Shown here: in pieces, positions 1-64,000 of the stretch | Position numbering within the stretch: the first letter of the stretch is position 1 | Layout: each line of letters begins with the position of its first letter | IMG/VR virus record: IMGVR_UViG_3300025121_000011 | Location: 1 to 64,000 of that record | Source: a virus | Reading direction: 5' to 3' (one strand) | Length of the DNA: 64,000 nt | Made by a program: the position numbers and the translations under genes | The notes under the pieces: generated by a model | What the model saw: the letters and a program-made list of their open reading frames with translations, nothing else | What the model was told of the DNA's origin: nothing | Databases searched by the model: none

Positions 1-537
1 AATCCTCCTAAATATTTATCTGTATTGATTACTTATACAGTTGCCGCAGATGTTCTGCCTATATTTGAAAAGCATTTTCCGAAGGATTTAAGACCAAGAA
101 AAGCTGTTGAAGCGTCTAAGATGTATTTAGATGGATATGCGGTTGATGCTGATGCTGCTTATGTTGCTTATGCTGCTTATGCTGCTTATGTTGCTGTTTA
201 TGCTGCTTATGTCGCTGCTGATACTGCTTATGCTGCTTATGCTGCTAATGTCGCTTATTATGCTGCTAATGTCGCTTATTGTGCTGCTTATGCTACTGTT
301 AATGACATCGCTGATTATACTGCTTATGCTGTTTATTATGCAGCTCTTGCCTCTTCCGAAGAACACATCTTAAATCTTATTTTATCTCTGCTTCCTCAGA
401 TGATCGATTATGCTGTTGAAAATCAAATCAAGTTGTTTACCGGATCCGGAGATTTCTCAGAGATATTTGAGATGTTAACCGATGAGCAGAAGAAGCTGGT
501 CATATATAATATGAATGTAATTGGGAGTTGGAAATGA
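1..537 (+). CDS. Ala-rich hypervariable-core family protein, copy A1 (5' partial)
   Basis: The first in-frame codons read N-P-P-K-Y. In the sibling genes this is about residue 12, so the true ATG lies just outside the window. Three parts are visible: a conserved head (TVAADVLPIFEKHFPKD, then RPRKAVEASKMYLDGYAV), a core at about window codons 49-116 made of Y/N/D-x-A triplets with a few four-residue steps, and a conserved tail starting ASSEEH with LLPQMIDYAVENQ. There is no signal peptide or membrane segment in what is visible. The stop TGA (535-537) overlaps the next ATG. Function is unknown. The core resembles the alanine-tyrosine repeats found in some bacterial immunity-type proteins, but that is only a resemblance of composition. 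Confidence 0.9.
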   Translation, partial: NPPKYLSVLITYTVAADVLPIFEKHFPKDLRPRKAVEASKMYLDGYAVDADAAYVAYAAYAAYVAVYAAYVAADTAYAAYAANVAYYAANVAYCAAYATVNDIADYTAYAVYYAALASSEEHILNLILSLLPQMIDYAVENQIKLFTGSGDFSEIFEMLTDEQKKLVIYNMNVIGSWK

Positions 538-1091
538 TTTCATCAGGAGATTTGGTTAAATTCATTAATCCTCCTAAATATTTATGCGTATTAATTGCTT
601 ATACAGTTGCCGCAGATGTTCTGCCTATATTTGAAAAGCATTTTCCGAAGGATTTAAGACCAAGAAAAGCTGTTGAAGCGTCTAAGATGTATTTAGATGG
701 ATATGCGGTTGTTGCTGCTGATGCTTATACTGCTGCTTATGCCGCTTATGCTGCTTATGATGCTTATGCTGCTAATGCTACTTATGATGCTAATGCTGCT
801 TATGCTGCTTATGCTGCTTATTATGCTGCCGCTGCTGCTTATGTTTATGCTACCGCTGTCGCTATTGCTAATACTGATTATGTCGCTCGTTATGCGGTTA
901 GAGTCTCTTCTAAAGAACATGTCTTTAATCTTATTTTATCTCTGCTTCCTCAGATGATCGATTATGCCGTTGAAAATCAAATTAAATTATTCACCGGACC
1001 TGGAGACTTCTCAGATATATTTGAGATGTTAACCGATGAACAGAAGAAATCGGTGATATACAATATGGATGTAATTGGAGGTTGGAAATGA
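534..1091 (+). CDS. Ala-rich hypervariable-core family protein, copy A2
   Basis: 185 residues. The start is taken at ATG 534, inside an ATGA overlap with copy A1 and preceded by GGGAG at 523-527. A TTG six bases upstream is in frame but less likely, because all siblings share the MISS start. The head (about residues 1-59, MISSGDLVKFINPPKYL) is followed by an alanine core (about 60-122) and a 62-residue tail. This copy has SSKEH instead of SSEEH at the tail border and begins the core with VVAADAYTAAYAAY. Coupled translation with its neighbours is expected from the overlaps. Function unknown. Confidence 0.9.
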   Translation: MISSGDLVKFINPPKYLCVLIAYTVAADVLPIFEKHFPKDLRPRKAVEASKMYLDGYAVVAADAYTAAYAAYAAYDAYAANATYDANAAYAAYAAYYAAAAAYVYATAVAIANTDYVARYAVRVSSKEHVFNLILSLLPQMIDYAVENQIKLFTGPGDFSDIFEMLTDEQKKSVIYNMDVIGGWK

Positions 1092-1672
1092 TTTCATCAA
1101 GAAATTTGGTTAAATTCATTAATCCTCCAGAATATTTATGCGTATTGATTGCTTATACAGTTGCCGCAGATGTTCTGCCTATATTTGAAGAGAAGTATCC
1201 GAAGGATTTAAGACCGAGAAAAGCTGTTGAAGTTGCTAAGATGTATTTGGAGGGATATGCGGTTGTTGCTGCTGATGTTGATGCTGCTATTTATGCCGCT
1301 GCTGATGCTGCTGATGCTGCTTATGCTGCTAATGCTGCTAATGCTGCTTATTATGCTTATGTTGCTGTCGCTAATGTTGCTAATGCTGCTTATGCTGCTG
1401 CTTATGTTGCTTATTATGCCGCTGTTGCTGATGTTTCTTATACCGTTGCTTATGCTACTTATGCTGCTGATTATGCAGTTTCTGTTTCTTCCGAAGAACA
1501 CATCTTCAATTTGATTCTATCTCTGATTCCTCAGATGATCGATTATGCTGTTGAAAATCAAATCAAATTATTTACTGGATCCGGAGACTTCTCGGAGATA
1601 TTTGAGATGTTAATTGATGAACAGAAGAAGCTGGTGATATTTAATATGGATGTATTTAGGAATTGGAAATGA
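1088..1672 (+). CDS. Ala-rich hypervariable-core family protein, copy A3
   Basis: 194 residues, starting at ATG 1088 in the ATGA overlap with A2. The head differs slightly from A1/A2 (FEEKYPKD, AVEVAKMYLEGY) and matches the array-2 copy at 19334 in the VAKMYLEGYAVVAADVDAA stretch. This suggests segments have been exchanged between the two arrays. The core is about 70 residues, with dipeptides AD, AN, AY and VA in irregular order. The tail ends MDVFRNWK where most copies end MDVIGNWK. Function unknown. Confidence 0.9.
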   Translation: MISSRNLVKFINPPEYLCVLIAYTVAADVLPIFEEKYPKDLRPRKAVEVAKMYLEGYAVVAADVDAAIYAAADAADAAYAANAANAAYYAYVAVANVANAAYAAAYVAYYAAVADVSYTVAYATYAADYAVSVSSEEHIFNLILSLIPQMIDYAVENQIKLFTGSGDFSEIFEMLIDEQKKLVIFNMDVFRNWK

Positions 1673-2247
1673 TTTCATCAAAGAATTTAGTTTACTTCAT
1701 TAATCCTCCTGAATATTTATCTGTATCGATTGCTTATACAGTTGCCGCAGATGTTCTGCCTATATTTGAAAAGCATTTTCCGAAGGATTTAAGACCAAGA
1801 AAAGCTGTTGAAGCGTCTAAGATGTATTTAGATGGATATGCGGTTGATTCTGCTGATGCTTATGATGCTGCTTATGCTGCTTATTCTGCTTATGCTGCTG
1901 CTTATGATGTTGCTGTCGCTGCTAATGCTGCTCATATTGTTTATGCTACTTATGCTGCTGCTGCTGCTAATGCTGCTGCTGCTGTTGTTAACGCTGCTAA
2001 TGCCACCGCTAATGCTGTTGCTGTTAATACTGCTTATGCCGTTTATTATGCAGTTTCTGCCTCTTCCGAAGAACACATCTTCAATCTTATTTTATCTCTG
2101 ATTCCTCAGATGATCGATTATGCTGTTGAAAATCAAATCAAGTTGTTCACCGGATCTGGAGACTTCTCGGAAATATTTGAGAAGTTAACCGATGAACAGA
2201 AGAAATCGGTGATATACAATATGGATGTAATCGGGAATTGGAAATGA
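1669..2247 (+). CDS. Ala-rich hypervariable-core family protein, copy A4
   Basis: 192 residues, starting at ATG 1669 in an ATGA overlap. Head MISSKNLVYFINPPEYL. The core contains the longest near-pure alanine stretches of the first array (AAAAANAAAA region) plus NATANAVAVNTAYAVYYAV. The tail is conserved (IPQMIDYAVENQIKLFTG, then GDFSEIFEKLTDEQKK). The core is predicted to be helical from its composition, but no heptad is evident. Function unknown. Confidence 0.9.
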   Translation: MISSKNLVYFINPPEYLSVSIAYTVAADVLPIFEKHFPKDLRPRKAVEASKMYLDGYAVDSADAYDAAYAAYSAYAAAYDVAVAANAAHIVYATYAAAAANAAAAVVNAANATANAVAVNTAYAVYYAVSASSEEHIFNLILSLIPQMIDYAVENQIKLFTGSGDFSEIFEKLTDEQKKSVIYNMDVIGNWK

Positions 2248-2837
2248 TTTCATCAAAAGATTTGGTTCTCTTCATTAATCCTCCTAAATATTTATCCGTA
2301 TTGATTGCTTATACAGTTGCCGAAGATGTTCTGCCTATATTTGAAAAACAGTATCCAAAGGATTTAAGACCGAGAAAAGCTGTTGAAGCGTCTAAGATGT
2401 ATTTAAATGGATATGCTGCTGATGCTAATGCTGCTTATGATGCTGCTAATGCTGCTTATGATGCTGCTAATGCTGCTTATGCTGCTTATGATGCTGCTAA
2501 TGCTGCTGCTTATGTTGCTTATTATGCTGCTAATGCTGCTGCTGCTTATGTTGCTTATTATGCTGTTTATGCTGTTAATGCTGCTAATGCTGCTTATTAT
2601 GCTGCTAGTGCCGTTTATTATGCAGCCAAAGCCTCTTCCGAAGAACACATCTTTAATCTTATTCTATCTCTGCTTCCTCAGATGATCGATTATGCTGTTG
2701 AAAATCAAATCAAGTTGTTCACCGGTTCTGGAGACTTCTCGGAAATATTTGAGATGTTAACTGATGAACAGAAGAAATCGGTGATATACAATATGGATAT
2801 GTTTTATTTAAGTAATAATAAATTACTTTTTAAGTAA
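2244..2837 (+). CDS. Ala-rich hypervariable-core family protein, copy A5 (array end)
   Basis: 197 residues, starting at ATG 2244 in an ATGA overlap. The core has a regular sub-repeat, NAAYDAA, used several times. The tail is conserved until MDM, then departs into FYLSNNKLLFK in place of the usual VIGNWK. The array ends here and no ATGA coupling follows. The departure looks like a recombination border at the edge of the array. Function unknown. Confidence 0.9.
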   Translation: MISSKDLVLFINPPKYLSVLIAYTVAEDVLPIFEKQYPKDLRPRKAVEASKMYLNGYAADANAAYDAANAAYDAANAAYAAYDAANAAAYVAYYAANAAAAYVAYYAVYAVNAANAAYYAASAVYYAAKASSEEHIFNLILSLLPQMIDYAVENQIKLFTGSGDFSEIFEMLTDEQKKSVIYNMDMFYLSNNKLLFK

Positions 2838-2839
2838 TT
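2821..2839 (+). other. Inverted repeat at the end of array 1
   Basis: AATTACTT (2821-2828) and AAGTAATT (2832-2839) form an 8 bp stem with a 3-base loop overlapping the last codons and stop of copy A5. No U-run follows, so it is a weak terminator candidate at best. Confidence 0.35.
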
Positions 2840-2843
2840 GTCA

Positions 2844-2885
2844 CTACAATATTATTATAATATCATCGGTATAAGTATATTGTAG
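2844..2885 (+). promoter_or_regulatory. Leader hairpin touching the RBS of the 2894 gene
   Basis: CTACAATAT (2844-2852) is a perfect reverse complement of ATATTGTAG (2877-2885). The right arm overlaps the first two bases of the strong Shine-Dalgarno AGGAGGT (2884-2890). The loop contains TATAAT (2856-2861). The structure could modulate translation of the next gene, or the loop could hold a promoter -10 box; a matching -35 at normal spacing is not seen. Confidence 0.4.
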
Positions 2886-2893
2886 GAGGTAAA

Positions 2894-3283
2894 ATGATGC
2901 AGTATGTTGAAGTAAGACATAATCTATATATTTGTTTTAATCCATTTGAAATTGTTGAAGAATCAAGAAAAGTTAATGGGTGTGGAAATAAGTATTATAA
3001 AATTCCTATTATATTATTAATGTTTTTAACTCCAATATTAGGTGGGTTATTTGTAATAGCCTTTCCAATGATTATATTCGCTTCTATCATTTATTCTATC
3101 TTTGCAATAATATTTGGAAATATGAAAGAAGATGTTTTAGGCTTTGGAGTTCAAGAATATGATCCAATTATATCTTATTTAGCAAATCGTGAAATAAAAG
3201 ATTTACCATTAGAAGAAGAAGAATTAGAAGAAGAATTAAAAGAGTTGGTATCTGAAGTTGAAATAGTTAGAAAATCTGAATAA
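2894..3283 (+). CDS. Small membrane protein, unknown function
   Basis: 129 residues, start ATG 2894 behind AGGAGGT. A hydrophobic region from about residue 37 to 75 (PIILLMFLTPILGGLFVIAF and IIFASIIYSIFAIIF) can form two membrane helices. It is followed by a short linker and a very acidic end (LPLEEEELEEELKELVSEVE). No family recognised. It stands alone between array 1 and a long non-coding stretch. Confidence 0.8.
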   Translation: MMQYVEVRHNLYICFNPFEIVEESRKVNGCGNKYYKIPIILLMFLTPILGGLFVIAFPMIIFASIIYSIFAIIFGNMKEDVLGFGVQEYDPIISYLANREIKDLPLEEEELEEELKELVSEVEIVRKSE

Positions 3284-3522
3284 ACCATAAAATAATGAGT
3301 ATAAATAATATTTTGATTATAGATATATTGAATGGAAATATCACCACTAATTAATATATATAATAGGGGGGGCAATACAATGTGATATTTTCTTTTTTTA
3401 AATGGCGGTGTTTGAGGCTATATCTGGTATATCGCAGTTAAGATGCGTGAGGATCTTTGATATGCCGAACAGTGATGTCGACAAATAAATTTTGATTGTT
3501 TTGTGTTATGATTGAAGGCGGT
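3284..3522. other. Non-coding stretch, no gene supported
   Basis: First part of the 476-base gap before the - strand gene at 3760. It contains a G-run (3366-3372) and a T-run (3391-3399) but no ORF with a convincing ribosome site. A 28-codon frame at 3402-3488 follows a T-run and has no Shine-Dalgarno. Together with the hairpin and tRNA-like element that follow, it may be an RNA-gene locus. Confidence 0.4.
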
Positions 3523-3562
3523 GTATCCTATCTATCTATGTTTTTATAGTAGGTGAGGATAC
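3523..3562 (+). other. Long hairpin upstream of the tRNA-like element
   Basis: GTATCCT (3523-3529) pairs perfectly with AGGATAC (3556-3562). Inside it CTATCTAT can pair with ATAGTAG around a T-rich loop. The hairpin ends six bases before the acceptor stem of the tRNA-like element, so it could be a processing signal or part of a larger RNA. Confidence 0.5.
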
Positions 3563-3568
3563 GTTTTG

Positions 3569-3749
3569 GGGCAATTAGCTTATAACTGGATAAAGCATAT
3601 ATATAAAGATTATGAAGCTAATAACAGTATGCATGTTGTTATTAGATTATTATCTTCTACTAACTTATGTAAAGTTACGTTGTGGCCGCAGCGTAAAGAA
3701 AAGTAAGAATATGTAAAGTATAAAAGTGGGTTCGAATCCTACATTGCTC
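3569..3749 (+). tRNA. tRNA-like element with about 110-base insertion in the anticodon region
   Basis: The 5' part has acceptor GGGCAAT (3569-3575), T8, A9, and a D arm GCTT...AAGC (3578-3581 / 3593-3596) whose loop has the conserved GG and A. The 3' part has T arm GTGGG-TTCGAAT-CCTAC (3726-3742) and acceptor ATTGCTC (3743-3749, one G-U pair with the 5' strand), then discriminator T; CCA is not encoded. TATAT (3598-3602) can pair with GTATA (3718-3722) as the anticodon stem, leaving a three-base variable region. Between them lie about 115 bases, including a 9 bp hairpin (3618-3626 / 3637-3645). The anticodon cannot be assigned. It may be a tRNA with a small intron, a decayed tRNA or another tRNA-like RNA. 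Confidence 0.5.
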
Positions 3750-3759
3750 TTATAAAAGA

Positions 3760-4779
3760 TTATTTGAATGAAAACAAACCTACGTCAACAATTTTTAAAT
3801 GATTATCTTTTGTGGACATCATAATGTTTTCAGCGTGAACATCTTTCCAATGAATATTATAACTGCCTGATATAAATCGTAATGTGTCAAGTAGACCTTG
3901 TATATTTTCAGCAACATCATTATTAGGTCTTTTATTAAATATTTCTTCTGAATACGGAAATGCTATTTTAAAAAGTTCTTCTGATAGAAGATCATATATA
4001 ATATCTTTGATATTATAATAATTCGGATTACTGGTGTGTTTTTCAATTATATTAACAACTTGTGTTAAACTCAAAGTGTTTGTTTTTGGAAAATCTTTTA
4101 ATATTTGTTCTATTGTTGAAATATCAACATCCTCTTTAATTCTCTTTTGAATTTCTATTTCTATTTGGGTAATAAAAAGTGGTGTAAGTATTTTACGCCA
4201 AATATCTTTTCTGTATACTTTTGCCGCAGAAAATTCGCTAGCAACTTCGGCTGGAAGTGGTTTTAATTGTTCCATAACAATTAAATCATATAATTCATTT
4301 TCTGGCATAATTGTTCCACGTTTAATTAAATATATTTTTGGAAAATAGTCTGCATATTGTTTTGGCATTTGTTCTATGCGTTTTTGCAGAGCACCCCATA
4401 TTGGAAAGTCATTTGCTAAATAGCTGATAGTGATTTTTGCTGCAACTTGTTGACCCTTATAAATCGCGGAAAATACGCTACCAAATGCACCGGAGCCAAG
4501 ATGCTCCTTTGCATTTTGAGGCACCATTTGCAATCCATTTTCTTTTAGTATTTTTGCAGCCAAACTAATGATAACGGTTTGGTACTTATCTGATTTTTGT
4601 GCCGAAGGAATTATCTTTTCTAAATATTCTTCATCAGATATGGATTTTTCACCAAACTCTTCAGCATCTTCTTTATATCTATCTTCGAAAGATTGGTGTA
4701 ATTCAGAAACTGCTTGAGATTCAACAGTCAGATGTAAATCATTAAGTATTGTCTGCAAAATTTTAAGATAATCTTTCAT
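3760..4779 (-). CDS. Protein kinase-like protein ending just after the DFG-equivalent motif
   Basis: 339 residues, read leftward; start ATG at 4779 preceded by GAGGAAA. Kinase-fold motifs are visible: glycine loop GSGAFGSVF (about 96-103), VAAK with the likely ATP-binding Lys115, catalytic loop IHWKDVHAENIM (His310, Asp313, Asn318) and a metal-binding DVG at 332-334 in place of DFG. About 180 residues, mostly helical and rich in Ile/Lys, separate the N-lobe from the catalytic loop. The protein stops five residues after DVG, so no activation segment or C-terminal helices follow. This matches kinase-like folds more than canonical Ser/Thr kinases. It is one of only two - strand genes and is divergent from the 4857 gene. 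Target unknown. Confidence 0.65.
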   Translation of the reverse strand: MKDYLKILQTILNDLHLTVESQAVSELHQSFEDRYKEDAEEFGEKSISDEEYLEKIIPSAQKSDKYQTVIISLAAKILKENGLQMVPQNAKEHLGSGAFGSVFSAIYKGQQVAAKITISYLANDFPIWGALQKRIEQMPKQYADYFPKIYLIKRGTIMPENELYDLIVMEQLKPLPAEVASEFSAAKVYRKDIWRKILTPLFITQIEIEIQKRIKEDVDISTIEQILKDFPKTNTLSLTQVVNIIEKHTSNPNYYNIKDIIYDLLSEELFKIAFPYSEEIFNKRPNNDVAENIQGLLDTLRFISGSYNIHWKDVHAENIMMSTKDNHLKIVDVGLFSFK

Positions 4780-4856
4780 GCTGATTTCCTCGTTATTATA
4801 ATGTAATGCGTATAATTAGTATGACTTAATATGAAAATTAATTTACTTGGAGAACA
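4780..4856. promoter_or_regulatory. Divergent intergenic region, likely holding promoters
   Basis: 77 bases separate the starts of the kinase-like gene (leftward) and the 4857 gene (rightward), so both must be promoted from here or from within the neighbours. TATAAT occurs at 4811-4816 on the + strand and TTATTATAAT around 4792-4799. No good -35 at standard spacing is seen, so a phage-specific or extended -10 type promoter is possible. Confidence 0.3.
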
Positions 4857-5405
4857 ATGAATCCTTCTTTAAATATTCCATTATTTGAACTCGTTAAAGC
4901 AAAAGATCCTGTTTGTGATATTTTGGGTAATGAAATTATCCGAGGACAGGTGATAGCTTATAGTAAGGGTAGTCGTGGGCAAAGGAATCTGCTTGTCGGG
5001 GTAGTATCATGTCTTGTTCCTCATGGAAAAGGATATTCTATTCATTTAGTTTCCCAATCTGAATGGCACAATTGTAATCATCAGACTTATGCGGGAATAG
5101 ACAATTCTATTGTAATTCTGCATAATCCTCTTTATAGTTTAAATTCAAAAGTAATTGCTAATTTATTTGAAAATGTGGAGTCAATTAAAGGTAAGTCTCA
5201 TGGAGATGTTCAAGAGTTTAATGCAGAAAAAGGACCTGGTTACAGTTTTTATAGAAAAATTCATTGGAAAAATATCTTGCCAATGAATTATAAGTTTGGG
5301 GAAGCATTAGATTTGGAACAATATATTTCAATTCCAAATAAAAAAGAATTGGCTAAATTAGATAAAGCTTTTAAAGAAAAATATAAAAATATTACTGTAT
5401 ATTAG
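4857..5405 (+). CDS. Unknown protein, 182 aa
   Basis: Start ATG 4857 behind GGAG (4849-4852). Soluble, mixed alpha/beta composition, with a His/Cys-containing centre (SEWHNCNHQ) and a Lys-rich end. No signal peptide or membrane segment. The N-terminal half (VCDILGNEIIRGQVIAYSKG) looks like a small beta-barrel, and the end has an IPNKKELAKLDKAFKEKYK helix. No family recognised. It is divergently placed from the kinase-like gene and could be regulated with it. Confidence 0.8.
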   Translation: MNPSLNIPLFELVKAKDPVCDILGNEIIRGQVIAYSKGSRGQRNLLVGVVSCLVPHGKGYSIHLVSQSEWHNCNHQTYAGIDNSIVILHNPLYSLNSKVIANLFENVESIKGKSHGDVQEFNAEKGPGYSFYRKIHWKNILPMNYKFGEALDLEQYISIPNKKELAKLDKAFKEKYKNITVY

Positions 5406-5467
5406 GTTTAAAATTAATTATGATATACTATCAAGCCTTGGTAATGGATAGATAGAGATAAAACACA

Positions 5468-5581
5468 ATGATGTATAATGGTGCTAGTCCGTGGGAAGAT
5501 ATATTAGGTGGTGAAGATATGGAATCAGTTAATATATCCATAGGATGCATTTTGAGACTTGGACTAAGTCTCAAAGAATAG
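5468..5581 (+). CDS. Possible 37-aa small protein
   Basis: ATG 5468 to TAG 5581, beginning MMYNGASPWEDILGGED and ending RLGLSLKE. Composition is protein-like, but the ribosome site is weak (purine-rich AGATAGAGATA upstream). The last codons lie in a perfect inverted repeat, GAGACTT/AAGTCTC, around 5562-5576, which could be a terminator-like hairpin without a U-run. It fills most of an otherwise empty 268-base gap. Confidence 0.4.
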   Translation: MMYNGASPWEDILGGEDMESVNISIGCILRLGLSLKE

Positions 5582-5673
5582 TTGTAATTAATTTTTTGTT
5601 TTAACGATAGAATAAATTTTATCATATAAATAAAATAAAGATAGTAATAAGATTATATATTTACGGAGGTTTA

Positions 5674-6126
5674 ATGAGCCAAGAGAAATATGAAGCCAAA
5701 ATTCAAAAATATATACTTCTTATAGAGGCTAATCCAAATGATAAAACTCTAGATGATATAAGATTTGAAGTCACACTTCATCAGTTTTATCCCATTACGT
5801 GTCGAGATATAGAGATTGGGTGTGAATGTCCTGTTGGCTGGCGTAAAATTGTAGAATGTGCAATTTCCGCTATAGAAGAGATAGCAACAAATACCACTTC
5901 TTCTCCACCGCAAGTGGTTCAAATAAAACAAAAATACGGCACATTAAGAATATATATGATGTCAGAAGGCCATCCAGATGTTAGTAGAATTATAGATTTA
6001 GCTGAAAAGAAGTGTCATCGGACATGCACAAAATGTGGAGACTCTGGAATATTTAGAACTCAAATTCCTTGGGGTGGAGTATTGTGCGATCATCATTATG
6101 AGATATGGGTGACAGAGCATATTTAA
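5674..6126 (+). CDS. Small phage protein with C-terminal Cys/His zinc-binding end
   Basis: 150 residues, start ATG 5674 behind GGAGGT. Near residues 90-100 it has KYGTLRIYM, the signature of a widespread, unnamed group of small phage and bacterial proteins (usual form KFGTLRFY). After it come CTKCGDSG (two Cys) and VLCDHHYEIW (Cys-His-His), which look like a treble-clef type zinc site. The middle has CECPVGWRKIVECA. Function of the group is not known; it is soluble and small. Confidence 0.75.
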   Translation: MSQEKYEAKIQKYILLIEANPNDKTLDDIRFEVTLHQFYPITCRDIEIGCECPVGWRKIVECAISAIEEIATNTTSSPPQVVQIKQKYGTLRIYMMSEGHPDVSRIIDLAEKKCHRTCTKCGDSGIFRTQIPWGGVLCDHHYEIWVTEHI

Positions 6127-6181
6127 TTACATTATTTCATGAATATTAGAATCCGCCTGATATGGCGAAGTTAGGTTTGGA

Positions 6182-6841
6182 GTGAAGTTATTTAACATTC
6201 CCATTAAATTTCATTGGTCATCTGTTTTTTTATTGCTGATGATTTTTTGTACTTCTAATTTTAGTATTATTTATGGATGTGTAATTGCGATAATGGTTTT
6301 GTTTTCCTTAATAGGGCATGAGCTGGCACACTGTTTGGTTGCTCGTGAATTTAATTATGATACCAAAGATATAACCATTATGGCTTTAGGCGGTGTAGCG
6401 CAAATAGCTCGCGCATCTAAAATGTCAGCTAAAGAAAATTTTTTAATGTCAATAGCGGGTCCAACATTTAACTTGTTTTGCGTAATAATACTTTTTATTC
6501 CTGCTATAATTTTAATTAATACGTTTTTAGGTTTAACAATATGTTACGCTATGGCGATCAACCTAATTATGTTTGGTTTCAATATGTTACCAGCTTATCC
6601 GTTAGATGGCAGTAGAGTATTTGGAGCTGTAATAGAATACTTTTTCGGAAAACAAAAAAGTATTTTGATGACAACCTGGATATCTTTAGCATCTGGAGTA
6701 TGTATTTGTTTTTTTGGAGGAATCAGTGGTTCTATATTTATTCTGATTATTGGCTTCATTGTTTGCTTTATTTCTTCTCCAGCACTTATAAGAAAGATAC
6801 AAAATACCTTTAGGTTTAAAAATGATAGATTCAATGTTTGA
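6182..6841 (+). CDS. M50-family intramembrane metalloprotease (site-2 protease type)
   Basis: 219 residues. Start GTG 6182; no in-frame ATG lies upstream, and the first residues MKLFNIPIKFHWS match the usual N-terminus of the family. Zinc site HELAH (46-50) sits inside a hydrophobic helix, and the third ligand motif MLPAYPLDGSR has Asp142. Five to six hydrophobic segments and the ALGGVAQ loop also fit M50B proteases. These enzymes cleave transmembrane segments of regulators or remnant signal peptides. A phage copy could act on host membrane or envelope proteins; the substrate is unknown. It overlaps the next gene by 20 bases. Confidence 0.85.
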   Translation: MKLFNIPIKFHWSSVFLLLMIFCTSNFSIIYGCVIAIMVLFSLIGHELAHCLVAREFNYDTKDITIMALGGVAQIARASKMSAKENFLMSIAGPTFNLFCVIILFIPAIILINTFLGLTICYAMAINLIMFGFNMLPAYPLDGSRVFGAVIEYFFGKQKSILMTTWISLASGVCICFFGGISGSIFILIIGFIVCFISSPALIRKIQNTFRFKNDRFNV

Positions 6842-7157
6842 AAGTATAGTAAAGAACTTAACAGATGAACCCGGTTTAACTTTAGTTGGAAGTCGCATCA
6901 CAAATAATGGTACGAAAGAATGTGTAACTTTTAAAATTAATGATTCTGATTTTTATATCTTCTTATTATGTAGTGAAGAATCAATTATTGGAAAATTATT
7001 TGAAAGACGCAAAACGGATGAGGTGTCTATTGTGGAAATTCAAGATCCTATAGATGTTTTGTTAGTTTGCAATATTATTACAGTCGAAAGATTGCTGGAT
7101 GTAATTTGTGATTTTAGAGTTAAACCAATTCTTTTTCATTTAAATTTATTTAATTAA
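6822..7157 (+). CDS. Unknown small protein, 111 aa
   Basis: Start ATG 6822 with AGG at 6812-6814; an internal ATG at 6834 is an alternative. Overlap with the protease gene suggests translational coupling. Compact alpha/beta protein with beta segments FKINDSDFYIFLLC and VSIVEI, ending in helices. No recognised motif. Confidence 0.75.
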   Translation: MIDSMFESIVKNLTDEPGLTLVGSRITNNGTKECVTFKINDSDFYIFLLCSEESIIGKLFERRKTDEVSIVEIQDPIDVLLVCNIITVERLLDVICDFRVKPILFHLNLFN

Positions 7158-7183
7158 AATATATAATCTACAGAGAGTTATCA

Positions 7184-7930
7184 ATGTCCATAGGTCTAAA
7201 AATAGATAATTTGCCAACTTTTAATATTGTTCCGGATTTTAATTTATTTGTGACGGGTGGATTCGTTCGAGATTCTCTTTTGCATATTGCATCAAAAGAT
7301 ATAGACATTGCTTGCGAAGCAAAAAGCTTTACAGAAATGTCCGATTGGGTAGAAAAAACTCATAGTAAAGTTTTCTTATCTAATCCTGAGTTCTTAACTA
7401 TTCGAGCCTTATATAAAAAAGGTGATGCACGAGATTATGTCTTGTGTCGAAAAGATGGAGCTTACAGTGATGGACGACATCCGGATGAAGTGAGTGCTGG
7501 TTCTATTCTGGATGATTTATCTCGACGGGACTTTACGATTGGAGCCATGGCAATAGACCTTAAAACTGGTCAGCTAATCGATCCTCACGGTGGGGCGTCT
7601 GATTTAAAACAACGCCTCATAAGAACCGTGGGGCGTGCTAGCGATAGGTTTGAAGAAGACCCGTTACGAATGTTGCGCGCTATTAGGTTTGCAATTACCA
7701 AGGGATTCTTTATTTCAGATGAAATTCTAAATATTTTATCAAATCCGGATTGGGCGGAGAAACTTTTGACAGTTTCTTCAGAAAGAATAAGAGAAGAAGT
7801 GTTTAAATGTTTTGTATTTGATACAGTTAGAAGTATGGAATTTTTATGTTCACATTGCTCTGCTGAGCTAAAAAATATAATTTTTGGCAATACAGGAATC
7901 TGGTTGAAGCCCACTATGGAGGCTCGATAA
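7184..7930 (+). CDS. tRNA nucleotidyltransferase / poly(A) polymerase family protein (short form)
   Basis: 248 residues. Class II nucleotidyltransferase head: GGFVRD (25-30), metal-binding Asp39 and Asp41 (KDIDIA), SRRDFTIGAMA (113-123) and EDPLRMLRAIRFA (158-170). A neck follows with SSERIREEVFK and an ending GIWLKPTME. Family members transfer CMP/AMP to tRNA 3' ends or add poly(A). At 248 residues it has head and neck but lacks the longer body/tail of cellular enzymes (about 400 or more). Neither the tRNA-like element nor the tmRNA in this window encodes CCA, which fits a CCA-adding role, though poly(A) addition cannot be excluded. The next gene starts three bases after its stop. Confidence 0.85.
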   Translation: MSIGLKIDNLPTFNIVPDFNLFVTGGFVRDSLLHIASKDIDIACEAKSFTEMSDWVEKTHSKVFLSNPEFLTIRALYKKGDARDYVLCRKDGAYSDGRHPDEVSAGSILDDLSRRDFTIGAMAIDLKTGQLIDPHGGASDLKQRLIRTVGRASDRFEEDPLRMLRAIRFAITKGFFISDEILNILSNPDWAEKLLTVSSERIREEVFKCFVFDTVRSMEFLCSHCSAELKNIIFGNTGIWLKPTMEAR

Positions 7931-7933
7931 GAT

Positions 7934-8611
7934 TTGGACAAAAAAATACAATTAGAGATAGAATTGGAATCTTTGGCCACAATGTTTATGTGTGATGCTA
8001 TAATGATTGGTAACATAAAATGGACTATAGCAAAAAAACACTCTTTAGCCCTTGGAATGAGTAGCTTTTCTGAGGACATCAAATCTTTAAAAGAAGATTT
8101 TCTAATTAATAAAACGCCAAATATTCCACTTAAAAGTGATAACACAATAAACTGTAAATTGGCAGCAATGCTTATTGTAGCTTTGGCGGTCACAAATAGG
8201 CATTGGCATTCTTTTCTTGAAGAGATCGAAATCAAATACGGAAAGAATATATATTTACAAGTTATTTTAGAATTACTTGAGCTTAAAAAATATTATCAAT
8301 TAACAAAAAATGATAAAGGTTACTTAGTAAAATATTGGGCAGATCAAGAATATCTAGAAGAAGATTTTGTAAAAATGGTTTGCTTATCTTATTTTGATTC
8401 AGACTATTATTCGGCAAAGACGCTCTATATGCGAAAATTAGCAAAATCAAATAAGTTTGATCTACTTAGATTGTTTACAAAATCTTCAGCAAAAGGGATT
8501 CAACAAGTTCTTGTAGAATTGCTCCCCAAAGAAGATCTTATATATTTAATTAATTCGCCTCACGAAGAGATACAGAAAATATTGGAAAAAAAACTTAATA
8601 CGGAATCTTAA
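7934..8611 (+). CDS. Helical HEAT-like protein, 225 aa
   Basis: TTG 7934 is the likely start, with GGAGG at 7918-7922; ATG 7982 is an alternative. Almost all helix. The last third has short repeats (LLRLFTKSSAKGIQQVLVELL, then a LIYLINSPHEEIQKILEKKL-like ending) similar to the ends of the 12039, 25004 and 32678 proteins, suggesting a paralogous set. It directly follows the nucleotidyltransferase gene, so a C-terminal partner or split-off body domain of that enzyme was considered, but no motif shows it. Confidence 0.7.
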   Translation: MDKKIQLEIELESLATMFMCDAIMIGNIKWTIAKKHSLALGMSSFSEDIKSLKEDFLINKTPNIPLKSDNTINCKLAAMLIVALAVTNRHWHSFLEEIEIKYGKNIYLQVILELLELKKYYQLTKNDKGYLVKYWADQEYLEEDFVKMVCLSYFDSDYYSAKTLYMRKLAKSNKFDLLRLFTKSSAKGIQQVLVELLPKEDLIYLINSPHEEIQKILEKKLNTES

Positions 8612-8688
8612 ATAATTAAGATAAAAATAAAATTAACCAGGTAACAGAATAGTAGCCTATTCGATAAACCATCAAGCAAGGATTTAAT

Positions 8689-8934
8689 ATGGAACAGAAA
8701 CAAGTTGGCATTACTGATGAATATGGGTGCTTTGACATTAGCGATTTTGAACCCGGTGATAATATCATCGTAACTAATCCAAGAACCAGAGAGAGGATTA
8801 AGGGGATTGTTGTATCAACAAATAACCGGCCGGCATCTGTTGTGTTTGAGGATAAGAGTGGAGAAACCCATACGGTTAAGCTGAATAATGTGACCTTTCT
8901 TCAAGCTCCGGAGCGGGGGTGGTTATATCGATAA
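8689..8934 (+). CDS. Small beta-rich protein, 81 aa
   Basis: Start ATG 8689 behind AAGGA. The sequence DFEPGDNIIVTNPRTRERIKG and the KLNNVTFLQAPERGWLYR end suggest a small SH3- or KOW-like barrel. Higher GC than its neighbours. No specific family recognised. It heads a three-gene cluster (8689, 8948, 9226). Confidence 0.8.
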   Translation: MEQKQVGITDEYGCFDISDFEPGDNIIVTNPRTRERIKGIVVSTNNRPASVVFEDKSGETHTVKLNNVTFLQAPERGWLYR

Positions 8935-8947
8935 TACAGGAGTATAA

Positions 8948-9229
8948 TTGATTATAATAGAACATGAAGGCGCAGAATATACGTTAATAACTCGAAGTGG
9001 AAAGCTGCTTTGGGTTGATTCTAGAAATCAAATAGCAGATGCAAAATTATCAAATACATTGATAACACAAGCATCTAATATAACTGATGACGCATTGCAA
9101 AAGAAGTTAAAATCTGTTTTACCTAAACTCATAAAACAAGTTCCGGTTGAGACAAATATACATCGAATGCGTAAAAAGAAAAACGGAATCTCAATTAAAA
9201 TTAATTTAAAAAAAATGGAGGAAGAATGA
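8948..9229 (+). CDS. Small unknown protein with basic C-terminus, 93 aa
   Basis: Start TTG 8948, chosen because AGGAG (8939-8943) sits five bases before it and no ATG is near. N-terminal beta strands (IIIEHEGAEYTLITRSGKLLW) lead to helices and a Lys/Arg-rich end (HRMRKKKNGISIKINLKKMEEE) that could bind nucleic acid. The stop overlaps the ATG of the 9226 gene. Confidence 0.75.
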   Translation: MIIIEHEGAEYTLITRSGKLLWVDSRNQIADAKLSNTLITQASNITDDALQKKLKSVLPKLIKQVPVETNIHRMRKKKNGISIKINLKKMEEE

Positions 9230-9435
9230 TTTCAAATGCAGAAACGGTACGACAAGAATATACAGGATTAAAGGTACGACTTACCAAGGGAAGTCGACGC
9301 AAACAGCGATTAAGTAATCATCTAAAAATTACTATGGAAGGCGAGCGCACCGATGTTTCTATGCGGTTAACGATTCGTCAGGCGAGGGCACTTCGCGACT
9401 TTCTAGATAAGAATCTTGGAGAATCCGCTGAGTAA
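9226..9435 (+). CDS. Small basic protein, 69 aa
   Basis: ATG 9226 lies in an ATGA overlap and is preceded by GGAGGAAG. Rich in Arg/Lys (KGSRRKQRLSNHLKITM), ending in the helix TIRQARALRDFLDKNL. That helix resembles short phage proteins of unknown function with a similar AraLrdfL tail. Possibly nucleic-acid binding by charge only. Confidence 0.75.
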   Translation: MISNAETVRQEYTGLKVRLTKGSRRKQRLSNHLKITMEGERTDVSMRLTIRQARALRDFLDKNLGESAE

Positions 9436-9448
9436 CGTCTGATACATC

Positions 9449-9469
9449 AAGCAGTTGACCCGGCTGCTT
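9449..9469 (+). terminator. Hairpin after the 8689-9435 cluster, weak terminator candidate
   Basis: AAGCAG (9449-9454) pairs with CTGCTT (9464-9469) around TTGACCCGG. It is followed by AAAATT rather than a U-run, so it is weak as an intrinsic terminator. A second small palindrome, GCTTAA-AA-TTAAGC, overlaps it. The rest of the 203-base gap to 9639 shows no gene. Confidence 0.35.
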
Positions 9470-9638
9470 AAAATTAAGCAAATAAAATAAAAATCGAAAG
9501 ATTTGTTGAAGCATTAGAAATGATTATGATAAACTCAAAGAAAATGTGGCGTCATAATCCAGTCTAATCTCACTTTATTTAAAATTAGCTGGAGAAGAAA
9601 TAAAAAGCTACTTCAGCTGCATTTACATCGGAGATTCA

Positions 9639-10319
9639 ATGTCAGACAAATATCCAAGATCCATGCACCTCCCATTTTCCCCTGGGACCACATCAGATGA
9701 TCGCATTATGAACGAAGACGACTTAGCTTTTTTGATTAGTCAGGAAGTGTTATTGACTGAAAAAATGGATGGTTCAAATGTGTGCTTTACAAAAGACGAG
9801 GTATTTTCACGCTCTCACAGCGGGCCTCCTTCTCATAAATCTTTTGATACGTTAAAATTATTGCACAAACAAAAGCAAAGCTTAATACCACCCAATATTT
9901 CAGTCTTTGCAGAGTGGACTTATGCCGTGCACTCAATACGATACACTCTTTTGCCATCTCATATATTTATCATAGGAATTAGAGATGATGAATTAAATTT
10001 TTGGTGGCCATGGGATGAAGTATCTTTGTTTGCAAAATCAAAACTCGAACTTCCCACGGTTCCAGTTATACTGCGCGGTATGTTTCCAGACAAAGAAGTT
10101 TTTGAAAAAATAATTGTGGATTTTTCAAAACTTTCTTCATTTTATGGACCAGATCGGGAAGGGTTGGTGGTTCGACATACCTCCGAGCTTTATGATGCAG
10201 ATAAAAAAATTCTTGGTCTTGGCAAAATGGTTCGTAAAAATCATGTTACAACCGATGTTCATTGGTCTCGACAACAAATTGAAGTACAGCCCACGCTAAA
10301 TTATTTTCAAAAAAAATGA
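9639..10319 (+). CDS. RNA ligase (Rnl2-like nucleotidyltransferase family)
   Basis: 226 residues, start ATG 9639 behind GGAG. Covalent nucleotidyltransferase motifs: motif I EKMDGSN with adenylated Lys42, motif III/IIIa AEWTYAVHSIRY (91-102), motif IV EGLVVR (174-179), motif V GKMVRKNHV (195-203) followed by DVHW. This layout matches the RNA ligase family of T4 Rnl2-related enzymes that seal nicked RNA. It lacks a long C-terminal domain. Likely roles are repair of cleaved tRNAs or other RNAs during infection, in line with the other RNA genes in the window. Confidence 0.85.
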   Translation: MSDKYPRSMHLPFSPGTTSDDRIMNEDDLAFLISQEVLLTEKMDGSNVCFTKDEVFSRSHSGPPSHKSFDTLKLLHKQKQSLIPPNISVFAEWTYAVHSIRYTLLPSHIFIIGIRDDELNFWWPWDEVSLFAKSKLELPTVPVILRGMFPDKEVFEKIIVDFSKLSSFYGPDREGLVVRHTSELYDADKKILGLGKMVRKNHVTTDVHWSRQQIEVQPTLNYFQKK

Positions 10320-10405
10320 TCTAGGGGGTTAAAATTTTGAAATGTTTCGGTATATTTATATTCTAACAGGTATATGCTTAGAGCTATTACCACTAACACA
10401 AGGAA

Positions 10406-11320
10406 ATGCCCGCCATGTTTGGTACCTTATTCTTTAAGCCAAAAAGCGCTATTCGTGTCACCAATTTAAATGATGTTTATGTTGCTAATGGAGTTATAAT
10501 TGATCAAGCCGATAAAACTAAGATAATCAATCTTAAGAATATTAAGAGGCTGGCACATAGTAACAATGGTAGATTATTTGTTTTGGATTTTGTTGGTGAT
10601 GTTATGGCATCCCAAGCTGAGGCTTTATCGCAAGAAGTGAATGCGATACTGGCCGCTGGAAATCCAAATTTAGATCAGGTTCTAATTAGACTTGAAAGTC
10701 CCGGTGGAGCGGTCCATGTATATGGATATGCCTCTTCTCAATTGCAGAGGATTAGAAATGCGGGATATGACATGACAGTGGCTGTAGATAAAGTTGCGGC
10801 ATCAGGCGGATATATGATGGCTTGTATCGCACATAATATTATTTCTGCACCATATGCTATCGTTGGTTCTATAGGTGTGGTGTCGGAGTTTATGAATTTT
10901 AATACCTTGTTGGAATCAATTGGAATCAATTACAAACAGTATACTGCTGGAAAATATAAGCGAACAGTGGGTCCTTTAGGTCCAATTACCGTTGAGGCTG
11001 AAGCAAAGTTTAATAGCGACTTAGATCGTGTACATCGGTTGTTCAAGGATCATGTTAAAAAATTTCGAAATAGTTTGGATATAGATGAAATTGCAACCGG
11101 AGAGTATTGGTACGGTTTAGATGCAAAAGAGCGTGGACTAGTTGATCAGATTCTTCCTAGTGATGATTTTATTATTCAGGCTCTTTCCAAGAAGGAGGTT
11201 TTACATATCCAGTATATTCCGCATCGCAGTTTTGGTGATAAACTTAGATTGGGTTTTGTCAAAGCAATTAAAGATGTTGCACTTGAAATGATTAGTACTT
11301 ACATGCATTTAAGGCTTTAA
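10406..11320 (+). CDS. S49-family serine protease (SppA/SohB type)
   Basis: 304 residues. ClpP-like fold with the SppA/SohB motifs: RLESPGGAVHVYG (95-107), catalytic Ser133 in VAASGGYMMAC, and catalytic Lys in AGKYKRTVGP (181-190), followed by GEYWYGLDAKERGLVD. In phages, S49 proteases usually mature the prohead, while cellular ones degrade signal peptides. There is no clear signal peptide, so a cytoplasmic or prohead role is more likely, though no capsid genes are adjacent. The next gene starts two bases after the stop. Confidence 0.85.
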   Translation: MPAMFGTLFFKPKSAIRVTNLNDVYVANGVIIDQADKTKIINLKNIKRLAHSNNGRLFVLDFVGDVMASQAEALSQEVNAILAAGNPNLDQVLIRLESPGGAVHVYGYASSQLQRIRNAGYDMTVAVDKVAASGGYMMACIAHNIISAPYAIVGSIGVVSEFMNFNTLLESIGINYKQYTAGKYKRTVGPLGPITVEAEAKFNSDLDRVHRLFKDHVKKFRNSLDIDEIATGEYWYGLDAKERGLVDQILPSDDFIIQALSKKEVLHIQYIPHRSFGDKLRLGFVKAIKDVALEMISTYMHLRL

Positions 11321-11321
11321 A

Positions 11322-11876
11322 ATGGTAAGAGCAGAGACTCGGAGGCAAAGATACCGTAGAAAGTTGGGTGATAAAATTCTTTTGCCAGCAAGCTTTACTA
11401 CGGTTTGTTTTAACTTTGATGATAATCTTGCTTTTTTACTCCGTACGGCTGCGTGTTTTGGGTTTAGTCACATTAATGTGATCGGGTCTATTCCAGCTAG
11501 AAGCAAAATAGATGCCAAGTCTGGTAGTCTTTTTGATTTTATAGAGATACGACAATATCCAAATCCCCACGCTTTTATGGAGATGGTGCGAGCAGAAAAG
11601 ATTTATTTGGTATCCGCAGATTTATCACCGTCAGCTGATAGTTTATATGAGTATAAGTTTAAATTTGATATTCATACGTCCATTGTGATTGGAAACGAGA
11701 CAACCGGAATCCCTGTTGAAATTTCAATCAATAGTGATGAGGTTTTTATTCCGATGCCTGGACCTGGATATTGTCTTAACGCCAGTCAGAGTGGTACTGT
11801 TTTTGCCGCTGAATATAGTCGACAGCTATTTATGCATCGTCCTATACTTAAAAAAGAATTTTCACAGGTGATATAG
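11322..11876 (+). CDS. SpoU/TrmH-family RNA 2'-O-methyltransferase
   Basis: 184 residues, start ATG 11322. It shows the three SpoU motifs: motif 1 DDNLAFLLRTAACFGF (Asn and Arg in place), motif 2 SIVIGNETTGIP, and motif 3 IPMPGPGYCLNASQSGTVFAAEY. Members use a trefoil knot to bind AdoMet and methylate ribose in tRNA or rRNA. The Arg/Lys-rich N-terminus (MVRAETRRQRYRRKLGDK) may bind RNA. It fits the tRNA/RNA maintenance set of this phage. The substrate position cannot be told from sequence. Confidence 0.85.
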   Translation: MVRAETRRQRYRRKLGDKILLPASFTTVCFNFDDNLAFLLRTAACFGFSHINVIGSIPARSKIDAKSGSLFDFIEIRQYPNPHAFMEMVRAEKIYLVSADLSPSADSLYEYKFKFDIHTSIVIGNETTGIPVEISINSDEVFIPMPGPGYCLNASQSGTVFAAEYSRQLFMHRPILKKEFSQVI

Positions 11877-11878
11877 AT

Positions 11879-12073
11879 ATGAAGTTAACACAGAAAATTA
11901 AGCAAGGTAAGTGTAAAATTCAGAAAGCTGCTATTAGTGGTTGTGATGTTATCATTGGATGCCTGGGGTGGGCAATGATATTATCTGGATTATATGTGAC
12001 CCTTGTGATTCGAGCCATGTCACAAACAGGAGAGTCAATTGAAGAACTTAAGCAAACGGAAGGAGACGAATGA
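11879..12073 (+). CDS. Small single-pass membrane protein, 64 aa
   Basis: Start ATG 11879, shortly after AGGTGAT. A basic N-terminus (KLTQKIKQGKCKIQK) precedes one hydrophobic helix (DVIIGCLGWAMILSGLYVTLVI, about residues 22-43) and an acidic tail. Orientation is probably N-in. Function unknown. Confidence 0.7.
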   Translation: MKLTQKIKQGKCKIQKAAISGCDVIIGCLGWAMILSGLYVTLVIRAMSQTGESIEELKQTEGDE

Positions 12074-12860
12074 TTTTTTATCAATCTTGTATAAGAATGA
12101 TTTAAAAAAATCTAATGGATATGTTAAGGTCAGTGATCCGTTGTTTCGATGTGCAATAAATTATATTAATAGTTTGAGTTTAATACAGTTAAAGAGATTA
12201 GTTTCTGATCCCATTTGGAACGACTATAAAAGTTATAGATATTTGTGTAAATATGATGATAATATATATAAAGACATTATTAATAATGAATCAGTTTACA
12301 AAACTTGGTATGGATCATTAATTTCGCGAGTCATCAAACAGTTGATTTGTTTAGATAATGATTTTTCTCTTTTTTTAGCTAAGCATGCTTCTGGTTTGAT
12401 ACTTAATGTCTTATTAAGGAATTCTTATGGAGAGCCAATTAGAATTGGGTGTCAGAGAGCTTTGAAGTCAAAGGATCCTAGAGTTAGATTGACGGCTGCT
12501 AAGATAGGATCAATATGCATCGCGAAAAAATTGCAAAATGATCCAATTGGAATAGTTAGGGCGGCAGCTATCAGAAGGATAGGTGTTAATTATTGTTATA
12601 AGCAACATTTAAATGATCCTAATCGTAAAATAAAAGCAGAAGCGATTTTGGTCGCATCGTTAAAGGATATTGATTATAATTCTATACTTGGTAGTTTAAT
12701 GGAGAAGAACACCCGAAATTGGATAGATGATCAGATTCTTAGAAGTTTATTATCAAAAATGGATCCAAAAGAAATAGTTTATTATTTAAATTTAGTTGAT
12801 AAAGATAAATTAACCGCAGGTGTTTTAAAGCATAAGTTGTCACAAGTAAAGTTTCATTAA
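12039..12860 (+). CDS. HEAT-like repeat protein, start ambiguous (possible frameshift)
   Basis: The open frame runs from TTG 12039. The strong ribosome site AAGGAG (12059-12064) points to ATG 12070, which lies in another frame, overlaps the upstream stop as ATGA and ends after 11 codons. One extra T in the T6 run at 12074-12079, or -1 slippage there, would join that ATG to this frame, giving MIFLSILYKNDLKK as the N-terminus. The protein is helical with HEAT-type units: ALKSKDPRVRLTAAKIG and NDPIGIVRAAAIRRIG. The ending (KMDPKEIVYYLNLVDK) resembles the ends of the 7934, 25004 and 32678 proteins. Function unknown, probably protein or DNA binding scaffold. Confidence 0.65.
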   Translation: MKNLSKRKETNDFLSILYKNDLKKSNGYVKVSDPLFRCAINYINSLSLIQLKRLVSDPIWNDYKSYRYLCKYDDNIYKDIINNESVYKTWYGSLISRVIKQLICLDNDFSLFLAKHASGLILNVLLRNSYGEPIRIGCQRALKSKDPRVRLTAAKIGSICIAKKLQNDPIGIVRAAAIRRIGVNYCYKQHLNDPNRKIKAEAILVASLKDIDYNSILGSLMEKNTRNWIDDQILRSLLSKMDPKEIVYYLNLVDKDKLTAGVLKHKLSQVKFH

Positions 12861-12896
12861 TATGTTGATGAGTTAAATGATATTGTGAGGTTTAAA

Positions 12897-13142
12897 ATGA
12901 ATAATGAAGTGGCTGTCATAAGATATGATAATCATAGTCTATTTACTGTGGATCTCTATATTGATGGGAAGTTTTCTAAAAATATTGGAGGAGGTTATCC
13001 GGGATCTAAGGCTTGCGAGATAGATGCCAAAGGTTGTTGGGGTAGAGATATAGAGGTTCGTAATACAAGATATACTAATATTGATGATGTAGAACAATAT
13101 TTGGCTTTGCTCAAATTAAAAGGTAATTATTGTAGGCTATGA
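12897..13142 (+). CDS. Unknown small protein, 81 aa
   Basis: ATG 12897 is preferred to the in-frame GTG 12885, because GTGAGG itself forms the ribosome site. Mostly beta strands (VAVIRYDNHSLFTVDLYIDG), then a Gly-rich turn and WGRDIEVRN. The stop overlaps the ATG of the next gene. No family recognised. Confidence 0.7.
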   Translation: MNNEVAVIRYDNHSLFTVDLYIDGKFSKNIGGGYPGSKACEIDAKGCWGRDIEVRNTRYTNIDDVEQYLALLKLKGNYCRL

Positions 13143-13405
13143 ACGATAAGCATCTTTTGGAGCTTGGTATCTTTAAGCAAAAAGGCGATGGAAGGTTTAA
13201 ATTGGTAGGTACAAGTATTGAATATTATCCACAGGGACGGTCGATGTATAATCGAAAAAATATATGGACTGTATCTCAATATAAATGGTGGAAACGTGGG
13301 AGAGATAGATTGGTACGTCCAATATCTATTGATCAAGTTTTAAAAGAATTGCCATATGAATTAAAGATGTTGTTTATTTTTAACATTACGTTATTTAGGG
13401 ATTAA
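13139..13405 (+). CDS. Unknown small protein, 88 aa
   Basis: ATG 13139 in an ATGA overlap with the 12897 gene. Basic and aromatic-rich middle (YNRKNIWTVSQYKWWKRGRDR), with a helical end. Could bind nucleic acid by charge, but no motif is clear. It ends 49 bases before the tmRNA. Confidence 0.7.
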   Translation: MNDKHLLELGIFKQKGDGRFKLVGTSIEYYPQGRSMYNRKNIWTVSQYKWWKRGRDRLVRPISIDQVLKELPYELKMLFIFNITLFRD

Positions 13406-13454
13406 AAATATTGATTTTAGATATTCAAATTTCTTAAGAAAGAATAAATATTTA

Positions 13455-13816
13455 GGGGGCGAAATAGATTTCGACAGGGTGGATTAAATTAATGGTGCAA
13501 GTCGTCTACGATAACAATAGACGTTAAAGTTGTTATAAAAAAATCAATTGCTGAATTAAAACTCGCAGCTTAATCTTTAAGATTAAGTCCAGGTTTCTAA
13601 CCACCTGGTTTCCAAGGTTAGATAAGCGGTTGGCCACGCTGACAGAAAACAAATGCCAAAATGGTTACCCTCATTGTATGAGGTGGAATTCCTTAGCTCA
13701 TTTAAGGAATGGTTGGAAAAAAGAGATACTTTGCTTATTTAGAGAAATAAGACAAGCTTGTAAATGACCAGATGTTGAAGCTGCTTTGGACGAGGGTGCG
13801 ATTCCCTCCGCCTCCA
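13455..13816 (+). ncRNA. ssrA: tmRNA (transfer-messenger RNA)
   Basis: 5' end GGGGGCG (13455-13461) pairs with CGCCTCC (13809-13815), one G-U, then discriminator A13816. The tRNA-like domain has the diagnostic TTTCGACAGGG at the 5' side and the T arm GAGGG-TGCGATT-CCCTC at the 3' side. CCA is not encoded (CTA follows). The tag frame ends I-K-K-S-I-A-E-L-K-L-A-A with stop TAA at 13571-13573; the resume codon is probably one of the two GTT codons at 13529-13534. tmRNA rescues stalled ribosomes and tags the peptide for proteolysis with SmpB. No smpB is seen in the window, so host SmpB would be used. The length of about 362 bases is normal. Confidence 0.93.
13532..13573 (+). other. tmRNA tag-peptide reading frame
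   Basis: Read in the frame ending at TAA 13571, the codons give V-I-K-K-S-I-A-E-L-K-L-A-A. The LAA end is the usual protease degron read by ClpXP-type proteases. The first residue is uncertain by one codon, because two GTT codons are adjacent. Confidence 0.75.
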
Positions 13817-13855
13817 CTATTTAACGGTGTCTTGTAAAGGAGGGTTTTGAGAATA

Positions 13856-14473
13856 ATGGATTTAAAAAAGTTAGTTAATGATGCTAGAATATCAGCAGTT
13901 AAAGCAAATAATGAAAGACTGAGACTGAAAGAGGAGAAAGCGGAAGAGCTTAAAAGAAAATTAGATTCTTTTTCAAATGAATTTATATCAAATAGACTCC
14001 CAAAATTATTGAGGGATGCCATAGATAATAGCAGAACATATATTTATGTTTGCTTTCTGGATAATAGGCGCTATATAATTCCATATAACATAGAACATAT
14101 AAGATACCTAGCTCAAGCAGTTGAAAAAGAAACGGGATTAGTATGTGCTGTATCTGAAGATATAGTAGAAGAAAATTCTACTTTAAATCAACTCATTCTT
14201 AATATCGATCTTCTCTCTTTTAAATCTCCCGATGAATGGGTGGATTCCAGCCTTAATGCTTGTGCTTTTTTTGACACTTATCATCACGGAGAGAAATCCT
14301 GGTATGTAGCGATTTCAGATGAAGAGTTTAAACAGTTACTGGCAGATGAGGATCAACTTAGGAAGGGGAAATGGACTGATTTGGCTAATAAGATTTTTGA
14401 TCGTCCTCATTTAGAGCCTCCCAATCTTTCTCATTGTAAGCTTTCTAACAGTGTTCTAATTGCGGTGTGTTGA
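13856..14473 (+). CDS. Unknown protein with N-terminal coiled coil, 205 aa
   Basis: ATG 13856 is preferred; the ribosome site AGGAGG is 12 bases before it, while an in-frame TTG at 13847 is too close to it. Residues 1-45 are a charged helix (KANNERLRLKEEKAEELKRK) likely to form a coiled coil. The rest is a mixed domain containing YIIPYNIEHIRYLAQAVEKE and a C-terminal YHHGEKSWYVAISDEEF. Starts 40 bases after the tmRNA. No family recognised. Confidence 0.75.
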   Translation: MDLKKLVNDARISAVKANNERLRLKEEKAEELKRKLDSFSNEFISNRLPKLLRDAIDNSRTYIYVCFLDNRRYIIPYNIEHIRYLAQAVEKETGLVCAVSEDIVEENSTLNQLILNIDLLSFKSPDEWVDSSLNACAFFDTYHHGEKSWYVAISDEEFKQLLADEDQLRKGKWTDLANKIFDRPHLEPPNLSHCKLSNSVLIAVC

Positions 14474-14501
14474 TGAGCAGATTTAACTCTAAGGTGAAGT
14501 A

Positions 14502-14732
14502 ATGAAAGTTAAAGCTCTAATAATGAAGTTGCAAAAGCTTGATCAAAATTTGGATGTCTATATCATGGAAGATGACGATGATTATGGATTGGTAGGTAGT
14601 TGTATTGAGCAGTTGTTTGTAACAGAGCATTCTGAAAAAAGAACGGCTCCTGTTGATGAAGATGATGTTGCAAATGGCGAGATTACTCTAAGTCCAAAGG
14701 ATAAGTTGTTTAGAGCTGTCTGGATTTTGTGA
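14502..14732 (+). CDS. Small phage protein, 76 aa
   Basis: Start ATG 14502 behind AAGGTGAAG. The first 25 residues (MKVKALIMKLQKLDQNLDVYI) match a common opening of small phage proteins in which a helix LIekLqkld is followed by a strand reading out as vvv or vyi. The middle is acidic (EDDDDYG). Function of such proteins is unknown. The stop overlaps the region of the next gene's ribosome site. Confidence 0.8.
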   Translation: MKVKALIMKLQKLDQNLDVYIMEDDDDYGLVGSCIEQLFVTEHSEKRTAPVDEDDVANGEITLSPKDKLFRAVWIL

Positions 14733-14743
14733 GGACCCTTAAA

Positions 14744-15061
14744 ATGATAGAAATGGAAAAATCTCTTGAAGAGGAATTGCTTGATTTTGGATTTAAAAGA
14801 GTAATATCCATTAAAAATGTAACATTCACAAGGATACCTTTGAAATATAAGTGTTATACGTATAAGAATGACCAAATGTCTATTTGCATTTTTATATATA
14901 TAAGTTTAAAAAATATATGGCATAATCATGCGGCATGGGTATATGAGGAATATGATGAAGGCCAATTATTAAAGGCTCTATGTGGAGAATATCAAGATAT
15001 AGAATATTATCTTCCATTAGAATTAAGAGAAAGATTGTTGTATCATTTGTATGAATTGTAA
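14744..15061 (+). CDS. Unknown small protein, 105 aa
   Basis: ATG 14744 with GAGG at 14731-14734; GTG 14729 is an in-frame alternative overlapping the upstream stop. Mixed alpha/beta with a Tyr-rich strand region (YKCYTYKNDQMSICIFIYISL) and an acidic helix at the end. No motif recognised. Confidence 0.7.
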   Translation: MIEMEKSLEEELLDFGFKRVISIKNVTFTRIPLKYKCYTYKNDQMSICIFIYISLKNIWHNHAAWVYEEYDEGQLLKALCGEYQDIEYYLPLELRERLLYHLYEL

Positions 15062-15193
15062 TAAATATTTATCACGAAGAATGGTGTGATAGATTTATTG
15101 TATAAATGTAATACTTATCAAGTTACCGAAGCATATTCGTGTTGAGATGTTATATTATTCAGATATATTACTCGGGCTTTCTAAATAACAATA

Positions 15194-15235
15194 TATGTCA
15201 TTTTTTTCTTAGAAGGTGGACAAAAAAATGACATA
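15194..15235. terminator. Perfect 14 bp inverted repeat, candidate bidirectional terminator
   Basis: TATGTCATTTTTTT (15194-15207) is the exact reverse complement of AAAAAAATGACATA (15222-15235), with a 14-base spacer. The T7 and A7 tracts face each other inside the arms rather than trailing the stem, so it is unusual for a terminator and could also be a protein-binding palindrome. It is the only structured item seen in the 265-base gap 15062-15326. Confidence 0.4.
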
Positions 15236-15326
15236 ATCACTGGATGCAGTATTTCTATGCAGATTAAAGAATGTAGAAATTTTTGCTAATGGTAGTAGGA
15301 TTTTTCATCAGTTATATAGGAGTGTT

Positions 15327-15986
15327 ATGGATAGAAAAGTACATTGGGTTTCTAGATCAAAAGATAAAAAGACAGGAGAGGTTTTGGTTTCTTATTCTCC
15401 AAAAGAAACTTGTCCAAAAACTTGTTCTCTTAAAAAAGGAGGGTGTTACGCATGGGGTCTTTATTATTTAAAATCGTTGGGAGATAAATTATCCTCTGGA
15501 AAACTGGTTCCAAGAACATTAGATATTGCTATTAAGAATATCTTGCCTACAACAAAAATAGCGCGTCATAGGGTGGCTGGAGATGTTGTCGGGGATGTAG
15601 CTGCTACAATACAAGAATGTCGGGATCTAGATTCGGCGGGATTAATTAATATAGGATATACTCACAATTGGAGAGCAGCAGAATCTCAACCCTTAAAGCA
15701 TTACTTCAGAGCATCATGTCAATCAGTTGAAGAGGTATTAATCGCTAGAGAAATGGGTTGGGCAACAACTTTGATTGTCTCACAAGGTGTAGATAAAAAA
15801 ACCAAACTTCCTAATGGTGAATTTTCAGTAAAATGTCCGGCTAAACATGATATCGCTGGAAAGAAAGATGTTACCTGTAATACCTGCACATTATGTCGAG
15901 TGGATGGTAAAACGGAAAAGACAACAGTTATGTTTGAAGTGCATGGAAATAATTCAACTATTCAGAAGGCTAATGGAAAAATTTGA
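15327..15986 (+). CDS. Cys-rich phage protein of an uncharacterised family
   Basis: 219 residues, start ATG 15327 behind ATAGGAG. N-terminal cluster CPKTCSLKKGGCYA (about 31-44), then R-H-R-V-A-G-D, and a C-terminal cluster with CPAKH, CNTCTLC. Phage proteins with the CP-x-x-C-x-x-K/R-x-x-GCYA and H-x-x-GD pattern form a known but functionally undescribed group. The Cys pattern suggests an iron-sulfur or zinc site. The barrel-like succession of strands (GLINIGYTHNW, TTLIVSQG) suggests a TIM-barrel-like enzyme, which is my inference. Alone between two gaps. Confidence 0.7.
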   Translation: MDRKVHWVSRSKDKKTGEVLVSYSPKETCPKTCSLKKGGCYAWGLYYLKSLGDKLSSGKLVPRTLDIAIKNILPTTKIARHRVAGDVVGDVAATIQECRDLDSAGLINIGYTHNWRAAESQPLKHYFRASCQSVEEVLIAREMGWATTLIVSQGVDKKTKLPNGEFSVKCPAKHDIAGKKDVTCNTCTLCRVDGKTEKTTVMFEVHGNNSTIQKANGKI

Positions 15987-16007
15987 TAAAATTATAGGAG
16001 TAAAGTA

Positions 16008-16253
16008 ATGGGAGATTGGATTGGAAATAGAGTCGAAGAGGCTTTAGGAGCACTTCGTGGGGCTATGTATGATTTAAAAGTAGAAAACAATAAGGCTCAT
16101 GTTGTACTGGATTCATACGATATTCCGCAGTATACGGATGGCGAACTAAGTCGCCCACTCACATTGTCAGAAAGAATACAACTTAATCATGAAAAAGATC
16201 AAAATTATATTTTAAAATTATGTGAACAATTATTCATCGCAAGTAACGTTTAA
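16008..16253 (+). CDS. Unknown small protein, 81 aa
   Basis: ATG 16008, ribosome site AGGAG at the end of the upstream gap. Helical start (WIGNRVEEALGALRGAMYDLK) and a conserved-looking QYTDGELSRPLTLSERI stretch. No family recognised. Confidence 0.75.
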   Translation: MGDWIGNRVEEALGALRGAMYDLKVENNKAHVVLDSYDIPQYTDGELSRPLTLSERIQLNHEKDQNYILKLCEQLFIASNV

Positions 16254-16297
16254 CTAAATAAAAAAATAGAAAAAGTAACAATATGTTTGGAGAGTAT

Positions 16298-16633
16298 ATG
16301 AAAAAAAATCCTGAAGCAGGAGAATTGGTTTGCCTTAGTTCTAATGATAAATTTGCTTATCCGCATGGAGTAGCTTTATACTTAGATGATGGTAAAGTGG
16401 TTTTACCATCTTATTTGAAGGGGTGGGTTGTAACCGATATTGATGGTTTAGAAAATTATAGCACATTTGGCCGACATAATATCAGGAAAACACATTTCAA
16501 TGAATATGGAGAGATATGTGGATATGATTATTTAGCATATGATGCAGGTATTCCAACCGAACTTTGTCTTAGAAGAACAAATGGAGAATGGATTATTTCA
16601 AATGAGTTTAAACTTCCGACGTGGGTTCAGTAG
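16298..16633 (+). CDS. Unknown protein, 111 aa
   Basis: ATG 16298 is preferred because GGAG (16289-16292) is five bases before it; in-frame ATG 16283 would add MFGEY. Beta-rich with many Gly and aromatic residues (SYLKGWVVTDIDGLENYS). It converges with the - strand gene; their 3' ends overlap by 26 bases. Function unknown. Confidence 0.7.
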   Translation: MKKNPEAGELVCLSSNDKFAYPHGVALYLDDGKVVLPSYLKGWVVTDIDGLENYSTFGRHNIRKTHFNEYGEICGYDYLAYDAGIPTELCLRRTNGEWIISNEFKLPTWVQ

Positions 16634-17531
16634 TTTTAAACAGATCATCAAAGAAACTCATTCCTCTTTCATCTATAATAGAATTCATAACTTCTGAATA
16701 TTTTTTAGAAACATTTTGTTGAATGGTGTGAATAACTTTATCAAAGTCTGGTAAGATCTGGCCTTCTGTTGCCCACTGGATGCCCATAATTGCGATAGAT
16801 AAACCAATATCTATCCAAAATAAAGATCCGGCAGATACAAGTTCTATAAAAGCCAAAACAGCATCTTTTACTGCATCTATAGAATTTGCAATTAATCCGA
16901 TAAATTCTTTAATAAAACCACGAGAAGCTTTTGATAACTGATCAACAGAGATTGTTTTTTCAGGGTCCTCACGAGTTTGTTCTGTGATGGAATTTAGTAT
17001 TTTTGGATCTAATGCATCTTTCCAAGAAATTCCTAAAGTGTCAGAAACACCTAAAACATTAGATAATTCTTTGGAGCCGTAATATAGGTTTTTTAATGCA
17101 AAAGCAATACTGAAGAATACACCAATAAAAGGAATGGCGCGCAAAGTAGCCCCAGCCAAAGCTTGCTTTATTAAGATTGGATTATGTTCAATTTGAGATA
17201 GATGTTTCAATGTTGCGGTTTTAGTTTCACTTGATATCATTTGATCAACATATTTGCCAGCCTCTTTTAAGGCATTTGGATCCGCACTTCTAATTTTATT
17301 TCCAGCATCGGCTAATTGACCGATTCCTACAGAAAAGTATTGCATGGCTCTGGTGTTTAAAGTTGGCTCATAAGGTTTTGCAACTTCTGAAAATGTGTGT
17401 CGCCATTGTTCAAATTCTTTATTTAGATTTGCATCTAGTGCTAAAATAATTAATTGACGCGTTTCCAAAGAGGCGTCTATATAATTATAGTGGTCTAAAA
17501 TTTTAGAAAGTTGAAGAAGTTGTTTATTCAT
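16608..17531 (-). CDS. Membrane-associated protein, 307 aa, unknown function
   Basis: Read leftward; start ATG at 17531 preceded by GAGGCAA. A long helical N-terminal half leads to a hydrophobic pair: ATLRAIPFIGVFFSIAFAL (about 128-146) and SAGSLFWIDIGLSIAIMGI (about 234-252). A soluble helical end follows. The topology resembles small phage virion or membrane-penetrating proteins, but no family can be named. One of two - strand genes. It is divergent from 17575 and convergent with 16298. Confidence 0.7.
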   Translation of the reverse strand: MNKQLLQLSKILDHYNYIDASLETRQLIILALDANLNKEFEQWRHTFSEVAKPYEPTLNTRAMQYFSVGIGQLADAGNKIRSADPNALKEAGKYVDQMISSETKTATLKHLSQIEHNPILIKQALAGATLRAIPFIGVFFSIAFALKNLYYGSKELSNVLGVSDTLGISWKDALDPKILNSITEQTREDPEKTISVDQLSKASRGFIKEFIGLIANSIDAVKDAVLAFIELVSAGSLFWIDIGLSIAIMGIQWATEGQILPDFDKVIHTIQQNVSKKYSEVMNSIIDERGMSFFDDLFKTTEPTSEV

Positions 17532-17574
17532 TGTTGCCTCATTTTCTTAGTTTAAAATTAGTAGAGGATATATT

Positions 17575-18663
17575 ATGAAAGTAGTAAAAAGTAGCGAAGA
17601 AGTGGATCAGCTTATTTTACAATTAACATCAAAAGAGTTTTTGGGTTTACAACCTATTTTGGCAGGAGGGTTTGTAGCTTGGTTATATCAATTGGAGACT
17701 AATAGTCAAGAACAAATACCAGAGATTATAACTGCATATAAGAATATGAAGAAAATAAGAGAAACGGCATCCATTGCTGGCGTAAATTTAAATATTATTA
17801 CAACAGTAAAATATGATTTTTTATCTAATTATCCATATTATGATATAGATGCTTGGTTTAAAAATACAAATGATGTTTGGGATATTAATAATCCAGAGTC
17901 TGTTTTGATAACCGCAGAAGGAGAACGAGATCTCTTAAAAGAGATGGCAATTAAAATAGGCTTTCAAGATGTAAAGCATCAGTCTCTCTGGGCAAATACA
18001 TTATCTAGGCGTATCCGCTCTGATAATCATGAAGATAAATTGCAAATTATAATTCGACCATATTCTTCTACAGAAGAGATATTATCATCTTTTGATTTAG
18101 ACGGATGTAAGATTGGTTGGGAAAATGGATTTTTTCATCTTACAGATGAGTTTTTAGAGTCTATCCAAAATAGAAGAATAATTATAAATGATAATAATTG
18201 GAAATCTTCAGAACATTTTCAAAGAGTACAAACGGCGCTTAGAGCTTTCAAGTATCACAAAAGAATGGGATGGCCACTTTCTAAAGACTCTTTAAATAAG
18301 ATTTTTGAAGTTTATCAAGAAGTGTTCTCTCATAAAAAATATAAAGTTTCTGTTGTAAAAACAACAAGTCTAATCACCAAGGTTAGTACCGGGATTTCAT
18401 CAGTTTTGTCAAAAATATTACCAAAAATGTCGCCACATATGGCTCATCAGATTTCGATTTATGGACAGAATAAAAGCGTAGATGTGTTAAAGGATTTTCA
18501 GATGAAACTGTTGGATTCTTTTGAGATAATTGTTGTTCAGCCGGATTTCGAAAGTAGCATGCTTCCGTATTTTATTGGTACAGGTAATTATAAGATAGAA
18601 AAATTAGTTTTGGCTATGATGGAGTGTGAATCTAACAATAATTCTAGTACGTCAAAAATATGA
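17575..18663 (+). CDS. Nucleotidyltransferase-fold-like protein
   Basis: 362 residues, start ATG 17575, AGAGGAT upstream. Residues 26-34 read LAGGFVAWL, then YYDIDAWF (about 83-90) as a possible metal-binding DxD, then LQIIIRPYSSTEEILSSFDLDGCKIGW (about 157-183), and a helical RVQTALRAFKYHKRMGWPL. This order is shared with a loose group of nucleotidyltransferase-fold proteins found in viruses and eukaryotes that have a GG-motif, a DID strand and an F-D-D/L-D strand. Activity is not established for the group. The C-terminal third has Ser/Lys-rich helices. Confidence 0.5.
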   Translation: MKVVKSSEEVDQLILQLTSKEFLGLQPILAGGFVAWLYQLETNSQEQIPEIITAYKNMKKIRETASIAGVNLNIITTVKYDFLSNYPYYDIDAWFKNTNDVWDINNPESVLITAEGERDLLKEMAIKIGFQDVKHQSLWANTLSRRIRSDNHEDKLQIIIRPYSSTEEILSSFDLDGCKIGWENGFFHLTDEFLESIQNRRIIINDNNWKSSEHFQRVQTALRAFKYHKRMGWPLSKDSLNKIFEVYQEVFSHKKYKVSVVKTTSLITKVSTGISSVLSKILPKMSPHMAHQISIYGQNKSVDVLKDFQMKLLDSFEIIVVQPDFESSMLPYFIGTGNYKIEKLVLAMMECESNNNSSTSKI

Positions 18664-18752
18664 ATGTAGAGAATTCTTCTATATTTAAATTTATTTAGAT
18701 GATGTATTTGCATTCATAATTTATATTTTATTATAATACGGTGAGTATTTGT

Positions 18753-19337
18753 ATGTTACCAGATTCATTGGTTTATTTTATTCAACCTTCATCATACTTA
18801 GCTGTATTAATTGCTTATACGGTAGCTATGGATGTTTTGCCAATATTTGAAACGCAGAGACCAACAGATGATAAACTTAGGCAAATCATTAGTGTATGTA
18901 AGATGTATTTAAAATATATCTTAATTGATGTTAGGTCGCTGAATGATGATATTAAACGCTTATCTCGTGAACTTAAGTCCTACAATCCTGCTATGGACAG
19001 TTATGAATATATTTATATTGTTAACACAGCTGTTAGTGTTTTTGCAACTTTAAATTCTGCTATTAGATTTAAGAAAACTGGTATACTTATTAATCAGATA
19101 GATGCTTCTCTTAATAATGCTGCTGATGTTGTTTATTATGCAGCTCTCGCCTCTTCCGAAGAACACATCTTCAATTTGATTCTATCTCTGTTTCCTCAGA
19201 TGATCAATTATGCTGTTGAAAATCAAATCAAGTTGTTCACCGGACCTGGAGATTTCTCAGAGATATTTGAGATGTTAACCGATGAACAGAAGAAGCTGGT
19301 GATATATAATATGGATGTAATTGGAAATTGGAAATGA
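18753..19337 (+). CDS. Family protein copy B1 with non-repetitive core
   Basis: 194 residues. ATG 18753 is preferred over GTG 18741, because GGTGAG then forms the ribosome site and MLPDSLVYFIQPSSYL aligns with MISSKDLVYFINPPKYL of the siblings. The head is diverged (FETQRPTDDKLRQIISVCKMYL). The centre is an ordinary mixed sequence (DVRSLNDDIKRLSRELKSY and AVSVFATLNSAIRFKKTG) instead of the alanine repeat. From DVVYYAALASSEEH the tail is the same as in all others. It may keep the ancestral core from which the repetitive cores replaced or expanded. Confidence 0.9.
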   Translation: MLPDSLVYFIQPSSYLAVLIAYTVAMDVLPIFETQRPTDDKLRQIISVCKMYLKYILIDVRSLNDDIKRLSRELKSYNPAMDSYEYIYIVNTAVSVFATLNSAIRFKKTGILINQIDASLNNAADVVYYAALASSEEHIFNLILSLFPQMINYAVENQIKLFTGPGDFSEIFEMLTDEQKKLVIYNMDVIGNWK

Positions 19338-19951
19338 TTTCATCAAAAGATTTGGTTTTATTCATTAATCCTCCTAAATATTTATCCGTATTAATTGCTT
19401 ATACAGTTGCCGCAGATGTTCTGCCTATATTTGAAAAGCATTTTCCGAAGGATTTGAGACCGAGAAAAGCTGTTGAAGTTGCTAAGATGTATTTGGAGGG
19501 ATATGCGGTTGTTGCTGCTGATGTTGATGCTGCTGCTTATGATGCTGCTGATGCTGCTTATGATGCTGCTAATGCTGCTTATGATGCTGCTAATGCTGCT
19601 TATGCTGCTTATACTAATGTTGTTGTTGTTAATGCCGCTGTTTATGCTGTTTATTATGCCGCTGCTCATGCTGCTTATGCTGCTCATGCTTCTTATGCTG
19701 CTACTTATGCTGCTTCTTATGCTGCTTCTTATGCTGCTTCTGCTGCTTGTTATGCAGCCAAAGCCTCTTCCGAAGAACACATCTTCAACCTGATTTTATC
19801 TCTGCTTCCTCAGATGATCGATTATGCTGTTGAAAATCAAATTAAGTTATTCACAGGACCCGGAGATTTCTCAGGAATATTTGAGATGTTAACCGATGAG
19901 CAGAAGAAGCTGGTGATATTTAATATGGATGTAATTGGGAATTGGAAATGA
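19334..19951 (+). CDS. Ala-rich hypervariable-core family protein, copy B2
   Basis: 205 residues, the longest copy. ATG 19334 lies in an ATGA overlap. The head carries VAKMYLEGYAVVAADVDAA as in copy A3, 18 kb away. The core has YDAANAA units, a VVVVN patch and a late ASYAASYAASAACYAA run. The tail is standard, ending MDVIGNWK. Function unknown. Confidence 0.9.
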   Translation: MISSKDLVLFINPPKYLSVLIAYTVAADVLPIFEKHFPKDLRPRKAVEVAKMYLEGYAVVAADVDAAAYDAADAAYDAANAAYDAANAAYAAYTNVVVVNAAVYAVYYAAAHAAYAAHASYAATYAASYAASYAASAACYAAKASSEEHIFNLILSLLPQMIDYAVENQIKLFTGPGDFSGIFEMLTDEQKKLVIFNMDVIGNWK

Positions 19952-20511
19952 TTTCATCAAGAGATTTAGTTTACTTCATTAATCCTCCAAAATATTTATC
20001 CGTATTAATTGCTTATACAGTTGCCACAGATGTTCTGCCTATATTTGAAAAGCAGCATTCGAAGGATTTAAGACCAAGAAAAGCTGTTGAAGCGTCTAAG
20101 ATGTATTTGGATGGATATGCGGTTGATGCTGTTTATGCTGCTCATGCTTCTGCTGCTTATGCTGCTTATGTCACTGCTGATACTGTTTATGCTGCTTATG
20201 CTGCTAATGCTGCTGCTAATGCTGCTGCTGCTTATGCTGCTTATGCCGCTTATGTTGTTGTTGATTATGCTGCTTATGCTGTTTATTATGCAGCTCTTGC
20301 CTCTTCCGAAGAACACATCTTCAACCTGATTTTATCTCTGCTTCCTCAGATGATCAATTATGCTGTTGAAAATCAAATCAAGTTGTTTACGGGATCTGGA
20401 GATTTCTCAGAGATATTTGAGATATTAACCGATGAACAGAAGAAACCAGTGATATACAATATGGATGTAATTGGGAGTTTAAAGAGTATAATTTTAGAAA
20501 AGGAGAAATGA
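19948..20511 (+). CDS. Ala-rich hypervariable-core family protein, copy B3 (array end)
   Basis: 187 residues, ATG 19948 in an ATGA overlap. The head has the same KMYLDGYAVDA border as copy A1, and core segments such as AAYVTADTVYAAYAAN parallel A1's AAYVAADTAYAAYAAN. The tail departs after MDVIG into SLKSIILEKEK. The new ending itself supplies AAGGAG for the next gene, whose ATG overlaps this stop. Confidence 0.9.
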   Translation: MISSRDLVYFINPPKYLSVLIAYTVATDVLPIFEKQHSKDLRPRKAVEASKMYLDGYAVDAVYAAHASAAYAAYVTADTVYAAYAANAAANAAAAYAAYAAYVVVDYAAYAVYYAALASSEEHIFNLILSLLPQMINYAVENQIKLFTGSGDFSEIFEILTDEQKKPVIYNMDVIGSLKSIILEKEK

Positions 20512-20819
20512 TGTCTATTGATGATACATATAGTTTAAATAAATTTACGGAAATTGTTTATAAAATGACTGATCCTGAGTTGTTGGAGGCGGCAGAAGGT
20601 TTAATGAATGATTTAGCTATGATCAATAATATGAAACAAAAAATTGAAATGATGGAAGAGACTCTTCACGCAGGAAAACGAGCTGCATTCTATTTTTTCA
20701 CACTTAATTTAGACAGTGATGAAATCGCTATGGCAACCCAAACTGTTCGTGGAAGAAAAAGAGTATTAGCTGAAAAAGCAGCAAGAGAAGATAAAAAAAC
20801 AGAACCAGAGAATTCATAA
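20508..20819 (+). CDS. Unknown helical protein, 103 aa
   Basis: ATG 20508 overlaps the stop of copy B3 (ATGA), with AAGGAG just upstream; ATG 20511 is also possible. Three helices predicted by eye: PELLEAAEGLMNDLAMINNMK, KIEMMEETLHAGKRAAFYFF and a charged end KRVLAEKAAREDKK. Coupled to the hypervariable array, so it may be produced with it. Function unknown. Confidence 0.75.
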   Translation: MMSIDDTYSLNKFTEIVYKMTDPELLEAAEGLMNDLAMINNMKQKIEMMEETLHAGKRAAFYFFTLNLDSDEIAMATQTVRGRKRVLAEKAAREDKKTEPENS

Positions 20820-20901
20820 GAATAATTCATAAAAATCGTTACCCATACTAATATCAAAAGATAGATTGAATACATTTAATCTAGATCTGTATGGAGAATT
20901 T

Positions 20902-22269
20902 ATGGATAAAGAACAAAGGTTAAGACGGCTTAGGGCTATTGTTGCGGCTAGAAAAATTATTGCAGCTAAAGATAAAAGGTACATTGTAGAAATACCCGGA
21001 TATAACCTGCGAGGTTCTATTCGCTCGCAAACTCCTCACGAAGCTATTAATCAGATGGTGCAAAAGTGGTCTAAATCTGGAGAGCTTAATATTGCTTCTG
21101 TTGGAGACTTTAAAACTACAGATCCAAGCCAGCCCCTTCGGGTAAAGTTAACAGATTTTGAGTCAAGAAAAACTGTAGAATTATCTGTGCCTATAGAACA
21201 GGCTTTAATTGGATCGACCAGTTATCTTATACCAGATTTTGGCGGTTATACTTCTGAGTCTGCAAACTTGGGTCCTAACGTAGAAGAGTATGAAGAAAGA
21301 GATATTTTTCCTGTTTCTGAAAAAGAAATTGGAGAAAGAGAAGCTGTAATGGAAGATGTTTCTACTATGGAATTAGTGGAACCAAACTTTTCAGTACCAA
21401 AAATTTTAACAGCAGATCCATCGTTGAATTTTGCAGCAGAAGATATTAATGAATTGATTTTTAGATCTAAGAATAAAGAGTGGATTACTATACCATCTCA
21501 AGCTAGAAAGAAAGGGATCCCAAATCTCTATATTCTTGGAGATAGTCCCACATCACATGAGAAGTATTTTGGTATTAAAACTGAATATGGATATCTTCCA
21601 ACCATAGCTTCATCTGTTTTGTTATTTTTAGCCCTAGCTGGAAAGGCGAATCGTGGTGATTTAAGTCAGGTTCAGAAATTAAAAGTTCCAGATGATTTTA
21701 AATTTACCAATAAAATGCCTGGATCAGATTTTATATTGACGCTTCCACCATATATAGAAGAAGCGGCTATTAGAGATTCTTATTTTATTATGCGTGATGC
21801 CGAATTTACACCAGGATTTTTAACGCGATTAAGTTATAACGCAGGAACTGATAACTTCACTTTTGGCCACACCAAAGCACAGGGCGGAAGAAAAGAGGAT
21901 AAACAAACTCCAGCTAATGCTCCGGTCTCAAAAGATATGCAAGATCGCTTAGCCGTATTAAATCGTGGACTTTCCAAACCAATAGAGAATTATAGAGTTT
22001 TAAATTCTTTAGTTAAAGATTTTGTAATTAATCTTGATGCAAAAATTGTGCTTCTTTTAAAAGAACAGCATGCTGTTAATGCATCTGCTAGATTTTTAAA
22101 ACCAAGTGGAAAGCAAACGGATGTTGATGATGTATTAAGAAATATCATTCTAAGAAAAATTATTGCAGCTATACAAGGTGCGGAATCGTTCAGAGTGGGT
22201 GATGAAGATTTGAAATCACCCTTGGAAAGCGCAGAGTTTGAAGAAGGAGAATACCTTAGCCCAAGCTAA
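20902..22269 (+). CDS. Unknown protein, 455 aa, possibly structural
   Basis: ATG 20902 behind GGAGAA (20893-20898); the frame is open from TTG 20866, but that lacks a ribosome site. The basic N-terminus (EQRLRRLRAIVAARKIIAAKDKR) leads into a beta domain (YIVEIPGYNLRGSIRSQTPHEA), a middle acidic linker and a longer C-terminal domain with FILTLPPYIEEAAIRDSYFIM. Size and context (large unknown gene, no enzyme motif) would suit a virion or assembly protein, but no family is recognised. Confidence 0.7.
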   Translation: MDKEQRLRRLRAIVAARKIIAAKDKRYIVEIPGYNLRGSIRSQTPHEAINQMVQKWSKSGELNIASVGDFKTTDPSQPLRVKLTDFESRKTVELSVPIEQALIGSTSYLIPDFGGYTSESANLGPNVEEYEERDIFPVSEKEIGEREAVMEDVSTMELVEPNFSVPKILTADPSLNFAAEDINELIFRSKNKEWITIPSQARKKGIPNLYILGDSPTSHEKYFGIKTEYGYLPTIASSVLLFLALAGKANRGDLSQVQKLKVPDDFKFTNKMPGSDFILTLPPYIEEAAIRDSYFIMRDAEFTPGFLTRLSYNAGTDNFTFGHTKAQGGRKEDKQTPANAPVSKDMQDRLAVLNRGLSKPIENYRVLNSLVKDFVINLDAKIVLLLKEQHAVNASARFLKPSGKQTDVDDVLRNIILRKIIAAIQGAESFRVGDEDLKSPLESAEFEEGEYLSPS

Positions 22270-22301
22270 GCCGTTTGATGTAAATATGGTATCATATATT
22301 T

Positions 22302-22655
22302 ATGAAATGTGCCATTCTGATAAAATTGCCGATTATTAAACCAATTACGCACATTAATAATGTTTGTGAATTTTCTGAAGTTAATGGTTATTTGTATCAC
22401 AAAGATAGTATTTTTGCAGTTTGTCAGGTGAAAGAGATAAGTGGGGATTGGTGGCTTGTACATCGCCCCACAGAACATTTGTTTGCGCGATTTCGCAGTA
22501 AGCGTGATGTAGAAAAGTTTTTAGATTTTTTTCTTAAGGAGCTGGATGAAAAAGATATTTGTTTGCTGACACCAATGTATTCACAGGTGAAAGAGGCATT
22601 AGAATCTTCTTTTAATATTGCATATCCGCGTTATTGGTGTGAATCTCGGCGGTAA
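22302..22655 (+). CDS. Unknown protein, 117 aa
   Basis: ATG 22302; the ribosome site is poor. Beta-strand-rich opening (CEFSEVNGYLYHKDSIFAVCQV), then a GDWWLVHRPTEHLFARF strand pair and a helix with RDVEKFLDFFLKELDE. No family recognised. Located just upstream of the DNA methyltransferase gene. Confidence 0.7.
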   Translation: MKCAILIKLPIIKPITHINNVCEFSEVNGYLYHKDSIFAVCQVKEISGDWWLVHRPTEHLFARFRSKRDVEKFLDFFLKELDEKDICLLTPMYSQVKEALESSFNIAYPRYWCESRR

Positions 22656-22691
22656 AAACTTAACCCATGATAGTATGGAATCGAAATATAT

Positions 22692-23357
22692 ATGACAACA
22701 AATATTATTGAAACGGAATTAGATATTTATATCTGGTTTCAACAATTAAATGATAAAATAAATTTATGGATTACAGATCCTCCATATCCGTTTAATAATA
22801 AAAATGGAACCGGACGCTTTTCTTATAAAGATGGTAATGATGATATGTATACTAGGTTAGATTGGCCTGGATTAAGTTTGGTTTTTAAAGAAATGTATGA
22901 CGCATCATCAGAAGGTAGTCGAGCATATATTTTTGCTAATAAAGATGGATTAATTGAAACAATTAATCGCTTAAAATCTGTAGGCTGGATACATAGAAAT
23001 ATTTTAGTATGGGATAAGCAGCATTTTGGCGGAGGATATCATTGGAGAAATCAAATAGAGTATATTGTTTATGTTAGTAAAGGTAAGCCAAAAGTGTATG
23101 TTAAAGGCGTTGGAAATAAATTTAATTATAAGCGACCAACAAAAAGCAGCGTAAATCTGGCTATTGGGTATAATCCAATCGGTGCATCGTGTAAGCCTCT
23201 GGAGATTTGGAGAGATATCATTACTTATGGTGCAGCAGATGATGATGTCATTGCGGATCCATTTGCAGGTTCTAATCCGATGAAAGCTGCGTTGATGATG
23301 AATAATAATTTATCAAACAAAATTAAAACGGCATATACCAATGCGCTTAAGATTTAG
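22692..23357 (+). CDS. DNA methyltransferase, DPPY type (beta-class N6-adenine / N4-cytosine)
   Basis: 221 residues. The catalytic motif DPPY (29-32) lies near the N-terminus, and the AdoMet-binding motif DPFAGSNP (189-196) near the C-terminus, which is the beta-class order. SCKPLEIWRDII comes just before the AdoMet motif, as in the family. The target-recognition stretch is short. No restriction enzyme is adjacent, so it is probably an orphan modification enzyme that protects phage DNA or marks it. The specificity cannot be read. Ribosome site weak. Confidence 0.85.
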   Translation: MTTNIIETELDIYIWFQQLNDKINLWITDPPYPFNNKNGTGRFSYKDGNDDMYTRLDWPGLSLVFKEMYDASSEGSRAYIFANKDGLIETINRLKSVGWIHRNILVWDKQHFGGGYHWRNQIEYIVYVSKGKPKVYVKGVGNKFNYKRPTKSSVNLAIGYNPIGASCKPLEIWRDIITYGAADDDVIADPFAGSNPMKAALMMNNNLSNKIKTAYTNALKI

Positions 23358-23366
23358 GGAGTATAT

Positions 23367-24953
23367 ATGGGAAAAATTGTTATTACTGGTCAAGAAGCAA
23401 GACAAAAAACTTTAGCCGGAGTTAATATTTTAGCTGATGCCGTCAAAGTTACACTTGGACCTCGCGGCAAAAATGTGGCCATTGAAGTACAAAAATATCA
23501 GGTACCCTTAATTACCAAGGATGGGGTAACAGTAGCAAGACACATTACTTTAGATGATCACTGTGAGAATATGGGTGCACAGTTAGTTAAGTCTGTGGCG
23601 GCAGCAGCTAATAATACTGCTGGTGATGGGACAACGACAGCAACGGTATTGGCTCAAGCCATTTATAGTCACGGATTAAAGATGGTTGCAGCAGGTTATA
23701 ATCCCGTTTTAATTAAAAGAGGGATAGAGTTAGCAACTGAAACTGTAGTTACTCATTTGAAAGAAATGGCAATAGGTGTATCAGATGAAAATACATTAGC
23801 TTACGTTGCTTCAATTTCGGCTAATAACGATAAAGCTTTGGGGAAAATGATTGCAGAAGCAGTGGCTATGGTTGGTAATGATGGAATATTAACGGTTGAA
23901 GAGGAATCTGGAACAACAACTCATGTGGAATATACTGATGGATTAAAATTAGAACGAGGTTTGTTGCATCCTGATTTTATTACAAATCCAAATAAATTAA
24001 CATCTGAGTTACAAGATGCATATATTCTACTTCATGATGGTAAAATTGATAATATTCATATGATCGTTCCTCTTCTTAAGACAGTCAGTGAAAGCGGTCG
24101 AGCGATTTTGATTGTTGTTAAAGAGATTGATTCTCAGACTATTAATCAGATTGCTTACAATTGTGCGAAAGGTAGTTTAAAGGCTTGCGTCATTAGAGCA
24201 CCGGGTTTTGGAGATCATCGGCGGGCCTTTTTAGAAGATATTGCTGTGGTCACAGGTGGTATAGTTACAAGTGATGCAAGACCATTAGATACCATAAATA
24301 TATTAGATTTAGGAGAAGCCAGAAAGGTTTCTGTAGGATTAAATTTTACTTCCATTATCGATGGGAAGGCTCCGGCGGGAGCCGTTGATGAAATGATTGT
24401 TACAATTAATAATCAATTATCTAATGGTGATTTGTTTGATCATCAAATAGATATTTTAAAAGGTAGACTATCTCGACTTGGTGGTGGTGCAGCAATTTTT
24501 AAGGTAGGTGGGACTTCAGATGCTGAAGTCAGAGAAAAACGCGATAGAGTAGAGGATGCTATAAATGCAGTACGCTCCGCTATAGAAGAGGGAATTGTTC
24601 CAGGTGGTGGAGCAGCTTTACTAAAATGTTTAAAAGTTCTAAAGAAAATGGATACATCTGATTTATTACCAGAAGAAGCAGTAGGTGTAAAAATTGTTAT
24701 GGAATCCATTCAAGCACCATTTTCTCAAATTATGAAAAATGCTGGAGTCGAATTTTCGTCAATTTATATCGAAAGGATTTCTGAAAGTAAATCATCAGGA
24801 TTTGATGCATTAAAAATGGAATATGTTGAGGATATGATAGAGAGAGGAATCATAGATCCTGTCAAAGTTGTGAGGGCGGCACTCGAACACGCAGCATCTG
24901 CTAGTGGTACTCTTTTAACAACAGAAGTGGTTATTTTTGATTCGGAGCAATAG
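23367..24953 (+). CDS. groEL: GroEL-type chaperonin (Hsp60)
   Basis: 528 residues, nearly the usual 540-550. Start ATG 23367 behind GGGAG. ATP-binding features VTLGPRGKNV (28-37), DGVTV with Asp52 and GDGTTTATV (87-95) are intact, as is EGIVPGGGAALL near residue 410. The C-terminus ends TEVVIFDSEQ and lacks the Gly-Met repeat tail. GroEL folds client proteins in a double-ring cage with GroES. No groES is visible in the window, so it may use host or another phage co-chaperonin, or act without one, as reported for the phage EL chaperonin. Probably folds virion or replication proteins. Confidence 0.95.
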   Translation: MGKIVITGQEARQKTLAGVNILADAVKVTLGPRGKNVAIEVQKYQVPLITKDGVTVARHITLDDHCENMGAQLVKSVAAAANNTAGDGTTTATVLAQAIYSHGLKMVAAGYNPVLIKRGIELATETVVTHLKEMAIGVSDENTLAYVASISANNDKALGKMIAEAVAMVGNDGILTVEEESGTTTHVEYTDGLKLERGLLHPDFITNPNKLTSELQDAYILLHDGKIDNIHMIVPLLKTVSESGRAILIVVKEIDSQTINQIAYNCAKGSLKACVIRAPGFGDHRRAFLEDIAVVTGGIVTSDARPLDTINILDLGEARKVSVGLNFTSIIDGKAPAGAVDEMIVTINNQLSNGDLFDHQIDILKGRLSRLGGGAAIFKVGGTSDAEVREKRDRVEDAINAVRSAIEEGIVPGGGAALLKCLKVLKKMDTSDLLPEEAVGVKIVMESIQAPFSQIMKNAGVEFSSIYIERISESKSSGFDALKMEYVEDMIERGIIDPVKVVRAALEHAASASGTLLTTEVVIFDSEQ

Positions 24954-25003
24954 TTATTCATTTAAAAAAAAATCTTGATAGTAACTCTGGTGTAGAGGTA
25001 AGA

Positions 25004-26089
25004 ATGAATATTAAGATATTTCCAAATGAAGACGATGTTAAAAGGCGGGATCAAATTGAAAAAAATTTGATTATTATGGGCACAGGTTTAATATCTGGTA
25101 GTTGGGTTTATCGCTTTTTGGAGGAAGCCTTTTGTAATTTGGAATTGGAAAAAATCCGTCCATATTGGAATGATTTAAATAAAGATATTATAATTTCAAT
25201 AATTTGCAAAGGACATCTTGATGAATTTAGAAAGATGATGAATGGTAAATATGTAATTTTGCCTGATCAAACGTTTAAAGGTTCTGAATTGTATAATGAT
25301 ATTATTCGAGTAAGTATAGAACAGTTATTTAGAACCGATTATTATGGTGATCGCCCTGAAAAATACATAACTATGTGTGAAGAAATAGTTATTTTTCATC
25401 CAGAAATATTAGAAGAGAGTTTTTTAAAACTTCCGATGTTAGAGAGGGTTTTGGCTTTTAAAACCCTAATTGATAAAAATTTTGCTAAACTGCATTCTCC
25501 ATATTGGATTAATTTTTGTCAAAATATAATAGATAATATAGATTGGACTACTTTGGGTGGACTCTCTGGTGAGATGTTGCTTTTAGCGGCAGATGTTTTG
25601 GATGAAATTAAAAAAGATGTTGATTGGGAGATTATTTACGCATGCTTCGCTAAGCTTGTAGAGCATAATAGACGCACATGCGATAATTTCGGAAAGATGA
25701 TTAATATGTGTTTACAAAAAATTCCAGATATAATATTTGAATATGCAATGGAAGCAAACTTTAAAAAAGTTCATAAGGATATTAGAATGGAGGTATACTC
25801 TGCTATCATTGGAGCGGGATTATTTGATGTGCAACTCGCTAGAAGAATTAGAAGTGATAGCAGTATGTATGTTTCATCAATTTGTATTGAATCATTTTTT
25901 AAAGAAATTGAAAATTACGATAATAAAGAAAAATTATTAGAGCAATTTTTAGATACCAGATATGATCCTGTTATAAAAATTTTAATAGAAAAGGCGCCAG
26001 TTAAATATCTTCCATTTTTTGTTGGAATTACAGATGTAAGCTGTAAAAAGTTATTAGAAAAGCGAATGCAATCTGATATTATTAAATAA
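25004..26089 (+). CDS. Helical HEAT-like protein, 361 aa
   Basis: ATG 25004 behind GAGGTAAG. Almost entirely helical, with repeated helix pairs and a C-terminal end APVKYLPFFVGITDVSCKKLL and KRM. That ending parallels the KELPYILGNRNF...IRKIIEERM end of the 32678 protein and the ends of the 7934 and 12039 proteins. Likely a solenoid scaffold. No catalytic motif. Function unknown. Confidence 0.75.
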   Translation: MNIKIFPNEDDVKRRDQIEKNLIIMGTGLISGSWVYRFLEEAFCNLELEKIRPYWNDLNKDIIISIICKGHLDEFRKMMNGKYVILPDQTFKGSELYNDIIRVSIEQLFRTDYYGDRPEKYITMCEEIVIFHPEILEESFLKLPMLERVLAFKTLIDKNFAKLHSPYWINFCQNIIDNIDWTTLGGLSGEMLLLAADVLDEIKKDVDWEIIYACFAKLVEHNRRTCDNFGKMINMCLQKIPDIIFEYAMEANFKKVHKDIRMEVYSAIIGAGLFDVQLARRIRSDSSMYVSSICIESFFKEIENYDNKEKLLEQFLDTRYDPVIKILIEKAPVKYLPFFVGITDVSCKKLLEKRMQSDIIK

Positions 26090-26113
26090 TTTCAATATGG
26101 AGCATGTAAAAAA

Positions 26114-26491
26114 ATGACTGATTTAGATGATTGTTATATTTTAAGTAGAAATTTTCACATTAATAAATTCAGAGCATTATTTAATGTAACTATTTCGGTC
26201 ACAAAAAGTGATGAAACTGGTGAAGATATAAGTTCAGAAGATGTAAAGTATCAGGAAGAGATAGAATCAGCGAGAATTACTCAACAGAATCTTGAAGAAA
26301 ATTTATTTATTACCCAAGATGGTACAATAATTGGAATTAATCGTACGATAGCAGATCAATGGCTAACGGATTCTGATGTCCATGCTGTAAGATGGGGAAA
26401 TAAGAAAATACCAGATAAGCTGCTGATTTCTAAACCAGAAGATCTTTATAAGATGCTTTCTGCATTTATTCCATTGGATGAAACTGTTTAA
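26114..26491 (+). CDS. Unknown protein, 125 aa
   Basis: ATG 26114 with GGAG about 12 bases upstream. Beta-rich start (FRALFNVTISVTKSDETGED), charged helix EEIESARITQQNLEENLF and an ending KPEDLYKMLSAFIPLDETV. No family recognised. A strong terminator follows, so it closes a transcription unit that probably includes groEL. Confidence 0.75.
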   Translation: MTDLDDCYILSRNFHINKFRALFNVTISVTKSDETGEDISSEDVKYQEEIESARITQQNLEENLFITQDGTIIGINRTIADQWLTDSDVHAVRWGNKKIPDKLLISKPEDLYKMLSAFIPLDETV

Positions 26492-26521
26492 TATATTTAT
26501 ATAAAATTTTGGATGGAAACG

Positions 26522-26550
26522 GCCGCGATCATAAGTCGCGGCTATTTTTA
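26522..26550 (+). terminator. Intrinsic terminator
   Basis: Stem GCCGCGA (26522-26528) / TCGCGGC (26536-26542), 7 bp and GC-rich in an AT-rich genome, loop TCATAAG, followed by TATTTTTATTT. A textbook rho-independent terminator after the 26114 gene. The next gene at 26643 therefore needs its own promoter in the following 90 bases. Confidence 0.9.
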
Positions 26551-26642
26551 TTTGTTTTTAAATAAAGTAATTTTGTAATGATCTGTTAATATTTTTTATT
26601 GTGATATGGCATTTCGATTGTAAACTATAACTAGAGGTGCGT

Positions 26643-27020
26643 GTGCAAAAGCAGGCTGGATTAGAAGATACAACAATGACAGATCCAAATACTGGTCTGA
26701 AAATTAGAGTATCTACTACAACTCGTAAGATGTATAGATACATTTTTAGAGGTCAAGAAGAAGAGGCGATGCGAAATAATCAATTAAATGAATTTATTGC
26801 TAATGATTTTGTTAAAAGTTCTGATAAGGTTGTACATCATTTTAGACTTGGAAAAGGTGGTGACTCAGAAAGGACTAAGGCAGAGATTAGAAATAAAGTT
26901 GGCTCAACAATGTTTTTTATTTCAGTAGAACGAGGCTCTTATATTGATATTTTAACAATTCAAAGCGCTTGGAAATCTCCTAAATATACCTCTACATATG
27001 GAATTAGGAAAAATAAATAA
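26643..27020 (+). CDS. Unknown basic protein, 125 aa
   Basis: GTG 26643 is preferred with AGAGG (26633-26637) five bases before it; GTG 26637 and ATG 26676 are alternatives. Basic and mixed, with TTTRKMYRYIFRGQEEEAM and a strand SVERGSYIDILTIQSAWKS at the end. First gene of a three-gene run with the two large proteins 27023 and 28420. No family recognised. Confidence 0.7.
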   Translation: MQKQAGLEDTTMTDPNTGLKIRVSTTTRKMYRYIFRGQEEEAMRNNQLNEFIANDFVKSSDKVVHHFRLGKGGDSERTKAEIRNKVGSTMFFISVERGSYIDILTIQSAWKSPKYTSTYGIRKNK

Positions 27021-27022
27021 TC

Positions 27023-28417
27023 ATGAAAAAAATTTCTCAAATAGTTGCTGCTTGGCCTCAATTATATAGTAAATTAAAAACTCCTCCACAAGGCGTTAAT
27101 CTTGGAGGATTTTCATCTAAATTGCCGCCTCAAAGTCAGATTATTTTTGAAAATCAACCTAATACAGAAAATCCTCAAGCTATAGCTTATGTTTCATCTG
27201 GAGATAATCAGGATGGTGTAATTGATAAAATTCATGTTGTTGTACCTCGATTAGAGCAAGAGTTTAGACGCCTTGGTATTACTGGGGATACAAATGATCC
27301 GGAAAATCTAACCAAAATGCTTGCAGCCTTTGTAGAGATTTTATCTCATGAGATTGGTCATATACAAGATTTTGATCCAAATAATAAACAAAATCCATTT
27401 CCAGGTAATGAGCCTAGAGCAGAACAGGCGGCCCGAGAAGCACTTTCTCAATTTTCCGTACAAGGTACTACTAATATTCGAGATAGATTTAACAAACACA
27501 TTAATAATGGTGGGAGACAATTAATGATTAATATTTTATCTAAGCTTAATAAACTGGCATCAGATTTGGATGCTAAAAAGCAATATGAATTAGCAGACGA
27601 AGCAGATCGTATAGCAAGAGGTATGCTTAATGTTAAAGCTGAAGATGAAGATTGGGTGGGACGTGAAAAGATGCCCCCACAGAGTTCGGCGGAAGCATTA
27701 CCACCAGAAATGAATCCACCTCAAACTGGAGCATTAAGTCAATATGACAAGTCTAGGAATGCTCAAAAGGGATCAATTCAACCCCCTGGTGATAAAAATT
27801 ATACATATGATTATCTTCCAGAAGAAGATGCATTTATTGTTAGAACTGCTCCACCAGCTAATTACAAGGCCGTAGGGGCACGTTTAAGGAAGGGAACTAA
27901 AGCTTATAAGATATTGGAACAGTACATTCCAAAAACAGAAAATCAACCTGTAGCAAGTGGACCAATTAATGAAGACGGTAATACGGTAGCATTAAGAGGT
28001 GTTTTAAATCAGTTTAAGCGAGCATTAGAGAAAAATGCTTGGGGTGAAGACATTACTAATTTATTTAAGTCTACTGCTGCTATTACAAGTACATCTGCGG
28101 ATTTTTTAAATAAATTTTTAAATGCAAAAGGTATAGAGATTTTAATTAAATCACCACTTGAATTACAAGAACTTGGTAATGTATTGAAGTCTGAAATACG
28201 TAATCAGAATATACAATTTAAGCATAAAAATAAAGAATCTTTGGTACAGATGGTTTCAGCTATTGAAGGGCTTGCTAAGAAGTCTAAGGAAAATGAACAA
28301 ATCCAGCCAAATGCCAAGAATTTAAGTGATAAGTTAAAGAAAGCTGCATCATTAGATATTAAATCTAATATGGAAGTGGCATTTGGGACTTCATGTAGAA
28401 CTCCATTTGGAAGGTAA
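27023..28417 (+). CDS. HExxH metalloprotease-like protein, 464 aa
   Basis: ATG 27023. Residues 106-113 read EILSHEIGH, a zinc metalloprotease motif (His109, Glu110, His113). A Glu/Arg-rich NEPRAEQAARE (129-139) could give the third ligand. The C-terminal half is Pro/Gln-rich linker plus helices. Around residues 178-200 it has LNKLASDLDAKKQYELADEADR, a motif also found in the next protein. The size and the linked 28420 gene suggest a virion-associated or envelope-acting protease. No signal peptide. The motif and hydrophobic context support protease; the substrate is unknown. Confidence 0.65.
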   Translation: MKKISQIVAAWPQLYSKLKTPPQGVNLGGFSSKLPPQSQIIFENQPNTENPQAIAYVSSGDNQDGVIDKIHVVVPRLEQEFRRLGITGDTNDPENLTKMLAAFVEILSHEIGHIQDFDPNNKQNPFPGNEPRAEQAAREALSQFSVQGTTNIRDRFNKHINNGGRQLMINILSKLNKLASDLDAKKQYELADEADRIARGMLNVKAEDEDWVGREKMPPQSSAEALPPEMNPPQTGALSQYDKSRNAQKGSIQPPGDKNYTYDYLPEEDAFIVRTAPPANYKAVGARLRKGTKAYKILEQYIPKTENQPVASGPINEDGNTVALRGVLNQFKRALEKNAWGEDITNLFKSTAAITSTSADFLNKFLNAKGIEILIKSPLELQELGNVLKSEIRNQNIQFKHKNKESLVQMVSAIEGLAKKSKENEQIQPNAKNLSDKLKKAASLDIKSNMEVAFGTSCRTPFGR

Positions 28418-28419
28418 AA

Positions 28420-30192
28420 ATGTTTGAAACGTCAAAGCTGCTTGCAAAGCTAGCTACAGAGTTGGATGAAAATGGGTATCTGGATTGGGCAGATCAAATC
28501 GATGATATAGAAAATATCACAACTGATGTAGATGTTGCCTCGGGGCAACACATGCCCGCTGGAGATGCACAATGGACACACCCAACTGTTTGTGCAAGTC
28601 TTAGTAAGAAGTCTATGGGACTTATGGATGTGCCAATTGGTGATTTGGATTATGCTAATAGACAGGGTATACCAGATGATGACATGGATAAGCAGTTATT
28701 TTCTGGAGAAGAAGACGGTGTATCTATGCCACCAATCAATAGAAAATATCATGAGGTAGATGATATGGAAATTCCACTTAAAAAGCTTGAAGAATATTTT
28801 AAATCTCATGGATTATATAAGCAGGCAAAAGACATTTCTGCAATCAGAATTGCTAATCTGGGTGGGCCAATAACTACAGGTGGGACTGCTGGAACTGTTG
28901 CCGGTGCTTCGGCTGGTACTGTCGGTGGATTAACAATTGGAACAGCTTTAGGAGTATTATTTCCACCTTTGTTACCAGTTTCAACTGTTTTAGGTTCTGT
29001 TATTGGAGCTTTTAGTGGTGGTATTGCCGGAAAATATACCGGAGAAGAGATTCAGGCAAAGATAAAAAAATATCTTGATGATAGGCCACCTCAAAAAGAA
29101 GAACTAATGAGAGTAACTAATCGACTTAGAGAGATTCGCAATACTTTAATTACTAAATATAAGTTAACAGAACCAGAAATTGAGTCAATCATTGCTGGCA
29201 GGGTAAATGTAAACTCTTTAATATCTAGTAAATTTCCGGGAAAAGATGAAAAGGAGCTTGTAGCGTTAATTTCAGAATATGATAAATTAGTTAAACGTTT
29301 CACACAAATAATTTCTGAAGGTCTTAAAGAAGAAACTAGTTCCGATTCTAAAGGCATCTCAGAAGGAGAACCCGTTAGTACTGGACGAATAGAAGAATCT
29401 AGTCCCGCTAAAACACGAGGAAATAATTCAGTTGCTAAATTGCAAAAACTTATTGGAGTGACTTCAGATGGTATTTGGGGGCCTGAGACATCCGAAGCGT
29501 GGAACAAATTTATAAATAATAATAAAGACGAGATTTTAAAAGAATTTCCTGAGGCCGATCTAGAAGCTACTAAGAATAATTGGCCCGCTGTTGCAAAATT
29601 TTATAAACTGACTCCAGATGCCATTGGTATTTTACAATTTGCTCAAGCAATTGTAAATACATCAGCAGAAGCACCAGCAGTAACACCAGAAGCAGTAACA
29701 CCAGAAGCAGTAACACCAGAAGCAGTAACACCAGAAGAAACACCGGCAATAACTTCAGATGAAGTTTTAAAGGCTCTCACAATGCTTTCTACTAGTGATG
29801 AGCCACATATGTCTGAGGGAAATGGTAAGACGGTAAAATCTCTTGACGGGGTTATTTCTAATAGACGTACTAATAGATATATTAGACACTTAGGTAAAGT
29901 TGCTGATGGAGATGGAAACGATATTCAAAATGTTGCAAATCTTATGGTTTCAAGATATGGAGATGCTATGCAGGCTGAGCTTCAAACAGCTAAAAAAACT
30001 CATGAAGCAACTGATATGCCGGATTATAATGCAAAACATAGGGCAGATCATTTGAATTATATTGTTTATAAGTATCTTCAGAGGGCTTGGGGAGCATTAA
30101 GTAAGAATCCCGAATCAAGCAGACGAGATGAGAGAGCGGCTAGACGAGAAAGAAAACAAGAAAATAGGGGACAGCGAAGATTAGCCCGATAA
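28420..30192 (+). CDS. Large modular protein with peptidoglycan-binding-like domain, 590 aa
   Basis: ATG 28420, two bases after the upstream stop. Modules in order: an LAKLATELDENGYLDWADQ motif shared with 27023 (about 5-25); a Gly/Thr-rich hydrophobic segment (about 146-207) like a glycine zipper; a helical charged part; VAKLQKLIGVTSDGIWGPET (about 337-356), typical of PG_binding_1 domains; a TPEAV x4 linker (about 419-440); and a basic C-terminus with RRDERAARRERKQ. This suits a virion protein that touches membrane and cell wall on entry. No lytic catalytic domain is evident. Confidence 0.65.
   Translation: MFETSKLLAKLATELDENGYLDWADQIDDIENITTDVDVASGQHMPAGDAQWTHPTVCASLSKKSMGLMDVPIGDLDYANRQGIPDDDMDKQLFSGEEDGVSMPPINRKYHEVDDMEIPLKKLEEYFKSHGLYKQAKDISAIRIANLGGPITTGGTAGTVAGASAGTVGGLTIGTALGVLFPPLLPVSTVLGSVIGAFSGGIAGKYTGEEIQAKIKKYLDDRPPQKEELMRVTNRLREIRNTLITKYKLTEPEIESIIAGRVNVNSLISSKFPGKDEKELVALISEYDKLVKRFTQIISEGLKEETSSDSKGISEGEPVSTGRIEESSPAKTRGNNSVAKLQKLIGVTSDGIWGPETSEAWNKFINNNKDEILKEFPEADLEATKNNWPAVAKFYKLTPDAIGILQFAQAIVNTSAEAPAVTPEAVTPEAVTPEAVTPEETPAITSDEVLKALTMLSTSDEPHMSEGNGKTVKSLDGVISNRRTNRYIRHLGKVADGDGNDIQNVANLMVSRYGDAMQAELQTAKKTHEATDMPDYNAKHRADHLNYIVYKYLQRAWGALSKNPESSRRDERAARRERKQENRGQRRLAR
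29677..29736 (+). repeat. Four perfect 15-base tandem repeats in the 28420 gene
   Basis: Unit GCAGTAACACCAGAA repeated four times, encoding A-V-T-P-E, in a Pro/Thr-rich linker between the wall-binding-like domain and the C-terminal region. In-frame copy-number change would alter linker length without breaking the gene. Confidence 0.9.
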
Positions 30193-30235
30193 TTTATATC
30201 TAAAAATATTTACATATAAAAATTTTTCATATGGT

Positions 30236-30270
30236 AACTCCTTCATAAGTATCTTTAATTTCAAGGAGTT
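30236..30270 (+). promoter_or_regulatory. Hairpin masking the ribosome site of the 30274 gene
   Basis: AACTCCTT (30236-30243) is the perfect complement of AAGGAGTT (30263-30270), which is the Shine-Dalgarno of ATG 30274. The 8 bp stem (plus a T-G pair) has a 19-base loop. Folding would hide the ribosome site, so translation may need melting, a ligand or a protein. The stem is short and AT/GC mixed, so the effect may be mild. Confidence 0.5.
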
Positions 30271-30273
30271 GAT

Positions 30274-30732
30274 ATGAGTAAATTGTCAAGATTGCATCCA
30301 ATGGCAATAGGTTTGTTAACCGTTAAGCGTACAGAGATACCTTTATCTGAATTTGTGATCTCTGCTTATACGATGATCGATCAACGATCAGAATCTTTAA
30401 CAGATAAGTGGATTAAAGATATAAATAGTTGGTGTGAAAAAATATTATTAGGTATGTCTCTTGGAAATGAATATTCTTTAAAAATTGGAGATATAATAAA
30501 TATTAAAGATGTTACTGTAATTAAGCGTCGAGCAAAGAAATATAAAACTTCGGGATATCCAGCCTTAATTACAAAAGATTTTTATGGTTGGAAATATTGG
30601 ATGATTTGTCCAAAAGCATTTGAATTTGCAGTTGGAGAGCGGGTTTCAATTACTGGAACTATCAGAGATATTAAAGATGGGATGGTCTTTTTGCGTCAAC
30701 CTAGTGATGTAATTTCTTTTAAAAATAAATAA
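30274..30732 (+). CDS. Unknown protein with OB-fold-like C-terminus, 152 aa
   Basis: ATG 30274 behind AAGGAG. Helical N-terminal half. C-terminal half of alternating strands (SLKIGDIINIKDVTVIKRRAK, FAVGERVSITGTIRDIKDGM) with the GERVSITGTI pattern of an OB-type barrel that often binds RNA or single-stranded DNA. The OB assignment is inference. Precedes purA and its leader. Confidence 0.65.
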   Translation: MSKLSRLHPMAIGLLTVKRTEIPLSEFVISAYTMIDQRSESLTDKWIKDINSWCEKILLGMSLGNEYSLKIGDIINIKDVTVIKRRAKKYKTSGYPALITKDFYGWKYWMICPKAFEFAVGERVSITGTIRDIKDGMVFLRQPSDVISFKNK

Positions 30733-30736
30733 GTCT

Positions 30737-30804
30737 ATAATATTTTCTCCAGGTACATTCCTGGTGGCTCACGCGTTTGGCGTGTGTTCTGGAGAAAATA
30801 TTAT
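30737..30804 (+). promoter_or_regulatory. Possible switching RNA leader that masks the purA ribosome site
   Basis: A perfect 16 bp stem forms between 30737-30752 and 30789-30804. Its left arm holds TCTCC, which pairs with GGAGA, the Shine-Dalgarno of the purA ATG at 30803; the start codon itself is inside the right arm. A competing hairpin, CCAGG (30749-30753) / CCTGG (30760-30764), uses the same left-arm bases and would free the ribosome site. A third, CACGC/GCGTG (30770-30784), can form in either state. The whole 70-base gap is used. No known riboswitch consensus is recognised. Confidence 0.6.
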
Positions 30805-31804
30805 GATTGAATATGCTGATGTAGTATGTGGTGTATCTTTTGGTGACGAAGCAAAAGGTAAAGTAACTAGTTTTTTGGCTGCTACAGGTAATTATAATAT
30901 TGTAGCTAGGTTTGGCGGAGGAAATAACGCGGGCCATACAGTATATGTTGATGGTAAAAAATATAAGACGCATTTGGTTCCCTCTGGAGTGTTTCACGGA
31001 ATAACATCGGTTATTGGTCCGGGATGTGTTCTGCATCCAGAATCCTTTAATAAGGAATTGGAATACTTGTCAGAAAATGGATTTGATACATCTTTGGTAA
31101 AGGTTTCACCAAAATGTCATATTGTTCAGGAAAAGCATATTGAATTTGATAAGAAAAATTTATCTAATTTATTAGGTACAACTGCTCGTGGAATAGCACC
31201 GGTATATGCCGACAAGTATGCTAGAATAGGCATATTGGCTGAACAAGTTTTATCAGAAGAATTGTTGTGGCGTGATACTCTACATGGTAGAATATTATGT
31301 GAGGGGGCTCAAGGGATTTGGCTAGATATTGATTATGGTACATATCCATATGTAACTTCCAGTGTTACTCTTCCATATGCGGCTTGTAGTTTAGGATTTC
31401 CGCCTCAAAAGATTAGACATATTTGGGGAGCTGCTAAAGCGTATGATACTAGAAGTGGGGTAGATCCATTATTTCCAGAATCTTTATTAGATGATCCAAT
31501 CTTATTAAATATAGCTGATGCTGGATCAGAATATGGTGTAACAACAGGTCGTAGGCGTAAAGTCAATTGGTTAGATCTTGATCGCCTAATTAAGGCCGTT
31601 AATATAACTGGAACAACGCATATTGTAATAAGCAAATTTGATGTTTTAGAGATGGTAGGAGCTTTTAAATTATTTCGAAATAAACAGTTAATGGATTTTT
31701 GTTGTTTGTTGGATATGGAAGATTTCATTGATATAGAATTAGAAACGAATTGTCCACTTCTGGTTGAGCGACATCACGCATTTTCTCCAGAAACAATAGA
31801 TTAG
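30803..31804 (+). CDS. purA: Adenylosuccinate synthetase (PurA), short viral/archaeal-like form
   Basis: 333 residues from ATG 30803 (GGAG at 30791-30794); an in-frame GTG 30764 would add 13 residues but lacks a site. Joins IMP and Asp using GTP to make adenylosuccinate for AMP. Visible motifs: SFGDEAKGK (12-20) with catalytic Asp15, FGGGNNAGHTVYV with His45, TTARGIAPVYADK, CEGAQGIWLDIDYGTYPYVTSS and GVTTGRRRKVNWLDL. Cellular enzymes have about 430 residues, so this is a compact form as in archaea and phages. The retained Asp argues for ordinary PurA rather than PurZ (2-aminoadenine pathway), where this residue is reported changed. Translation probably controlled by the leader hairpin. Confidence 0.93.
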   Translation: MIEYADVVCGVSFGDEAKGKVTSFLAATGNYNIVARFGGGNNAGHTVYVDGKKYKTHLVPSGVFHGITSVIGPGCVLHPESFNKELEYLSENGFDTSLVKVSPKCHIVQEKHIEFDKKNLSNLLGTTARGIAPVYADKYARIGILAEQVLSEELLWRDTLHGRILCEGAQGIWLDIDYGTYPYVTSSVTLPYAACSLGFPPQKIRHIWGAAKAYDTRSGVDPLFPESLLDDPILLNIADAGSEYGVTTGRRRKVNWLDLDRLIKAVNITGTTHIVISKFDVLEMVGAFKLFRNKQLMDFCCLLDMEDFIDIELETNCPLLVERHHAFSPETID

Positions 31805-31810
31805 GTGATT

Positions 31811-32635
31811 ATGAAAGATATCGTTTTATTTTATCACGCAAAGTGCTCTGATGGATTTGGGGCAGCTTATGCTTTTTGGTGCAAGTTTAAAGATCAGATA
31901 TCATATGTGCCTTTAGAACATTTTAAACGCGTATATTTTGATATAGAGGCGTGTCGTGGAAAAACTGTTTTTATGGTTGATATTTCTCTTGATAGGGAAG
32001 CCATGTTAGCTCTTAAAAGGGTTGCAAAAGAGTTAATAGTCTTAGATCATCATAAGTCAGCTCAATTAGAAATCGGAGATCTTGATTTTTGCTTATTTGA
32101 TATGAATTCATCTGGAGCAATTTTAGCTTGGAATTATTTATTTAATACACCGGCCCCACTGTTGTTGCAGTGTGTACAAGATAGAGATTTGTGGAGTTGG
32201 AAAATTCCACATTCTGAAGAGATTCTTCTGTGTTGTGATTCTTTTGATAAGTCATTTGATAATTGGGATAAATTACGTAATGAATGTGATTCAGAATATG
32301 AGTTATTAAAAGTTATTGAGGCTGGAACAACAATTAAGAGATATGCTAAGAATATTCTTAATGATCTTTTTTCTCAAATATTTAAAACGAATATTAAAGG
32401 TTATTTTGTACCTATTATTAATACACCTTTATTTAGAAATGACATTATTTCTATTATGGCAAAAAATCAACCATTTGCAGCCGGATACCATTTTAATGGA
32501 GATTGTTATATTTTTTCTCTACGATCAGATTGTAATGGAATAGATGTATCTGAAATAGCCAGTTATTTTCCAGGTGGCGGAGGTCACTTTCACTCAGCTG
32601 GGTTCGTTGTGAGAACATTAGAAGAACTTAAATAA
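31811..32635 (+). CDS. DHH-family phosphoesterase
   Basis: 274 residues from ATG 31811, with AGGTGAT overlapping the purA stop; in-frame GTG 31805 is less likely. Motifs: FYHAKCSDGFGAAYA (Asp and His for metal), MVDISLD, LDHHKSA (DHH) and C-terminal FPGGGGHFHSAGF (DHHA1). Such enzymes cleave phosphodiester or pyrophosphate bonds, e.g. nanoRNase or cyclic-dinucleotide phosphodiesterase. A role in recycling short RNA or degrading second messengers is possible; the sequence does not decide. Lies in the purine section. Confidence 0.85.
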   Translation: MKDIVLFYHAKCSDGFGAAYAFWCKFKDQISYVPLEHFKRVYFDIEACRGKTVFMVDISLDREAMLALKRVAKELIVLDHHKSAQLEIGDLDFCLFDMNSSGAILAWNYLFNTPAPLLLQCVQDRDLWSWKIPHSEEILLCCDSFDKSFDNWDKLRNECDSEYELLKVIEAGTTIKRYAKNILNDLFSQIFKTNIKGYFVPIINTPLFRNDIISIMAKNQPFAAGYHFNGDCYIFSLRSDCNGIDVSEIASYFPGGGGHFHSAGFVVRTLEELK

Positions 32636-32677
32636 TGTTATATCTTCTGGGTACAAAAAAATTACAGGAACTGAATT

Positions 32678-33409
32678 ATGGAATCAAATGAATTATATGA
32701 CAGATATACAAAAGCGGTGCAACAAGCTTGGCTTGTCAAGCATAATACAGAAGAGTTAATAAATTTATCATATGAAGATATTCGAATTCTAATTGAATTA
32801 GATACAAGTCTTGTTCAAAATATTGTTGAAATTTCTCAAGCTATTGCTAATCTTAATGATTGGCTTATTAATAAATTTTATTATTCTATAGCTCGGCAGC
32901 ATTTAGATAAAATAAGACAATGGGAAAAGAGTAGTTTAAATTTTGAGTTTTTAGCAAGTAGAGTGTATTTTTCGGAATATTATGATTTTGATATTTTTAA
33001 TAGATTAACATATAGCCCTCGGGCCACACATAGACTTCTTGGCATCAAGTTTTGTAATGAAGATGAGTTGTTAAAGTTATCAGAAGATGCAGACATTCGT
33101 GTTAGAAAAGAAGCCTTAATAAGACTGGGTTATAAAGCTTTAGATAGGATGTTAAAGGATTCTAGATGTGAAATTCGAGAGGCTGGAGTTATAATTTCTC
33201 CAATGGAGTATCCTGGGTTAATAGAAATGAAGGATGATTTGTCATTTAAGGTTGTTGCACATTTGGTGAGAAAAATAGATATTAAGGAGTTACCATATAT
33301 TTTAGGAAATAGAAATTTTAAAAAGAACAATAGAATTAGGAAAATTATTGAAGAACGAATGTCCATTAATGGAGCGCCACATGAAACTACAGAAAAGAAA
33401 GACATATAA
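32678..33409 (+). CDS. HEAT-like repeat protein, 243 aa
   Basis: ATG 32678 with a weak upstream purine tract. Helical, with HEAT units SEDADIRVRKEALIRLGYKAL and LKDSRCEIREAGVI, and a C-terminal KELPYILGNRNFKKNNR and IEERM motif shared with the 25004 protein. A paralog of 7934/12039/25004 by pattern. Overlaps the start of the next small gene. Function unknown. Confidence 0.75.
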   Translation: MESNELYDRYTKAVQQAWLVKHNTEELINLSYEDIRILIELDTSLVQNIVEISQAIANLNDWLINKFYYSIARQHLDKIRQWEKSSLNFEFLASRVYFSEYYDFDIFNRLTYSPRATHRLLGIKFCNEDELLKLSEDADIRVRKEALIRLGYKALDRMLKDSRCEIREAGVIISPMEYPGLIEMKDDLSFKVVAHLVRKIDIKELPYILGNRNFKKNNRIRKIIEERMSINGAPHETTEKKDI

Positions 33410-33563
33410 GGTTAAGATAACAAACAGTCAGAATCAAAGAGTGGATTATCATGATGAACTTAGTCGACGGGATTTAGAGTGGATTCAGACATGTCCACAT
33501 TTACAAATAGAGATTATTGAAGTAAACCTTACAGATGTCGAAGAAGATGATGGAGTTGAATAA
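33381..33563 (+). CDS. Small unknown protein, 60 aa
   Basis: ATG 33381 is chosen because GGAG lies six bases before it; the frame is open from TTG 33348. It overlaps the end of the HEAT-like gene by 29 bases. Basic start (MKLQKRKTYKVKITNSQNQR), acidic end (DVEEDDGVE). No motif. Confidence 0.7.
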   Translation: MKLQKRKTYKVKITNSQNQRVDYHDELSRRDLEWIQTCPHLQIEIIEVNLTDVEEDDGVE

Positions 33564-34134
33564 TAAAACCTCATTAATCCTTCTTTTTTTAATTCCATTT
33601 TTATTATGCGGATATATTCCTAAAAATTATAAACCATTAGCTGATGTATCTTTTGAAATAGTAGAACAGTTTGATGATTCTAAAATATATAGACCAACAA
33701 ATACAATATTTTCAGGTCAATTTATTTCTAAAGAAGTATCTCTTATTAAAGATAGTTTAATGGATTTTTCAAAAGAATGGCGATTGCCAGAGAAATCATG
33801 TAAAAGTCTTGATGTCGATTATTATGTGATAGATAGTAAAATTATTAATGATGTAAAAAGATTCCCATTAACATTAAATGATATTTCAGATCGATGGGCT
33901 ATGTATAGCCCGTATCACGAGAAATCTGGTTATTCTGTTATTATGTTGGCAAATTCAACATATTCTACATCAAGAATTAATAGCGTAATTTTAGCTCATG
34001 AATATGCTCATTATGTCTATGATAAAAATTGTTGGAGTGACTATTGGTCTGGTAATACAGAAACTTTTGCGCAGGCATTTCATAAATATTATGGATTAAA
34101 TAGATTTGGGAGAATATATAATGCGGTTAGATAA
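33535..34134 (+). CDS. Exported zinc metalloprotease-like protein (HEYAH)
   Basis: 199 residues, ATG 33535, overlapping the upstream gene by 29 bases; ATG 33547/33550 also possible. An N-terminal hydrophobic stretch (SLILLFLIPFLLCGYIP, about 13-29) resembles a signal or lipoprotein peptide, but the residue before Cys is not the usual small one. Zinc motif VILAHEYAHYVYDKNCW, and about 17 residues further ETFAQAFHKYYG with a likely Glu third ligand (gluzincin-like). Probably acts in the periplasm or at the surface of the host. Substrate unknown. Confidence 0.7.
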   Translation: MSKKMMELNNKTSLILLFLIPFLLCGYIPKNYKPLADVSFEIVEQFDDSKIYRPTNTIFSGQFISKEVSLIKDSLMDFSKEWRLPEKSCKSLDVDYYVIDSKIINDVKRFPLTLNDISDRWAMYSPYHEKSGYSVIMLANSTYSTSRINSVILAHEYAHYVYDKNCWSDYWSGNTETFAQAFHKYYGLNRFGRIYNAVR

Positions 34135-35674
34135 AATTAAAAGATGTTTGGCATATGATGATGTATTGCTGGTACCAAATAAATTATCAACTGGATTATC
34201 TAGATTGGATATGGATTTATCAACTTTAGTTGGTAATTTAAATTTGAAAATTCCAATTGTGTCATCACCAATGGATACTGTTACCGAATCTGAAATGGCT
34301 ATTGAAATAGGTCGGCTTGGTGGATTGGGAATATTGCATAGATTCAATACCCCGCAAGAACAGGCTGAAATGATTCGTGTCATGCTTTTACCGCCGAATG
34401 CAATGAAGGTCGGACGTTCAGCATATATCGCACCAGCAATTGGTGTAACTAAAGATGAATTGGAGAGAGCCAAATATCTATATAATGAATTTGGTAAAAC
34501 AATTGATATGATGGTTGTTGACGTAGCAAACGGATATCATGTATTAATGCGGGATACAGTTAAATATATTCAAGATTTAACACAGGGTGATGTACAAATT
34601 ATGGCTGGAAATGTTGCTACAGAAGAGGGGTTTTTGTTTTTGGCAGAATTAGGGGTAAATGCGGTCAGAGTTGGAATCGGGGGAGGATGTCACACTGCTG
34701 ATACAAAAGTCTTGATGACTACTGGTTATTATAAAAATATAAATCAGGTCATAATTGGAGATTGGGTTATAAATAAATTTGGTCAACCGGTACAAGTTAA
34801 GGGTGTGATAAACAATGGATACAAAAAGGTTGTTAAGGTTTGTGTTGCAAACTGGAAAGAGCCTATTTATGTTACACCAGAACATGAATATTGGCGAGCC
34901 AGTTTATCCAATGTAGATTGCTTTCCAGATGAAGAGTGTGTTAATTTTAAATTAAGTTGGGCGCCGATTGGTGAAATTGAAAGGGGAGATGTTTTATTAA
35001 CTCCTAGAAATATAGAATTTGATGGGGTCGAGAATGGACTTTCATATTATTATTCTGAGGTTATCTCTATAGAAGAATGTCCTATAGATATGGAGGTTTG
35101 GGATATAGAGATAGATTGTCCAACTCACAGTTTTGTAGCCAACAATTTGATTGTTCACAACTCCATTTGTAAGACTCGAATACAAACAGGATTTGGCATG
35201 CCAACTTTGGCTTCTATTGATGATTGCGCTGATGCTGCAATAAAAACAGGTGTTTCTATTATAGCTGATGGTGGAATTAAATATCCTTCTGATGTTGCTA
35301 AAGGAATTGCGGCTGGTGCGTCCGCAGTAATGTGTGGCGGTATTTTAGCCGGAACAAAAGAATCTCCTGGCGAAGTTATTTATGATAAAGAAGGAAAAGC
35401 TTGGAAGAAGTATCGAGGTATGGCGAGTACTGAAGTGCAAAACGAAAAAAGAGGAGGAATGAAAAAGGGTACTTGTGCGGAAGGTGTATCGACATTAATC
35501 CCATATCAAGGTAGCTTAAAAAGAGTAATTGAAGAATTTACAGGAGGTATTCGCTCTGCTCTTACTTATAATAACTCTAAAACACTTGATAACTTTAGAG
35601 AAACAGCTTTGTTTGTAGAAATTACAGGTTCTGGACTTTCAGAATCTCATGCTTATGGAACAGTAAAAAGATAG
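34121..35674 (+). CDS. IMP dehydrogenase / GMP reductase family protein with intein
   Basis: 517-residue precursor from ATG 34121 (GGGAG upstream; TTG 34106 rejected). N-extein: LAYDDVLLVPNKLST, IPIVSSPMDTVTE and VGIGGG. C-extein: SICKTRIQTGFG with catalytic Cys350, IADGGIKYPSDVAK, GGILAGTKESPGE and KYRGMAS. After splicing, about 359 residues remain, without CBS domains, which is GMP-reductase-like length; IMPDH usually has about 485. The sequence KRGG near the flap also leans to GMP reductase. IMPDH oxidises IMP to XMP; GMP reductase converts GMP to IMP. With PurA nearby, GMPR would drive GMP toward AMP. The exact activity is open. Confidence 0.9.
   Translation: MRLDKIKRCLAYDDVLLVPNKLSTGLSRLDMDLSTLVGNLNLKIPIVSSPMDTVTESEMAIEIGRLGGLGILHRFNTPQEQAEMIRVMLLPPNAMKVGRSAYIAPAIGVTKDELERAKYLYNEFGKTIDMMVVDVANGYHVLMRDTVKYIQDLTQGDVQIMAGNVATEEGFLFLAELGVNAVRVGIGGGCHTADTKVLMTTGYYKNINQVIIGDWVINKFGQPVQVKGVINNGYKKVVKVCVANWKEPIYVTPEHEYWRASLSNVDCFPDEECVNFKLSWAPIGEIERGDVLLTPRNIEFDGVENGLSYYYSEVISIEECPIDMEVWDIEIDCPTHSFVANNLIVHNSICKTRIQTGFGMPTLASIDDCADAAIKTGVSIIADGGIKYPSDVAKGIAAGASAVMCGGILAGTKESPGEVIYDKEGKAWKKYRGMASTEVQNEKRGGMKKGTCAEGVSTLIPYQGSLKRVIEEFTGGIRSALTYNNSKTLDNFRETALFVEITGSGLSESHAYGTVKR
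34688..35161 (+). other. Mini-intein in the IMPDH/GMPR active-site loop
   Basis: 158 residues (precursor 190-347), from Cys1 (CHTADTKVLMTTG) to the C-terminal VHN, with Ser as +1 residue of the C-extein. Block B TPEHEYW and block F VWDIEIDCPTHSFVANN are present. No LAGLIDADG endonuclease, so it is a mini-intein. It splits the catalytic loop GIGGG / SIC, so the enzyme is inactive until splicing. Confidence 0.92.
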
Positions 35675-35682
35675 GAGAAAAA

Positions 35683-36015
35683 ATGGATGAAAAAACGGTA
35701 GTAGAAGCAACTTCAACGCCTGAGTCGATTATTGAGTCTATTAAAAATGGCGAATTAACAGATCTTTTGAAAAGAGTTAAAGATGCTCAGGCAAAATTAG
35801 CTGAATTTAAAACATGTGAACAGGGGTCGGCATCGCGTGAATTAAAGCCTAATGAAATAGCCGGGATTACATCTTTAATTCTGAAGGATATGATGGATTT
35901 AAAAAGGTTACTTGGGTCTGATGAAGAATTATCCGCACTCATTAATCTTGTAATTAAAGCCGGAGTAATGCAACACGGTCGCATGCTTGGTGTAAAGATC
36001 ACTGAAGCGAAATAA
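35683..36015 (+). CDS. Unknown helical protein, 110 aa
   Basis: ATG 35683 behind GGAGAAAAA. Acidic start, then helices TDLLKRVKDAQAKLAEFKTC and SLILKDMMDLKRLLG, ending LIKAGVMQHGRMLGVKITE. Soluble, no recognised family. Nine bases after the IMPDH/GMPR stop, so likely co-transcribed. Confidence 0.75.
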   Translation: MDEKTVVEATSTPESIIESIKNGELTDLLKRVKDAQAKLAEFKTCEQGSASRELKPNEIAGITSLILKDMMDLKRLLGSDEELSALINLVIKAGVMQHGRMLGVKITEAK

Positions 36016-36112
36016 TTATATAGATATAAAGAAAATCCGCAATGTAAGGTGGAGTTGGCGCTGAGAACAATTTCTTGGTTAGCGATATTATTTTAATGAG
36101 GAGAAAAAATAA

Positions 36113-37171
36113 ATGAATGCAGAGCAAACGAAAGACATTCTGAAGATGTTTCCAACTCGTTTTTCTATTATGTTGCGTGCCAAACACGGAGTTGGCAAAT
36201 CTTCTGTAGTAAAACAAGCTGCTGATGAAATGGGCGTCGGATTTTATGACGTTCGCTTATCACAGTGTGAGGTCGGTGACATTAAAGGTCTACCATTTTT
36301 AAATACAGAGGAAAAGCGAACCGAATTCGCTAAGCCTTATTGGTGGCCACGCGATCCAGATTCTTCAGGAATTTTATTTTTTGATGAGCTTAACCGTGCG
36401 TCAAAAGATGTATTGCAGGCAGTTTTTGAAATTTGTCTTGATAAACGCTTAGACGGCGAAAATCTTCCGGTTGGCTGGCGAGTTGTTACAGCGGTTAATG
36501 CTGACGACGAATATGATGTTGTTGAATTAGACCCAGCGCTTCTTGATCGATGGTTTATCATTGATTTTGATCCATCACACAAGGAGTGGTTACAGTGGGC
36601 TTCCAATAATGAAGTTAGTGAAGAGGTATGTGAATTTATTCGCTCGCATCCAAACGCATTAGATCCGCCCATTGGAAACCTGGAAGCTGGCCGTATTTAT
36701 CCTTCTCGGAGGAGCTGGGTTGCTTGTGATTTGTCTCTCAAATCTTTGGGCCTTTACAATGCCGGAGCTAATGATGGAACTTTAACACAAGTAGTTAAGG
36801 GATGGCTGGGCTCTGAAATTGCGGCAATGTTTCAAAAGTTTGTGCAGAATGAATTTTCTCGACTTCGAGCATCTGATATCTTAGACAAGTGGGAGAAAGT
36901 TAAGGACCGAGTAGAAGGTGCCTGTGCAGATATTGAGGTAATTTCTGCTCATGCTAATGCTGTAATGCAAGAGCTTAAGCGCAGAACCGCCAAAGATATT
37001 GGGGATATTCAAAAGGAAGCAATAAAGCAGTTTTTCCTTATGCTACCTTCTGATGTTGCATCTAGTATTTGGGTAGAATTGCTTAATGACTCTAAAACTA
37101 AACGTATTGTAGCAACTTGGCGTAGTGATCCAGAAATGTCGGAGAAACTACACAAGATTTACTTAAAATAA
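36113..37171 (+). CDS. MoxR-type AAA+ ATPase
   Basis: 352 residues, ATG 36113 behind GAGGAGAAAA. Walker A HGVGKSS (25-31), Walker B GILFFDELNRA (85-95), sensor-1 VVTAVNADDE, and Arg finger region DPALLDRWF. It is the AAA_5/MoxR subfamily, which couples ATP use to maturation or remodelling of complexes together with VWA proteins. The next gene is such a partner, so this is a MoxR-VWA pair. The phage target is unknown. Confidence 0.88.
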   Translation: MNAEQTKDILKMFPTRFSIMLRAKHGVGKSSVVKQAADEMGVGFYDVRLSQCEVGDIKGLPFLNTEEKRTEFAKPYWWPRDPDSSGILFFDELNRASKDVLQAVFEICLDKRLDGENLPVGWRVVTAVNADDEYDVVELDPALLDRWFIIDFDPSHKEWLQWASNNEVSEEVCEFIRSHPNALDPPIGNLEAGRIYPSRRSWVACDLSLKSLGLYNAGANDGTLTQVVKGWLGSEIAAMFQKFVQNEFSRLRASDILDKWEKVKDRVEGACADIEVISAHANAVMQELKRRTAKDIGDIQKEAIKQFFLMLPSDVASSIWVELLNDSKTKRIVATWRSDPEMSEKLHKIYLK

Positions 37172-37196
37172 TTTTTCTTGAAAAGAGGGTTTATAT

Positions 37197-38351
37197 ATGG
37201 CTACAATTACAGACAGACCAGCGAGAGAGCGCCTTGATAGCGCAATTTCTAAACTGGTATGCTTTAGACCACTTTTTGGTACGGTATTTTTATTTTTAAA
37301 TAAAGTAGAATGTTTTGATATGCCAACAATGGCAGTAGGTGTTACCAGAAGAGTGGATTTAGCTTTGTATTACAATCCAAATTTTGTTGCAAAGTTAACT
37401 TCTGATGAATTAAAAGCAGTATTGATTCATGAATCTTTACACGTACTTTTGCATCACATTACTCGTGCGACTCACTTTGACTACAATATGAAGGGTTATA
37501 ATATTGCAGCAGATATGGCTATTAATTGCAATGTTGTAAATCTTCCAGAGGGTGCGCTTTATCCTAAGTCTTTTAATTTCCCTGATTTCGAATCGTCAGA
37601 ATGGTATTATGAAAGCTTAAGTAAAGAGGCTGAGAAAAATGGTGGAACGATAGAATCTAACGCTTCTGGAAAGGGAGATTTAGTTGATGATCACTCAAAG
37701 TGGGGTGATTGTGAAGAGGATGTAATTAAAGAAAAAGTTAGAGGTATTGCAGATCGAGCTATTAAAGAACAAGAGAAGCGAGGATGGGGTGATATTCCTG
37801 GTAAAATTGCGCAGCAAGTAATTGCAGCAAATAAGCCAATAGTAAATTGGAAGAAAGAAGTTAGATACTTTATAAACAAACTGGTGTTGGCTGGGCGCCA
37901 TAATACAAGAATGCGTCCAAATAGACGATATGGTTATGTAAACCCGGGAAGTAAGAGAGATTTTACGAGTCGTCTTCTTATCGGAATAGATACTTCAGGG
38001 TCAGTATCGGATAAAGATTTATCATTATTCTTAGATGAAATTAATGGAATGATTGAACACGTTAAGTGTGACTTAATCTTTTTTGATACTCAAATATATG
38101 GCGAACCAAAACCATTTGACAAAAAAGCTAAAAAGCTTGATATCATGGGTCGAGGTGGTACCGCATTTGGTCCGATCTGTACTTTGGTAGATGAATTATC
38201 TTATGATGGTTTGATTATCATGACAGATGGTTATGCACCTTTCCCAGCTAAACCAAAGGCTAGAACATTATGGTGTTTATGTCCAGCCGGAGAATCTGTT
38301 CACCCACCTTTTGGAAAGCGGGTAGTTATCGATTTAAAGAAACGGGACTGA
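37197..38351 (+). CDS. VWA-like protein with putative metallopeptidase domain (MoxR partner)
   Basis: 384 residues, ATG 37197. N-terminal half has VLIHESLHVLLHH with zinc-type HExxH (78-82). C-terminal half has LLIGIDTSGSVSDKD (about 262-276), a MIDAS-like DxSGS, followed by MGRGGTAFGPICTLVDEL and IIMTDGYAPFPAKP, as in VWA-like domains. This arrangement is the putative metallopeptidase plus VWA family (DUF2201-like). Directly behind the MoxR gene; a terminator follows. Confidence 0.85.
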   Translation: MATITDRPARERLDSAISKLVCFRPLFGTVFLFLNKVECFDMPTMAVGVTRRVDLALYYNPNFVAKLTSDELKAVLIHESLHVLLHHITRATHFDYNMKGYNIAADMAINCNVVNLPEGALYPKSFNFPDFESSEWYYESLSKEAEKNGGTIESNASGKGDLVDDHSKWGDCEEDVIKEKVRGIADRAIKEQEKRGWGDIPGKIAQQVIAANKPIVNWKKEVRYFINKLVLAGRHNTRMRPNRRYGYVNPGSKRDFTSRLLIGIDTSGSVSDKDLSLFLDEINGMIEHVKCDLIFFDTQIYGEPKPFDKKAKKLDIMGRGGTAFGPICTLVDELSYDGLIIMTDGYAPFPAKPKARTLWCLCPAGESVHPPFGKRVVIDLKKRD

Positions 38352-38360
38352 CGCTAATTT

Positions 38361-38398
38361 AAAAAGCAGATATTCTTTTGAAGCATATCTGCTTTTTT
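38361..38398 (+). terminator. Intrinsic terminator
   Basis: AAAAAGCAGATAT (38361-38373) pairs with ATATCTGCTTTTT (38385-38397), 13 bp with an 11-base loop and a U-tract as part of and after the right arm. Ends the MoxR-VWA unit. Confidence 0.85.
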
Positions 38399-38467
38399 AC
38401 TTTTGGATGCAAAAATTTTTCTAGTTTGGGTACAAAAAATTAATACAAATAACTTAAGGAGCCTTTA

Positions 38468-39664
38468 ATGATACACATATTTAATCGAGTTTCTAGCAGG
38501 ATGGCTACTGTTTCGGTTGCATTAGATGCTGGTGCAAGATCTGAAGGTGATACATTTTCACTTGGATTGGCACATATGATGGAACATATGTGTTTTAAAG
38601 GAACAAAAACTAGAAACTGGCAGGAAATTAATAGACAAATTGCTTTTATTGGTGGACATGCCAATGCCTATACTTCCCACGAATTGGTATGTTATTACGT
38701 TAGCGTGCCAGTTGAAAATTTAGAAAGTGCAATAGAAATTTTAGCAGATCAGGTTTTTAATTCTACATTGCCAGAAGAAGAGTTTATTAAAGAGTGGGAA
38801 GTTGTAAAACAAGAAGAGATTGGTCAAGCTGATGATCCGACTAATGGCTTGTTCAAAGAGCTTGGTGAAAGGGTAATGCCTGGTAGATTGGCTAATCCAA
38901 TAATTGGTACAAAAGAAAGTATTGAAGGTTTTTCTATTGAGGAACTTCGAAAGTTTTATAAACAAATATATAAACCATCTAACATGATTGTATCTTTAGC
39001 GGCTAATTGTTCAAAACGAGACGCAAAAAAAATGTTGGTTAAGTATTTTGGAAAACAAACAAAATTTGCATTGAGTGCCCCAGTTTATAAACCAGTTGAA
39101 ATTAAAAGTAATAGAGTTGTTGTTAATAAGGACGGTTTGGAGCACGTGTATGCATGTGTGTGTATGCCTGGAATTAATATATCTGATTCAAGAGATAATG
39201 CTTTAGGTATTGCTGAGCATATCTTGGGAGGAGGTATGGACAGTCGATTGTTTGAAGAAATTAGAGAAAAGTTGGGATTGGTGTATGCTATTAGTACTAG
39301 TTCTACATCATATAGGGAAGCTGGATATGTATTAATTTATTTTCAAACTGAAGAAGATAAAGTTGAACAAGTGATTGAAGTAATCAACCAAGAATTGAAT
39401 AAAATAACCACTGAAGAGATTACTGAAGAAGAATTAATACGAGCCAAAAACTCTATTAAATCTATGGTATATTCTATGCAGGATAGCACTATGGGTATGG
39501 CTCAAGATAGTTTGAGACGCAGTATGTTTAATCAACCTTCTTTGAAAATGGATATGGAGGAGTTTGATAAAGTAACCATAGCTGATGTCTTAAGTGTTGC
39601 TAAAGCTATGTTTACATCAGATAAACAATTAGTGATAATTTGTAAAGATGACCAAACAATTTAG
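38468..39664 (+). CDS. M16-family zinc protease
   Basis: 398 residues, ATG 38468 behind AAGGAG. Inverted zinc motif HMMEH (His36, Glu39, His40) and Glu116 76 residues downstream, in EWEVVKQEE, the spacing expected in M16. A GGAMDSRLFEEIREK-like segment (GGGMDSRLFEEIREKLGLVY) marks the second, inactive-type half domain. Length fits the single-chain 400-residue type such as mitochondrial processing peptidase-like bacterial proteins. These cut small peptides or leader sequences. A phage copy is unusual; the substrate is unknown. Confidence 0.9.
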   Translation: MIHIFNRVSSRMATVSVALDAGARSEGDTFSLGLAHMMEHMCFKGTKTRNWQEINRQIAFIGGHANAYTSHELVCYYVSVPVENLESAIEILADQVFNSTLPEEEFIKEWEVVKQEEIGQADDPTNGLFKELGERVMPGRLANPIIGTKESIEGFSIEELRKFYKQIYKPSNMIVSLAANCSKRDAKKMLVKYFGKQTKFALSAPVYKPVEIKSNRVVVNKDGLEHVYACVCMPGINISDSRDNALGIAEHILGGGMDSRLFEEIREKLGLVYAISTSSTSYREAGYVLIYFQTEEDKVEQVIEVINQELNKITTEEITEEELIRAKNSIKSMVYSMQDSTMGMAQDSLRRSMFNQPSLKMDMEEFDKVTIADVLSVAKAMFTSDKQLVIICKDDQTI

Positions 39665-39672
39665 AGGAATTT

Positions 39673-39930
39673 TTGAAAAAAAATTTAAAATCAAGAAAAT
39701 TTGTAAAAGCAGGAACAGTCTTTTTTTATCGCTCTCCTTATTCAAAAGTTATTGTTAAAATAGAGGTAAAAACCGATGCTTATTCTAGCTCTCGGTGGAT
39801 TAATAAAATTGATGATGATCAAGAATATTATGTTTATAATGGAAATAATTGCGTATCTAAGGAAGCAGCGCCAGCTCGGGTTATTAAAAGCTGGTTTGAT
39901 AATAAATATTTAGGTATTTACTGGATTTAA
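39673..39930 (+). CDS. Small protein, first of a WFD paralog pair, 85 aa
   Basis: TTG 39673, with AGAGG nine bases before. Pattern KAGTVFFYRS, IVKIEV and RVIKSWFDNKYLG. The next gene has the same elements in the same order, so they are tandem duplicates. Basic N-terminus. Function unknown. Confidence 0.7.
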   Translation: MKKNLKSRKFVKAGTVFFYRSPYSKVIVKIEVKTDAYSSSRWINKIDDDQEYYVYNGNNCVSKEAAPARVIKSWFDNKYLGIYWI

Positions 39931-39931
39931 G

Positions 39932-40165
39932 GTGAATTATATTTCTAAAAATACTGTATTTTGGATGAATAATTATAATGGGTCTATTTTGAAAATTAAA
40001 GTGTTAAGCAATCCAGAAAATGATTCAGAGAATAATTTAATACAATTAATACAATTATATTCTTGGTCAGACGAGACAACTATAAAAACACATTATACAT
40101 TTGTATCTGCAATTAATAATTGGTTTGATCATAGGTTTTTGGATATGGATATATTAGAAGAATAG
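39932..40165 (+). CDS. Small protein, second of a WFD paralog pair, 77 aa
   Basis: GTG 39932 right after the upstream stop; ribosome site weak. KNTVFWMNNYNGSILKIKVLS and AINNWFDHRFLDM align with the 39673 protein. Possibly coupled to it. Function unknown. Confidence 0.65.
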   Translation: MNYISKNTVFWMNNYNGSILKIKVLSNPENDSENNLIQLIQLYSWSDETTIKTHYTFVSAINNWFDHRFLDMDILEE

Positions 40166-40219
40166 TAAATTTTAATTAATCATTTATTTGAAAAAAAGAT
40201 TTTTAGAGGTACATATATA

Positions 40220-40552
40220 ATGTTTAAGAAACATGAAATTAAATTCAAAGCTCATACACTTTATTTGGAAAATTACATAGATATTGGAAATGGACTATAT
40301 AAATGTGGTTGCGGAATAATATTTTCATCATTATGGAATGCCAAACTATTTCCAGAATGTCCACGGTGTAAAACTGAAAATACTTTGGTTAAATCAATTG
40401 AAGATATTTCTGCACTTATGATAGAATATAATTTGACAAAACATTTTGAACCCATTATTAGAGAAATGAGTATAGCTCTTCCGGGGTATGATTTATTTGA
40501 TGAGGAAAAGTTTCCAAAATTAAATCAAGTTTTTAAGAAATTAAAAGAGTAA
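40220..40552 (+). CDS. Zinc-ribbon-like protein, 110 aa
   Basis: ATG 40220 behind AGAGG. CGCG and CPRC (Cys29/31 and Cys48/51 approx.) form a plausible zinc ribbon with KCGCGIIFSS preceding PECPRCKTE. The rest is helical. Could bind nucleic acid or protein. No family named. Confidence 0.7.
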   Translation: MFKKHEIKFKAHTLYLENYIDIGNGLYKCGCGIIFSSLWNAKLFPECPRCKTENTLVKSIEDISALMIEYNLTKHFEPIIREMSIALPGYDLFDEEKFPKLNQVFKKLKE

Positions 40553-40563
40553 ATTTAATAGAT

Positions 40564-40729
40564 ATGAGTGCTTCCGAAGATGATGCAGAAGCTGAAGTTG
40601 AATATATATATATATTCTCGATACGAGCGAGATTCATCTGGAGATTATTATACAATATATGGTAAAAGATATGTCTGGTATGAGATTATAGATCTCAGAG
40701 AATGGATTTTTAAAAAGGAGGAGGAGTAA
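40564..40729 (+). pseudogene. Small acidic gene interrupted at a TA repeat
   Basis: ATG 40564 opens MSASEDDAEAEVEY, then enters a TA dinucleotide run (about 40602-40615). In this frame the gene ends early, but the +1-shifted frame continues as SRYERDSSGDYYTIYGKRYVWYE and LREWIFKKEEE to TAA 40727. Adding one TA unit would restore a 55-residue protein. So the gene looks frameshifted by slippage at the repeat, or it is phase variable, or the sequence has an error. No function known. The C-terminal codons GAGGAGGAG form the ribosome site for the next gene. Confidence 0.5.
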
Positions 40730-40734
40730 AATAA

Positions 40735-40932
40735 ATGACAAAAGCACAACAAAATATTATTAATAAGGTAGTTTCTATAATAACTTCAGAAGTCTATAGA
40801 AAATATAAAGATGCAGATCCCGCAGAATTATCTTCGGAAATGCATGCTATACAAGACTACCTTGGTAATTTTAATATTAATGGAAAAGAAGTAGTCTATC
40901 CAGATAAAACAACCTGGAGGATGGATGAGTGA
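40735..40932 (+). CDS. Unknown small protein, 65 aa
   Basis: ATG 40735 behind a very strong AGGAGGAGGAG. Helical first half (QQNIINKVVSIITSEVYRKY), then NINGKEVVYPDKTTW. Overlaps the ThyX start by eight bases, so they are probably coupled. Confidence 0.75.
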   Translation: MTKAQQNIINKVVSIITSEVYRKYKDADPAELSSEMHAIQDYLGNFNINGKEVVYPDKTTWRMDE

Positions 40933-41827
40933 GAAAATAGGAGAAGAAATTCAAGTATTAGATAATGGATTTGTAAGCCTGGTTGATTTTTTCGGATCTG
41001 ATTCGGAAATTGTCCGGGCTGCTCGTGTTTCTTATGCTCAAGGAACAAAAATAGTTAGTGAGGATGAAGAATTAATTCGTTATCTTATGCGATATGAGCA
41101 TTACAGCCCATTTGCTATGGCTCAGGTTAAATTTCATATTAGATTGCCGATTTTTGTACACAACCAGTGGGTCCGTCATGACAGACTTCATTGGAATCTG
41201 ATTTCAGCAAGGTATTCAATAATGCCAAAAGAAAAATGGTTAAGCAAATCATCTTGGCGTGCTCCTAGCTCTAGTAATAAGCAGGCGGGAGAAAAACTTA
41301 TAGATTCTTCTTTAACGGATGTTTGGCGAGATTTAGATTATATTCCCACTACCATGAATCCAGATACACCTACACAAGCGTATCTGGATGAACTTCAGAC
41401 AAATAGTTATCACAGTTCTGAGTCTGCATATCAACGTCTTATAAGAACGGGCGTATGTCGGGAGCAGGCCCGTTCTGTGTTGCCTATGGGTCAGTATACG
41501 GAGGCGTTTGTTACGGCAAATCTTGGGGATTGGATGCTTTTCTTAAGAAAAAGGTTGGATAGCCATGCTCAAAAAGAAATTCAAGAATATGCCGGTGTCA
41601 TTTTTGCAATATTAAATGACATTTTTCCCGTTTCAATGAAGGCATTTGTTGATTACCAGCAAAATGCTAGAATTTTTTCTAGATGTGAGATGAATATTTT
41701 GCTTGAAGTGCTAAACTCTGGTGTGAAGATTTTTGATTTATCTTCTGATGATCGCGTAAAATTATTGGAGAAGCATGGTCTCAAATCTAAACGTGAGAGG
41801 ATAGAGTTTTTCAGTAAGCTGAAATAA
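40925..41827 (+). CDS. thyX: Flavin-dependent thymidylate synthase (ThyX)
   Basis: 300 residues, ATG 40925 overlapping the upstream gene. Makes dTMP from dUMP with FAD and methylene-tetrahydrofolate, useful for an AT-rich phage. The ThyX signature is seen as RHDRLHWNLISARYS (84-98): the common form RHRxxSxNxxSxRYx keeps Arg, His, Asn, Ser, Arg, Tyr but has Asp86 and His89 where Arg and Ser are usual. Nearby LPIFVHNQWVRH and VLPMGQYTEAFVTANLGDWMLFL also fit, and EQARSVLPM carries substrate-binding Arg. The substitution should be checked for activity. Confidence 0.92.
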   Translation: MSEKIGEEIQVLDNGFVSLVDFFGSDSEIVRAARVSYAQGTKIVSEDEELIRYLMRYEHYSPFAMAQVKFHIRLPIFVHNQWVRHDRLHWNLISARYSIMPKEKWLSKSSWRAPSSSNKQAGEKLIDSSLTDVWRDLDYIPTTMNPDTPTQAYLDELQTNSYHSSESAYQRLIRTGVCREQARSVLPMGQYTEAFVTANLGDWMLFLRKRLDSHAQKEIQEYAGVIFAILNDIFPVSMKAFVDYQQNARIFSRCEMNILLEVLNSGVKIFDLSSDDRVKLLEKHGLKSKRERIEFFSKLK

Positions 41828-41865
41828 ATTTTAATTCTCTTATTTATTGGAGAAAGATAAATTAA

Positions 41866-42363
41866 ATGAGAGAATTATTACAATCAATGAAACAGAATTT
41901 TAAACAAAATATCAAAAAAATTGGAAAAAAGTTTTTAAACAGGTATCTTGATTTTGGTGCGTATATAGAGGACTCTTTGCACATAGAGGGTGAAGCCGAG
42001 TCAGAAGAAATAGATTTAGAACCATTGCAAGAGTACATGAGCGAATATATTGGAATGATGGTTTTAGGAATTAAAGGCTTTAGTAAAGATATAGTATTTA
42101 AAGATTTAGAAACAATACGCTTTAAAACAGTTTCGGATTGTCGTTTGGTAAAAGATTCTATAGAGTTGCACTTGTCGCATCCAAATGGAAAGCCATCGGG
42201 ATATATAAGAATATCTCCAAGTAAACATGGATCTTTTGCAGAAAGAGACCCTGGAGCAATTCCTGTCTGGTCATCTAGATATCGTATTCTTTTTTATGGT
42301 GGAGATACTTTGGAATATTTAGATCCAGAAAAACAAGGAAGTATTGAATATATTAAGGGGTGA
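41866..42363 (+). CDS. Unknown protein, 165 aa
   Basis: ATG 41866 behind GGAGAAAG. Basic amphipathic N-terminal helix (MKQNFKQNIKKIGKKFLNRY), acidic middle, and a beta-rich end with DSIELHLSHPNGKPSGYI and RYRILFYGGDTLEYL. No motif recognised. First gene of the run ending with HU. Confidence 0.75.
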   Translation: MRELLQSMKQNFKQNIKKIGKKFLNRYLDFGAYIEDSLHIEGEAESEEIDLEPLQEYMSEYIGMMVLGIKGFSKDIVFKDLETIRFKTVSDCRLVKDSIELHLSHPNGKPSGYIRISPSKHGSFAERDPGAIPVWSSRYRILFYGGDTLEYLDPEKQGSIEYIKG

Positions 42364-42365
42364 TA

Positions 42366-42707
42366 ATGAATATTGTAACTTTAGTATTGTTTGTACTAAT
42401 TGGCACCGGTATCACTAATATAGTGGTCAATGCAGCCATCCTTGATTTTGTAAGAGGTTTTATAGTTTCAAATGCGTATAAGATAAACAAATCATTTGGG
42501 AAGATTATAGAATACTTATTAGGATGTATGATGTGTTCCGGTTTTTGGATTGGAGTTTTATTTTCTATATTTTTTCCAATTAATATCATTAGTGCAGGTG
42601 CAATAATCAGTCTATCTAGTCATTTTTATAATACATTGATTATTGGATTAGAAGGATTATCAAATTTATCAAAGATTGTAGTTGTAGAAGATGTTGAGGA
42701 AGATTGA
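42366..42707 (+). CDS. Membrane protein with CxxC motif, 113 aa
   Basis: ATG 42366 behind AAGGGG; in-frame GTG 42360 is part of the upstream overlap. Hydrophobic segments LVLFVLIGTGITNIVVNAAIL and the LLGCMMCSGFWIGVLFSIFF region, then IISAGAIISLSSHF. The GCxxCxxFWxG pattern resembles small phage/bacterial membrane proteins of the DUF1360 kind. Function unknown. Confidence 0.7.
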   Translation: MNIVTLVLFVLIGTGITNIVVNAAILDFVRGFIVSNAYKINKSFGKIIEYLLGCMMCSGFWIGVLFSIFFPINIISAGAIISLSSHFYNTLIIGLEGLSNLSKIVVVEDVEED

Positions 42708-43192
42708 TGAAAAAAAATTATTCTAGGTTTTCGTTACCAGGTCGAATTATAGATATGTTATATTGTGATGATGAATTTTATAGATATGTTTTAAAAGATA
42801 AAAAAGCAAAGGAACATGCTTTTCCAAAGTATAATACTTGGAGAGATTCTGATGGATTTCATATGGTTTTTGCCCTCGCTGGATATTCTGCTTCAGATAT
42901 AAAGGTAGAGGCTTCTGGATCAGAGTTAATAATAAGTAGTCTTGGTGCCCAAGATGATGAATCAATATCCTTTGCAGATGCACCGGAAAATGCAAAGTCA
43001 AGTGTGCAGCGAGGCTATATCGTAAGGGGTATAGCAAGAAGAAAATTTTTAATTAATTTTCAAATAAGTAATAACTTTAGCATTACTAATGCTACGGCGC
43101 AGATGAAGGATGGAGAATTACATATTTCTATTCCAGAGTCAGATAATGTTACTACCACCATTAAAATTAAATATGTATCAAGTGGGGAATAA
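42707..43192 (+). CDS. Small heat shock protein (Hsp20/alpha-crystallin family)
   Basis: 161 residues from ATG 42707, overlapping the upstream stop (TGATG). The alpha-crystallin core is seen from TWRDSDGFHMVFALAGYSAS to LHISIPE, with the typical AGYSASDIKVEASGSELIIS strand pair and DGELHISIPE end. It holds unfolded proteins without ATP. Phage sHsps occur in T4-like and cyanophages. A partner for the phage GroEL is possible. Confidence 0.85.
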   Translation: MKKNYSRFSLPGRIIDMLYCDDEFYRYVLKDKKAKEHAFPKYNTWRDSDGFHMVFALAGYSASDIKVEASGSELIISSLGAQDDESISFADAPENAKSSVQRGYIVRGIARRKFLINFQISNNFSITNATAQMKDGELHISIPESDNVTTTIKIKYVSSGE

Positions 43193-43193
43193 T

Positions 43194-43439
43194 ATGGAAT
43201 TTAAAGATTTTGTAAAAGAATTGGTATGCTCTATTATAGATGATACAGAGAATATCCTTATAGAAGAGATTATTAGTGATGAGGGTGTTTTATATAGAAT
43301 AACTGTTTCTAAAGAAGATGTTGGTAAGTTAATTGGAAAGGGCGGCAGAATTGCTTCTGCCCTTCGGACGGTACTTAAAGCCGCTGGAGCTAAACAGGGG
43401 ATTAGAATTTCCATAAATGTTATGAATACCTCTTTATAA
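43194..43439 (+). CDS. KH-domain RNA-binding protein (KhpA-like)
   Basis: 81 residues from ATG 43194, one base after the Hsp20 stop, GTGGGG upstream; the frame is open further back, but the earlier codons lie inside the Hsp20 gene. DVGKLIGKGGRIASALRTVLKAAGA carries the GKGG loop (47-52 region) of a type II KH domain. Whole-protein size matches KhpA/YlqC. Binds RNA in bacteria; phage role unknown. Confidence 0.88.
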   Translation: MEFKDFVKELVCSIIDDTENILIEEIISDEGVLYRITVSKEDVGKLIGKGGRIASALRTVLKAAGAKQGIRISINVMNTSL

Positions 43440-43451
43440 AATGAGCGCAAA

Positions 43452-43700
43452 ATGGATAATTTTATGAAAGATAAAGATGACGAAGAGAATGATGATTCTA
43501 TGCAATATATAGAATATCCAAAAGATGCCATAATTGAAAAAATAAAAAAATTATATGCAAATTATGATATAGATATTGCAGATATGTCAGAGGATGAATT
43601 TTTACGCATTAGAGATCAATATATTAAAAACCCGAAAGGTTCTTTGGATGCTGATTTGGAAATATCTCGAAAACATCGAACATCTGATATAGATGAATGA
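43452..43700 (+). CDS. Acidic small protein, 82 aa
   Basis: ATG 43452. Very acidic (DKDDEENDDS, ADMSEDEFLRI) with a helix AIIEKIKKLYANYDID. Twelve bases after the KH gene. Function unknown. Confidence 0.7.
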   Translation: MDNFMKDKDDEENDDSMQYIEYPKDAIIEKIKKLYANYDIDIADMSEDEFLRIRDQYIKNPKGSLDADLEISRKHRTSDIDE

Positions 43701-43720
43701 ATTTATGACATGGGGTTTAA

Positions 43721-44134
43721 ATGGAACAAAAAAGATGTCATAAATGCAATCAACTTAAAGATGAAATAGATTTTTCCAAATGCGGTTCGGGAAAAAGGCG
43801 CACAGTATGTAAGTCATGTTATAATAAAAGAGCTAGAAAGTTAGAATCAAAGCCGGAGTCAAGATATAAGGAGTATAGGCGTTCTGCTAAGCGAAGAAAT
43901 TTATCTTTTGATTTAACTCTAACTCAATTTAAAAAGTTTGAAGAAAAACCGTGTAGATATTGTGGACAACAAGTGCGTCCTATTAGTTTAGATAGAATAG
44001 ATAATGACATTGGTTATGTTATAGATAATGTAGACTCATGCTGTTATCGTTGTAATACCTTAAAGCATGTTTTTGATGAAATAGATTTCTTAAAACATAT
44101 TTCTGAGGTCAGCTCTTTCCAAAAAAATAAATGA
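43721..44134 (+). CDS. HNH-type endonuclease-like protein with Cys clusters
   Basis: 137 residues, ATG 43721. CHKCNQLK and CKSCYNKRARK form a zinc-binding N-terminus. The C-terminal part has CRYCG, then ISLDRIDNDIGYVIDN and SCCYRCNTLK, typical of HNH nucleases in which the first His of HNH is replaced (LDRIDN). Possibly a homing endonuclease or mobile element of phage type. It is free-standing, and no intron is seen next to it. Confidence 0.75.
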   Translation: MEQKRCHKCNQLKDEIDFSKCGSGKRRTVCKSCYNKRARKLESKPESRYKEYRRSAKRRNLSFDLTLTQFKKFEEKPCRYCGQQVRPISLDRIDNDIGYVIDNVDSCCYRCNTLKHVFDEIDFLKHISEVSSFQKNK

Positions 44135-44143
44135 GTTTAAAAT

Positions 44144-44449
44144 ATGAATAAAAAAACATTAGCTAAGGAATTATCAAGACGAACATTAATGACTCAGAAA
44201 GAAGCAATACAAATTGTGAATGAGTTATTTGAAATTATATTAGAAGAAATAAAAGATGGGGACGAAGTGTCTGTTGTAGGATTTGGAAAGTTTTATGCAT
44301 ACGAACACGCAGAGAGACCTGTCAGAAACCCAAAGACACAAGAAAGTATATTGTTAAATCCATATAGGTCATTGCGGTTTAAAACCAGTAATGTAGTTAA
44401 AAAACTACTAAAAAACAAGTCTTATAGTGGAGACTCCAATCCGCTATAG
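44144..44449 (+). CDS. HU-family DNA-binding protein
   Basis: 101 residues, ATG 44144. TLMTQKEAIQIVNELFEIILEEI helix-turn-helix dimer part, VSVVGFGKFYAYEHAERPVRNPKTQE with the GFGxF and RNPxTxE signature. Slight Lys-rich C-terminal extension. Binds and bends DNA, helping genome organisation or replication. Confidence 0.9.
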   Translation: MNKKTLAKELSRRTLMTQKEAIQIVNELFEIILEEIKDGDEVSVVGFGKFYAYEHAERPVRNPKTQESILLNPYRSLRFKTSNVVKKLLKNKSYSGDSNPL

Positions 44450-44457
44450 GAGATATG

Positions 44458-45930
44458 ATGGCATCTGGTAGTACAACCATATTAACTAAGTACGAATCTG
44501 CTGTGACTATTGTTACAGCAGAAGTAGCTAATTCTTGGTTTGGAGGATTGTATGGTTCTTTTGAGGGTTCTACCAAGCTAGCAACAGATCCGTTGGTAGC
44601 AGGTCATGCTCATGACGGTTTGCATCAAAATGGACATGCACAAAAGATAAATTTAGTTAGTCATGTTACAGGGCAATTAAGAAACACTAATATAGCTGAT
44701 GATGCTGTGACTAAAAGAAATGTTAGTTCCTTTGTGTCTCAGGGGCAGGCTATACCAGAATCAGAACTTATAGATGGTACTGTATATTATTATTTGGATT
44801 TGACTGATGTTTATTCTGCAATTTTAGATTGCTTTGGGGTGCTTGATATACAGGCGAATGGAGGTACAGTTACAGGTGATGGCGTTGGAGTTATAGAAGC
44901 GGATCAAACACAAGATACATTAACTTTATATGCCGGCACTGGAATTGAAATAGAAACCGACCAAACAAATGATGCTTTAACAATAAAAGCGGTTGGTGGT
45001 ATAGATGATATTTTTAATCAAGTTGTTTTAACGGCATCTGGTGGTACGGCATCTGGTGGTCCAGTAGTAGCCTCTGGACCAACTAATCCTCTTGGATTAG
45101 TTGCTGGACCTGGAATTACGTTAACTGGCGATGCCATTACCGATACTGTTAAAATTGAAACCGAACCATATTTTAGTACATTTGGATTATTATCTGCTGG
45201 TACCGGAGTAACTGCTGGAACATCTCCAATTGTAGCTGATACAGTTAGTGATACTTTGGGCGTTGTAGCTGGTGATGGAATTATGTTAACTGGTGATGCT
45301 GTTAATGATAAAATTGCAATATCAAATATGTACAGTTTTGCGAGTGGGATAATTCATCCTGAAGAAACTTTTGGTGCATGGGCTGCTGCGACTACCAATA
45401 CTATTGGTTTGACGCCAGATAATGATTTTCTTTATCAACATAGAGTAGTTAGTGATGATGCAAATGGTGTACAATTTTGGATTCCAATGGTTCAAAATGT
45501 ATATAATGAAAGACCGAGAAAAATCAAAATAAGAACATATTACGTGTGTGTAGATACCGGACTTCCAGCATATTTAAATGGTACACAAAATTTTACTATG
45601 AGAATGCGTCATGGTTCCAATTCAAACCAAACGGATCCTGGAGAAACAAATCAAATTGGAACTATACCAACTAATACTCCAGTAGATGCTGGGATTTCAC
45701 AACTTTGGGCTTTAAGTATAGATCAGATTTCTGTAAATGTTACGGCAACTGGTAACTTGATAATTATAGAATTTCCAATTAATGAATTGCAACTTAATGA
45801 AAATACTTTAGGAATTTTCCAGCTTAAATTAATAGGTTTGAATGGATTTGGTGCTGGAGAGGCTTTTAGTGGTGAAGGTGGAAAAGCTGAAGCGCATTTT
45901 ATTGGGGCAGATTATACTTGGTTTTACTAA
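44458..45930 (+). CDS. Putative fibre or tail-like structural protein, 490 aa
   Basis: ATG 44458 preferred over ATG 44455 by spacing from AGGAG (44448-44452). N-terminal 90 residues include GHAHDGLHQNGHAQKINL, typical of phage fibre starts. Residues about 140-290 carry repeats of the form xxDTLTLYAGTGIEIETD, LVAGPGITLTGDAITDTV and VVAGDGIMLTGDAVNDKI, the pattern of beta-solenoid phage fibres. A beta-rich C-terminal domain follows (MRMRHGSN, IIIEFPINELQ). Probable host-contact or decoration protein. Confidence 0.75.
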   Translation: MASGSTTILTKYESAVTIVTAEVANSWFGGLYGSFEGSTKLATDPLVAGHAHDGLHQNGHAQKINLVSHVTGQLRNTNIADDAVTKRNVSSFVSQGQAIPESELIDGTVYYYLDLTDVYSAILDCFGVLDIQANGGTVTGDGVGVIEADQTQDTLTLYAGTGIEIETDQTNDALTIKAVGGIDDIFNQVVLTASGGTASGGPVVASGPTNPLGLVAGPGITLTGDAITDTVKIETEPYFSTFGLLSAGTGVTAGTSPIVADTVSDTLGVVAGDGIMLTGDAVNDKIAISNMYSFASGIIHPEETFGAWAAATTNTIGLTPDNDFLYQHRVVSDDANGVQFWIPMVQNVYNERPRKIKIRTYYVCVDTGLPAYLNGTQNFTMRMRHGSNSNQTDPGETNQIGTIPTNTPVDAGISQLWALSIDQISVNVTATGNLIIIEFPINELQLNENTLGIFQLKLIGLNGFGAGEAFSGEGGKAEAHFIGADYTWFY

Positions 45931-45939
45931 GGGGCAAAT

Positions 45940-46287
45940 ATGAAAAAAAATATAGACGCCTTCTTGGTCCTCGGGTGTGGGGGATATGAAACCTCCAGTG
46001 GATTCATAATATGTTCGGCAATATCGAATCCAATATTAGATCTCGCAATCATTTCTTCAGATTATTATGAGAATTTGGAGAAATTTTTAGATCAAGCTTG
46101 TGGTCTTTTTGATAAACCAATATATGATTATAATAAATTGGTCAATGTAATTACTATGTTATATAGAAAAAATGAAGTAATAGATGAAACACGGCTTGTT
46201 GAAATTCAGAGATTTATAAAATTACATAAAGATTGCGGGTTATTTTTAACGCTTTTAACCAAGGAGGACTTTAATGCCAGAAAATGA
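45940..46287 (+). CDS. Unknown protein, 115 aa
   Basis: ATG 45940 behind AAGGGGC. Opens KKNIDAFLVLGCGGYETSSG. Mixed strands and a helix with LVEIQRFIKLHKDCG. Overlaps the next gene by 14 bases. Possibly a chaperone or assembly partner of the fibre gene upstream by position only. Confidence 0.7.
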   Translation: MKKNIDAFLVLGCGGYETSSGFIICSAISNPILDLAIISSDYYENLEKFLDQACGLFDKPIYDYNKLVNVITMLYRKNEVIDETRLVEIQRFIKLHKDCGLFLTLLTKEDFNARK

Positions 46288-46630
46288 TGAACTATCTATG
46301 CCAACAAATAGATATTTGGATGTAAAAAAACAAGAAGCAAAAGGTCATATATCGACAGTTTTTGATGAATATAAAGAGTTATTAAAAGATAAGGTTCATC
46401 CTGATAATCAAAATGTAACATACAATAAAAGGGTACAGAAAACGCTTCAAAGACTTTTATCTGCGGCAGATGATATGGATAATGTTACACCAGGAGAGGG
46501 TATCTTTGGTCTAATTATTTTATGTTTGCGATCTATTTTAAGAATTAAAGATGAAAATGTTAGATTAGAAGTTAAATTAAAAGATTTAGAACGTGAAGTT
46601 AATAGGCTGAAAAAACAAAGAGGATCTTGA
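46274..46630 (+). CDS. Unknown coiled-coil protein, 118 aa
   Basis: ATG 46274 behind AAGGAGG. Helical throughout; the last 35 residues (IKDENVRLEVKLKDLEREVN) form a clear coiled coil with heptad leucine/valine. ATGA-type closeness to the next small gene. Function unknown. Confidence 0.75.
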   Translation: MPENDELSMPTNRYLDVKKQEAKGHISTVFDEYKELLKDKVHPDNQNVTYNKRVQKTLQRLLSAADDMDNVTPGEGIFGLIILCLRSILRIKDENVRLEVKLKDLEREVNRLKKQRGS

Positions 46631-46806
46631 TGTCAGATAATAGCTCAAAATCTGTAAAAATATGGAATGAAATTGATAGAATTCAGTTGCTTATTAGACA
46701 GATGGAGAATGAAGCAGAAAAGCTTCAAATTAATATTGAGCGTGATACGCTTTATATAGCGCTTATATCATATATATCTGGATTGAGAACTGTAAATAGT
46801 ATGTAA
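46630..46806 (+). CDS. Small coiled-coil protein, 58 aa
   Basis: ATG 46630 with GAGG six bases before, overlapping the upstream stop by one base. Reads MSDNSSKSVKIWNEIDRIQ, then a helix RQMENEAEKLQINIERD and a hydrophobic end YIALISYISGLRTV. Too short for standard ORF cut-offs but well placed between coupled genes. Possibly binds the 46274 coiled coil. Function unknown. Confidence 0.7.
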   Translation: MSDNSSKSVKIWNEIDRIQLLIRQMENEAEKLQINIERDTLYIALISYISGLRTVNSM

Positions 46807-46819
46807 AAATAGGAGATGC

Positions 46820-47902
46820 ATGGGCTCATTGAATATTCCTGTTACCATTGGCAATGATAAACCATTAAAATTAAAAAAAGTATTACAAGCTTTTAAAATA
46901 GATTGCGCGAACATAGAAATAAATGAAGGGACTTATTTTGATGTTTATGATATTTCATTAGAACCGGGAACACACTCTAATCATATTGATAGGGCGTTAG
47001 TAGATGTTGGAATAGCACTTAAAGCTCATTCATGTCCAAGAGGTTATCCAATTCTTAATAAGGGTGTCTATAGAATTGAAGTCCAAAAACAAGAATTAAA
47101 ATCAATCGGATTTGAACAAGCTTACTGCCCCGCGGATAATATGTATGCACCGATTGCACTTGGTGTCCGCGCCGATGGTTCTAAATTTTGTATAGATTTG
47201 CAACAACTTCCAAATTTATTAATTGGGGGAATTCCAGGTTCTGGAAAAAGTGTGTTGTTGCACTCTATCATCTTGTCGCTTATTAAAGCAAATGCAAGTT
47301 TGTATTTGGTTGACCCAAAAATGGTGGAGTTCAATATTTATGAGAATGTAGAGAACGTAAGATCTATCGTTTATGATGTAGCTGGCGTAGAAGGTATAAT
47401 TAGTGCAGTTTCAATAATAATGGAGAGACGATTTAATTTATTAAAATCTAATAAAGTTCGTAATGTTCAGGATTATAATAAAAAGGTGCCAAAAAAGAAA
47501 CTAAGACCTATTGTCATCATCATCGATGAATGGGCGGATATTATTTTGCAAAATAATAAAATTCAAGAATCTTTATGTAGAGTGGCACAAAAAGGAAGGG
47601 CGGCCGGAATAAGTATTGTATTAGCTACGCAAAGACCATCCTCTAGGGTGATTAGTGGATTAATTAAAGCAAATTTCTCCGGCAGGATTGGTCTTAGAGT
47701 GGTTTCTAATATAGATAGTCGAGTTATTTTAGATCAAAAAGGTGCCGAAAAGATCGAAGACGTTGGTGTGGGGTTGTACTTAGATCAAACCATGAACGAA
47801 GCAAAGATGTTTAGAGCAACTTGGATTCAAAATATAGAAATAGAATTAAGACGATTAGGTGCTAAAACAAAAAAATCCGGTTTTTGGTCAATATTTAATT
47901 GA
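46820..47902 (+). CDS. FtsK/SpoIIIE-like DNA-translocase ATPase
   Basis: 360 residues, ATG 46820 behind AGGAG. Walker A GIPGSGKS (137-144), Walker B VIIIDEWAD (about 231-239), and LATQRPSSRVISGLIKANFSGRIGLRVVS, which matches the FtsK_SpoIIIE motor (TQRP and the IpaRIafrV-like strand). LVDPKMVEF is also FtsK-like. No membrane part and no gamma domain. Such motors pump double-stranded DNA; in a phage it could serve genome packaging or DNA handling. It overlaps the primase gene region. Confidence 0.88.
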   Translation: MGSLNIPVTIGNDKPLKLKKVLQAFKIDCANIEINEGTYFDVYDISLEPGTHSNHIDRALVDVGIALKAHSCPRGYPILNKGVYRIEVQKQELKSIGFEQAYCPADNMYAPIALGVRADGSKFCIDLQQLPNLLIGGIPGSGKSVLLHSIILSLIKANASLYLVDPKMVEFNIYENVENVRSIVYDVAGVEGIISAVSIIMERRFNLLKSNKVRNVQDYNKKVPKKKLRPIVIIIDEWADIILQNNKIQESLCRVAQKGRAAGISIVLATQRPSSRVISGLIKANFSGRIGLRVVSNIDSRVILDQKGAEKIEDVGVGLYLDQTMNEAKMFRATWIQNIEIELRRLGAKTKKSGFWSIFN

Positions 47903-47910
47903 GAGTACAG

Positions 47911-49575
47911 ATGAAAAAATATATATCCAAGGATGACATTATTCGTTGCATTAATATTGTAGATATAGCGGAAGAATTTGAAATCAAATTAGAAGATGCA
48001 GCATCTGGAAGTTTTAATCGAAAATGTATTTGTCCTTCCAAAGAACATAAGAATGGAAATGAAAGAACTGGTTCGCTATATATAGACACCGTAGATAATA
48101 ATTTTTGGTGTTTTGGATGTTTGCCACCAGATCAAGAGATCTGGACTGCATATGATGGTCTTGTTCCAATTAAAGATATTAAAGTTGGTGATATTGTTAT
48201 TGATAAAAACGGGCAAGAGGCGGCTGTAACTAATCATATTGAGAAAAAGGTTGATGAAAGACTTCTATCTTTTGAATTAGCAAATATACATAAACATGTT
48301 TTGTCATTTACAGAAAATCATACCATGTTGGTATGTAGAAATATACATGAGGATCTTAATTACTTTTGGAAGCATAGCAAGACTGAGGAAGTTAAATTTA
48401 ACATTCAAGCTAAAAGAAGGACGGCTAAAAAATATTCCAATAAGTTGAGATCTATTGAGGTAATAGCTAAAGATGTAATCGTCGGTGATTACTTTATGCA
48501 TCCCGTTATTCAATCAGATTTAAAAATCAATGAAATTAAAAATGTTTTCTTAAAAAAATATACAAAAGGTGTTAAAAATAATCGAATAGATACAATTCCC
48601 ATAAATGAGAACACTATGTGGATATTTGGTCTTTATTGTGCAGAAGGCTCATCATATAGGGGTGGAATTCGTTTTTCAATGCATTTCAAAGAAAAACATA
48701 TGTTGAATAGAGTTGCTGCGATTCTAAAAGAAGACTTGGGTCTGAATTCCACAATACATGAGTGGGAAGATAAAAATGGTGCCGAACTCACATGTTCAAA
48801 TACAGATTTGGAGCAATTCTTTAAGAATTCTTTCGGCCAGGGATGTCAAAACAAAACTGCTCCAGCTTATTTTGCAAGATTATCTATTAGATTACAAGAT
48901 GCGTTCTGGAATGGTGTTATGGATGGGAATGGTTCATCGGATAAGTGTGTACTTGGAATTACATCATATAAGTTAATATCTTTAATGCAGAAAATATCTG
49001 TTAACTTAATGAAGCCATTTTCTTTTTCGAAATTAGAAACTAGTCAGACCAAAAAGAATGTGTTTATTATGAGATTTTATAAGAATAATTCTTCAAATGT
49101 GTTTTTTGAAGAAGTTGACGGACACATGTGTATGTTGCAAAAAGTCATTGCTATAAGTTATGAAGAGCTTAAAACCTCTGTTTTTGATATATCGGTAGAG
49201 AAAACAAATACATTTCTTTGTAAGGATTATATTGTACATAATTGTAATGCTGGAAAAAATGTAATTGATTTTTATATGATATGTGCAGACTTAGAATTTG
49301 CAGATGCATTAAAGATATTGCGAGAAAGAATTGATCCCAGTAAAGCAACCGGTACTTCTCGTCTTCCGGTACAATCAAGTTTTGGAGAATTGCTTAAAAT
49401 ATCTGACTTACTTAGAGAAACAATGATAAATCATCCAAGTGATTTATATTGGATTAATATATTGATGCAAAATATAGATCAATATATTTTTGATATAGCA
49501 TCTGATGATGTGGATGGTGCAAAGGTTTTATTTGATAAGGTTGAAAATGAAATTTTAAATAGATATAAAAAATAA
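47911..49575 (+). CDS. Primase-type zinc-binding (CHC2) protein with intein
   Basis: 554-residue precursor from ATG 47911 (GAGAG before it; TTG 47899 rejected). Zinc ribbon of DnaG type: CICPSKEH (39-46), then CFG (67-69) split by the intein from CNAG (445-448). After splicing about 179 residues remain: zinc domain plus a helical end, with no TOPRIM or polymerase part. Thus it is a stand-alone zinc-binding subunit that may act with a separate primase, or a reduced primase. NVIDFYMICADLEFADALKILRE after the zinc site is also typical of DnaG. Confidence 0.85.
   Translation: MKKYISKDDIIRCINIVDIAEEFEIKLEDAASGSFNRKCICPSKEHKNGNERTGSLYIDTVDNNFWCFGCLPPDQEIWTAYDGLVPIKDIKVGDIVIDKNGQEAAVTNHIEKKVDERLLSFELANIHKHVLSFTENHTMLVCRNIHEDLNYFWKHSKTEEVKFNIQAKRRTAKKYSNKLRSIEVIAKDVIVGDYFMHPVIQSDLKINEIKNVFLKKYTKGVKNNRIDTIPINENTMWIFGLYCAEGSSYRGGIRFSMHFKEKHMLNRVAAILKEDLGLNSTIHEWEDKNGAELTCSNTDLEQFFKNSFGQGCQNKTAPAYFARLSIRLQDAFWNGVMDGNGSSDKCVLGITSYKLISLMQKISVNLMKPFSFSKLETSQTKKNVFIMRFYKNNSSNVFFEEVDGHMCMLQKVIAISYEELKTSVFDISVEKTNTFLCKDYIVHNCNAGKNVIDFYMICADLEFADALKILRERIDPSKATGTSRLPVQSSFGELLKISDLLRETMINHPSDLYWINILMQNIDQYIFDIASDDVDGAKVLFDKVENEILNRYKK
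48118..49242 (+). other. Intein with LAGLIDADG endonuclease inside the primase zinc motif
   Basis: 375 residues, Cys1 (CLPPDQEIWTAYDG) to VHN, +1 residue Cys (a zinc ligand). Block B FTENHTMLV; endonuclease motifs IFGLYCAEGS and FWNGVMDGNGS; block F SVFDISVEKTNTFLC. The insertion lies within CFG/C, so zinc binding needs splicing. The DOD-type endonuclease appears intact, so it may still home. Confidence 0.92.
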
Positions 49576-49590
49576 ATTTAGGAGAAAATA

Positions 49591-49806
49591 ATGGATAGAT
49601 ATCCGATACTTGAAGTTCATTTGTGGTATCCCTCTGATTCTATAAGTACTAGAAATATTTTAAACTGGGTGCAAACTGCGCCAGCAGGCGATTTAATTGG
49701 ATTTATACAAATAGGACGCCAAAAGCCACATCAGATTACTCATAATAATCGACGTATTTGGGAAGATATATTATTTGATGTTTATAAGGAAATGGAAGAT
49801 GAATAA
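49591..49806 (+). CDS. Small unknown protein, 71 aa
   Basis: ATG 49591 behind AGGAGA. Mixed; ILEVHLWYPSDSISTRNILNW and a helical end RRIWEDILFDVYKEMEDE. No motif. Lies 61 bases before the SbcD-like gene. Confidence 0.7.
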   Translation: MDRYPILEVHLWYPSDSISTRNILNWVQTAPAGDLIGFIQIGRQKPHQITHNNRRIWEDILFDVYKEMEDE

Positions 49807-49867
49807 GGGATCATTGTGAAATGGCAGTCAACTTTTTGCCGCCAACAATCCTCATAGCGGAGGCACT

Positions 49868-51031
49868 TTGAGAGTAATTATTTGTGGAGATACACATATT
49901 GGAGCTATTCTTGGTTTGGGTAAACCAAATGGAAACGGTGGTAATTCGCGAATTGATGATTATGAGGCAAGCTTAAATTATATTATAGATTATGCAATTG
50001 AGGTAAAAGCAGATGTTTTTGCGCAAACTGGAGATGTATTTGATGTTCGTAATCCAGAAGCTGAGCATGTAGCTGTAATTAACAGATGTATTAAGAGGTT
50101 GTCTGTAGCAGGAATTCCATCAATCTGGTTAATGGGAAATCATGATTATAAGAAGTCTGGCGAATCTTTTACAAGTGCAATAGCAAGCATTTCCGCTAAA
50201 GATTATCCTAATACTAGGATAATTTTAAATCCAAGTGTAGTTGAGATTGCAGATGGAAAGGGCGATAAAATATCTCTTATTTTAATGCCATATAGAGACC
50301 GCAGAATGTACGAAGGAAAAACTACGGAAGAAGATTCATTTTTATGTGAATTAGAAGTAGAAAAATTAATTAAAGATTGTGATGATAAATATCCTATTAT
50401 AACAATCGGACATAATTTCTTTTTCGAAGGAAGTTATAGCCATTATGGTGGAGCCGAAGTTCTTATTCGTCATGAGATATTTAAGAAGTGTGATTTAGTA
50501 ACTATGGGACATTATCATCATTTTAGGATTTTAAATAAAAAAGATCCTATTGTATTTTATATAGGTTCTATGGATCGGCTTAATTTTGGTGATGCAAATG
50601 TAGATAAGTATTTTGTTGATTACAACACGCAAACTAAAAAAGTTAATGTTAAAACAGTACCAAGCAGACCTTTAATAGATAGTTACTTGATTCTAGAAGA
50701 TGCAGATTTTAATAATTTAAACAGTATGATTGTGGAAAAAATTGACAGTTTGATTGTTAAAGATGCTGTAGTTAGAGTTAAATTGGCTATTAAAGATACT
50801 TTGGTAGCTTCTGTAAAAAAATCGGATATATCAAAACAATTGTATAATAACGGGGCATTCTATGTGTCTAAAATTCTCTTGGATCCGATTAGTAAAAAAA
50901 TAAACAGAGATATTGAGATTTTACAAGAAAAAACTGACATTAGTATGTTTGAGGCGTTTCTTAAGAAGCAGGAATTTCCCAAGGAAATGACCGAAGATAT
51001 ATTAAGACAGGCTAAAATATTAATGAAGTGA
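49868..51031 (+). CDS. sbcD: SbcD/Mre11-like DNA repair nuclease
   Basis: 387 residues. Start TTG 49868, with GGAGG five bases before. Calcineurin-type phosphoesterase motifs: CGDTHIG (Asp8, His10 region), TGDVFDVRN, MGNHDY, TIGHNFF and MGHYHH. This set of metal ligands matches Mre11/SbcD/T4 gp47. With the SbcC-like partner at 51911 it forms a double-strand DNA end-processing complex used in recombination-dependent replication. Three small genes or remnants lie between the two. Confidence 0.92.
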   Translation: MRVIICGDTHIGAILGLGKPNGNGGNSRIDDYEASLNYIIDYAIEVKADVFAQTGDVFDVRNPEAEHVAVINRCIKRLSVAGIPSIWLMGNHDYKKSGESFTSAIASISAKDYPNTRIILNPSVVEIADGKGDKISLILMPYRDRRMYEGKTTEEDSFLCELEVEKLIKDCDDKYPIITIGHNFFFEGSYSHYGGAEVLIRHEIFKKCDLVTMGHYHHFRILNKKDPIVFYIGSMDRLNFGDANVDKYFVDYNTQTKKVNVKTVPSRPLIDSYLILEDADFNNLNSMIVEKIDSLIVKDAVVRVKLAIKDTLVASVKKSDISKQLYNNGAFYVSKILLDPISKKINRDIEILQEKTDISMFEAFLKKQEFPKEMTEDILRQAKILMK

Positions 51032-51053
51032 CGACTAAGCGAAAGGCGGCAAA

Positions 51054-51374
51054 ATGATACACAAGCTGATTGGGTTGAGGAGTGATATTGAATATAGGCT
51101 CAGTAGTTATAATGATGACCATATGGATTACAATTCTCAAATATCAGAGGTAAGAGAGGTTGTTGCAACCTTTGATACCAAGGAAGCGGCTGAGTAATAT
51201 GCCAATAACTCTGAGATTGCTTCTGCCAAGAAAAGATCATACTTTTCAGCAAACGTCTTCAGAGGGAAATATAGATATCGAAAAGACTCCCTCCTTAGAA
51301 TATATCATGAACACGAGGTAGTGGCTTATTATCCAGAGATTGCACCACCACATAACCCGGAGTTAGGAAAGTAA
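51054..51374 (+). pseudogene. Phage protein gene with an in-frame TAA stop
   Basis: ATG 51054 opens MIHKLIGLRSDIEYRLSS; after FDTKEAAE the codon TAA (51195-51197) interrupts. The same frame then continues YANNSEIASAKKRSYFSANV and SLLRIYHEHEVVAYYPE to TAA 51372. The two halves join into a sensible protein of about 106 residues, of a type common in phages (FDTKEEAEEY and F+RKDSLL patterns). No start with a ribosome site exists for the second half. Most likely CAA to TAA nonsense, although readthrough or an error in the sequence is possible. Confidence 0.55.
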
Positions 51375-51656
51375 ATGGCTAAAAAATTCGTATATGCAAA
51401 TAGATTTAACTTAAGTGGATTATATGCAAAAACGCCAATGAAGTGTTATTCTCCTTCAAAAAAAGAGTGTAATTGCTATCTTGATGAGTGTAAATGCAAC
51501 TATTGGTATCGTGGTGGAAATTTTGATTGTGTTGGAAACCCAGGAACTTATGATAATAAAGACAGTATTACATTTGTAAGTTATTCCAAAGAAGAGGTTC
51601 AAGCGTGGTCAGATGGTATAAGGGCCGTGATTAAGATGATATCAAGGTTGGCATAA
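51375..51656 (+). CDS. Cys-rich small protein, 93 aa
   Basis: ATG 51375 immediately after the stop of the interrupted gene, behind TTAGGAAAG. Centre CYSPSKKECNCYLDECKCNYW has six Cys, which could bind zinc or form a knot. Helical end VQAWSDGIRAVIKMISRL. Function unknown. Confidence 0.7.
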   Translation: MAKKFVYANRFNLSGLYAKTPMKCYSPSKKECNCYLDECKCNYWYRGGNFDCVGNPGTYDNKDSITFVSYSKEEVQAWSDGIRAVIKMISRLA

Positions 51657-51914
51657 TGGATTTAAAGCAGTTTAATAAATTAGATCCCGAATTATATCAA
51701 GTTTGGTGGAAAGATGGGAGCTGTTCTTTGGCTGCAATTGGGATAAAACCAGATGGTGATAGATGGATAGCAATAACGGAATCGGAATGGTCATGGGTGG
51801 GTAAATTTAGGTTACTTTGAAAGTATTGTTGATGATATTTATATTATGAGATTATTAGATATTGACAAGTCAAATATATCTGTTGTGCTGGAATTTAGCG
51901 GGGGTGGTATTTGA
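51656..51914 (+). pseudogene. Small gene with a frameshift, coupled to the sbcC-like gene
   Basis: ATG 51656 overlaps the upstream stop (TAATG). It reads MDLKQFNKLDPELYQVWWKDG to WSWVGK, then the frame ends at FRLL-stop. In the +1 frame LGYFESIVDDIYIMRLLDIDKSNIS and VVLEFSGGGI follow to TGA 51912-51914, which overlaps the TTG start of the SbcC-like gene as TTGA. Removing one base near 51803-51805 joins both parts (WVGNLGYFES). The clean coupling at the end suggests the gene was intact recently, or that the sequence has an extra A. Confidence 0.55.
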
Positions 51915-54900
51915 TTCCAATTAATTTGAAAATAAAAAACTTTTTCTCTCATAAAGAGACTGAAATTGATTTTACTAAATTTAACTCTGCTTTATTAATC
52001 GGAAATGTAGAAGGTGATTATAACATTTCAAATGGCAGCGGAAAGTGTCTCTCTGGTAATACAATTTTGACAAGCCCGTTAACTGGAGAGAGAATCTCTA
52101 TAAGGGATTTGTATAATTGTAAAAAACCCTTTAGCGTTTGGGGCCTTGATAAAAATTTAAAATTATCTCCATCAGAAATTACAGCCATTCAATTATCTGG
52201 TAAGAAAGAAATTCTTAAAATTACTTTGGAGAATGGATATGAAGAATGTGTTTCAACAACACATCCCATTTTATCTATTGATAAAAACTGTGTTTTAGCC
52301 AAAGATTTATTAATTGGTAGTTATGTCGCTCAACCAAGGCATATGAATGTTCTATATCCTCAAAAAACCTTATCTATGGAAGAGTCGAGATTATTAGGTT
52401 TATATGCATCAGAGGGCGGATTGACAGAGGGACGCGCTCGGTTTACAAATGCAGATCAGGATATAATTGCGAAAGCCAAGCACGGCTTATGGAATAAAAA
52501 AGCTATAAATAGATGCCTTCCACCAGTTTTCTTTTCGGAATCAAAAGAAAATGTTGGGGCCTTTTTGGGAATGTTTTTTTCTGGAAATGGATATATATCA
52601 GATATAGAGCGAGCAAGAGAAATTTCTATTGGATTAGGATCAAAAGAATTTATTTATGATTTACAAGTATTATTGCAGCGATTTGGAATTCAGTCGTCTA
52701 TAAGATTTAAAAAGATAAATCTTATATACAATTCATGGATCTTATCTATTCATACAAATGTAGATAATTTTATCAAATTCTATGCTCTTGTAAATGATAA
52801 ATTATATGGGCCCAAAAAATATAGATTAGAAAAATTTAATGAATTCATTATTAAATTAAATAGTAATCCGAATAAAGATATTATTCCATCTGCTTTATAT
52901 TGTGATAAAATTATTGAATATAAGAAAAATTATAAACATTCTAATATCGATTTATCAAATAACCAATTAAAAAATACAAATTTAAGTCGCAAAAAATTAA
53001 AAAAATATGCTGAAATTGTAAATGACAAAGATCTTTTGTTGCTGTCTGATTCTGATATAGTTTGGACGAAAATCAAAAGTATAGAAAATATTGGTGTACA
53101 AGAAACTTATGATATTGAGATAGACAATGATACACATTTGTATGCTTTAAATGGGTTTATTACTCATAATTCCGCTCTGTTTGAAGCCATTTTATGGTGT
53201 TTATTTAATAAAGCTAGGACTGCATCTATGGATGATGTAGTTATGTGGAATGAAACAAATTGTTCTGTATCTTTTGAATTTATTCATCATGGAGAACGAT
53301 ATAAGATAATTAGAGATAGATCAAGAACTACTGGAACATCTACAGTAGAATTCTTTATAGATGATCAAGGAAGTTGGATTGATAAATCTGGTTCTACAGC
53401 GAGGTTAACAAATGATGAAATTATTTCAGTTATACATGTTGATTATAAAACTTTTATTAATTCAGCCTATTTTAGACAGAATGACATTTCTGAGTTTGCA
53501 GAATCTGATGCAGGAAGAAAAAAAGAAATCTTAAAAAATATTATCGATTTATCCAAATGGGATGAATATGAAAAGACAGCCAAAAATGATGTTAAACTAT
53601 TAAAACAAGAATGCATAATCTTAGAAGCGGAGTCTAATGAGCTAAATGATACTAGACAATCTTTGGCAGAATCAGAGTTTAAATTTAAAGAACTAACACG
53701 TTTAGTAGATTCTAAGGGTCTAGAAAGAGAAGATGTGGCACACAGACTAGAATCTTTAAGTGAAAAATATACATCATTAAAACAAAGTCTTGATACAGAT
53801 AAGTGGGATAAAATTACAGATGAAAATGCAAAATTAACAACATCTTTGAGTATTATAGAGGGTAAGAAAGATTCTTTGCTTAAAGAAATTTGTGATTATG
53901 AAAAGCAAGTTTCTGTAATGAATATAAAAATATCCGAATTTCAAGAAGAATTGGTAAATATAAAATTAGATCCAGAGGCTCCAAATAAGTTGTTGCTTTG
54001 TAGAGATGAAAAGAACAAATACAAAGCTGAGATTTCAAGTAATAAAGAGCGGTTATTAGAACTTGAATCAGTTAATATCATTAAAGGAACCTGTTATGTT
54101 TGTGGGCAGGGAGTTGCGGAAAATTTAAGTGAAATCTTAAAACAAGAGTATCAAACTAAAATTAATGATTTCAAAAGAAGGATAGTATTTGGAAAAAATA
54201 GAGTCAATCAATTAGAAGCAGAAATTAACCTTCTTGAGAAAATAACATTAGATGGTCAACGATTTCAGACGTTAACTGCATCCACAAGTTCATTACAATC
54301 TGAAATAAAAATGTTATGCGGACATCTGGATAGAATTTCTAATGAAAAAGTTGAAGTCATTAGACATATAAATGAAATACAAAGTAAATTAAAAAGTAAT
54401 GAAGATATTTTAACATCATTACGAGATGATAATTTTAACAGTTTGAGATTACAAATTAAAGAATTAAAGCAAAATCGAATTTCTGTACAATCTGAGTTAG
54501 AATCGATAAATAGAGATGTCGGGATCTATAGCCAAAGGGTTATTAATTTAACAGAAAAAATAAATAAAATGCAAAAATCTCAAAAGAAGTTGATTGAGAA
54601 AGGCAAAGAATTAATTATTCTTGAAAAATTTGTAAAATTATTAGGAAAAAACGGCATCCAAACTATTTTATTAAATGCAGTAATTGAAGATTTAGAATTA
54701 GTATCTAATGATATTCTATCTTCTATTTGTAATGAACCATTTCAGGTAATTTTAGAGACGCAAAGATTAGGAGCAGATGGATCTTCTATTGTAGATACTT
54801 TAGACTTAAAGGTTAAAAAGGATGGAATTATTCAGAATTTTAAATCTTTAAGTGGGGGAGAACAATTTAGAATTTCTTTGGCTTTACGAATTGCTTTAAG

Positions 54901-55138
54901 CGAAATTTCCAGTAAGCATGGGGGCTCATCTTTAGACTTCTTATTATTGGATGAAATAAATTCTCCTTTGGATAGACACGGAACAGAGAATTTATTTGTT
55001 AATGTAATTAAATCATTAGAGCAAAAATATAAAATTTTAGTTATCACTCATGACGATTTACTAAAAGAAAAGTTTGATTTTATTTTAGATGTAACAAAAA
55101 TAAACGGTGAGAGCACCACCAAATTTATCTCAAAGTAG
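51911..55138 (+). CDS. sbcC: SbcC/Rad50-like ATPase with intein
   Basis: 1075-residue precursor; TTG 51911 overlaps the upstream TGA. After intein removal about 700 residues. N-terminal MIPINLKIKNFFSHKETEID and P-loop SNGSGK/S (40-45, then 421); Q-loop INSAYFRQNDI; long coiled-coil arms; zinc hook CYVCG (about 728-731); signature LSGGEQFRISLALRIAL (about 980); Walker B LDFLLLDEINSPLD (about 1006-1019). Size after splicing is between T4 gp46 (about 560) and bacterial SbcC (about 1000). Partner of the SbcD-like nuclease at 49868. Confidence 0.93.
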   Translation: MIPINLKIKNFFSHKETEIDFTKFNSALLIGNVEGDYNISNGSGKCLSGNTILTSPLTGERISIRDLYNCKKPFSVWGLDKNLKLSPSEITAIQLSGKKEILKITLENGYEECVSTTHPILSIDKNCVLAKDLLIGSYVAQPRHMNVLYPQKTLSMEESRLLGLYASEGGLTEGRARFTNADQDIIAKAKHGLWNKKAINRCLPPVFFSESKENVGAFLGMFFSGNGYISDIERAREISIGLGSKEFIYDLQVLLQRFGIQSSIRFKKINLIYNSWILSIHTNVDNFIKFYALVNDKLYGPKKYRLEKFNEFIIKLNSNPNKDIIPSALYCDKIIEYKKNYKHSNIDLSNNQLKNTNLSRKKLKKYAEIVNDKDLLLLSDSDIVWTKIKSIENIGVQETYDIEIDNDTHLYALNGFITHNSALFEAILWCLFNKARTASMDDVVMWNETNCSVSFEFIHHGERYKIIRDRSRTTGTSTVEFFIDDQGSWIDKSGSTARLTNDEIISVIHVDYKTFINSAYFRQNDISEFAESDAGRKKEILKNIIDLSKWDEYEKTAKNDVKLLKQECIILEAESNELNDTRQSLAESEFKFKELTRLVDSKGLEREDVAHRLESLSEKYTSLKQSLDTDKWDKITDENAKLTTSLSIIEGKKDSLLKEICDYEKQVSVMNIKISEFQEELVNIKLDPEAPNKLLLCRDEKNKYKAEISSNKERLLELESVNIIKGTCYVCGQGVAENLSEILKQEYQTKINDFKRRIVFGKNRVNQLEAEINLLEKITLDGQRFQTLTASTSSLQSEIKMLCGHLDRISNEKVEVIRHINEIQSKLKSNEDILTSLRDDNFNSLRLQIKELKQNRISVQSELESINRDVGIYSQRVINLTEKINKMQKSQKKLIEKGKELIILEKFVKLLGKNGIQTILLNAVIEDLELVSNDILSSICNEPFQVILETQRLGADGSSIVDTLDLKVKKDGIIQNFKSLSGGEQFRISLALRIALSEISSKHGGSSLDFLLLDEINSPLDRHGTENLFVNVIKSLEQKYKILVITHDDLLKEKFDFILDVTKINGESTTKFISK
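52046..53170 (+). other. Intein with LAGLIDADG-type endonuclease in the Rad50 P-loop
   Basis: 375 residues (precursor 46-420), Cys1 (CLSGNTILTSPLTGE) to THN with Ser as +1. Block B CVSTTHPILS, endonuclease motifs LLGLYASEGGL and FLGMFFSGNGY, block F TYDIEIDNDTHLYALNG. It splits Walker A between GSGK and S, so no ATP binding is possible before splicing. Same length as the primase intein but different sequence. Confidence 0.92.
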
Positions 55139-55182
55139 TGTTGATAATCTAGTAATTTAATTACTATTATTGAGGAACCGCC

Positions 55183-56070
55183 ATGGCTATCATTATCTTA
55201 ACTATGACCGAAAGTGATAATCAGTTAATTACTGGAATTCCTGAATATGTAGTTTTTTCTACCAGTGAGCCATCAACTATATATTATACGTTTGATGGAG
55301 AGGATCCAACTGAAGACTCAGATATGGCTGTTGGAAATGTATACCTTCCGACTTTAATTCCGTCATTCACCCTAAAGGCTATTTCACTTATAAATAATGA
55401 CGCATCTATAATACTAGAGCAAGACTATGCCGTCCTTCAAGATGATTTAGGTGTATCACGTCGCACTGGTAGGGAAGGAGTGTCTGTTTTGCCGGTAGGA
55501 AGAGATATAATTGATAGTTTGGCATACGATGCCGATGGATATGCTGCACAAGAAACATCTATTGATGTAACAGATTTAGACATCATCGCTTCACGTACCA
55601 ATAGATTAGGAGAGAAAATTGTTGATGGCAGCAGCAGTAGGTCTTTTATTAATTTTATAAAACCAGAAATAACCAGTATTACGGAGGAGTACAGGTCTAG
55701 TCCAAATAACGATAATGTAAGCTTTAATCCTAATGCTAGTGTAATTGTTATAGATGGATCTAGTGTAGAAAATGCAGAATCACAAATTGTAAAAATAATA
55801 AATCGCCCACATGGAACTATGTCTGTGGTTAGCCCATTTTATAATGAGCATCTTCAGTCAGAACCAATAGTGACTGGAAATTTTGTTAGAAGCATGTACA
55901 ATCCTACAACTGGAAAAATTGTATTTTATTATTCGGAGAGCAGAGAAAATAGGTGGATAAAGTCTATTCAAAAAGTAGAAAGTCTCCCAAGATTAAACTT
56001 AACAGGCCGTATGGTCCCCACATTTGTTTTCCAGTGGATTGAAGATAGGGCGATGTCAAAAATATTTTAA
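55183..56070 (+). CDS. Putative structural protein with chitobiase-like C-terminal fold, 295 aa
   Basis: ATG 55183 behind GAGGAACCG. Residues about 20-70 read VVFSTSEPSTIYYTFDGEDPTE and LIPSFTLKAISL, the pattern of CHB_HEX_C-like beta domains often found on phage virion proteins. The remainder is beta-rich, with NPNASVIVIDGSS and a QSEPIVTGNFVRSMYNPTTGK stretch. Likely virion associated; role unknown. Confidence 0.65.
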   Translation: MAIIILTMTESDNQLITGIPEYVVFSTSEPSTIYYTFDGEDPTEDSDMAVGNVYLPTLIPSFTLKAISLINNDASIILEQDYAVLQDDLGVSRRTGREGVSVLPVGRDIIDSLAYDADGYAAQETSIDVTDLDIIASRTNRLGEKIVDGSSSRSFINFIKPEITSITEEYRSSPNNDNVSFNPNASVIVIDGSSVENAESQIVKIINRPHGTMSVVSPFYNEHLQSEPIVTGNFVRSMYNPTTGKIVFYYSESRENRWIKSIQKVESLPRLNLTGRMVPTFVFQWIEDRAMSKIF

Positions 56071-56081
56071 GGTAAACAAAC

Positions 56082-56813
56082 ATGTTAAAATTATCAGCAT
56101 CTTCTATGGGCACTTATGATAAGTGTCCAAAGAAATATCATTATACATATATTGAAAAACCAAAGATTGAGGAAAAAGAATGGATACATTTGGAGTTTGG
56201 AAGTTGCGCACATAAAGTTTTAGAATTATTTCATTTAGATCTTATTCAAAATATACATACTCCTGAAGAGTATCCAATTATTATGAGAAAAAGTTTCCAA
56301 AAAGCCTTGGAGGAATTTAATGCCAAGTTACTTCAACCAGAATTACCATATTTAAGAGAAATTTTGCAGGATTATCTTGATTATATAAAATATTTTGGGC
56401 TGCCACAAGTTATTTCAACAGAGAAGCCCTTTAATTATTCTGTAGGAGATTTTTTAGTTCGAGGAATAATTGATCGAATTGATCGAGTTAATCCTGGTGA
56501 ATATCATGTTGTAGATTATAAAACTAGTAAGTCTGATAAATATCTAACTGATTTTCAGTTAATATTATATGCATTGGCAGTTCAAAAAATGTATCCTGAT
56601 GCAAAAGTTATTCATGGATCATATTGTATGCTTAAACATAAATCTAAATTAAAAAAATGGACATTTAGTGAAGATGATTATGTTAAAACACAAGAGACCG
56701 TTTTAAGATTAGGTACTTCTATTTCCTTGGATCAAGTGTGGTATAAAAAACCCACATTTTTATGTGATTGGTGTGATTATAAGTCAATTTGTCAAGATTC
56801 TTGGATTGGATAA
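56082..56813 (+). CDS. PD-(D/E)XK nuclease of Cas4/AddB type with Fe-S cysteines
   Basis: 243 residues, ATG 56082. SASSMGTYDKCPKKY with Cys15, GSCAHKVLE, the nuclease core GIIDRIDRV plus VVDYKTSKS (Asp145, Lys147), LTDFQLILYALA, and C-terminal FLCDWCDYKSIC (Cys228, 231, 237). Four cysteines arranged one plus three are the iron-sulfur cluster pattern of Cas4 and AddB nucleases. Probably a DNA exonuclease for recombination or repair; there is no CRISPR context. Confidence 0.88.
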   Translation: MLKLSASSMGTYDKCPKKYHYTYIEKPKIEEKEWIHLEFGSCAHKVLELFHLDLIQNIHTPEEYPIIMRKSFQKALEEFNAKLLQPELPYLREILQDYLDYIKYFGLPQVISTEKPFNYSVGDFLVRGIIDRIDRVNPGEYHVVDYKTSKSDKYLTDFQLILYALAVQKMYPDAKVIHGSYCMLKHKSKLKKWTFSEDDYVKTQETVLRLGTSISLDQVWYKKPTFLCDWCDYKSICQDSWIG

Positions 56814-56824
56814 AAGGATAATAT

Positions 56825-57541
56825 ATGAATAAAACTTACGCAAGAAATGTAGAAGTATATGATGAAATAATATTTGTAAATACAAAAACAGGAGAAGGTA
56901 TTGAGCAGGTTTTGAGAAAGATTGATCCACTATTATGCGGTCAGGCGGCAAAAAGTTATCTTCCTGGATACACTTTTGAAGATATCAAACAAGAGCTTTT
57001 GATTATTGCTATAGATGGAATTAATGCATTTGATCCTGACCGAGGAGTAAAATTAAGCACGTTTTTGCAAACACATTTAAGACATAAATTTATTTCTAAG
57101 CTAAGAAGTGAAAACAAGATGTCTAATGATGCGTTTGGTTATGAAGAGGGAAGTAGTGAAAAACCTTGTAAAATTCCTAGAATTAGAGAGGAGTTAAGTT
57201 TTAGTCAATGTACTTCAACAGTTTCAGATAATGAAGCTATACCATTTGAATACTCTGTTGGCGAAGATGACTCTTTGTATGGTATTAAAAGAATGGATTA
57301 TGATTCTATTAATTTTGAAATCTCTTTAAATAAATTATTAGAGAAGATAGATGATAAGACTGCTAAAATCGTTAGATTGGTATATTTTGAAGATTATACA
57401 ATTAAAGATGCAGCCAGAAAAGTTGGGTTATCTGGCTGGGCAGCTAGTATGCGTATCAAAAAGTTAGCTGAAAAAAATACTTTTAAAGATATTTTTGGTG
57501 AGATAAGAGGTATACCGGTTTCATATTATGAGTCCTATTGA
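56825..57541 (+). CDS. RNA polymerase sigma factor (sigma-70 family)
   Basis: 238 residues, ATG 56825 behind AAAGGATAAT. Region 2: AKSYLPGYTFEDIKQELLI and INAFDPDRGVKLSTFLQTHLRHKFI; region 4: DKTAKIVRLVYFEDYTIKDAARKVGLSGWAASMRIKKL. About 70 residues of linker include a Cys and acidic segment; region 3 is reduced. T4 gp55-like late sigma factors and host-type sigma factors both fit. It could direct host polymerase to phage late promoters. Overlaps the next gene by 14 bases. Confidence 0.8.
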   Translation: MNKTYARNVEVYDEIIFVNTKTGEGIEQVLRKIDPLLCGQAAKSYLPGYTFEDIKQELLIIAIDGINAFDPDRGVKLSTFLQTHLRHKFISKLRSENKMSNDAFGYEEGSSEKPCKIPRIREELSFSQCTSTVSDNEAIPFEYSVGEDDSLYGIKRMDYDSINFEISLNKLLEKIDDKTAKIVRLVYFEDYTIKDAARKVGLSGWAASMRIKKLAEKNTFKDIFGEIRGIPVSYYESY

Positions 57542-58865
57542 TAAGTATATCAAGAATGAATATGATATCGCACAATATCATATTCATATGCTTCAAAAGC
57601 TTAAAAAATTAAATCCAGCAAATAGAAGGCTTTTGGAACGTGAAATGGAATTTATAAGTATTCCATTTCATTCAATGAAATTTAATAATATTGAGGAAGT
57701 TGTAGAAGCAATAAGCTTATATCGAACAGCTAGACGACAATTTTATATAAAATATGGATGTTCTAATTTAAATAAACTTGTAGAAAGTTTTGAAAAAAAA
57801 TTAGAATTTTTATTAGACAGAAGAGATGAATTATTAAAAAGTAGAATAGAAGAGTTAAATGTAGTTCAAAATCCATATTTCTATGATCGGTTGGTTGAAT
57901 ATGAGGTTCAGCGTGGGGGGTTGAATAGAACTGAAATTAAACAAGCGAATATATCTTCTTTACTTAAAATCGAACCAATCAGTCTTGCTAAGGAGCGCGC
58001 ACGCGTACAGGGCATATTATATTCTGTTGGTTTACATTTGGAGGAATCATTAAGAAAAATTGAGATGCCGAAGAATTCTTTTGAATCTGTATATTTTAGT
58101 TTAAGTAAAATAGAGGCTATAACAGATACTTTAGGAGATAATCTTTTTAAAAATTATAATAAAGCATTGAAACTTTTACCTACAAGATTATCTAATACTT
58201 TGGGAGAAAATGATCAATTATCTAAGCTACATCCTATTGTTAATTTAATAGAAGAATTTCCAGTATCTGTATCACCAATTTATAAACATTCTAGTTTTAA
58301 TAATAATATTCCACAAATAGGGTATATTTTATATGGAATAAAACAAGCTATTTATCAAACTATAGAAAAAGATCGAGATAAGAAAACAAATAATAAAGTT
58401 TATGGTATTTTGCTTCCTAGGGAAAGAATTGGTAATGAAAAATTATCTTTATTGTATAAAAAAATTATATATGACGGAATAGATATTGCCTCTATATTTT
58501 CAAATGATTTGTCAAATGTAAAAGCAGTTAATACACTTGGGGAAGTAAATTATTTTAAAGCGATTATGATGCATCCTTTGTGGAAAATAATTACTAAAAT
58601 AGATAGAGATGCAAAATATAATACTATTATAACAAAAATTATAGGTTATGATATTGGAAATCTCTGTAATAACACAAAGATAGAGTCGGCCGTTATAAAA
58701 ATAAACACAACTTGTACTAATTTTTTAGATCTATCTAGGGATAATAGTACTATACTTGTAGCCAAAACCAGATCTGAAGAGGATTACTTACAGCGAGCCG
58801 TGGAAATAGCTAGTGGAAGAATTAGTGATTTATATTTGGATACGGCGGTTGATAATAGCTTATAA
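57528..58865 (+). CDS. Unknown helical protein, 445 aa
   Basis: ATG 57528 overlaps the sigma factor gene by 14 bases; ribosome site weak, so coupling is likely. Almost all helices with many Lys/Ile, e.g. KKLEFLLDRRDELLKSRIEE. No membrane or catalytic motif. Position between sigma factor and a giant ORF suggests transcription or virion assembly, but this is only context. Confidence 0.7.
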   Translation: MSPIDKYIKNEYDIAQYHIHMLQKLKKLNPANRRLLEREMEFISIPFHSMKFNNIEEVVEAISLYRTARRQFYIKYGCSNLNKLVESFEKKLEFLLDRRDELLKSRIEELNVVQNPYFYDRLVEYEVQRGGLNRTEIKQANISSLLKIEPISLAKERARVQGILYSVGLHLEESLRKIEMPKNSFESVYFSLSKIEAITDTLGDNLFKNYNKALKLLPTRLSNTLGENDQLSKLHPIVNLIEEFPVSVSPIYKHSSFNNNIPQIGYILYGIKQAIYQTIEKDRDKKTNNKVYGILLPRERIGNEKLSLLYKKIIYDGIDIASIFSNDLSNVKAVNTLGEVNYFKAIMMHPLWKIITKIDRDAKYNTIITKIIGYDIGNLCNNTKIESAVIKINTTCTNFLDLSRDNSTILVAKTRSEEDYLQRAVEIASGRISDLYLDTAVDNSL

Positions 58866-58885
58866 TTTTAAATAGGATGCTAATT

Positions 58886-61800
58886 ATGCAAATTGATAAT
58901 CAAGATTCATTACGGAACATTTTACAGGCAATTAATGCGTTCGAATATAAAAGAACAATTAAACCAGCTCTATCTCAGGTTCATGCCGATTTTGCTACAA
59001 AAGGACCAGAAGACAGTATAGTTTCTTCTTTGCGTTTAATCTCTGATTTTGGTGTTAAACTCACCATTAGAAGAATTATTGTGGCAATTGGACCTGAAAA
59101 CTTTAAATCTGTCACAACCAATGATGCTATTTCTACAATAGATCAAGTTTATGAATCTAATGATTCGACTCCATTATATACACCCAAGGTGAAGTCAGAA
59201 GTTATACCTGTAGTAGAAGAACCGAAGCCTATTGATGAGAAGACAAATGAAGAGGTTGAAGTAGAAGCGCTTGGTTCTGATATGATAAGATTAGAAAATA
59301 TAGAAAGAAGATTTTCTAAATTTGAAGCTGCGAATTTTCCGGAAGCACATTCAAAAACATCTAAAGCAACTTTAATAAGAATTAAAACATTCATTAAAAA
59401 CGCTCGTAGTTATGCGATTCCTAATGGTATAGATATTACTGATATGCTTGATGATATGGAAAAGTGGTGCGAAGAGCTAGATGATATTTTGGCAGGCAAA
59501 ATAGTTGCTCCAATTGAGTCAAGTGTACCTAAGCCTAATGTTAAGATTTTAAAAAGAAGAAAGACAAAGATAGTAAGCCCCGGCCAAACAACTCTAGATC
59601 CAGAAGATGATGAAGATTTGGAAGAAGCTGGTAAAACCTTATCTGAAGTTGATGATGATAAGGTTTTTGCAGTTACAGGTCTTTTTAAAGATTCTGATGG
59701 TTTTTTAGTTATAGATGAATCTGGAAATCCATCTCTAAATAATGAAAAATTTGAAGCAGCTTATAATGAGGCTAAGGCAGCTTTATTATCTGTTCAAAAA
59801 GAATATGAAACAGATAGAAATTCTGATAAAAATCTAAATGCATCTAAGTTTAGAAGAAAATTAAATATAATATTTCATGCAATTAAAGTTCAAGATTGGA
59901 ATATCAGAAGTATATTTTTTGATAGTAAGGATGATTTTATACAAAAAATGGGTGGTGCCCAAAACTTTGACGCTTTTGATAGAGAATTGAATAAACAATA
60001 TCTTTCTACAAAACTTAGTCGAGATATGTCTTTATTCGATACTATATGGAGAGGTGTTTTAGCTTTAGCAATTAACAGGTCTATGTATGGGCATATTCAA
60101 CGAACTAAACCTATAATCGTTGAATTTAAAAAGGCAAAAATTGACGTAGACCCTACAGACTTAGATGAATTAACAGAAAAATATCTTGAGACTGCATACG
60201 AGCGTGTGCGCGCAAAATATTTCAGTACATTTAGAATAAGTTCTCCTGCGTTTTATTCAACAAGAAAAGATACAATTTCTACATTGGCTGTAAAACCAAG
60301 TTTGTTTATTTCCATGATTTGGAACTCCGATTATGGTTATGCTTCAGCTAAAGAAAATAAAGCTAGGTATACAAAAACATACTGTCCAGTCTGTTTTAAG
60401 CAAATTAAATGGCGCGCCACAGGAGAGCTTAAAACTCAAGAAGAGCATGAGCATTTTGATGCTCCAGCTGTTATTCCTTATAACATAGATAAACGAGCAC
60501 CAATAACAGAGGCGGATTTACGCGCAGCAGGTAAGTTCGCACCACCACTTGGAAGCAAATATCGCGGTCCAAAGACATGGGATGAAATTGTAGCTTTGTT
60601 GGCGTCAGAAAGTATTACTAGTCATAGGGAAGGCTGGATTAGACGAGCAGAGGCGCTTAAATCATTGGGTGGAGAAGATGTTGGAACTACAGATATTACC
60701 AATACAATGTTTAGATGCCCATATCCAAGAGAAGGTTCTTGCGGAATTTCACTAAATAAAATTATTACTGGAGATAATTTTTCTCCACCAATTCCAACTA
60801 TGGAATCAACTCCAGAAGAAAAGCTGGAATATGCCCAATCATTGGTGAAGATGCCAATAGCTCAATTAGATCAAAATACTTTAAAAAATGCATTTGATCT
60901 ATTAGATACTATAGAAGTCACAGTAGACACAAAAGCTGCTATTCATATGGCAAAGCGTTCTATTAGAGTTCTTATGCCAGAGGTTCAAACTCTTAAAGAA
61001 ACAAAGGATCAATATCAGCCGACATATTCTCCTGCATCTATAGATGGTTCCTTGGTAAGTTTTGATAATAAAGTAAAAGATGTACCAGCAGATATGCGTG
61101 CGCTGATGAAAACGCAAGCAGCGGGTGGATATAAATTCTCTAAATCATTTTTCAGATGTCCATGTAGAATTTCTGCGGAAATGGCCAGAAAGGGTTTAGC
61201 TGGAAATAAAGTTGAGAACGCATATTTCACTTATGCTATACCATATAGTGGAGTATATAATGCATCAGAAAAATCCGCATGGCAATTGCCAACAACTCCA
61301 GAAGGAGGGGAGAGTCAAGATATCCCGGATGGTGCGTTTGGATATTTAATTTGTGGAGCGCAGACATCTTTGTCGGCATTTGATCGCAATACTCGTAATG
61401 TAGATGGATTTGCAGCTATGATGAGTAAAATTCATAATGAGGACATTAAACTATTCCTATCGCTGTTAGAATATTTTATCAAAGAGGGAGTCGATGTTCG
61501 TGATATAATGGCTGTATTACCACATATATCTGTTCAAACCCCAACGGTGGTCTCTAATAAACAGATTCGAGATAGAATTCAAAAATTGGCAGATCTACTT
61601 TCGCTTGGTATGGCTAAAAAGGGTGATGATTTATTTGATCAGTTGGCTGAGTTTATTTTAATTTGTCCTTTTGGTCATAAATTTAAAATTGGCGATTCTC
61701 TTAAATTTGGAGAGAATCACTTATCAATGTCTTTAAAGGGAATTAAAATGGTTCCTTATCGAGATATGATTAATGGAAAAGTTGATTCATTATCATTTTT

Positions 61801-64000
61801 AATAGGACGTGGCGATCTAATTAAATTAGATAAAAATATTCCAAGACGATACCTATATTATAGCGAATGGATAGCTGTACCAGAGAAAGATCGTATTGTT
61901 AATATATTTATGATACAAAAAGCTTTATCACAATTAAGTGAAGAAGAATATCAAGATAGAATTCGAAATTTGGCTTTTTTGAAATTCAAACACAATGATG
62001 TTGATTATGTTTTTAGAGATAATATAAGATTGGCAAAAGAAGTTTGGTCTGGATTTGGGAGCGCTACAGAAATGTATGCTGGAGAAGATCGCGTTTCATT
62101 AATATCAGGCTCTAGGTTAATTCACGAAACAGCTAATGAAGAAGGAAAGTATACAAATTTTGGCGAAACTGCATCTGCGCAAGAATTTCAAACCGATAAA
62201 TATAATATTGATAATGATCTAGTTGTAACAGAAATACCCGGCTCTGTTTTTACAGGTAATGTCAGAAAAGATTTGGATGCTAAGCGAATCGCGCTTTCAC
62301 GTACTCTGTCTTCTGTACTCCGAATTATTTACACTTGGAATAGTGGTATCCCAAATGAAAATATGGCAGAAATTTTTACAATTAGAGAAAAAGAAAATGT
62401 ACCTCTGGCTCCTATAGCTCTGGATGTTTTAACTAATATTCCCAAGGAACTAACAGAATTGCAACCTATATCAAATCTATTGATGTCTGAAGCTAGTGCT
62501 TTAGAAGAAGCAATACGAGATAATGTAGAGTCTTTTGGTATTATAAGACCGCAAGAAGAGCCTTTAAACTTTGCTGTAAATATTTTAGTACGAGCTACTA
62601 TGGAGGTTTTGACCTCTGGAAAATTTAGTGGAACTATTCATGAAGGAAATCTAGCTAAGATTCAGAAAATTGTTCGAAAAATTGCTCAAAATCTATTAGC
62701 TGGTAATGAATCCGCTATTGGATTTTTGACTTCTTCAGCTAGATCTGCTCGTTCTAGAGTTAGAGATTCTTCTAAAGAACGAATGTTGCAGAAGTTATTT
62801 TTACTTTCATTTGCATCTTATTTAGCGACTGAAGTAACAAATCTTGCAACAGACTATTTTAATACAGATAGTCCAATGTATATTGGATATGATATTGGAG
62901 CAGATTTAACTGATTTTGATATTGTTTCTAATATTTCTGTTGATATTTTAGATAAAGTCTTATCAGCGGGAACGGCGGCATTGGGTTTGGAAGTTTATAA
63001 GAAGTTTGAAGGAATTGAACCAGAATATAATATAGATAGATTAGACCGCGCATATAATCGATTAATTTTGGTATTAGATCTTGCTAGTAAATTTTCTATG
63101 AATCCATATAATGTTGATAAAGCTAAAAAATATTTAACCAGAAGAATAGCTGAATTAAGTGGAAATGAAGCTAGTTGGGTTGCCGCAGAAATTGAAAAAT
63201 ATTTTCCAGTAGCCAACATGGTTTTAACTCATGATATTTTCTCTACAGATGAAGGGATGGCAAGATTAAGCAGAAATGTTCCCGTCACCGGTTTCTCAAG
63301 GCAAATTACAGATATGCCAGACACCAGATATCCAGGTGGAATAATAGTAAATCCAAGTATTAACTTTGATTCTTCTAAACTACAGATAGGAATGATTTCA
63401 GACCGACCACAAACAACAACCTTGTGGCCTCCAGAGCAGCAGGGTTTTGGCTCTAGTGCATTCGTAGGATTTAGACTTCCTGTGGTCTCACGTGGAATGG
63501 CTCAAAATATAACAGCATCAGCTATGGATTTAAAGATTCTTGACTTTTCAATGATGATTTCTATAGATGAAACACCAATAGATATATCATTTTTATTCCA
63601 AAGAGGATTTTCTGATAAAGATCGAGAAGCTCTCGACAGAATCGAGTCCTTAATATTAAAAGCCGAATCAGATCATAGTCGGGCGGTATCAATTCTTGGA
63701 CAGGAGTTATCTGGAGAGGAATATGATATTCAATTGGCAGAATTACAATTTGCATATAGAACTAGATTAGAATCTTTACGCGCAAGACGCAAAGAAATTC
63801 CGCTTAATTATGTAACGGGTTCTAATACATTTAGCGTGCAAAGCGCTTCTAGAAAAGATATTAATGATATAGCTTTTATACCTAAAAATGAATTTTTAGA
63901 AAAATATGCTAGATTGGTACAGGGAACCAAAGGTGTATATCATGGTTATCCTACTCATCGATTTATTAGAGTTGGATTCGTTATTAAGTCTGCATTACGT
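58886..64000 (+). CDS. Giant protein, at least 1705 aa, with Cys clusters (3' partial)
   Basis: ATG 58886 after AGGATG, no stop to the window edge. Starts MQIDNQDSLRNILQAIN. An acidic linker (about 100-130) and Asp/Glu-rich DPEDDEDLEEAG (about 235-246) follow. Four Cys clusters: YCPVC (about 499-503) with EEHEHFD, FRCPYPREGSC (about 610-620), FFRCPCR (about 755-760) and LICPFGHK (about 925-932), looking like zinc-ribbon or treble-clef modules. The rest is long helical regions with few motifs. Size suits a large virion or injected protein of jumbo phages. No polymerase or protease motif was found by reading. Function unknown. Confidence 0.85.
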   Translation, partial: MQIDNQDSLRNILQAINAFEYKRTIKPALSQVHADFATKGPEDSIVSSLRLISDFGVKLTIRRIIVAIGPENFKSVTTNDAISTIDQVYESNDSTPLYTPKVKSEVIPVVEEPKPIDEKTNEEVEVEALGSDMIRLENIERRFSKFEAANFPEAHSKTSKATLIRIKTFIKNARSYAIPNGIDITDMLDDMEKWCEELDDILAGKIVAPIESSVPKPNVKILKRRKTKIVSPGQTTLDPEDDEDLEEAGKTLSEVDDDKVFAVTGLFKDSDGFLVIDESGNPSLNNEKFEAAYNEAKAALLSVQKEYETDRNSDKNLNASKFRRKLNIIFHAIKVQDWNIRSIFFDSKDDFIQKMGGAQNFDAFDRELNKQYLSTKLSRDMSLFDTIWRGVLALAINRSMYGHIQRTKPIIVEFKKAKIDVDPTDLDELTEKYLETAYERVRAKYFSTFRISSPAFYSTRKDTISTLAVKPSLFISMIWNSDYGYASAKENKARYTKTYCPVCFKQIKWRATGELKTQEEHEHFDAPAVIPYNIDKRAPITEADLRAAGKFAPPLGSKYRGPKTWDEIVALLASESITSHREGWIRRAEALKSLGGEDVGTTDITNTMFRCPYPREGSCGISLNKIITGDNFSPPIPTMESTPEEKLEYAQSLVKMPIAQLDQNTLKNAFDLLDTIEVTVDTKAAIHMAKRSIRVLMPEVQTLKETKDQYQPTYSPASIDGSLVSFDNKVKDVPADMRALMKTQAAGGYKFSKSFFRCPCRISAEMARKGLAGNKVENAYFTYAIPYSGVYNASEKSAWQLPTTPEGGESQDIPDGAFGYLICGAQTSLSAFDRNTRNVDGFAAMMSKIHNEDIKLFLSLLEYFIKEGVDVRDIMAVLPHISVQTPTVVSNKQIRDRIQKLADLLSLGMAKKGDDLFDQLAEFILICPFGHKFKIGDSLKFGENHLSMSLKGIKMVPYRDMINGKVDSLSFLIGRGDLIKLDKNIPRRYLYYSEWIAVPEKDRIVNIFMIQKALSQLSEEEYQDRIRNLAFLKFKHNDVDYVFRDNIRLAKEVWSGFGSATEMYAGEDRVSLISGSRLIHETANEEGKYTNFGETASAQEFQTDKYNIDNDLVVTEIPGSVFTGNVRKDLDAKRIALSRTLSSVLRIIYTWNSGIPNENMAEIFTIREKENVPLAPIALDVLTNIPKELTELQPISNLLMSEASALEEAIRDNVESFGIIRPQEEPLNFAVNILVRATMEVLTSGKFSGTIHEGNLAKIQKIVRKIAQNLLAGNESAIGFLTSSARSARSRVRDSSKERMLQKLFLLSFASYLATEVTNLATDYFNTDSPMYIGYDIGADLTDFDIVSNISVDILDKVLSAGTAALGLEVYKKFEGIEPEYNIDRLDRAYNRLILVLDLASKFSMNPYNVDKAKKYLTRRIAELSGNEASWVAAEIEKYFPVANMVLTHDIFSTDEGMARLSRNVPVTGFSRQITDMPDTRYPGGIIVNPSINFDSSKLQIGMISDRPQTTTLWPPEQQGFGSSAFVGFRLPVVSRGMAQNITASAMDLKILDFSMMISIDETPIDISFLFQRGFSDKDREALDRIESLILKAESDHSRAVSILGQELSGEEYDIQLAELQFAYRTRLESLRARRKEIPLNYVTGSNTFSVQSASRKDINDIAFIPKNEFLEKYARLVQGTKGVYHGYPTHRFIRVGFVIKSALR

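What the first reader, a model, noticed from the sequence alone, without database searches (positions are those of the whole stretch)
1..20511. Multi-copy gene family with constant ends and a hypervariable Ala-Tyr repeat core
Eight copies (1-2837 and 18753-20511) keep head and tail almost identical in DNA, while the core of about 50-90 residues differs in length and order in every copy. Segments such as VAKMYLEGYAVVAADVDAA occur in both arrays, 18 kb apart. The pattern fits repeat slippage plus gene conversion acting as a diversity generator, like a variable surface or decoy protein, an anti-immunity protein, or a binding repertoire. I know of no described phage system of this form.
Basis: partly seen in the sequence, partly recalled or inferred. 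Interest (0 to 1): 0.85.

Follow-up and report, generated by a model that had tools for sequence, protein, structure and literature searches.

The report
Phage tandem array of hypervariable Imm5-like genes
A giant bacteriophage carries at least eleven intact near-duplicate genes whose ends stay constant while an alanine-tyrosine helical middle differs in every copy; the proteins belong to a known but untested 'immunity-like' family, and the array looks like a repertoire of blocking proteins diversified by repeat turnover and recombination between copies.

Summary
The window is the start of a 335-kb virus record. It holds 5+3 tandem genes joined by ATGA stop/start overlaps. The record has a third array (3 intact genes plus a remnant) and one distant member; two short contigs, probably of the same assembly graph, hold six or more further copies. 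Seven of the eight window copies have the Ala-Tyr core; the first gene of array 2 has an unrelated core but a family-type tail.

The family is not unknown: it matches Pfam PF21805 (Imm5_like), and single-copy phage relatives with Ala-Tyr/Ala-Trp cores are common. Unusual is the amplification into coupled arrays.

Evidence supports recombination among copies (site-order test P<0.0005), repeat turnover in the core (third base 90% T against 41% in other genes), purifying selection on the tail (pN/pS 0.12), and an excess of amino-acid-changing differences in the core. A sister jumbo phage lacks the family and has an empty array-2 site. In a single-copy relative, two nearly identical phages differ by an exact 66-nt in-frame core deletion.

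Function (polyimmunity-like blocking of a toxin or defence protein) is inferred, not shown. A new variant of a known kind.

The parts
1..537 (+). A1.1, first gene of array 1 (its first 33 nt lie at record bases 335010-335042, before the end repeat); head to 138, Ala-Tyr core 139-351, tail 352-537
   Evidence: the join across the record ends is not proven
534..1091 (+). A1.2; core 705-905, tail 906-1091
   Evidence: PF21805 1.3e-6
1088..1672 (+). A1.3; core 1259-1486, tail 1487-1672; the copy modelled by AlphaFold
1669..2247 (+). A1.4; core 1840-2061, tail 2062-2247
2244..2837 (+). A1.5, last gene of array 1; core 2415-2633, tail 2634-2837 with a divergent C-terminus
18741..19337 (+). A2.1, first gene of array 2 (GTG 18741 or ATG 18753): divergent head, unrelated non-repeat core 18921-19151, family-type (converted) tail 19152-19337
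   Evidence: head 60-65%, tail 88-97% identical to other copies
19334..19951 (+). A2.2, longest core (87 codons, 19505-19765), tail 19766-19951
   Evidence: shares a 20-codon exact core block with A1.5
19948..20511 (+). A2.3, last gene of array 2; core 20119-20301, tail 20302-20511
   Evidence: PF21805 1.9e-5
18664..20507 (.). Segment between two flanking genes that holds array 2 here and is only 15 bp in the sister jumbo phage (L097)

Best explanation
The arrays encode a paralogous family of small all-alpha proteins, the amplified phage branch of Imm5_like (PF21805). Constant N- and C-terminal helices hold a variable Ala-rich helical core. Shown or strongly supported: head and tail segments are exchanged between copies and arrays; cores differ in length in-frame through gain and loss of short GCT/NAT codon units, and differ from each other mostly by amino-acid-changing substitutions; tails are under purifying selection; the sister phage does without the family. 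Inferred from sequence: each array is a translationally coupled operon (ATGA overlaps). Inferred function: the phage makes many versions at once as protein-binding blockers of a fast-changing host or competitor protein (a toxin or defence effector), working like a 'homogeneous polyimmunity locus'. My probabilities: evolutionary mechanism about 0.8; blocking repertoire about 0.4.
For: PF21805 matches 12 places of the record, 5 over the curated cut-off. The D-x-RPR-x-A-[IV]-E motif is shared with bacterial, archaeal and phage relatives. The AlphaFold model's best viral fold match is an Imm-5-like phage protein (probability 1.00, TM 0.52, E 0.005). Recombination: best head partner differs from best tail partner in nearly all copies; PHI-like test 0 of 2000 permutations; converted tail in A2.1. 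Turnover and diversification: third base 90% T against 41% in other genes; two-fold codons T:C 331:4 in cores against 357:107 in heads and tails, p=7e-23; 13% of core departures from GCT/TAT at codon position 3 against about 30% in a neutral simulation; 12 non-synonymous and 0 synonymous differences in homologous core stretches (not independent). Tyr spacing enriched at 3, 4 and 7, depleted at 2 and 5. Tail pN/pS 0.12. Sister phage with empty site and no family member. The operon form matches polyimmunity loci as described in PMC3482391.
Against: No function is known to me for PF21805 phage members; 'immunity' is a predicted name. No recognised toxin gene lies in or beside the arrays, and Imm5 is not listed among the families that form prominent homogeneous polyimmunity loci. 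The phage branch lacks the histidine motifs common in cellular members. The excess of changing substitutions could partly come from copying a few NNT units by repeat turnover rather than from selection. Many copies could simply reflect dosage. Expression is unknown.
Confidence: 0.5

Rival explanations
1. Dosage with a tolerant filler: the constant head and tail do the work, copies are kept for amount, and the Ala-rich core is a structurally tolerant helical spacer that drifts by repeat turnover without selection for variety.
For: Tail strongly constrained, core loosely patterned; third-base-locked repeat cores of varying length also in single-copy phage relatives, with residues that follow the local repeat unit.
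Against: Core differences are poorer in position-3 changes than a neutral simulation (13% against about 30%) and synonymous sites in cores are frozen while amino acids differ; a pure spacer would not need this.
Confidence: 0.3
2. Sequential switching: one copy is expressed at a time and the others are donors, as in gene-conversion antigen variation systems of bacteria.
For: Segment exchange between copies and arrays.
Against: All array copies are complete genes with their own starts, coupled by ATGA overlaps, unlike silent partial cassettes.
Confidence: 0.07
3. Retroelement-driven diversification (DGR).
For: Variation confined to one segment, mostly at codon positions 1 and 2.
Against: No reverse transcriptase in the record; length change and tandem repeats are not the DGR pattern; the record may be incomplete.
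Confidence: 0.02
4. Assembly artefact: core differences or copy number come from misjoined repeats.
For: Contigs of the graph end in this family at k=127.
Against: Each core is different and open in frame, arrays 2 and 3 sit inside unique flanks, tails show purifying selection; individual junctions such as A1.1 may still be wrong.
Confidence: 0.05

Closest known systems
Imm5_like, Pfam PF21805 (and Imm5, PF14423)
   Same: Profile match over the N-terminal helices and Ala-rich region, D-x-RPR-x-A-[IV]-E motif, all-alpha fold
   Different: Here tandem and multi-copy, with a C-terminal domain of about 60 aa that a profile-based scan of viral contigs found only on the two contigs that also carry this family's copies; lacks the cellular His motifs
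Single-copy phage Imm5-like proteins with Ala-Tyr/Ala-Trp repeat cores (L028, L034, L036, L041, L052, L056)
   Same: Same head motif and Ala-aromatic core, third-base lock in most, core length change between near-identical phages (L052/L053)
   Different: One gene per locus in the flanks fetched; other N-terminal extensions; no arrays seen
Homogeneous polyimmunity loci (Zhang et al. 2012, PMC3482391)
   Same: Tandem same-strand paralogues of one immunity-type family, very short spacing, no toxin genes inside, presence differs between relatives
   Different: On a phage; three or more loci rather than the usual one; near-identical ends with a repeat core; immunity role untested
Diversity-generating retroelements
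   Same: Variation confined to a defined segment
   Different: No reverse transcriptase found; length-changing repeats

Membership tests
Imm5_like (PF21805) | Profile score over the curated cut-off | tested here: met
   5 of 12 matched places in the record over 25 bits; 2 of 7 scanned window proteins at or above the cut-off, the rest below it with E 2e-5 to 0.016
Imm5_like (PF21805) | Conserved PxDxRPRxA[IV]E motif after the first long helix | tested here: met
   lost in A2.1 and in the lone member
Imm5_like (PF21805) | All-alpha fold like other members | tested here: met
   model pLDDT 85, pTM 0.83, best BFVD match an Imm-5-like phage protein; a second model of a short-core copy was weak and gave no convincing match
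Imm5_like (PF21805) | Neutralises a cognate toxin (predicted role, not part of the profile) | not testable with these tools
   no experiment found; predicted only
Imm5_like, cellular subgroup | Histidine motifs AAHAAA and AG[QH]AxATxHV in the core | tested here: not met
   17 and 22 of 28 cellular proteins, 0 of 20 single-copy phage proteins; absent from the window cores
Homogeneous polyimmunity locus | Tandem paralogues of one family, same strand, minimal spacing | tested here: met
   ATGA overlaps in all arrays
Homogeneous polyimmunity locus | No toxin genes interleaved | tested here: met
Homogeneous polyimmunity locus | Differs between close relatives | tested here: met
   empty site in the sister phage, which is only 55% identical in the gene compared
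Homogeneous polyimmunity locus | Members are immunity proteins in fact | not testable with these tools
   needs toxin-protection assays
Diversity-generating retroelement | Reverse transcriptase gene | tested here: not met
   PF00078 absent in the record, found in control genomes
Gene-conversion antigen system with silent cassettes | One expression site plus incomplete silent donors | tested here: not met
   array copies are complete ORFs with own starts; expression itself not testable

The most novel reading that the evidence does not exclude
A giant phage keeps an expressed repertoire of ten or more Imm5-like binders. Their helical faces, built from a restricted Ala/Tyr/Asp/Asn/Val/Ser set of NNT codons, are diversified by repeat turnover and inter-copy recombination under diversifying selection, giving counter-defence or counter-toxin proteins of many specificities without a reverse transcriptase.
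Probability: 0.2. Interest if true: 0.85.

Novelty: new variant of a known kind. Interest (0 to 1): 0.6.

Why it matters
Phage Imm5-like proteins with Ala-aromatic repeat cores are widespread and, as far as I could find, untested. This record gives a natural set of over a dozen variants on one scaffold, so core diversity can be tied to binding directly. If the variants bind different targets, it would be a repeat-based route to protein-binding diversity in viruses, and would extend polyimmunity loci from bacteria to a phage.

Tried and rejected
(1) Diversity-generating retroelement: no reverse transcriptase. (2) Overlapping Leu/Met-rich ORFs in the +1 frame and Ser/Ile ORFs on the opposite strand through the Ala-Tyr cores: by-products of the NNT lock, since relatives locked on C would give quite different residues in that frame. 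(3) Known anti-phage defence family: no PADLOC match for the copies. (4) Solved structures: no sequence or fold relative. (5) tblastn against named phages found nothing at E 1e-3 and 0.01, probably because low-complexity cores are masked and heads are divergent. (6) Relatives of the lone member in viral contigs: none. (7) Sister-phage equivalents of one gene beside each of arrays 1 and 3: not found, so only the array-2 site could be compared. (8) Model of the short-core copy A3.1: core at pLDDT 41-48, no convincing fold match, so how core length is accommodated stays open. (9) Promoter and terminator scans gave no more than shuffles. (10) Literature searches gave no description of such phage arrays.

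Full report
Observation. The window is bases 1-64000 of a 335,169-base virus record. Eight genes of one family lie in it: five in array 1 (the first begins at record base 335010 and runs to window 537; then 534-1091, 1088-1672, 1669-2247, 2244-2837) and three in array 2 (18741-19337, 19334-19951, 19948-20511). Neighbouring genes overlap by ATGA, so each array reads as a translationally coupled operon (sequence; inference). A third array of three intact genes and a decayed remnant lies at 295.3-297.2 kb, and a lone 25%-identical member at 327.4 kb. Two contigs, L009 and L010 (metagenome 3300025073), carry six or more further copies.

Assembly caution. The first and last 127 bases of the record are identical, lie inside the family, and are also the exact last 127 bases of L010; L009 starts with 98 of them. 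This is what a k=127 assembly gives at a multi-copy repeat (inference). The three records are therefore probably neighbours in one assembly graph, and neither the circular closure nor the joined gene A1.1 is proven. The flanking DNA of L009/L010 is not in the record, so the genome may be larger, or a second related element may be present.

Constant ends, variable core. Between copies head and tail are each 91.5% identical in DNA on average; pN/pS is 0.45 in the head and 0.12 in the tail. Cores are 48-87 codons. They use GCT for 87% of Ala codons (40% in other window genes) and T at 90% of third positions (41% elsewhere). Two-fold codons in cores are T:C 331:4 against 357:107 in heads and tails of the same family (p=7e-23). 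First and second positions vary: only 13% of departures from GCT/TAT are at position 3, against about 30% in a neutral simulation. Homologous core stretches differ by 12 changing and 0 silent codon differences, though the pairs are not independent. This fits young, renewed repeat DNA whose retained variation is mostly amino-acid changing; copying of a few NNT units could produce part of it, so diversifying selection is suggested, not proven.

Recombination. Best head partner and best tail partner differ for nearly every copy, and a site-order (PHI-like) test gave none of 2000 permutations as extreme. Cores in different arrays share exact in-frame blocks of up to 20-21 codons, one of them shifted in position. 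A2.1 has a head 60-65% identical to the rest, an unrelated non-repeat core and a tail 88-97% identical, which I read as a gene-conversion junction near its core end.

What family. Pfam scans give Imm5_like PF21805 (best 1.3e-6; five places over the cut-off in the record). PHROG 38757, of unknown function, is the phage family hit. Profile scans found 34 viral and 40 cellular loci, a few of the latter unrelated by eye. Cellular members (Heimdallarchaeota, Micrarchaeota, Clostridium, Rubrobacter and others) mostly have His motifs in the core. Phage members have Ala-Tyr or Ala-Trp repeat cores without them; most are locked on T, C or T/G third bases whatever the GC content of the locus, a few (for example L043) are not. 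In these loci I saw one copy each in the flanks fetched, so the array is the unusual part. The C-terminal domain was found only in this phage and on the two contigs that carry its copies.

Fold. The AlphaFold model of A1.3 is all-helical, pLDDT 85, pTM 0.83, though the other four models were weaker (54-66). Its best viral match is an Imm-5-like phage protein, TM 0.52. There is no PDB match. A short-core copy modelled poorly in the core. Tyr-type residues in cores sit 3, 4 and 7 apart more often than in shuffles and rarely 2 or 5 apart, as on one helix face.

Comparative tests. A sister jumbo phage (332,270 bases; 55% identity in the gene after array 2) keeps the gene order there but has 15 bp where array 2 would be, and no family member above noise in its record. 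In a single-copy relative, contigs L052 and L053, 99.7-100% identical over 12 kb, differ by an exact 66-nt in-frame deletion in the Ala-Trp core. Two other near-identical pairs (L034/L035, L036/L037) have unchanged cores.

Interpretation. The best reading is an amplified, recombining phage branch of Imm5-like proteins, acting as a set of protein-binding blockers in the manner of homogeneous polyimmunity loci: tandem, same strand, closely spaced, no toxin inside, variable between relatives (PMC3482391). Membership in PF21805 is supported; the immunity function is not shown. The main rival is a tolerant repeat core with copies kept for dosage. The two are separated by core-swap binding tests and population-level reads.

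Noticed in passing
window 1-127 and record end 335043-335169: The 127-bp terminal repeat that would mark the record as circular lies in a multi-copy gene family and is also the end of contig L010, so the closure is not proven.
   Followed up: yes
window 34106-35674, 47899-49575, 51911-55138: Intein-like insertions in an IMP dehydrogenase, a primase-like gene and an SbcC/Rad50-like gene (one search supports the first and third as split or intein-family matches; the second is by eye).
   Followed up: partly
window 3760-4779 (-): Protein-kinase-like gene near array 1 (Pkinase 2.3e-8; partial PADLOC matches to PD-T4-6 and mad6).
   Followed up: partly
window 30764-31804: Short (346 aa) adenylosuccinate-synthase-like gene; matches PurA models much better than PurZ.
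   Followed up: partly
window 23367-24953: Phage-encoded GroEL with strong family match.
   Followed up: no
window 10406-11320: SohB/SppA-type S49 protease in the phage.
   Followed up: no
L012 about 1800-2108 (G000 about 295299-295607): Decayed non-repeat copy at the head of array 3 with a family-type tail end, parallel to A2.1 heading array 2.
   Followed up: partly
L051-L054, core near L052:6135-6200: An exact 66-nt in-frame repeat deletion is almost the only difference between near-identical phage contigs L052 and L053.
   Followed up: yes

Follow-up and report, generated by a model that had tools for sequence, protein, structure and literature searches.

A start-site-occluding hairpin predicted before a giant-phage purA gene, and candidate ribosome-bypass elements in related purA genes

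The purA locus and its leader

The DNA analyzed here (a stretch of 64 kb, hereafter the window) belongs to a virus record of 335 kb with 33% GC. It contains a homolog of purA, an assignment made in the earlier note and upheld by the match of the product to the Pfam family Adenylsucc_synt (6.7e-83) and by the best PDB matches, which were 2e-60 for PurA and only 3e-6 for PurZ. The gene is flanked by a gene encoding a protein of 152 aa and by a DHH phosphoesterase gene, and an IMP dehydrogenase gene with an intein is located 2.3 kb downstream. The following features make up the locus:

30274..30732, + strand: upstream gene, 152 aa, without family match; its stop codon (30730-30732) lies 4 nt before the 5' arm
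30736..30741, + strand: TATAAT hexamer extending over the first bases of the 5' arm; would set +1 at 30748 if it serves as a -10 element
30737..30752, + strand: ATAATATTTTCTCCAG, the 5' arm of the stem, complementary at every base to the purA ribosome-binding region
30749..30764, + strand: alternative hairpin CCAGG-TACATT-CCTGG, 5 bp (30749-30753 / 30760-30764)
30753..30788, + strand: 36-nt loop, 56% GC
30770..30784, + strand: small loop hairpin CACGC-GTTTG-GCGTG, which can coexist with the long stem
30789..30804, + strand: 3' arm of the stem, CTGGAGAAAATATTAT, containing the purA SD (GGAG) and the AT of its ATG
30791-30794: SD GGAG, within the 3' arm, 8 nt before the ATG
30803..31804, + strand: purA homolog (adenylosuccinate synthetase), 333 aa, uninterrupted

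The 70 nt that separate the purA ATG from the upstream stop codon contain the stem of 16 bp, which is 100% complementary, and its 36-nt loop; the first two bases of the ATG at 30803 are paired in the 3' arm. The 3' arm starts with CTGGAGAA, and TGGAGAA is the most over-represented 7-mer in the upstream regions of this phage; therefore, the 3' arm was regarded as an ordinary ribosome-binding site (RBS) and the 5' arm as its exact complement. The GC content of the loop, set against 33% for the genome, ranked within the highest 0.16% for intergenic 36-mers; this value points to selection acting on the RNA structure or to a foreign origin.

Several other elements were observed in the vicinity. The intein of the IMP dehydrogenase gene (window 34121-35674) is inserted after VRVGIGGG, and in L002 an intein-like sequence starts at the same point of the gene and ends in a stop codon, followed by another ORF. 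The phage also encodes a tmRNA (window 13455-13819) with the tag VKVVIKKSIAELKLAA. A search for the T4-type capsid protein Gp23 gave no match, and no control gave a signal either.

Strength of the stem and its distribution

The perfect 16-bp stem hiding the ribosome site and start codon, as described in the earlier note, was confirmed by complementarity, folding, and shuffling. The folding energy of the 181-nt region was -52.3 kcal/mol (z = -4.5), and none of 200 shuffles was as good. The surveys of stems and gene starts covered the 64-kb window. A single perfect stem of at least 16 bp was found there and none in 40 dinucleotide shuffles of the window, while the number of perfect stems of at least 14 bp was three, versus 0.075 expected from dinucleotide shuffles. 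The predicted cost of opening the purA RBS, 14.2 kcal/mol, was the highest among the 76 gene starts of the window (median 4.5), a few others of which reached 11-13 kcal/mol. Shuffled versions of the purA leader had a mean cost of 5.4 kcal/mol, with 0/200 as high as the native value. Comparison of 82 non-redundant phage purA leaders demonstrated that this one was the most occluded and that only L036 behaved similarly; RBS occlusion as a general trait of phage purA was rejected, as the mean and median were at or below the null.

Other stems were noted in the window. The upstream gene has its own SD stem of 9 bp with one G-U pair (TAACTCCTT/AAGGAGTTG, window 30244-30271), and a second 9-bp SD-pairing stem, with TATAAT between its arms, lies at window 2844-2885 before the gene at 2897. 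A perfect 14-bp intergenic stem (TATGTCATTTTTTT/AAAAAAATGACATA, window 15194-15235) was found upstream of the gene at 15327. The survey of SD hairpins among the other genes of the window gave five cases versus 2.7 expected at a score of 18, with no clear excess over shuffles. The purA stem itself fell outside this survey because the filter permitted at most one G-U pair.

Conservation of the pairing in relatives, for which the earlier note had suggested a covariance search and whose absence it counted as a refutation, was not observed. The closest relative found, the 332-kb phage L027, has a PurA 73% identical and an upstream gene product 61% identical, and the same gene order except for one extra 85-aa gene before purA; no such stem was present in its purA leader. 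The stem was absent from all 81 other phage purA leaders, drawn from collections that may lack very near kin, and nothing comparable preceded purA in nine related records (L027 and eight others), apart from an unrelated stem in L036. Relatives of the upstream gene were found by direct search, although none were detected by short peptide patterns. A single-sequence covariance model recovered only the hairpin itself and its own reverse strand in the 335-kb genome and nothing at purA in the nine relatives; one extra match in this combined search, inside a primase-like coding gene, was judged to be due to chance. No homologous copies of the stem, on which covariation might be counted, were found. 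Among viral contigs, the literal stem pattern gave eight matches, all rejected as lying in unrelated context, and the literal pattern of the alternative hairpin gave none. A BLAST search of the leader against isolate phages returned short chance matches only, and L145, a purA relative in bacterial genome contigs, had neither the stem nor an insert.

The stem of L036 (~2412-2504) has 13 bp with one G-U pair (CATTACTTTTCTC/GAGGAAAGTAATG) and covers the purA start and RBS; its 5' arm is inside the upstream coding sequence, and 0/200 shuffles were as occluded. A different leader was observed before the purA SD in L017 (~2885-2965), L112 (~5915-6000), and L035 (~1595-1670). It resembles an H-type pseudoknot, is conserved among the three, and combines a covarying stem 1 (CTACTAA/TTAGTAG, CTATTAA/TTAATAG) with a GCCTTG/CAAGGC pairing; no Rfam match was found for it.

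Judged by the folding models, the hairpin is real and places phage purA under a strong translational lock that is specific to this lineage, and the predicted occlusion itself, whatever the mechanism of release, is highly probable.

Release of the purA start site

The earlier note had interpreted the leader as a two-state design in which a second hairpin excludes the stem and frees the start. This second hairpin, CCAGG/CCTGG, does exist, but it displaces only the top of the stem. Enforcing it changed the folding energy from -35.8 to -31.7 kcal/mol, at a cost of 4.1 kcal/mol; the lower ~12 bp and the AUG did not open (P unpaired 0.01-0.06), and within GGAG just the first two bases were freed. 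The two structures are thus largely compatible, and in the full-length leader they do not make a clear on/off pair, so the proposed mutual exclusivity was not retained. An RNA thermometer was rejected, with a predicted opening cost of still 13.3 kcal/mol at 42 C and 9.3 kcal/mol at 60 C, and so was an intrinsic terminator, for which a GC-rich stem followed by a U run was not found.

Several explanations of the hairpin were compared. A switch operated by a ligand or protein, either a riboswitch or autoregulation by PurA or another phage protein, would account for a GC-rich folded loop in an AT-rich genome upstream of a purine gene, and the position in the leader of a purine metabolism gene is shared with purine-responsive riboswitches. 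Unlike these, the leader has no covariance-model match and no conserved aptamer in relatives, and such a lack of conservation is unusual for an aptamer. The absence of a known riboswitch class, stated in the earlier note, held at two Rfam thresholds: only the tmRNA was found in the window at the gathering threshold, and E<=10 added weak matches to unrelated sRNAs and miRNAs, far under their thresholds. Since the two hairpins are also not mutually exclusive at the start codon, a switch of this kind is very unlikely, and the riboswitch reading received no positive support. An RNase III-type or other endonuclease might instead cut the stem and thereby free the RBS or destabilize the mRNA. Such processing is compatible with the perfect helix of 16 bp and the structured loop, located between two co-directional genes, but an RNase III site of only 16 bp would be short, and we consider this explanation distinctly improbable.

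Translational coupling relies on the hairpin bringing the upstream stop codon beside the purA start, such that terminating ribosomes open the lower stem and re-initiate. As in coupled phage gene pairs, the upstream stop codon abuts the occluding stem, and the AUG is predicted to open (P unpaired 0.90) when a ribosome occupies the mRNA as far as about 30742. The purA stem of L036 has its 5' arm within the final codons of the homologous upstream gene, the classical arrangement for coupling, whereas here the arm follows the upstream coding sequence. With the lower stem opened, however, the SD is still paired (P unpaired 0.003); coupling alone therefore leaves the SD hidden, and it is an unlikely explanation. 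The stem could also be a recent, possibly neutral inverted duplication of the RBS that arose by template switching and has no selected regulatory role. The 5' arm indeed complements an ordinary RBS at every base and was not found in relatives, but a stem of this kind would be expected to reduce purA expression strongly and, unless beneficial, to be removed by selection, and the GC-rich, separately folded loop is left unexplained. This origin appears quite unlikely.

By analogy, our tentative preference, at somewhat less than even chances, is a T4-type start-site-occluding hairpin rather than a metabolite-sensing riboswitch; this established design is simpler and accounts for the anatomy. In T4 genes e, soc, 49, and I-TevI, the SD and AUG are sequestered in long early transcripts, with late promoters located in the 5' strand of the structure and a 100-fold effect on lysozyme (PMC3014915). 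In the purA leader, read-through transcripts from upstream would be kept untranslated by the hairpin, and PurA would be made from shorter transcripts with a 5' end within or downstream of the 5' arm. These may originate from a phage promoter overlapping the 5' arm (TATAAT at 30736-30741, +1 at about 30748) or from RNA processing. In the short transcripts, the CCAGG/CCTGG hairpin would tie up the remnant of the 5' arm and leave the RBS accessible, and such a lock and release would set the timing of PurA synthesis in infection or restrict its amount.

A scan of 5' ends showed that the predicted opening cost falls from about 14 kcal/mol to a local minimum of 2.9-3.3 kcal/mol at 30747-30748, which coincides with the +1 expected from TATAAT. 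The cost rises again to 6.3 kcal/mol at 30758, where the CCAGG arm is lost, and drops once CCTGG is also lost. A small hairpin that protects the open state would be expected to give such a modelled profile. Phage-specific promoters are plausible, given the sigma-like factors that this phage encodes (56825-57541, with a weaker match near 226.4 kb). Sigma-70-type promoter scoring found no promoter and no -35 match at the hairpin, and Gibbs sampling of upstream regions gave no promoter motif clearly above shuffled controls; the candidate promoter therefore rests on one AT-rich hexamer, and this hexamer is partly dictated by its pairing with the RBS. Two further points weigh against the T4-type reading: the stem was not seen in relatives, and purine synthesis is not an obvious late function.

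The likeness to the T4 hairpins and to mobE of Aeh1 lies in the sequestration of the SD and start upstream of a phage gene and in a 5' arm over an AT-rich, -10-like hexamer. The differences are that the gene encodes a purine enzyme, the perfect 16-bp stem encloses a GC-rich loop of 36 nt, the hexamer departs from the T4 late TATAAATA, and the promoter is putative. One feature of the T4 type, an SD and/or AUG within a stable helix on long transcripts, is predicted for purA; membership in this class is probably best described as incomplete, the internal promoter being a candidate.

Interrupted purA genes in related phages

Seven distinct related phage purA genes were found to be interrupted at one exact site, between W-G (TGG GGT) and D-E-A-K-G-K, while the purA of the window is continuous. 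The candidate bypass gaps are as follows:

L002/L018, ~3043-3054: bypass candidate gap
L035, ~1721-1732: bypass candidate gap
L017, ~3006-3018: bypass candidate gap
L112, ~6041-6053: bypass candidate gap
L027, ~2472-2500: bypass candidate gap
L144, ~2959-2988: bypass candidate gap
L037/L038, ~2472-2503: bypass candidate gap

TAA or TGA directly follows GGT, and the gaps of 12, 12, 13, 13, 29, 30, or 32 nt span all three frames; thus, no single frameshift or readthrough rule restores PurA. Each gap with its flanks forms a predicted hairpin (-11.8 to -20.6 kcal/mol), with a UUCG loop in three of them. The resume codon is preceded by GGC, GGT, AGC, or AGT (RGY); after this triplet come GAY GAR GCN. 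Downstream of the gap, the frames are open for 318-327 codons, and in the five pairs compared synonymous codon differences were about equal to or above replacements. From sequence comparison, the open frames and the substitution pattern fit what working enzymes would show. Two of the seven interrupted genes were each seen in two separate contigs from different samples. An endonuclease-like gene (DUF7487, with a weak TnsA-like match) adjoins the interrupted purA of L017 (2026-2877, - strand), and an apparent remnant of this gene was observed in L112 (~5830-5960, - strand).

T4 gene 60, long almost the sole phage example of ribosome bypass, has a GGA take-off codon, an adjacent stop, a hairpin with a tetraloop, and the neighboring homing endonuclease gene mobA (PMC3014915, PMC5009743). 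The purA candidates resemble it in the take-off with adjacent stop, the hairpin, and, in L017, the adjoining endonuclease-like gene. By sequence, the seven purA genes are candidates for gene-60-like translational bypass, and among the papers searched none described bypass in purA. The search around the hairpin has likely exposed a family of natural ribosome-bypass elements, which is possibly more important than the purA hairpin.

A broader and rather doubtful reading is that purA in this giant-phage group is throttled at translation by RNA devices that differ between lineages, namely an RBS-locking hairpin in the window and in L036 and in-gene ribosome-bypass elements in the seven other phages. 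If true, this would imply repeated selection to throttle or time PurA. Hairpins that lock translation are known chiefly from lysis and homing genes of T4, and the proposed T4-type hairpin would add to them a giant-phage gene of nucleotide metabolism.
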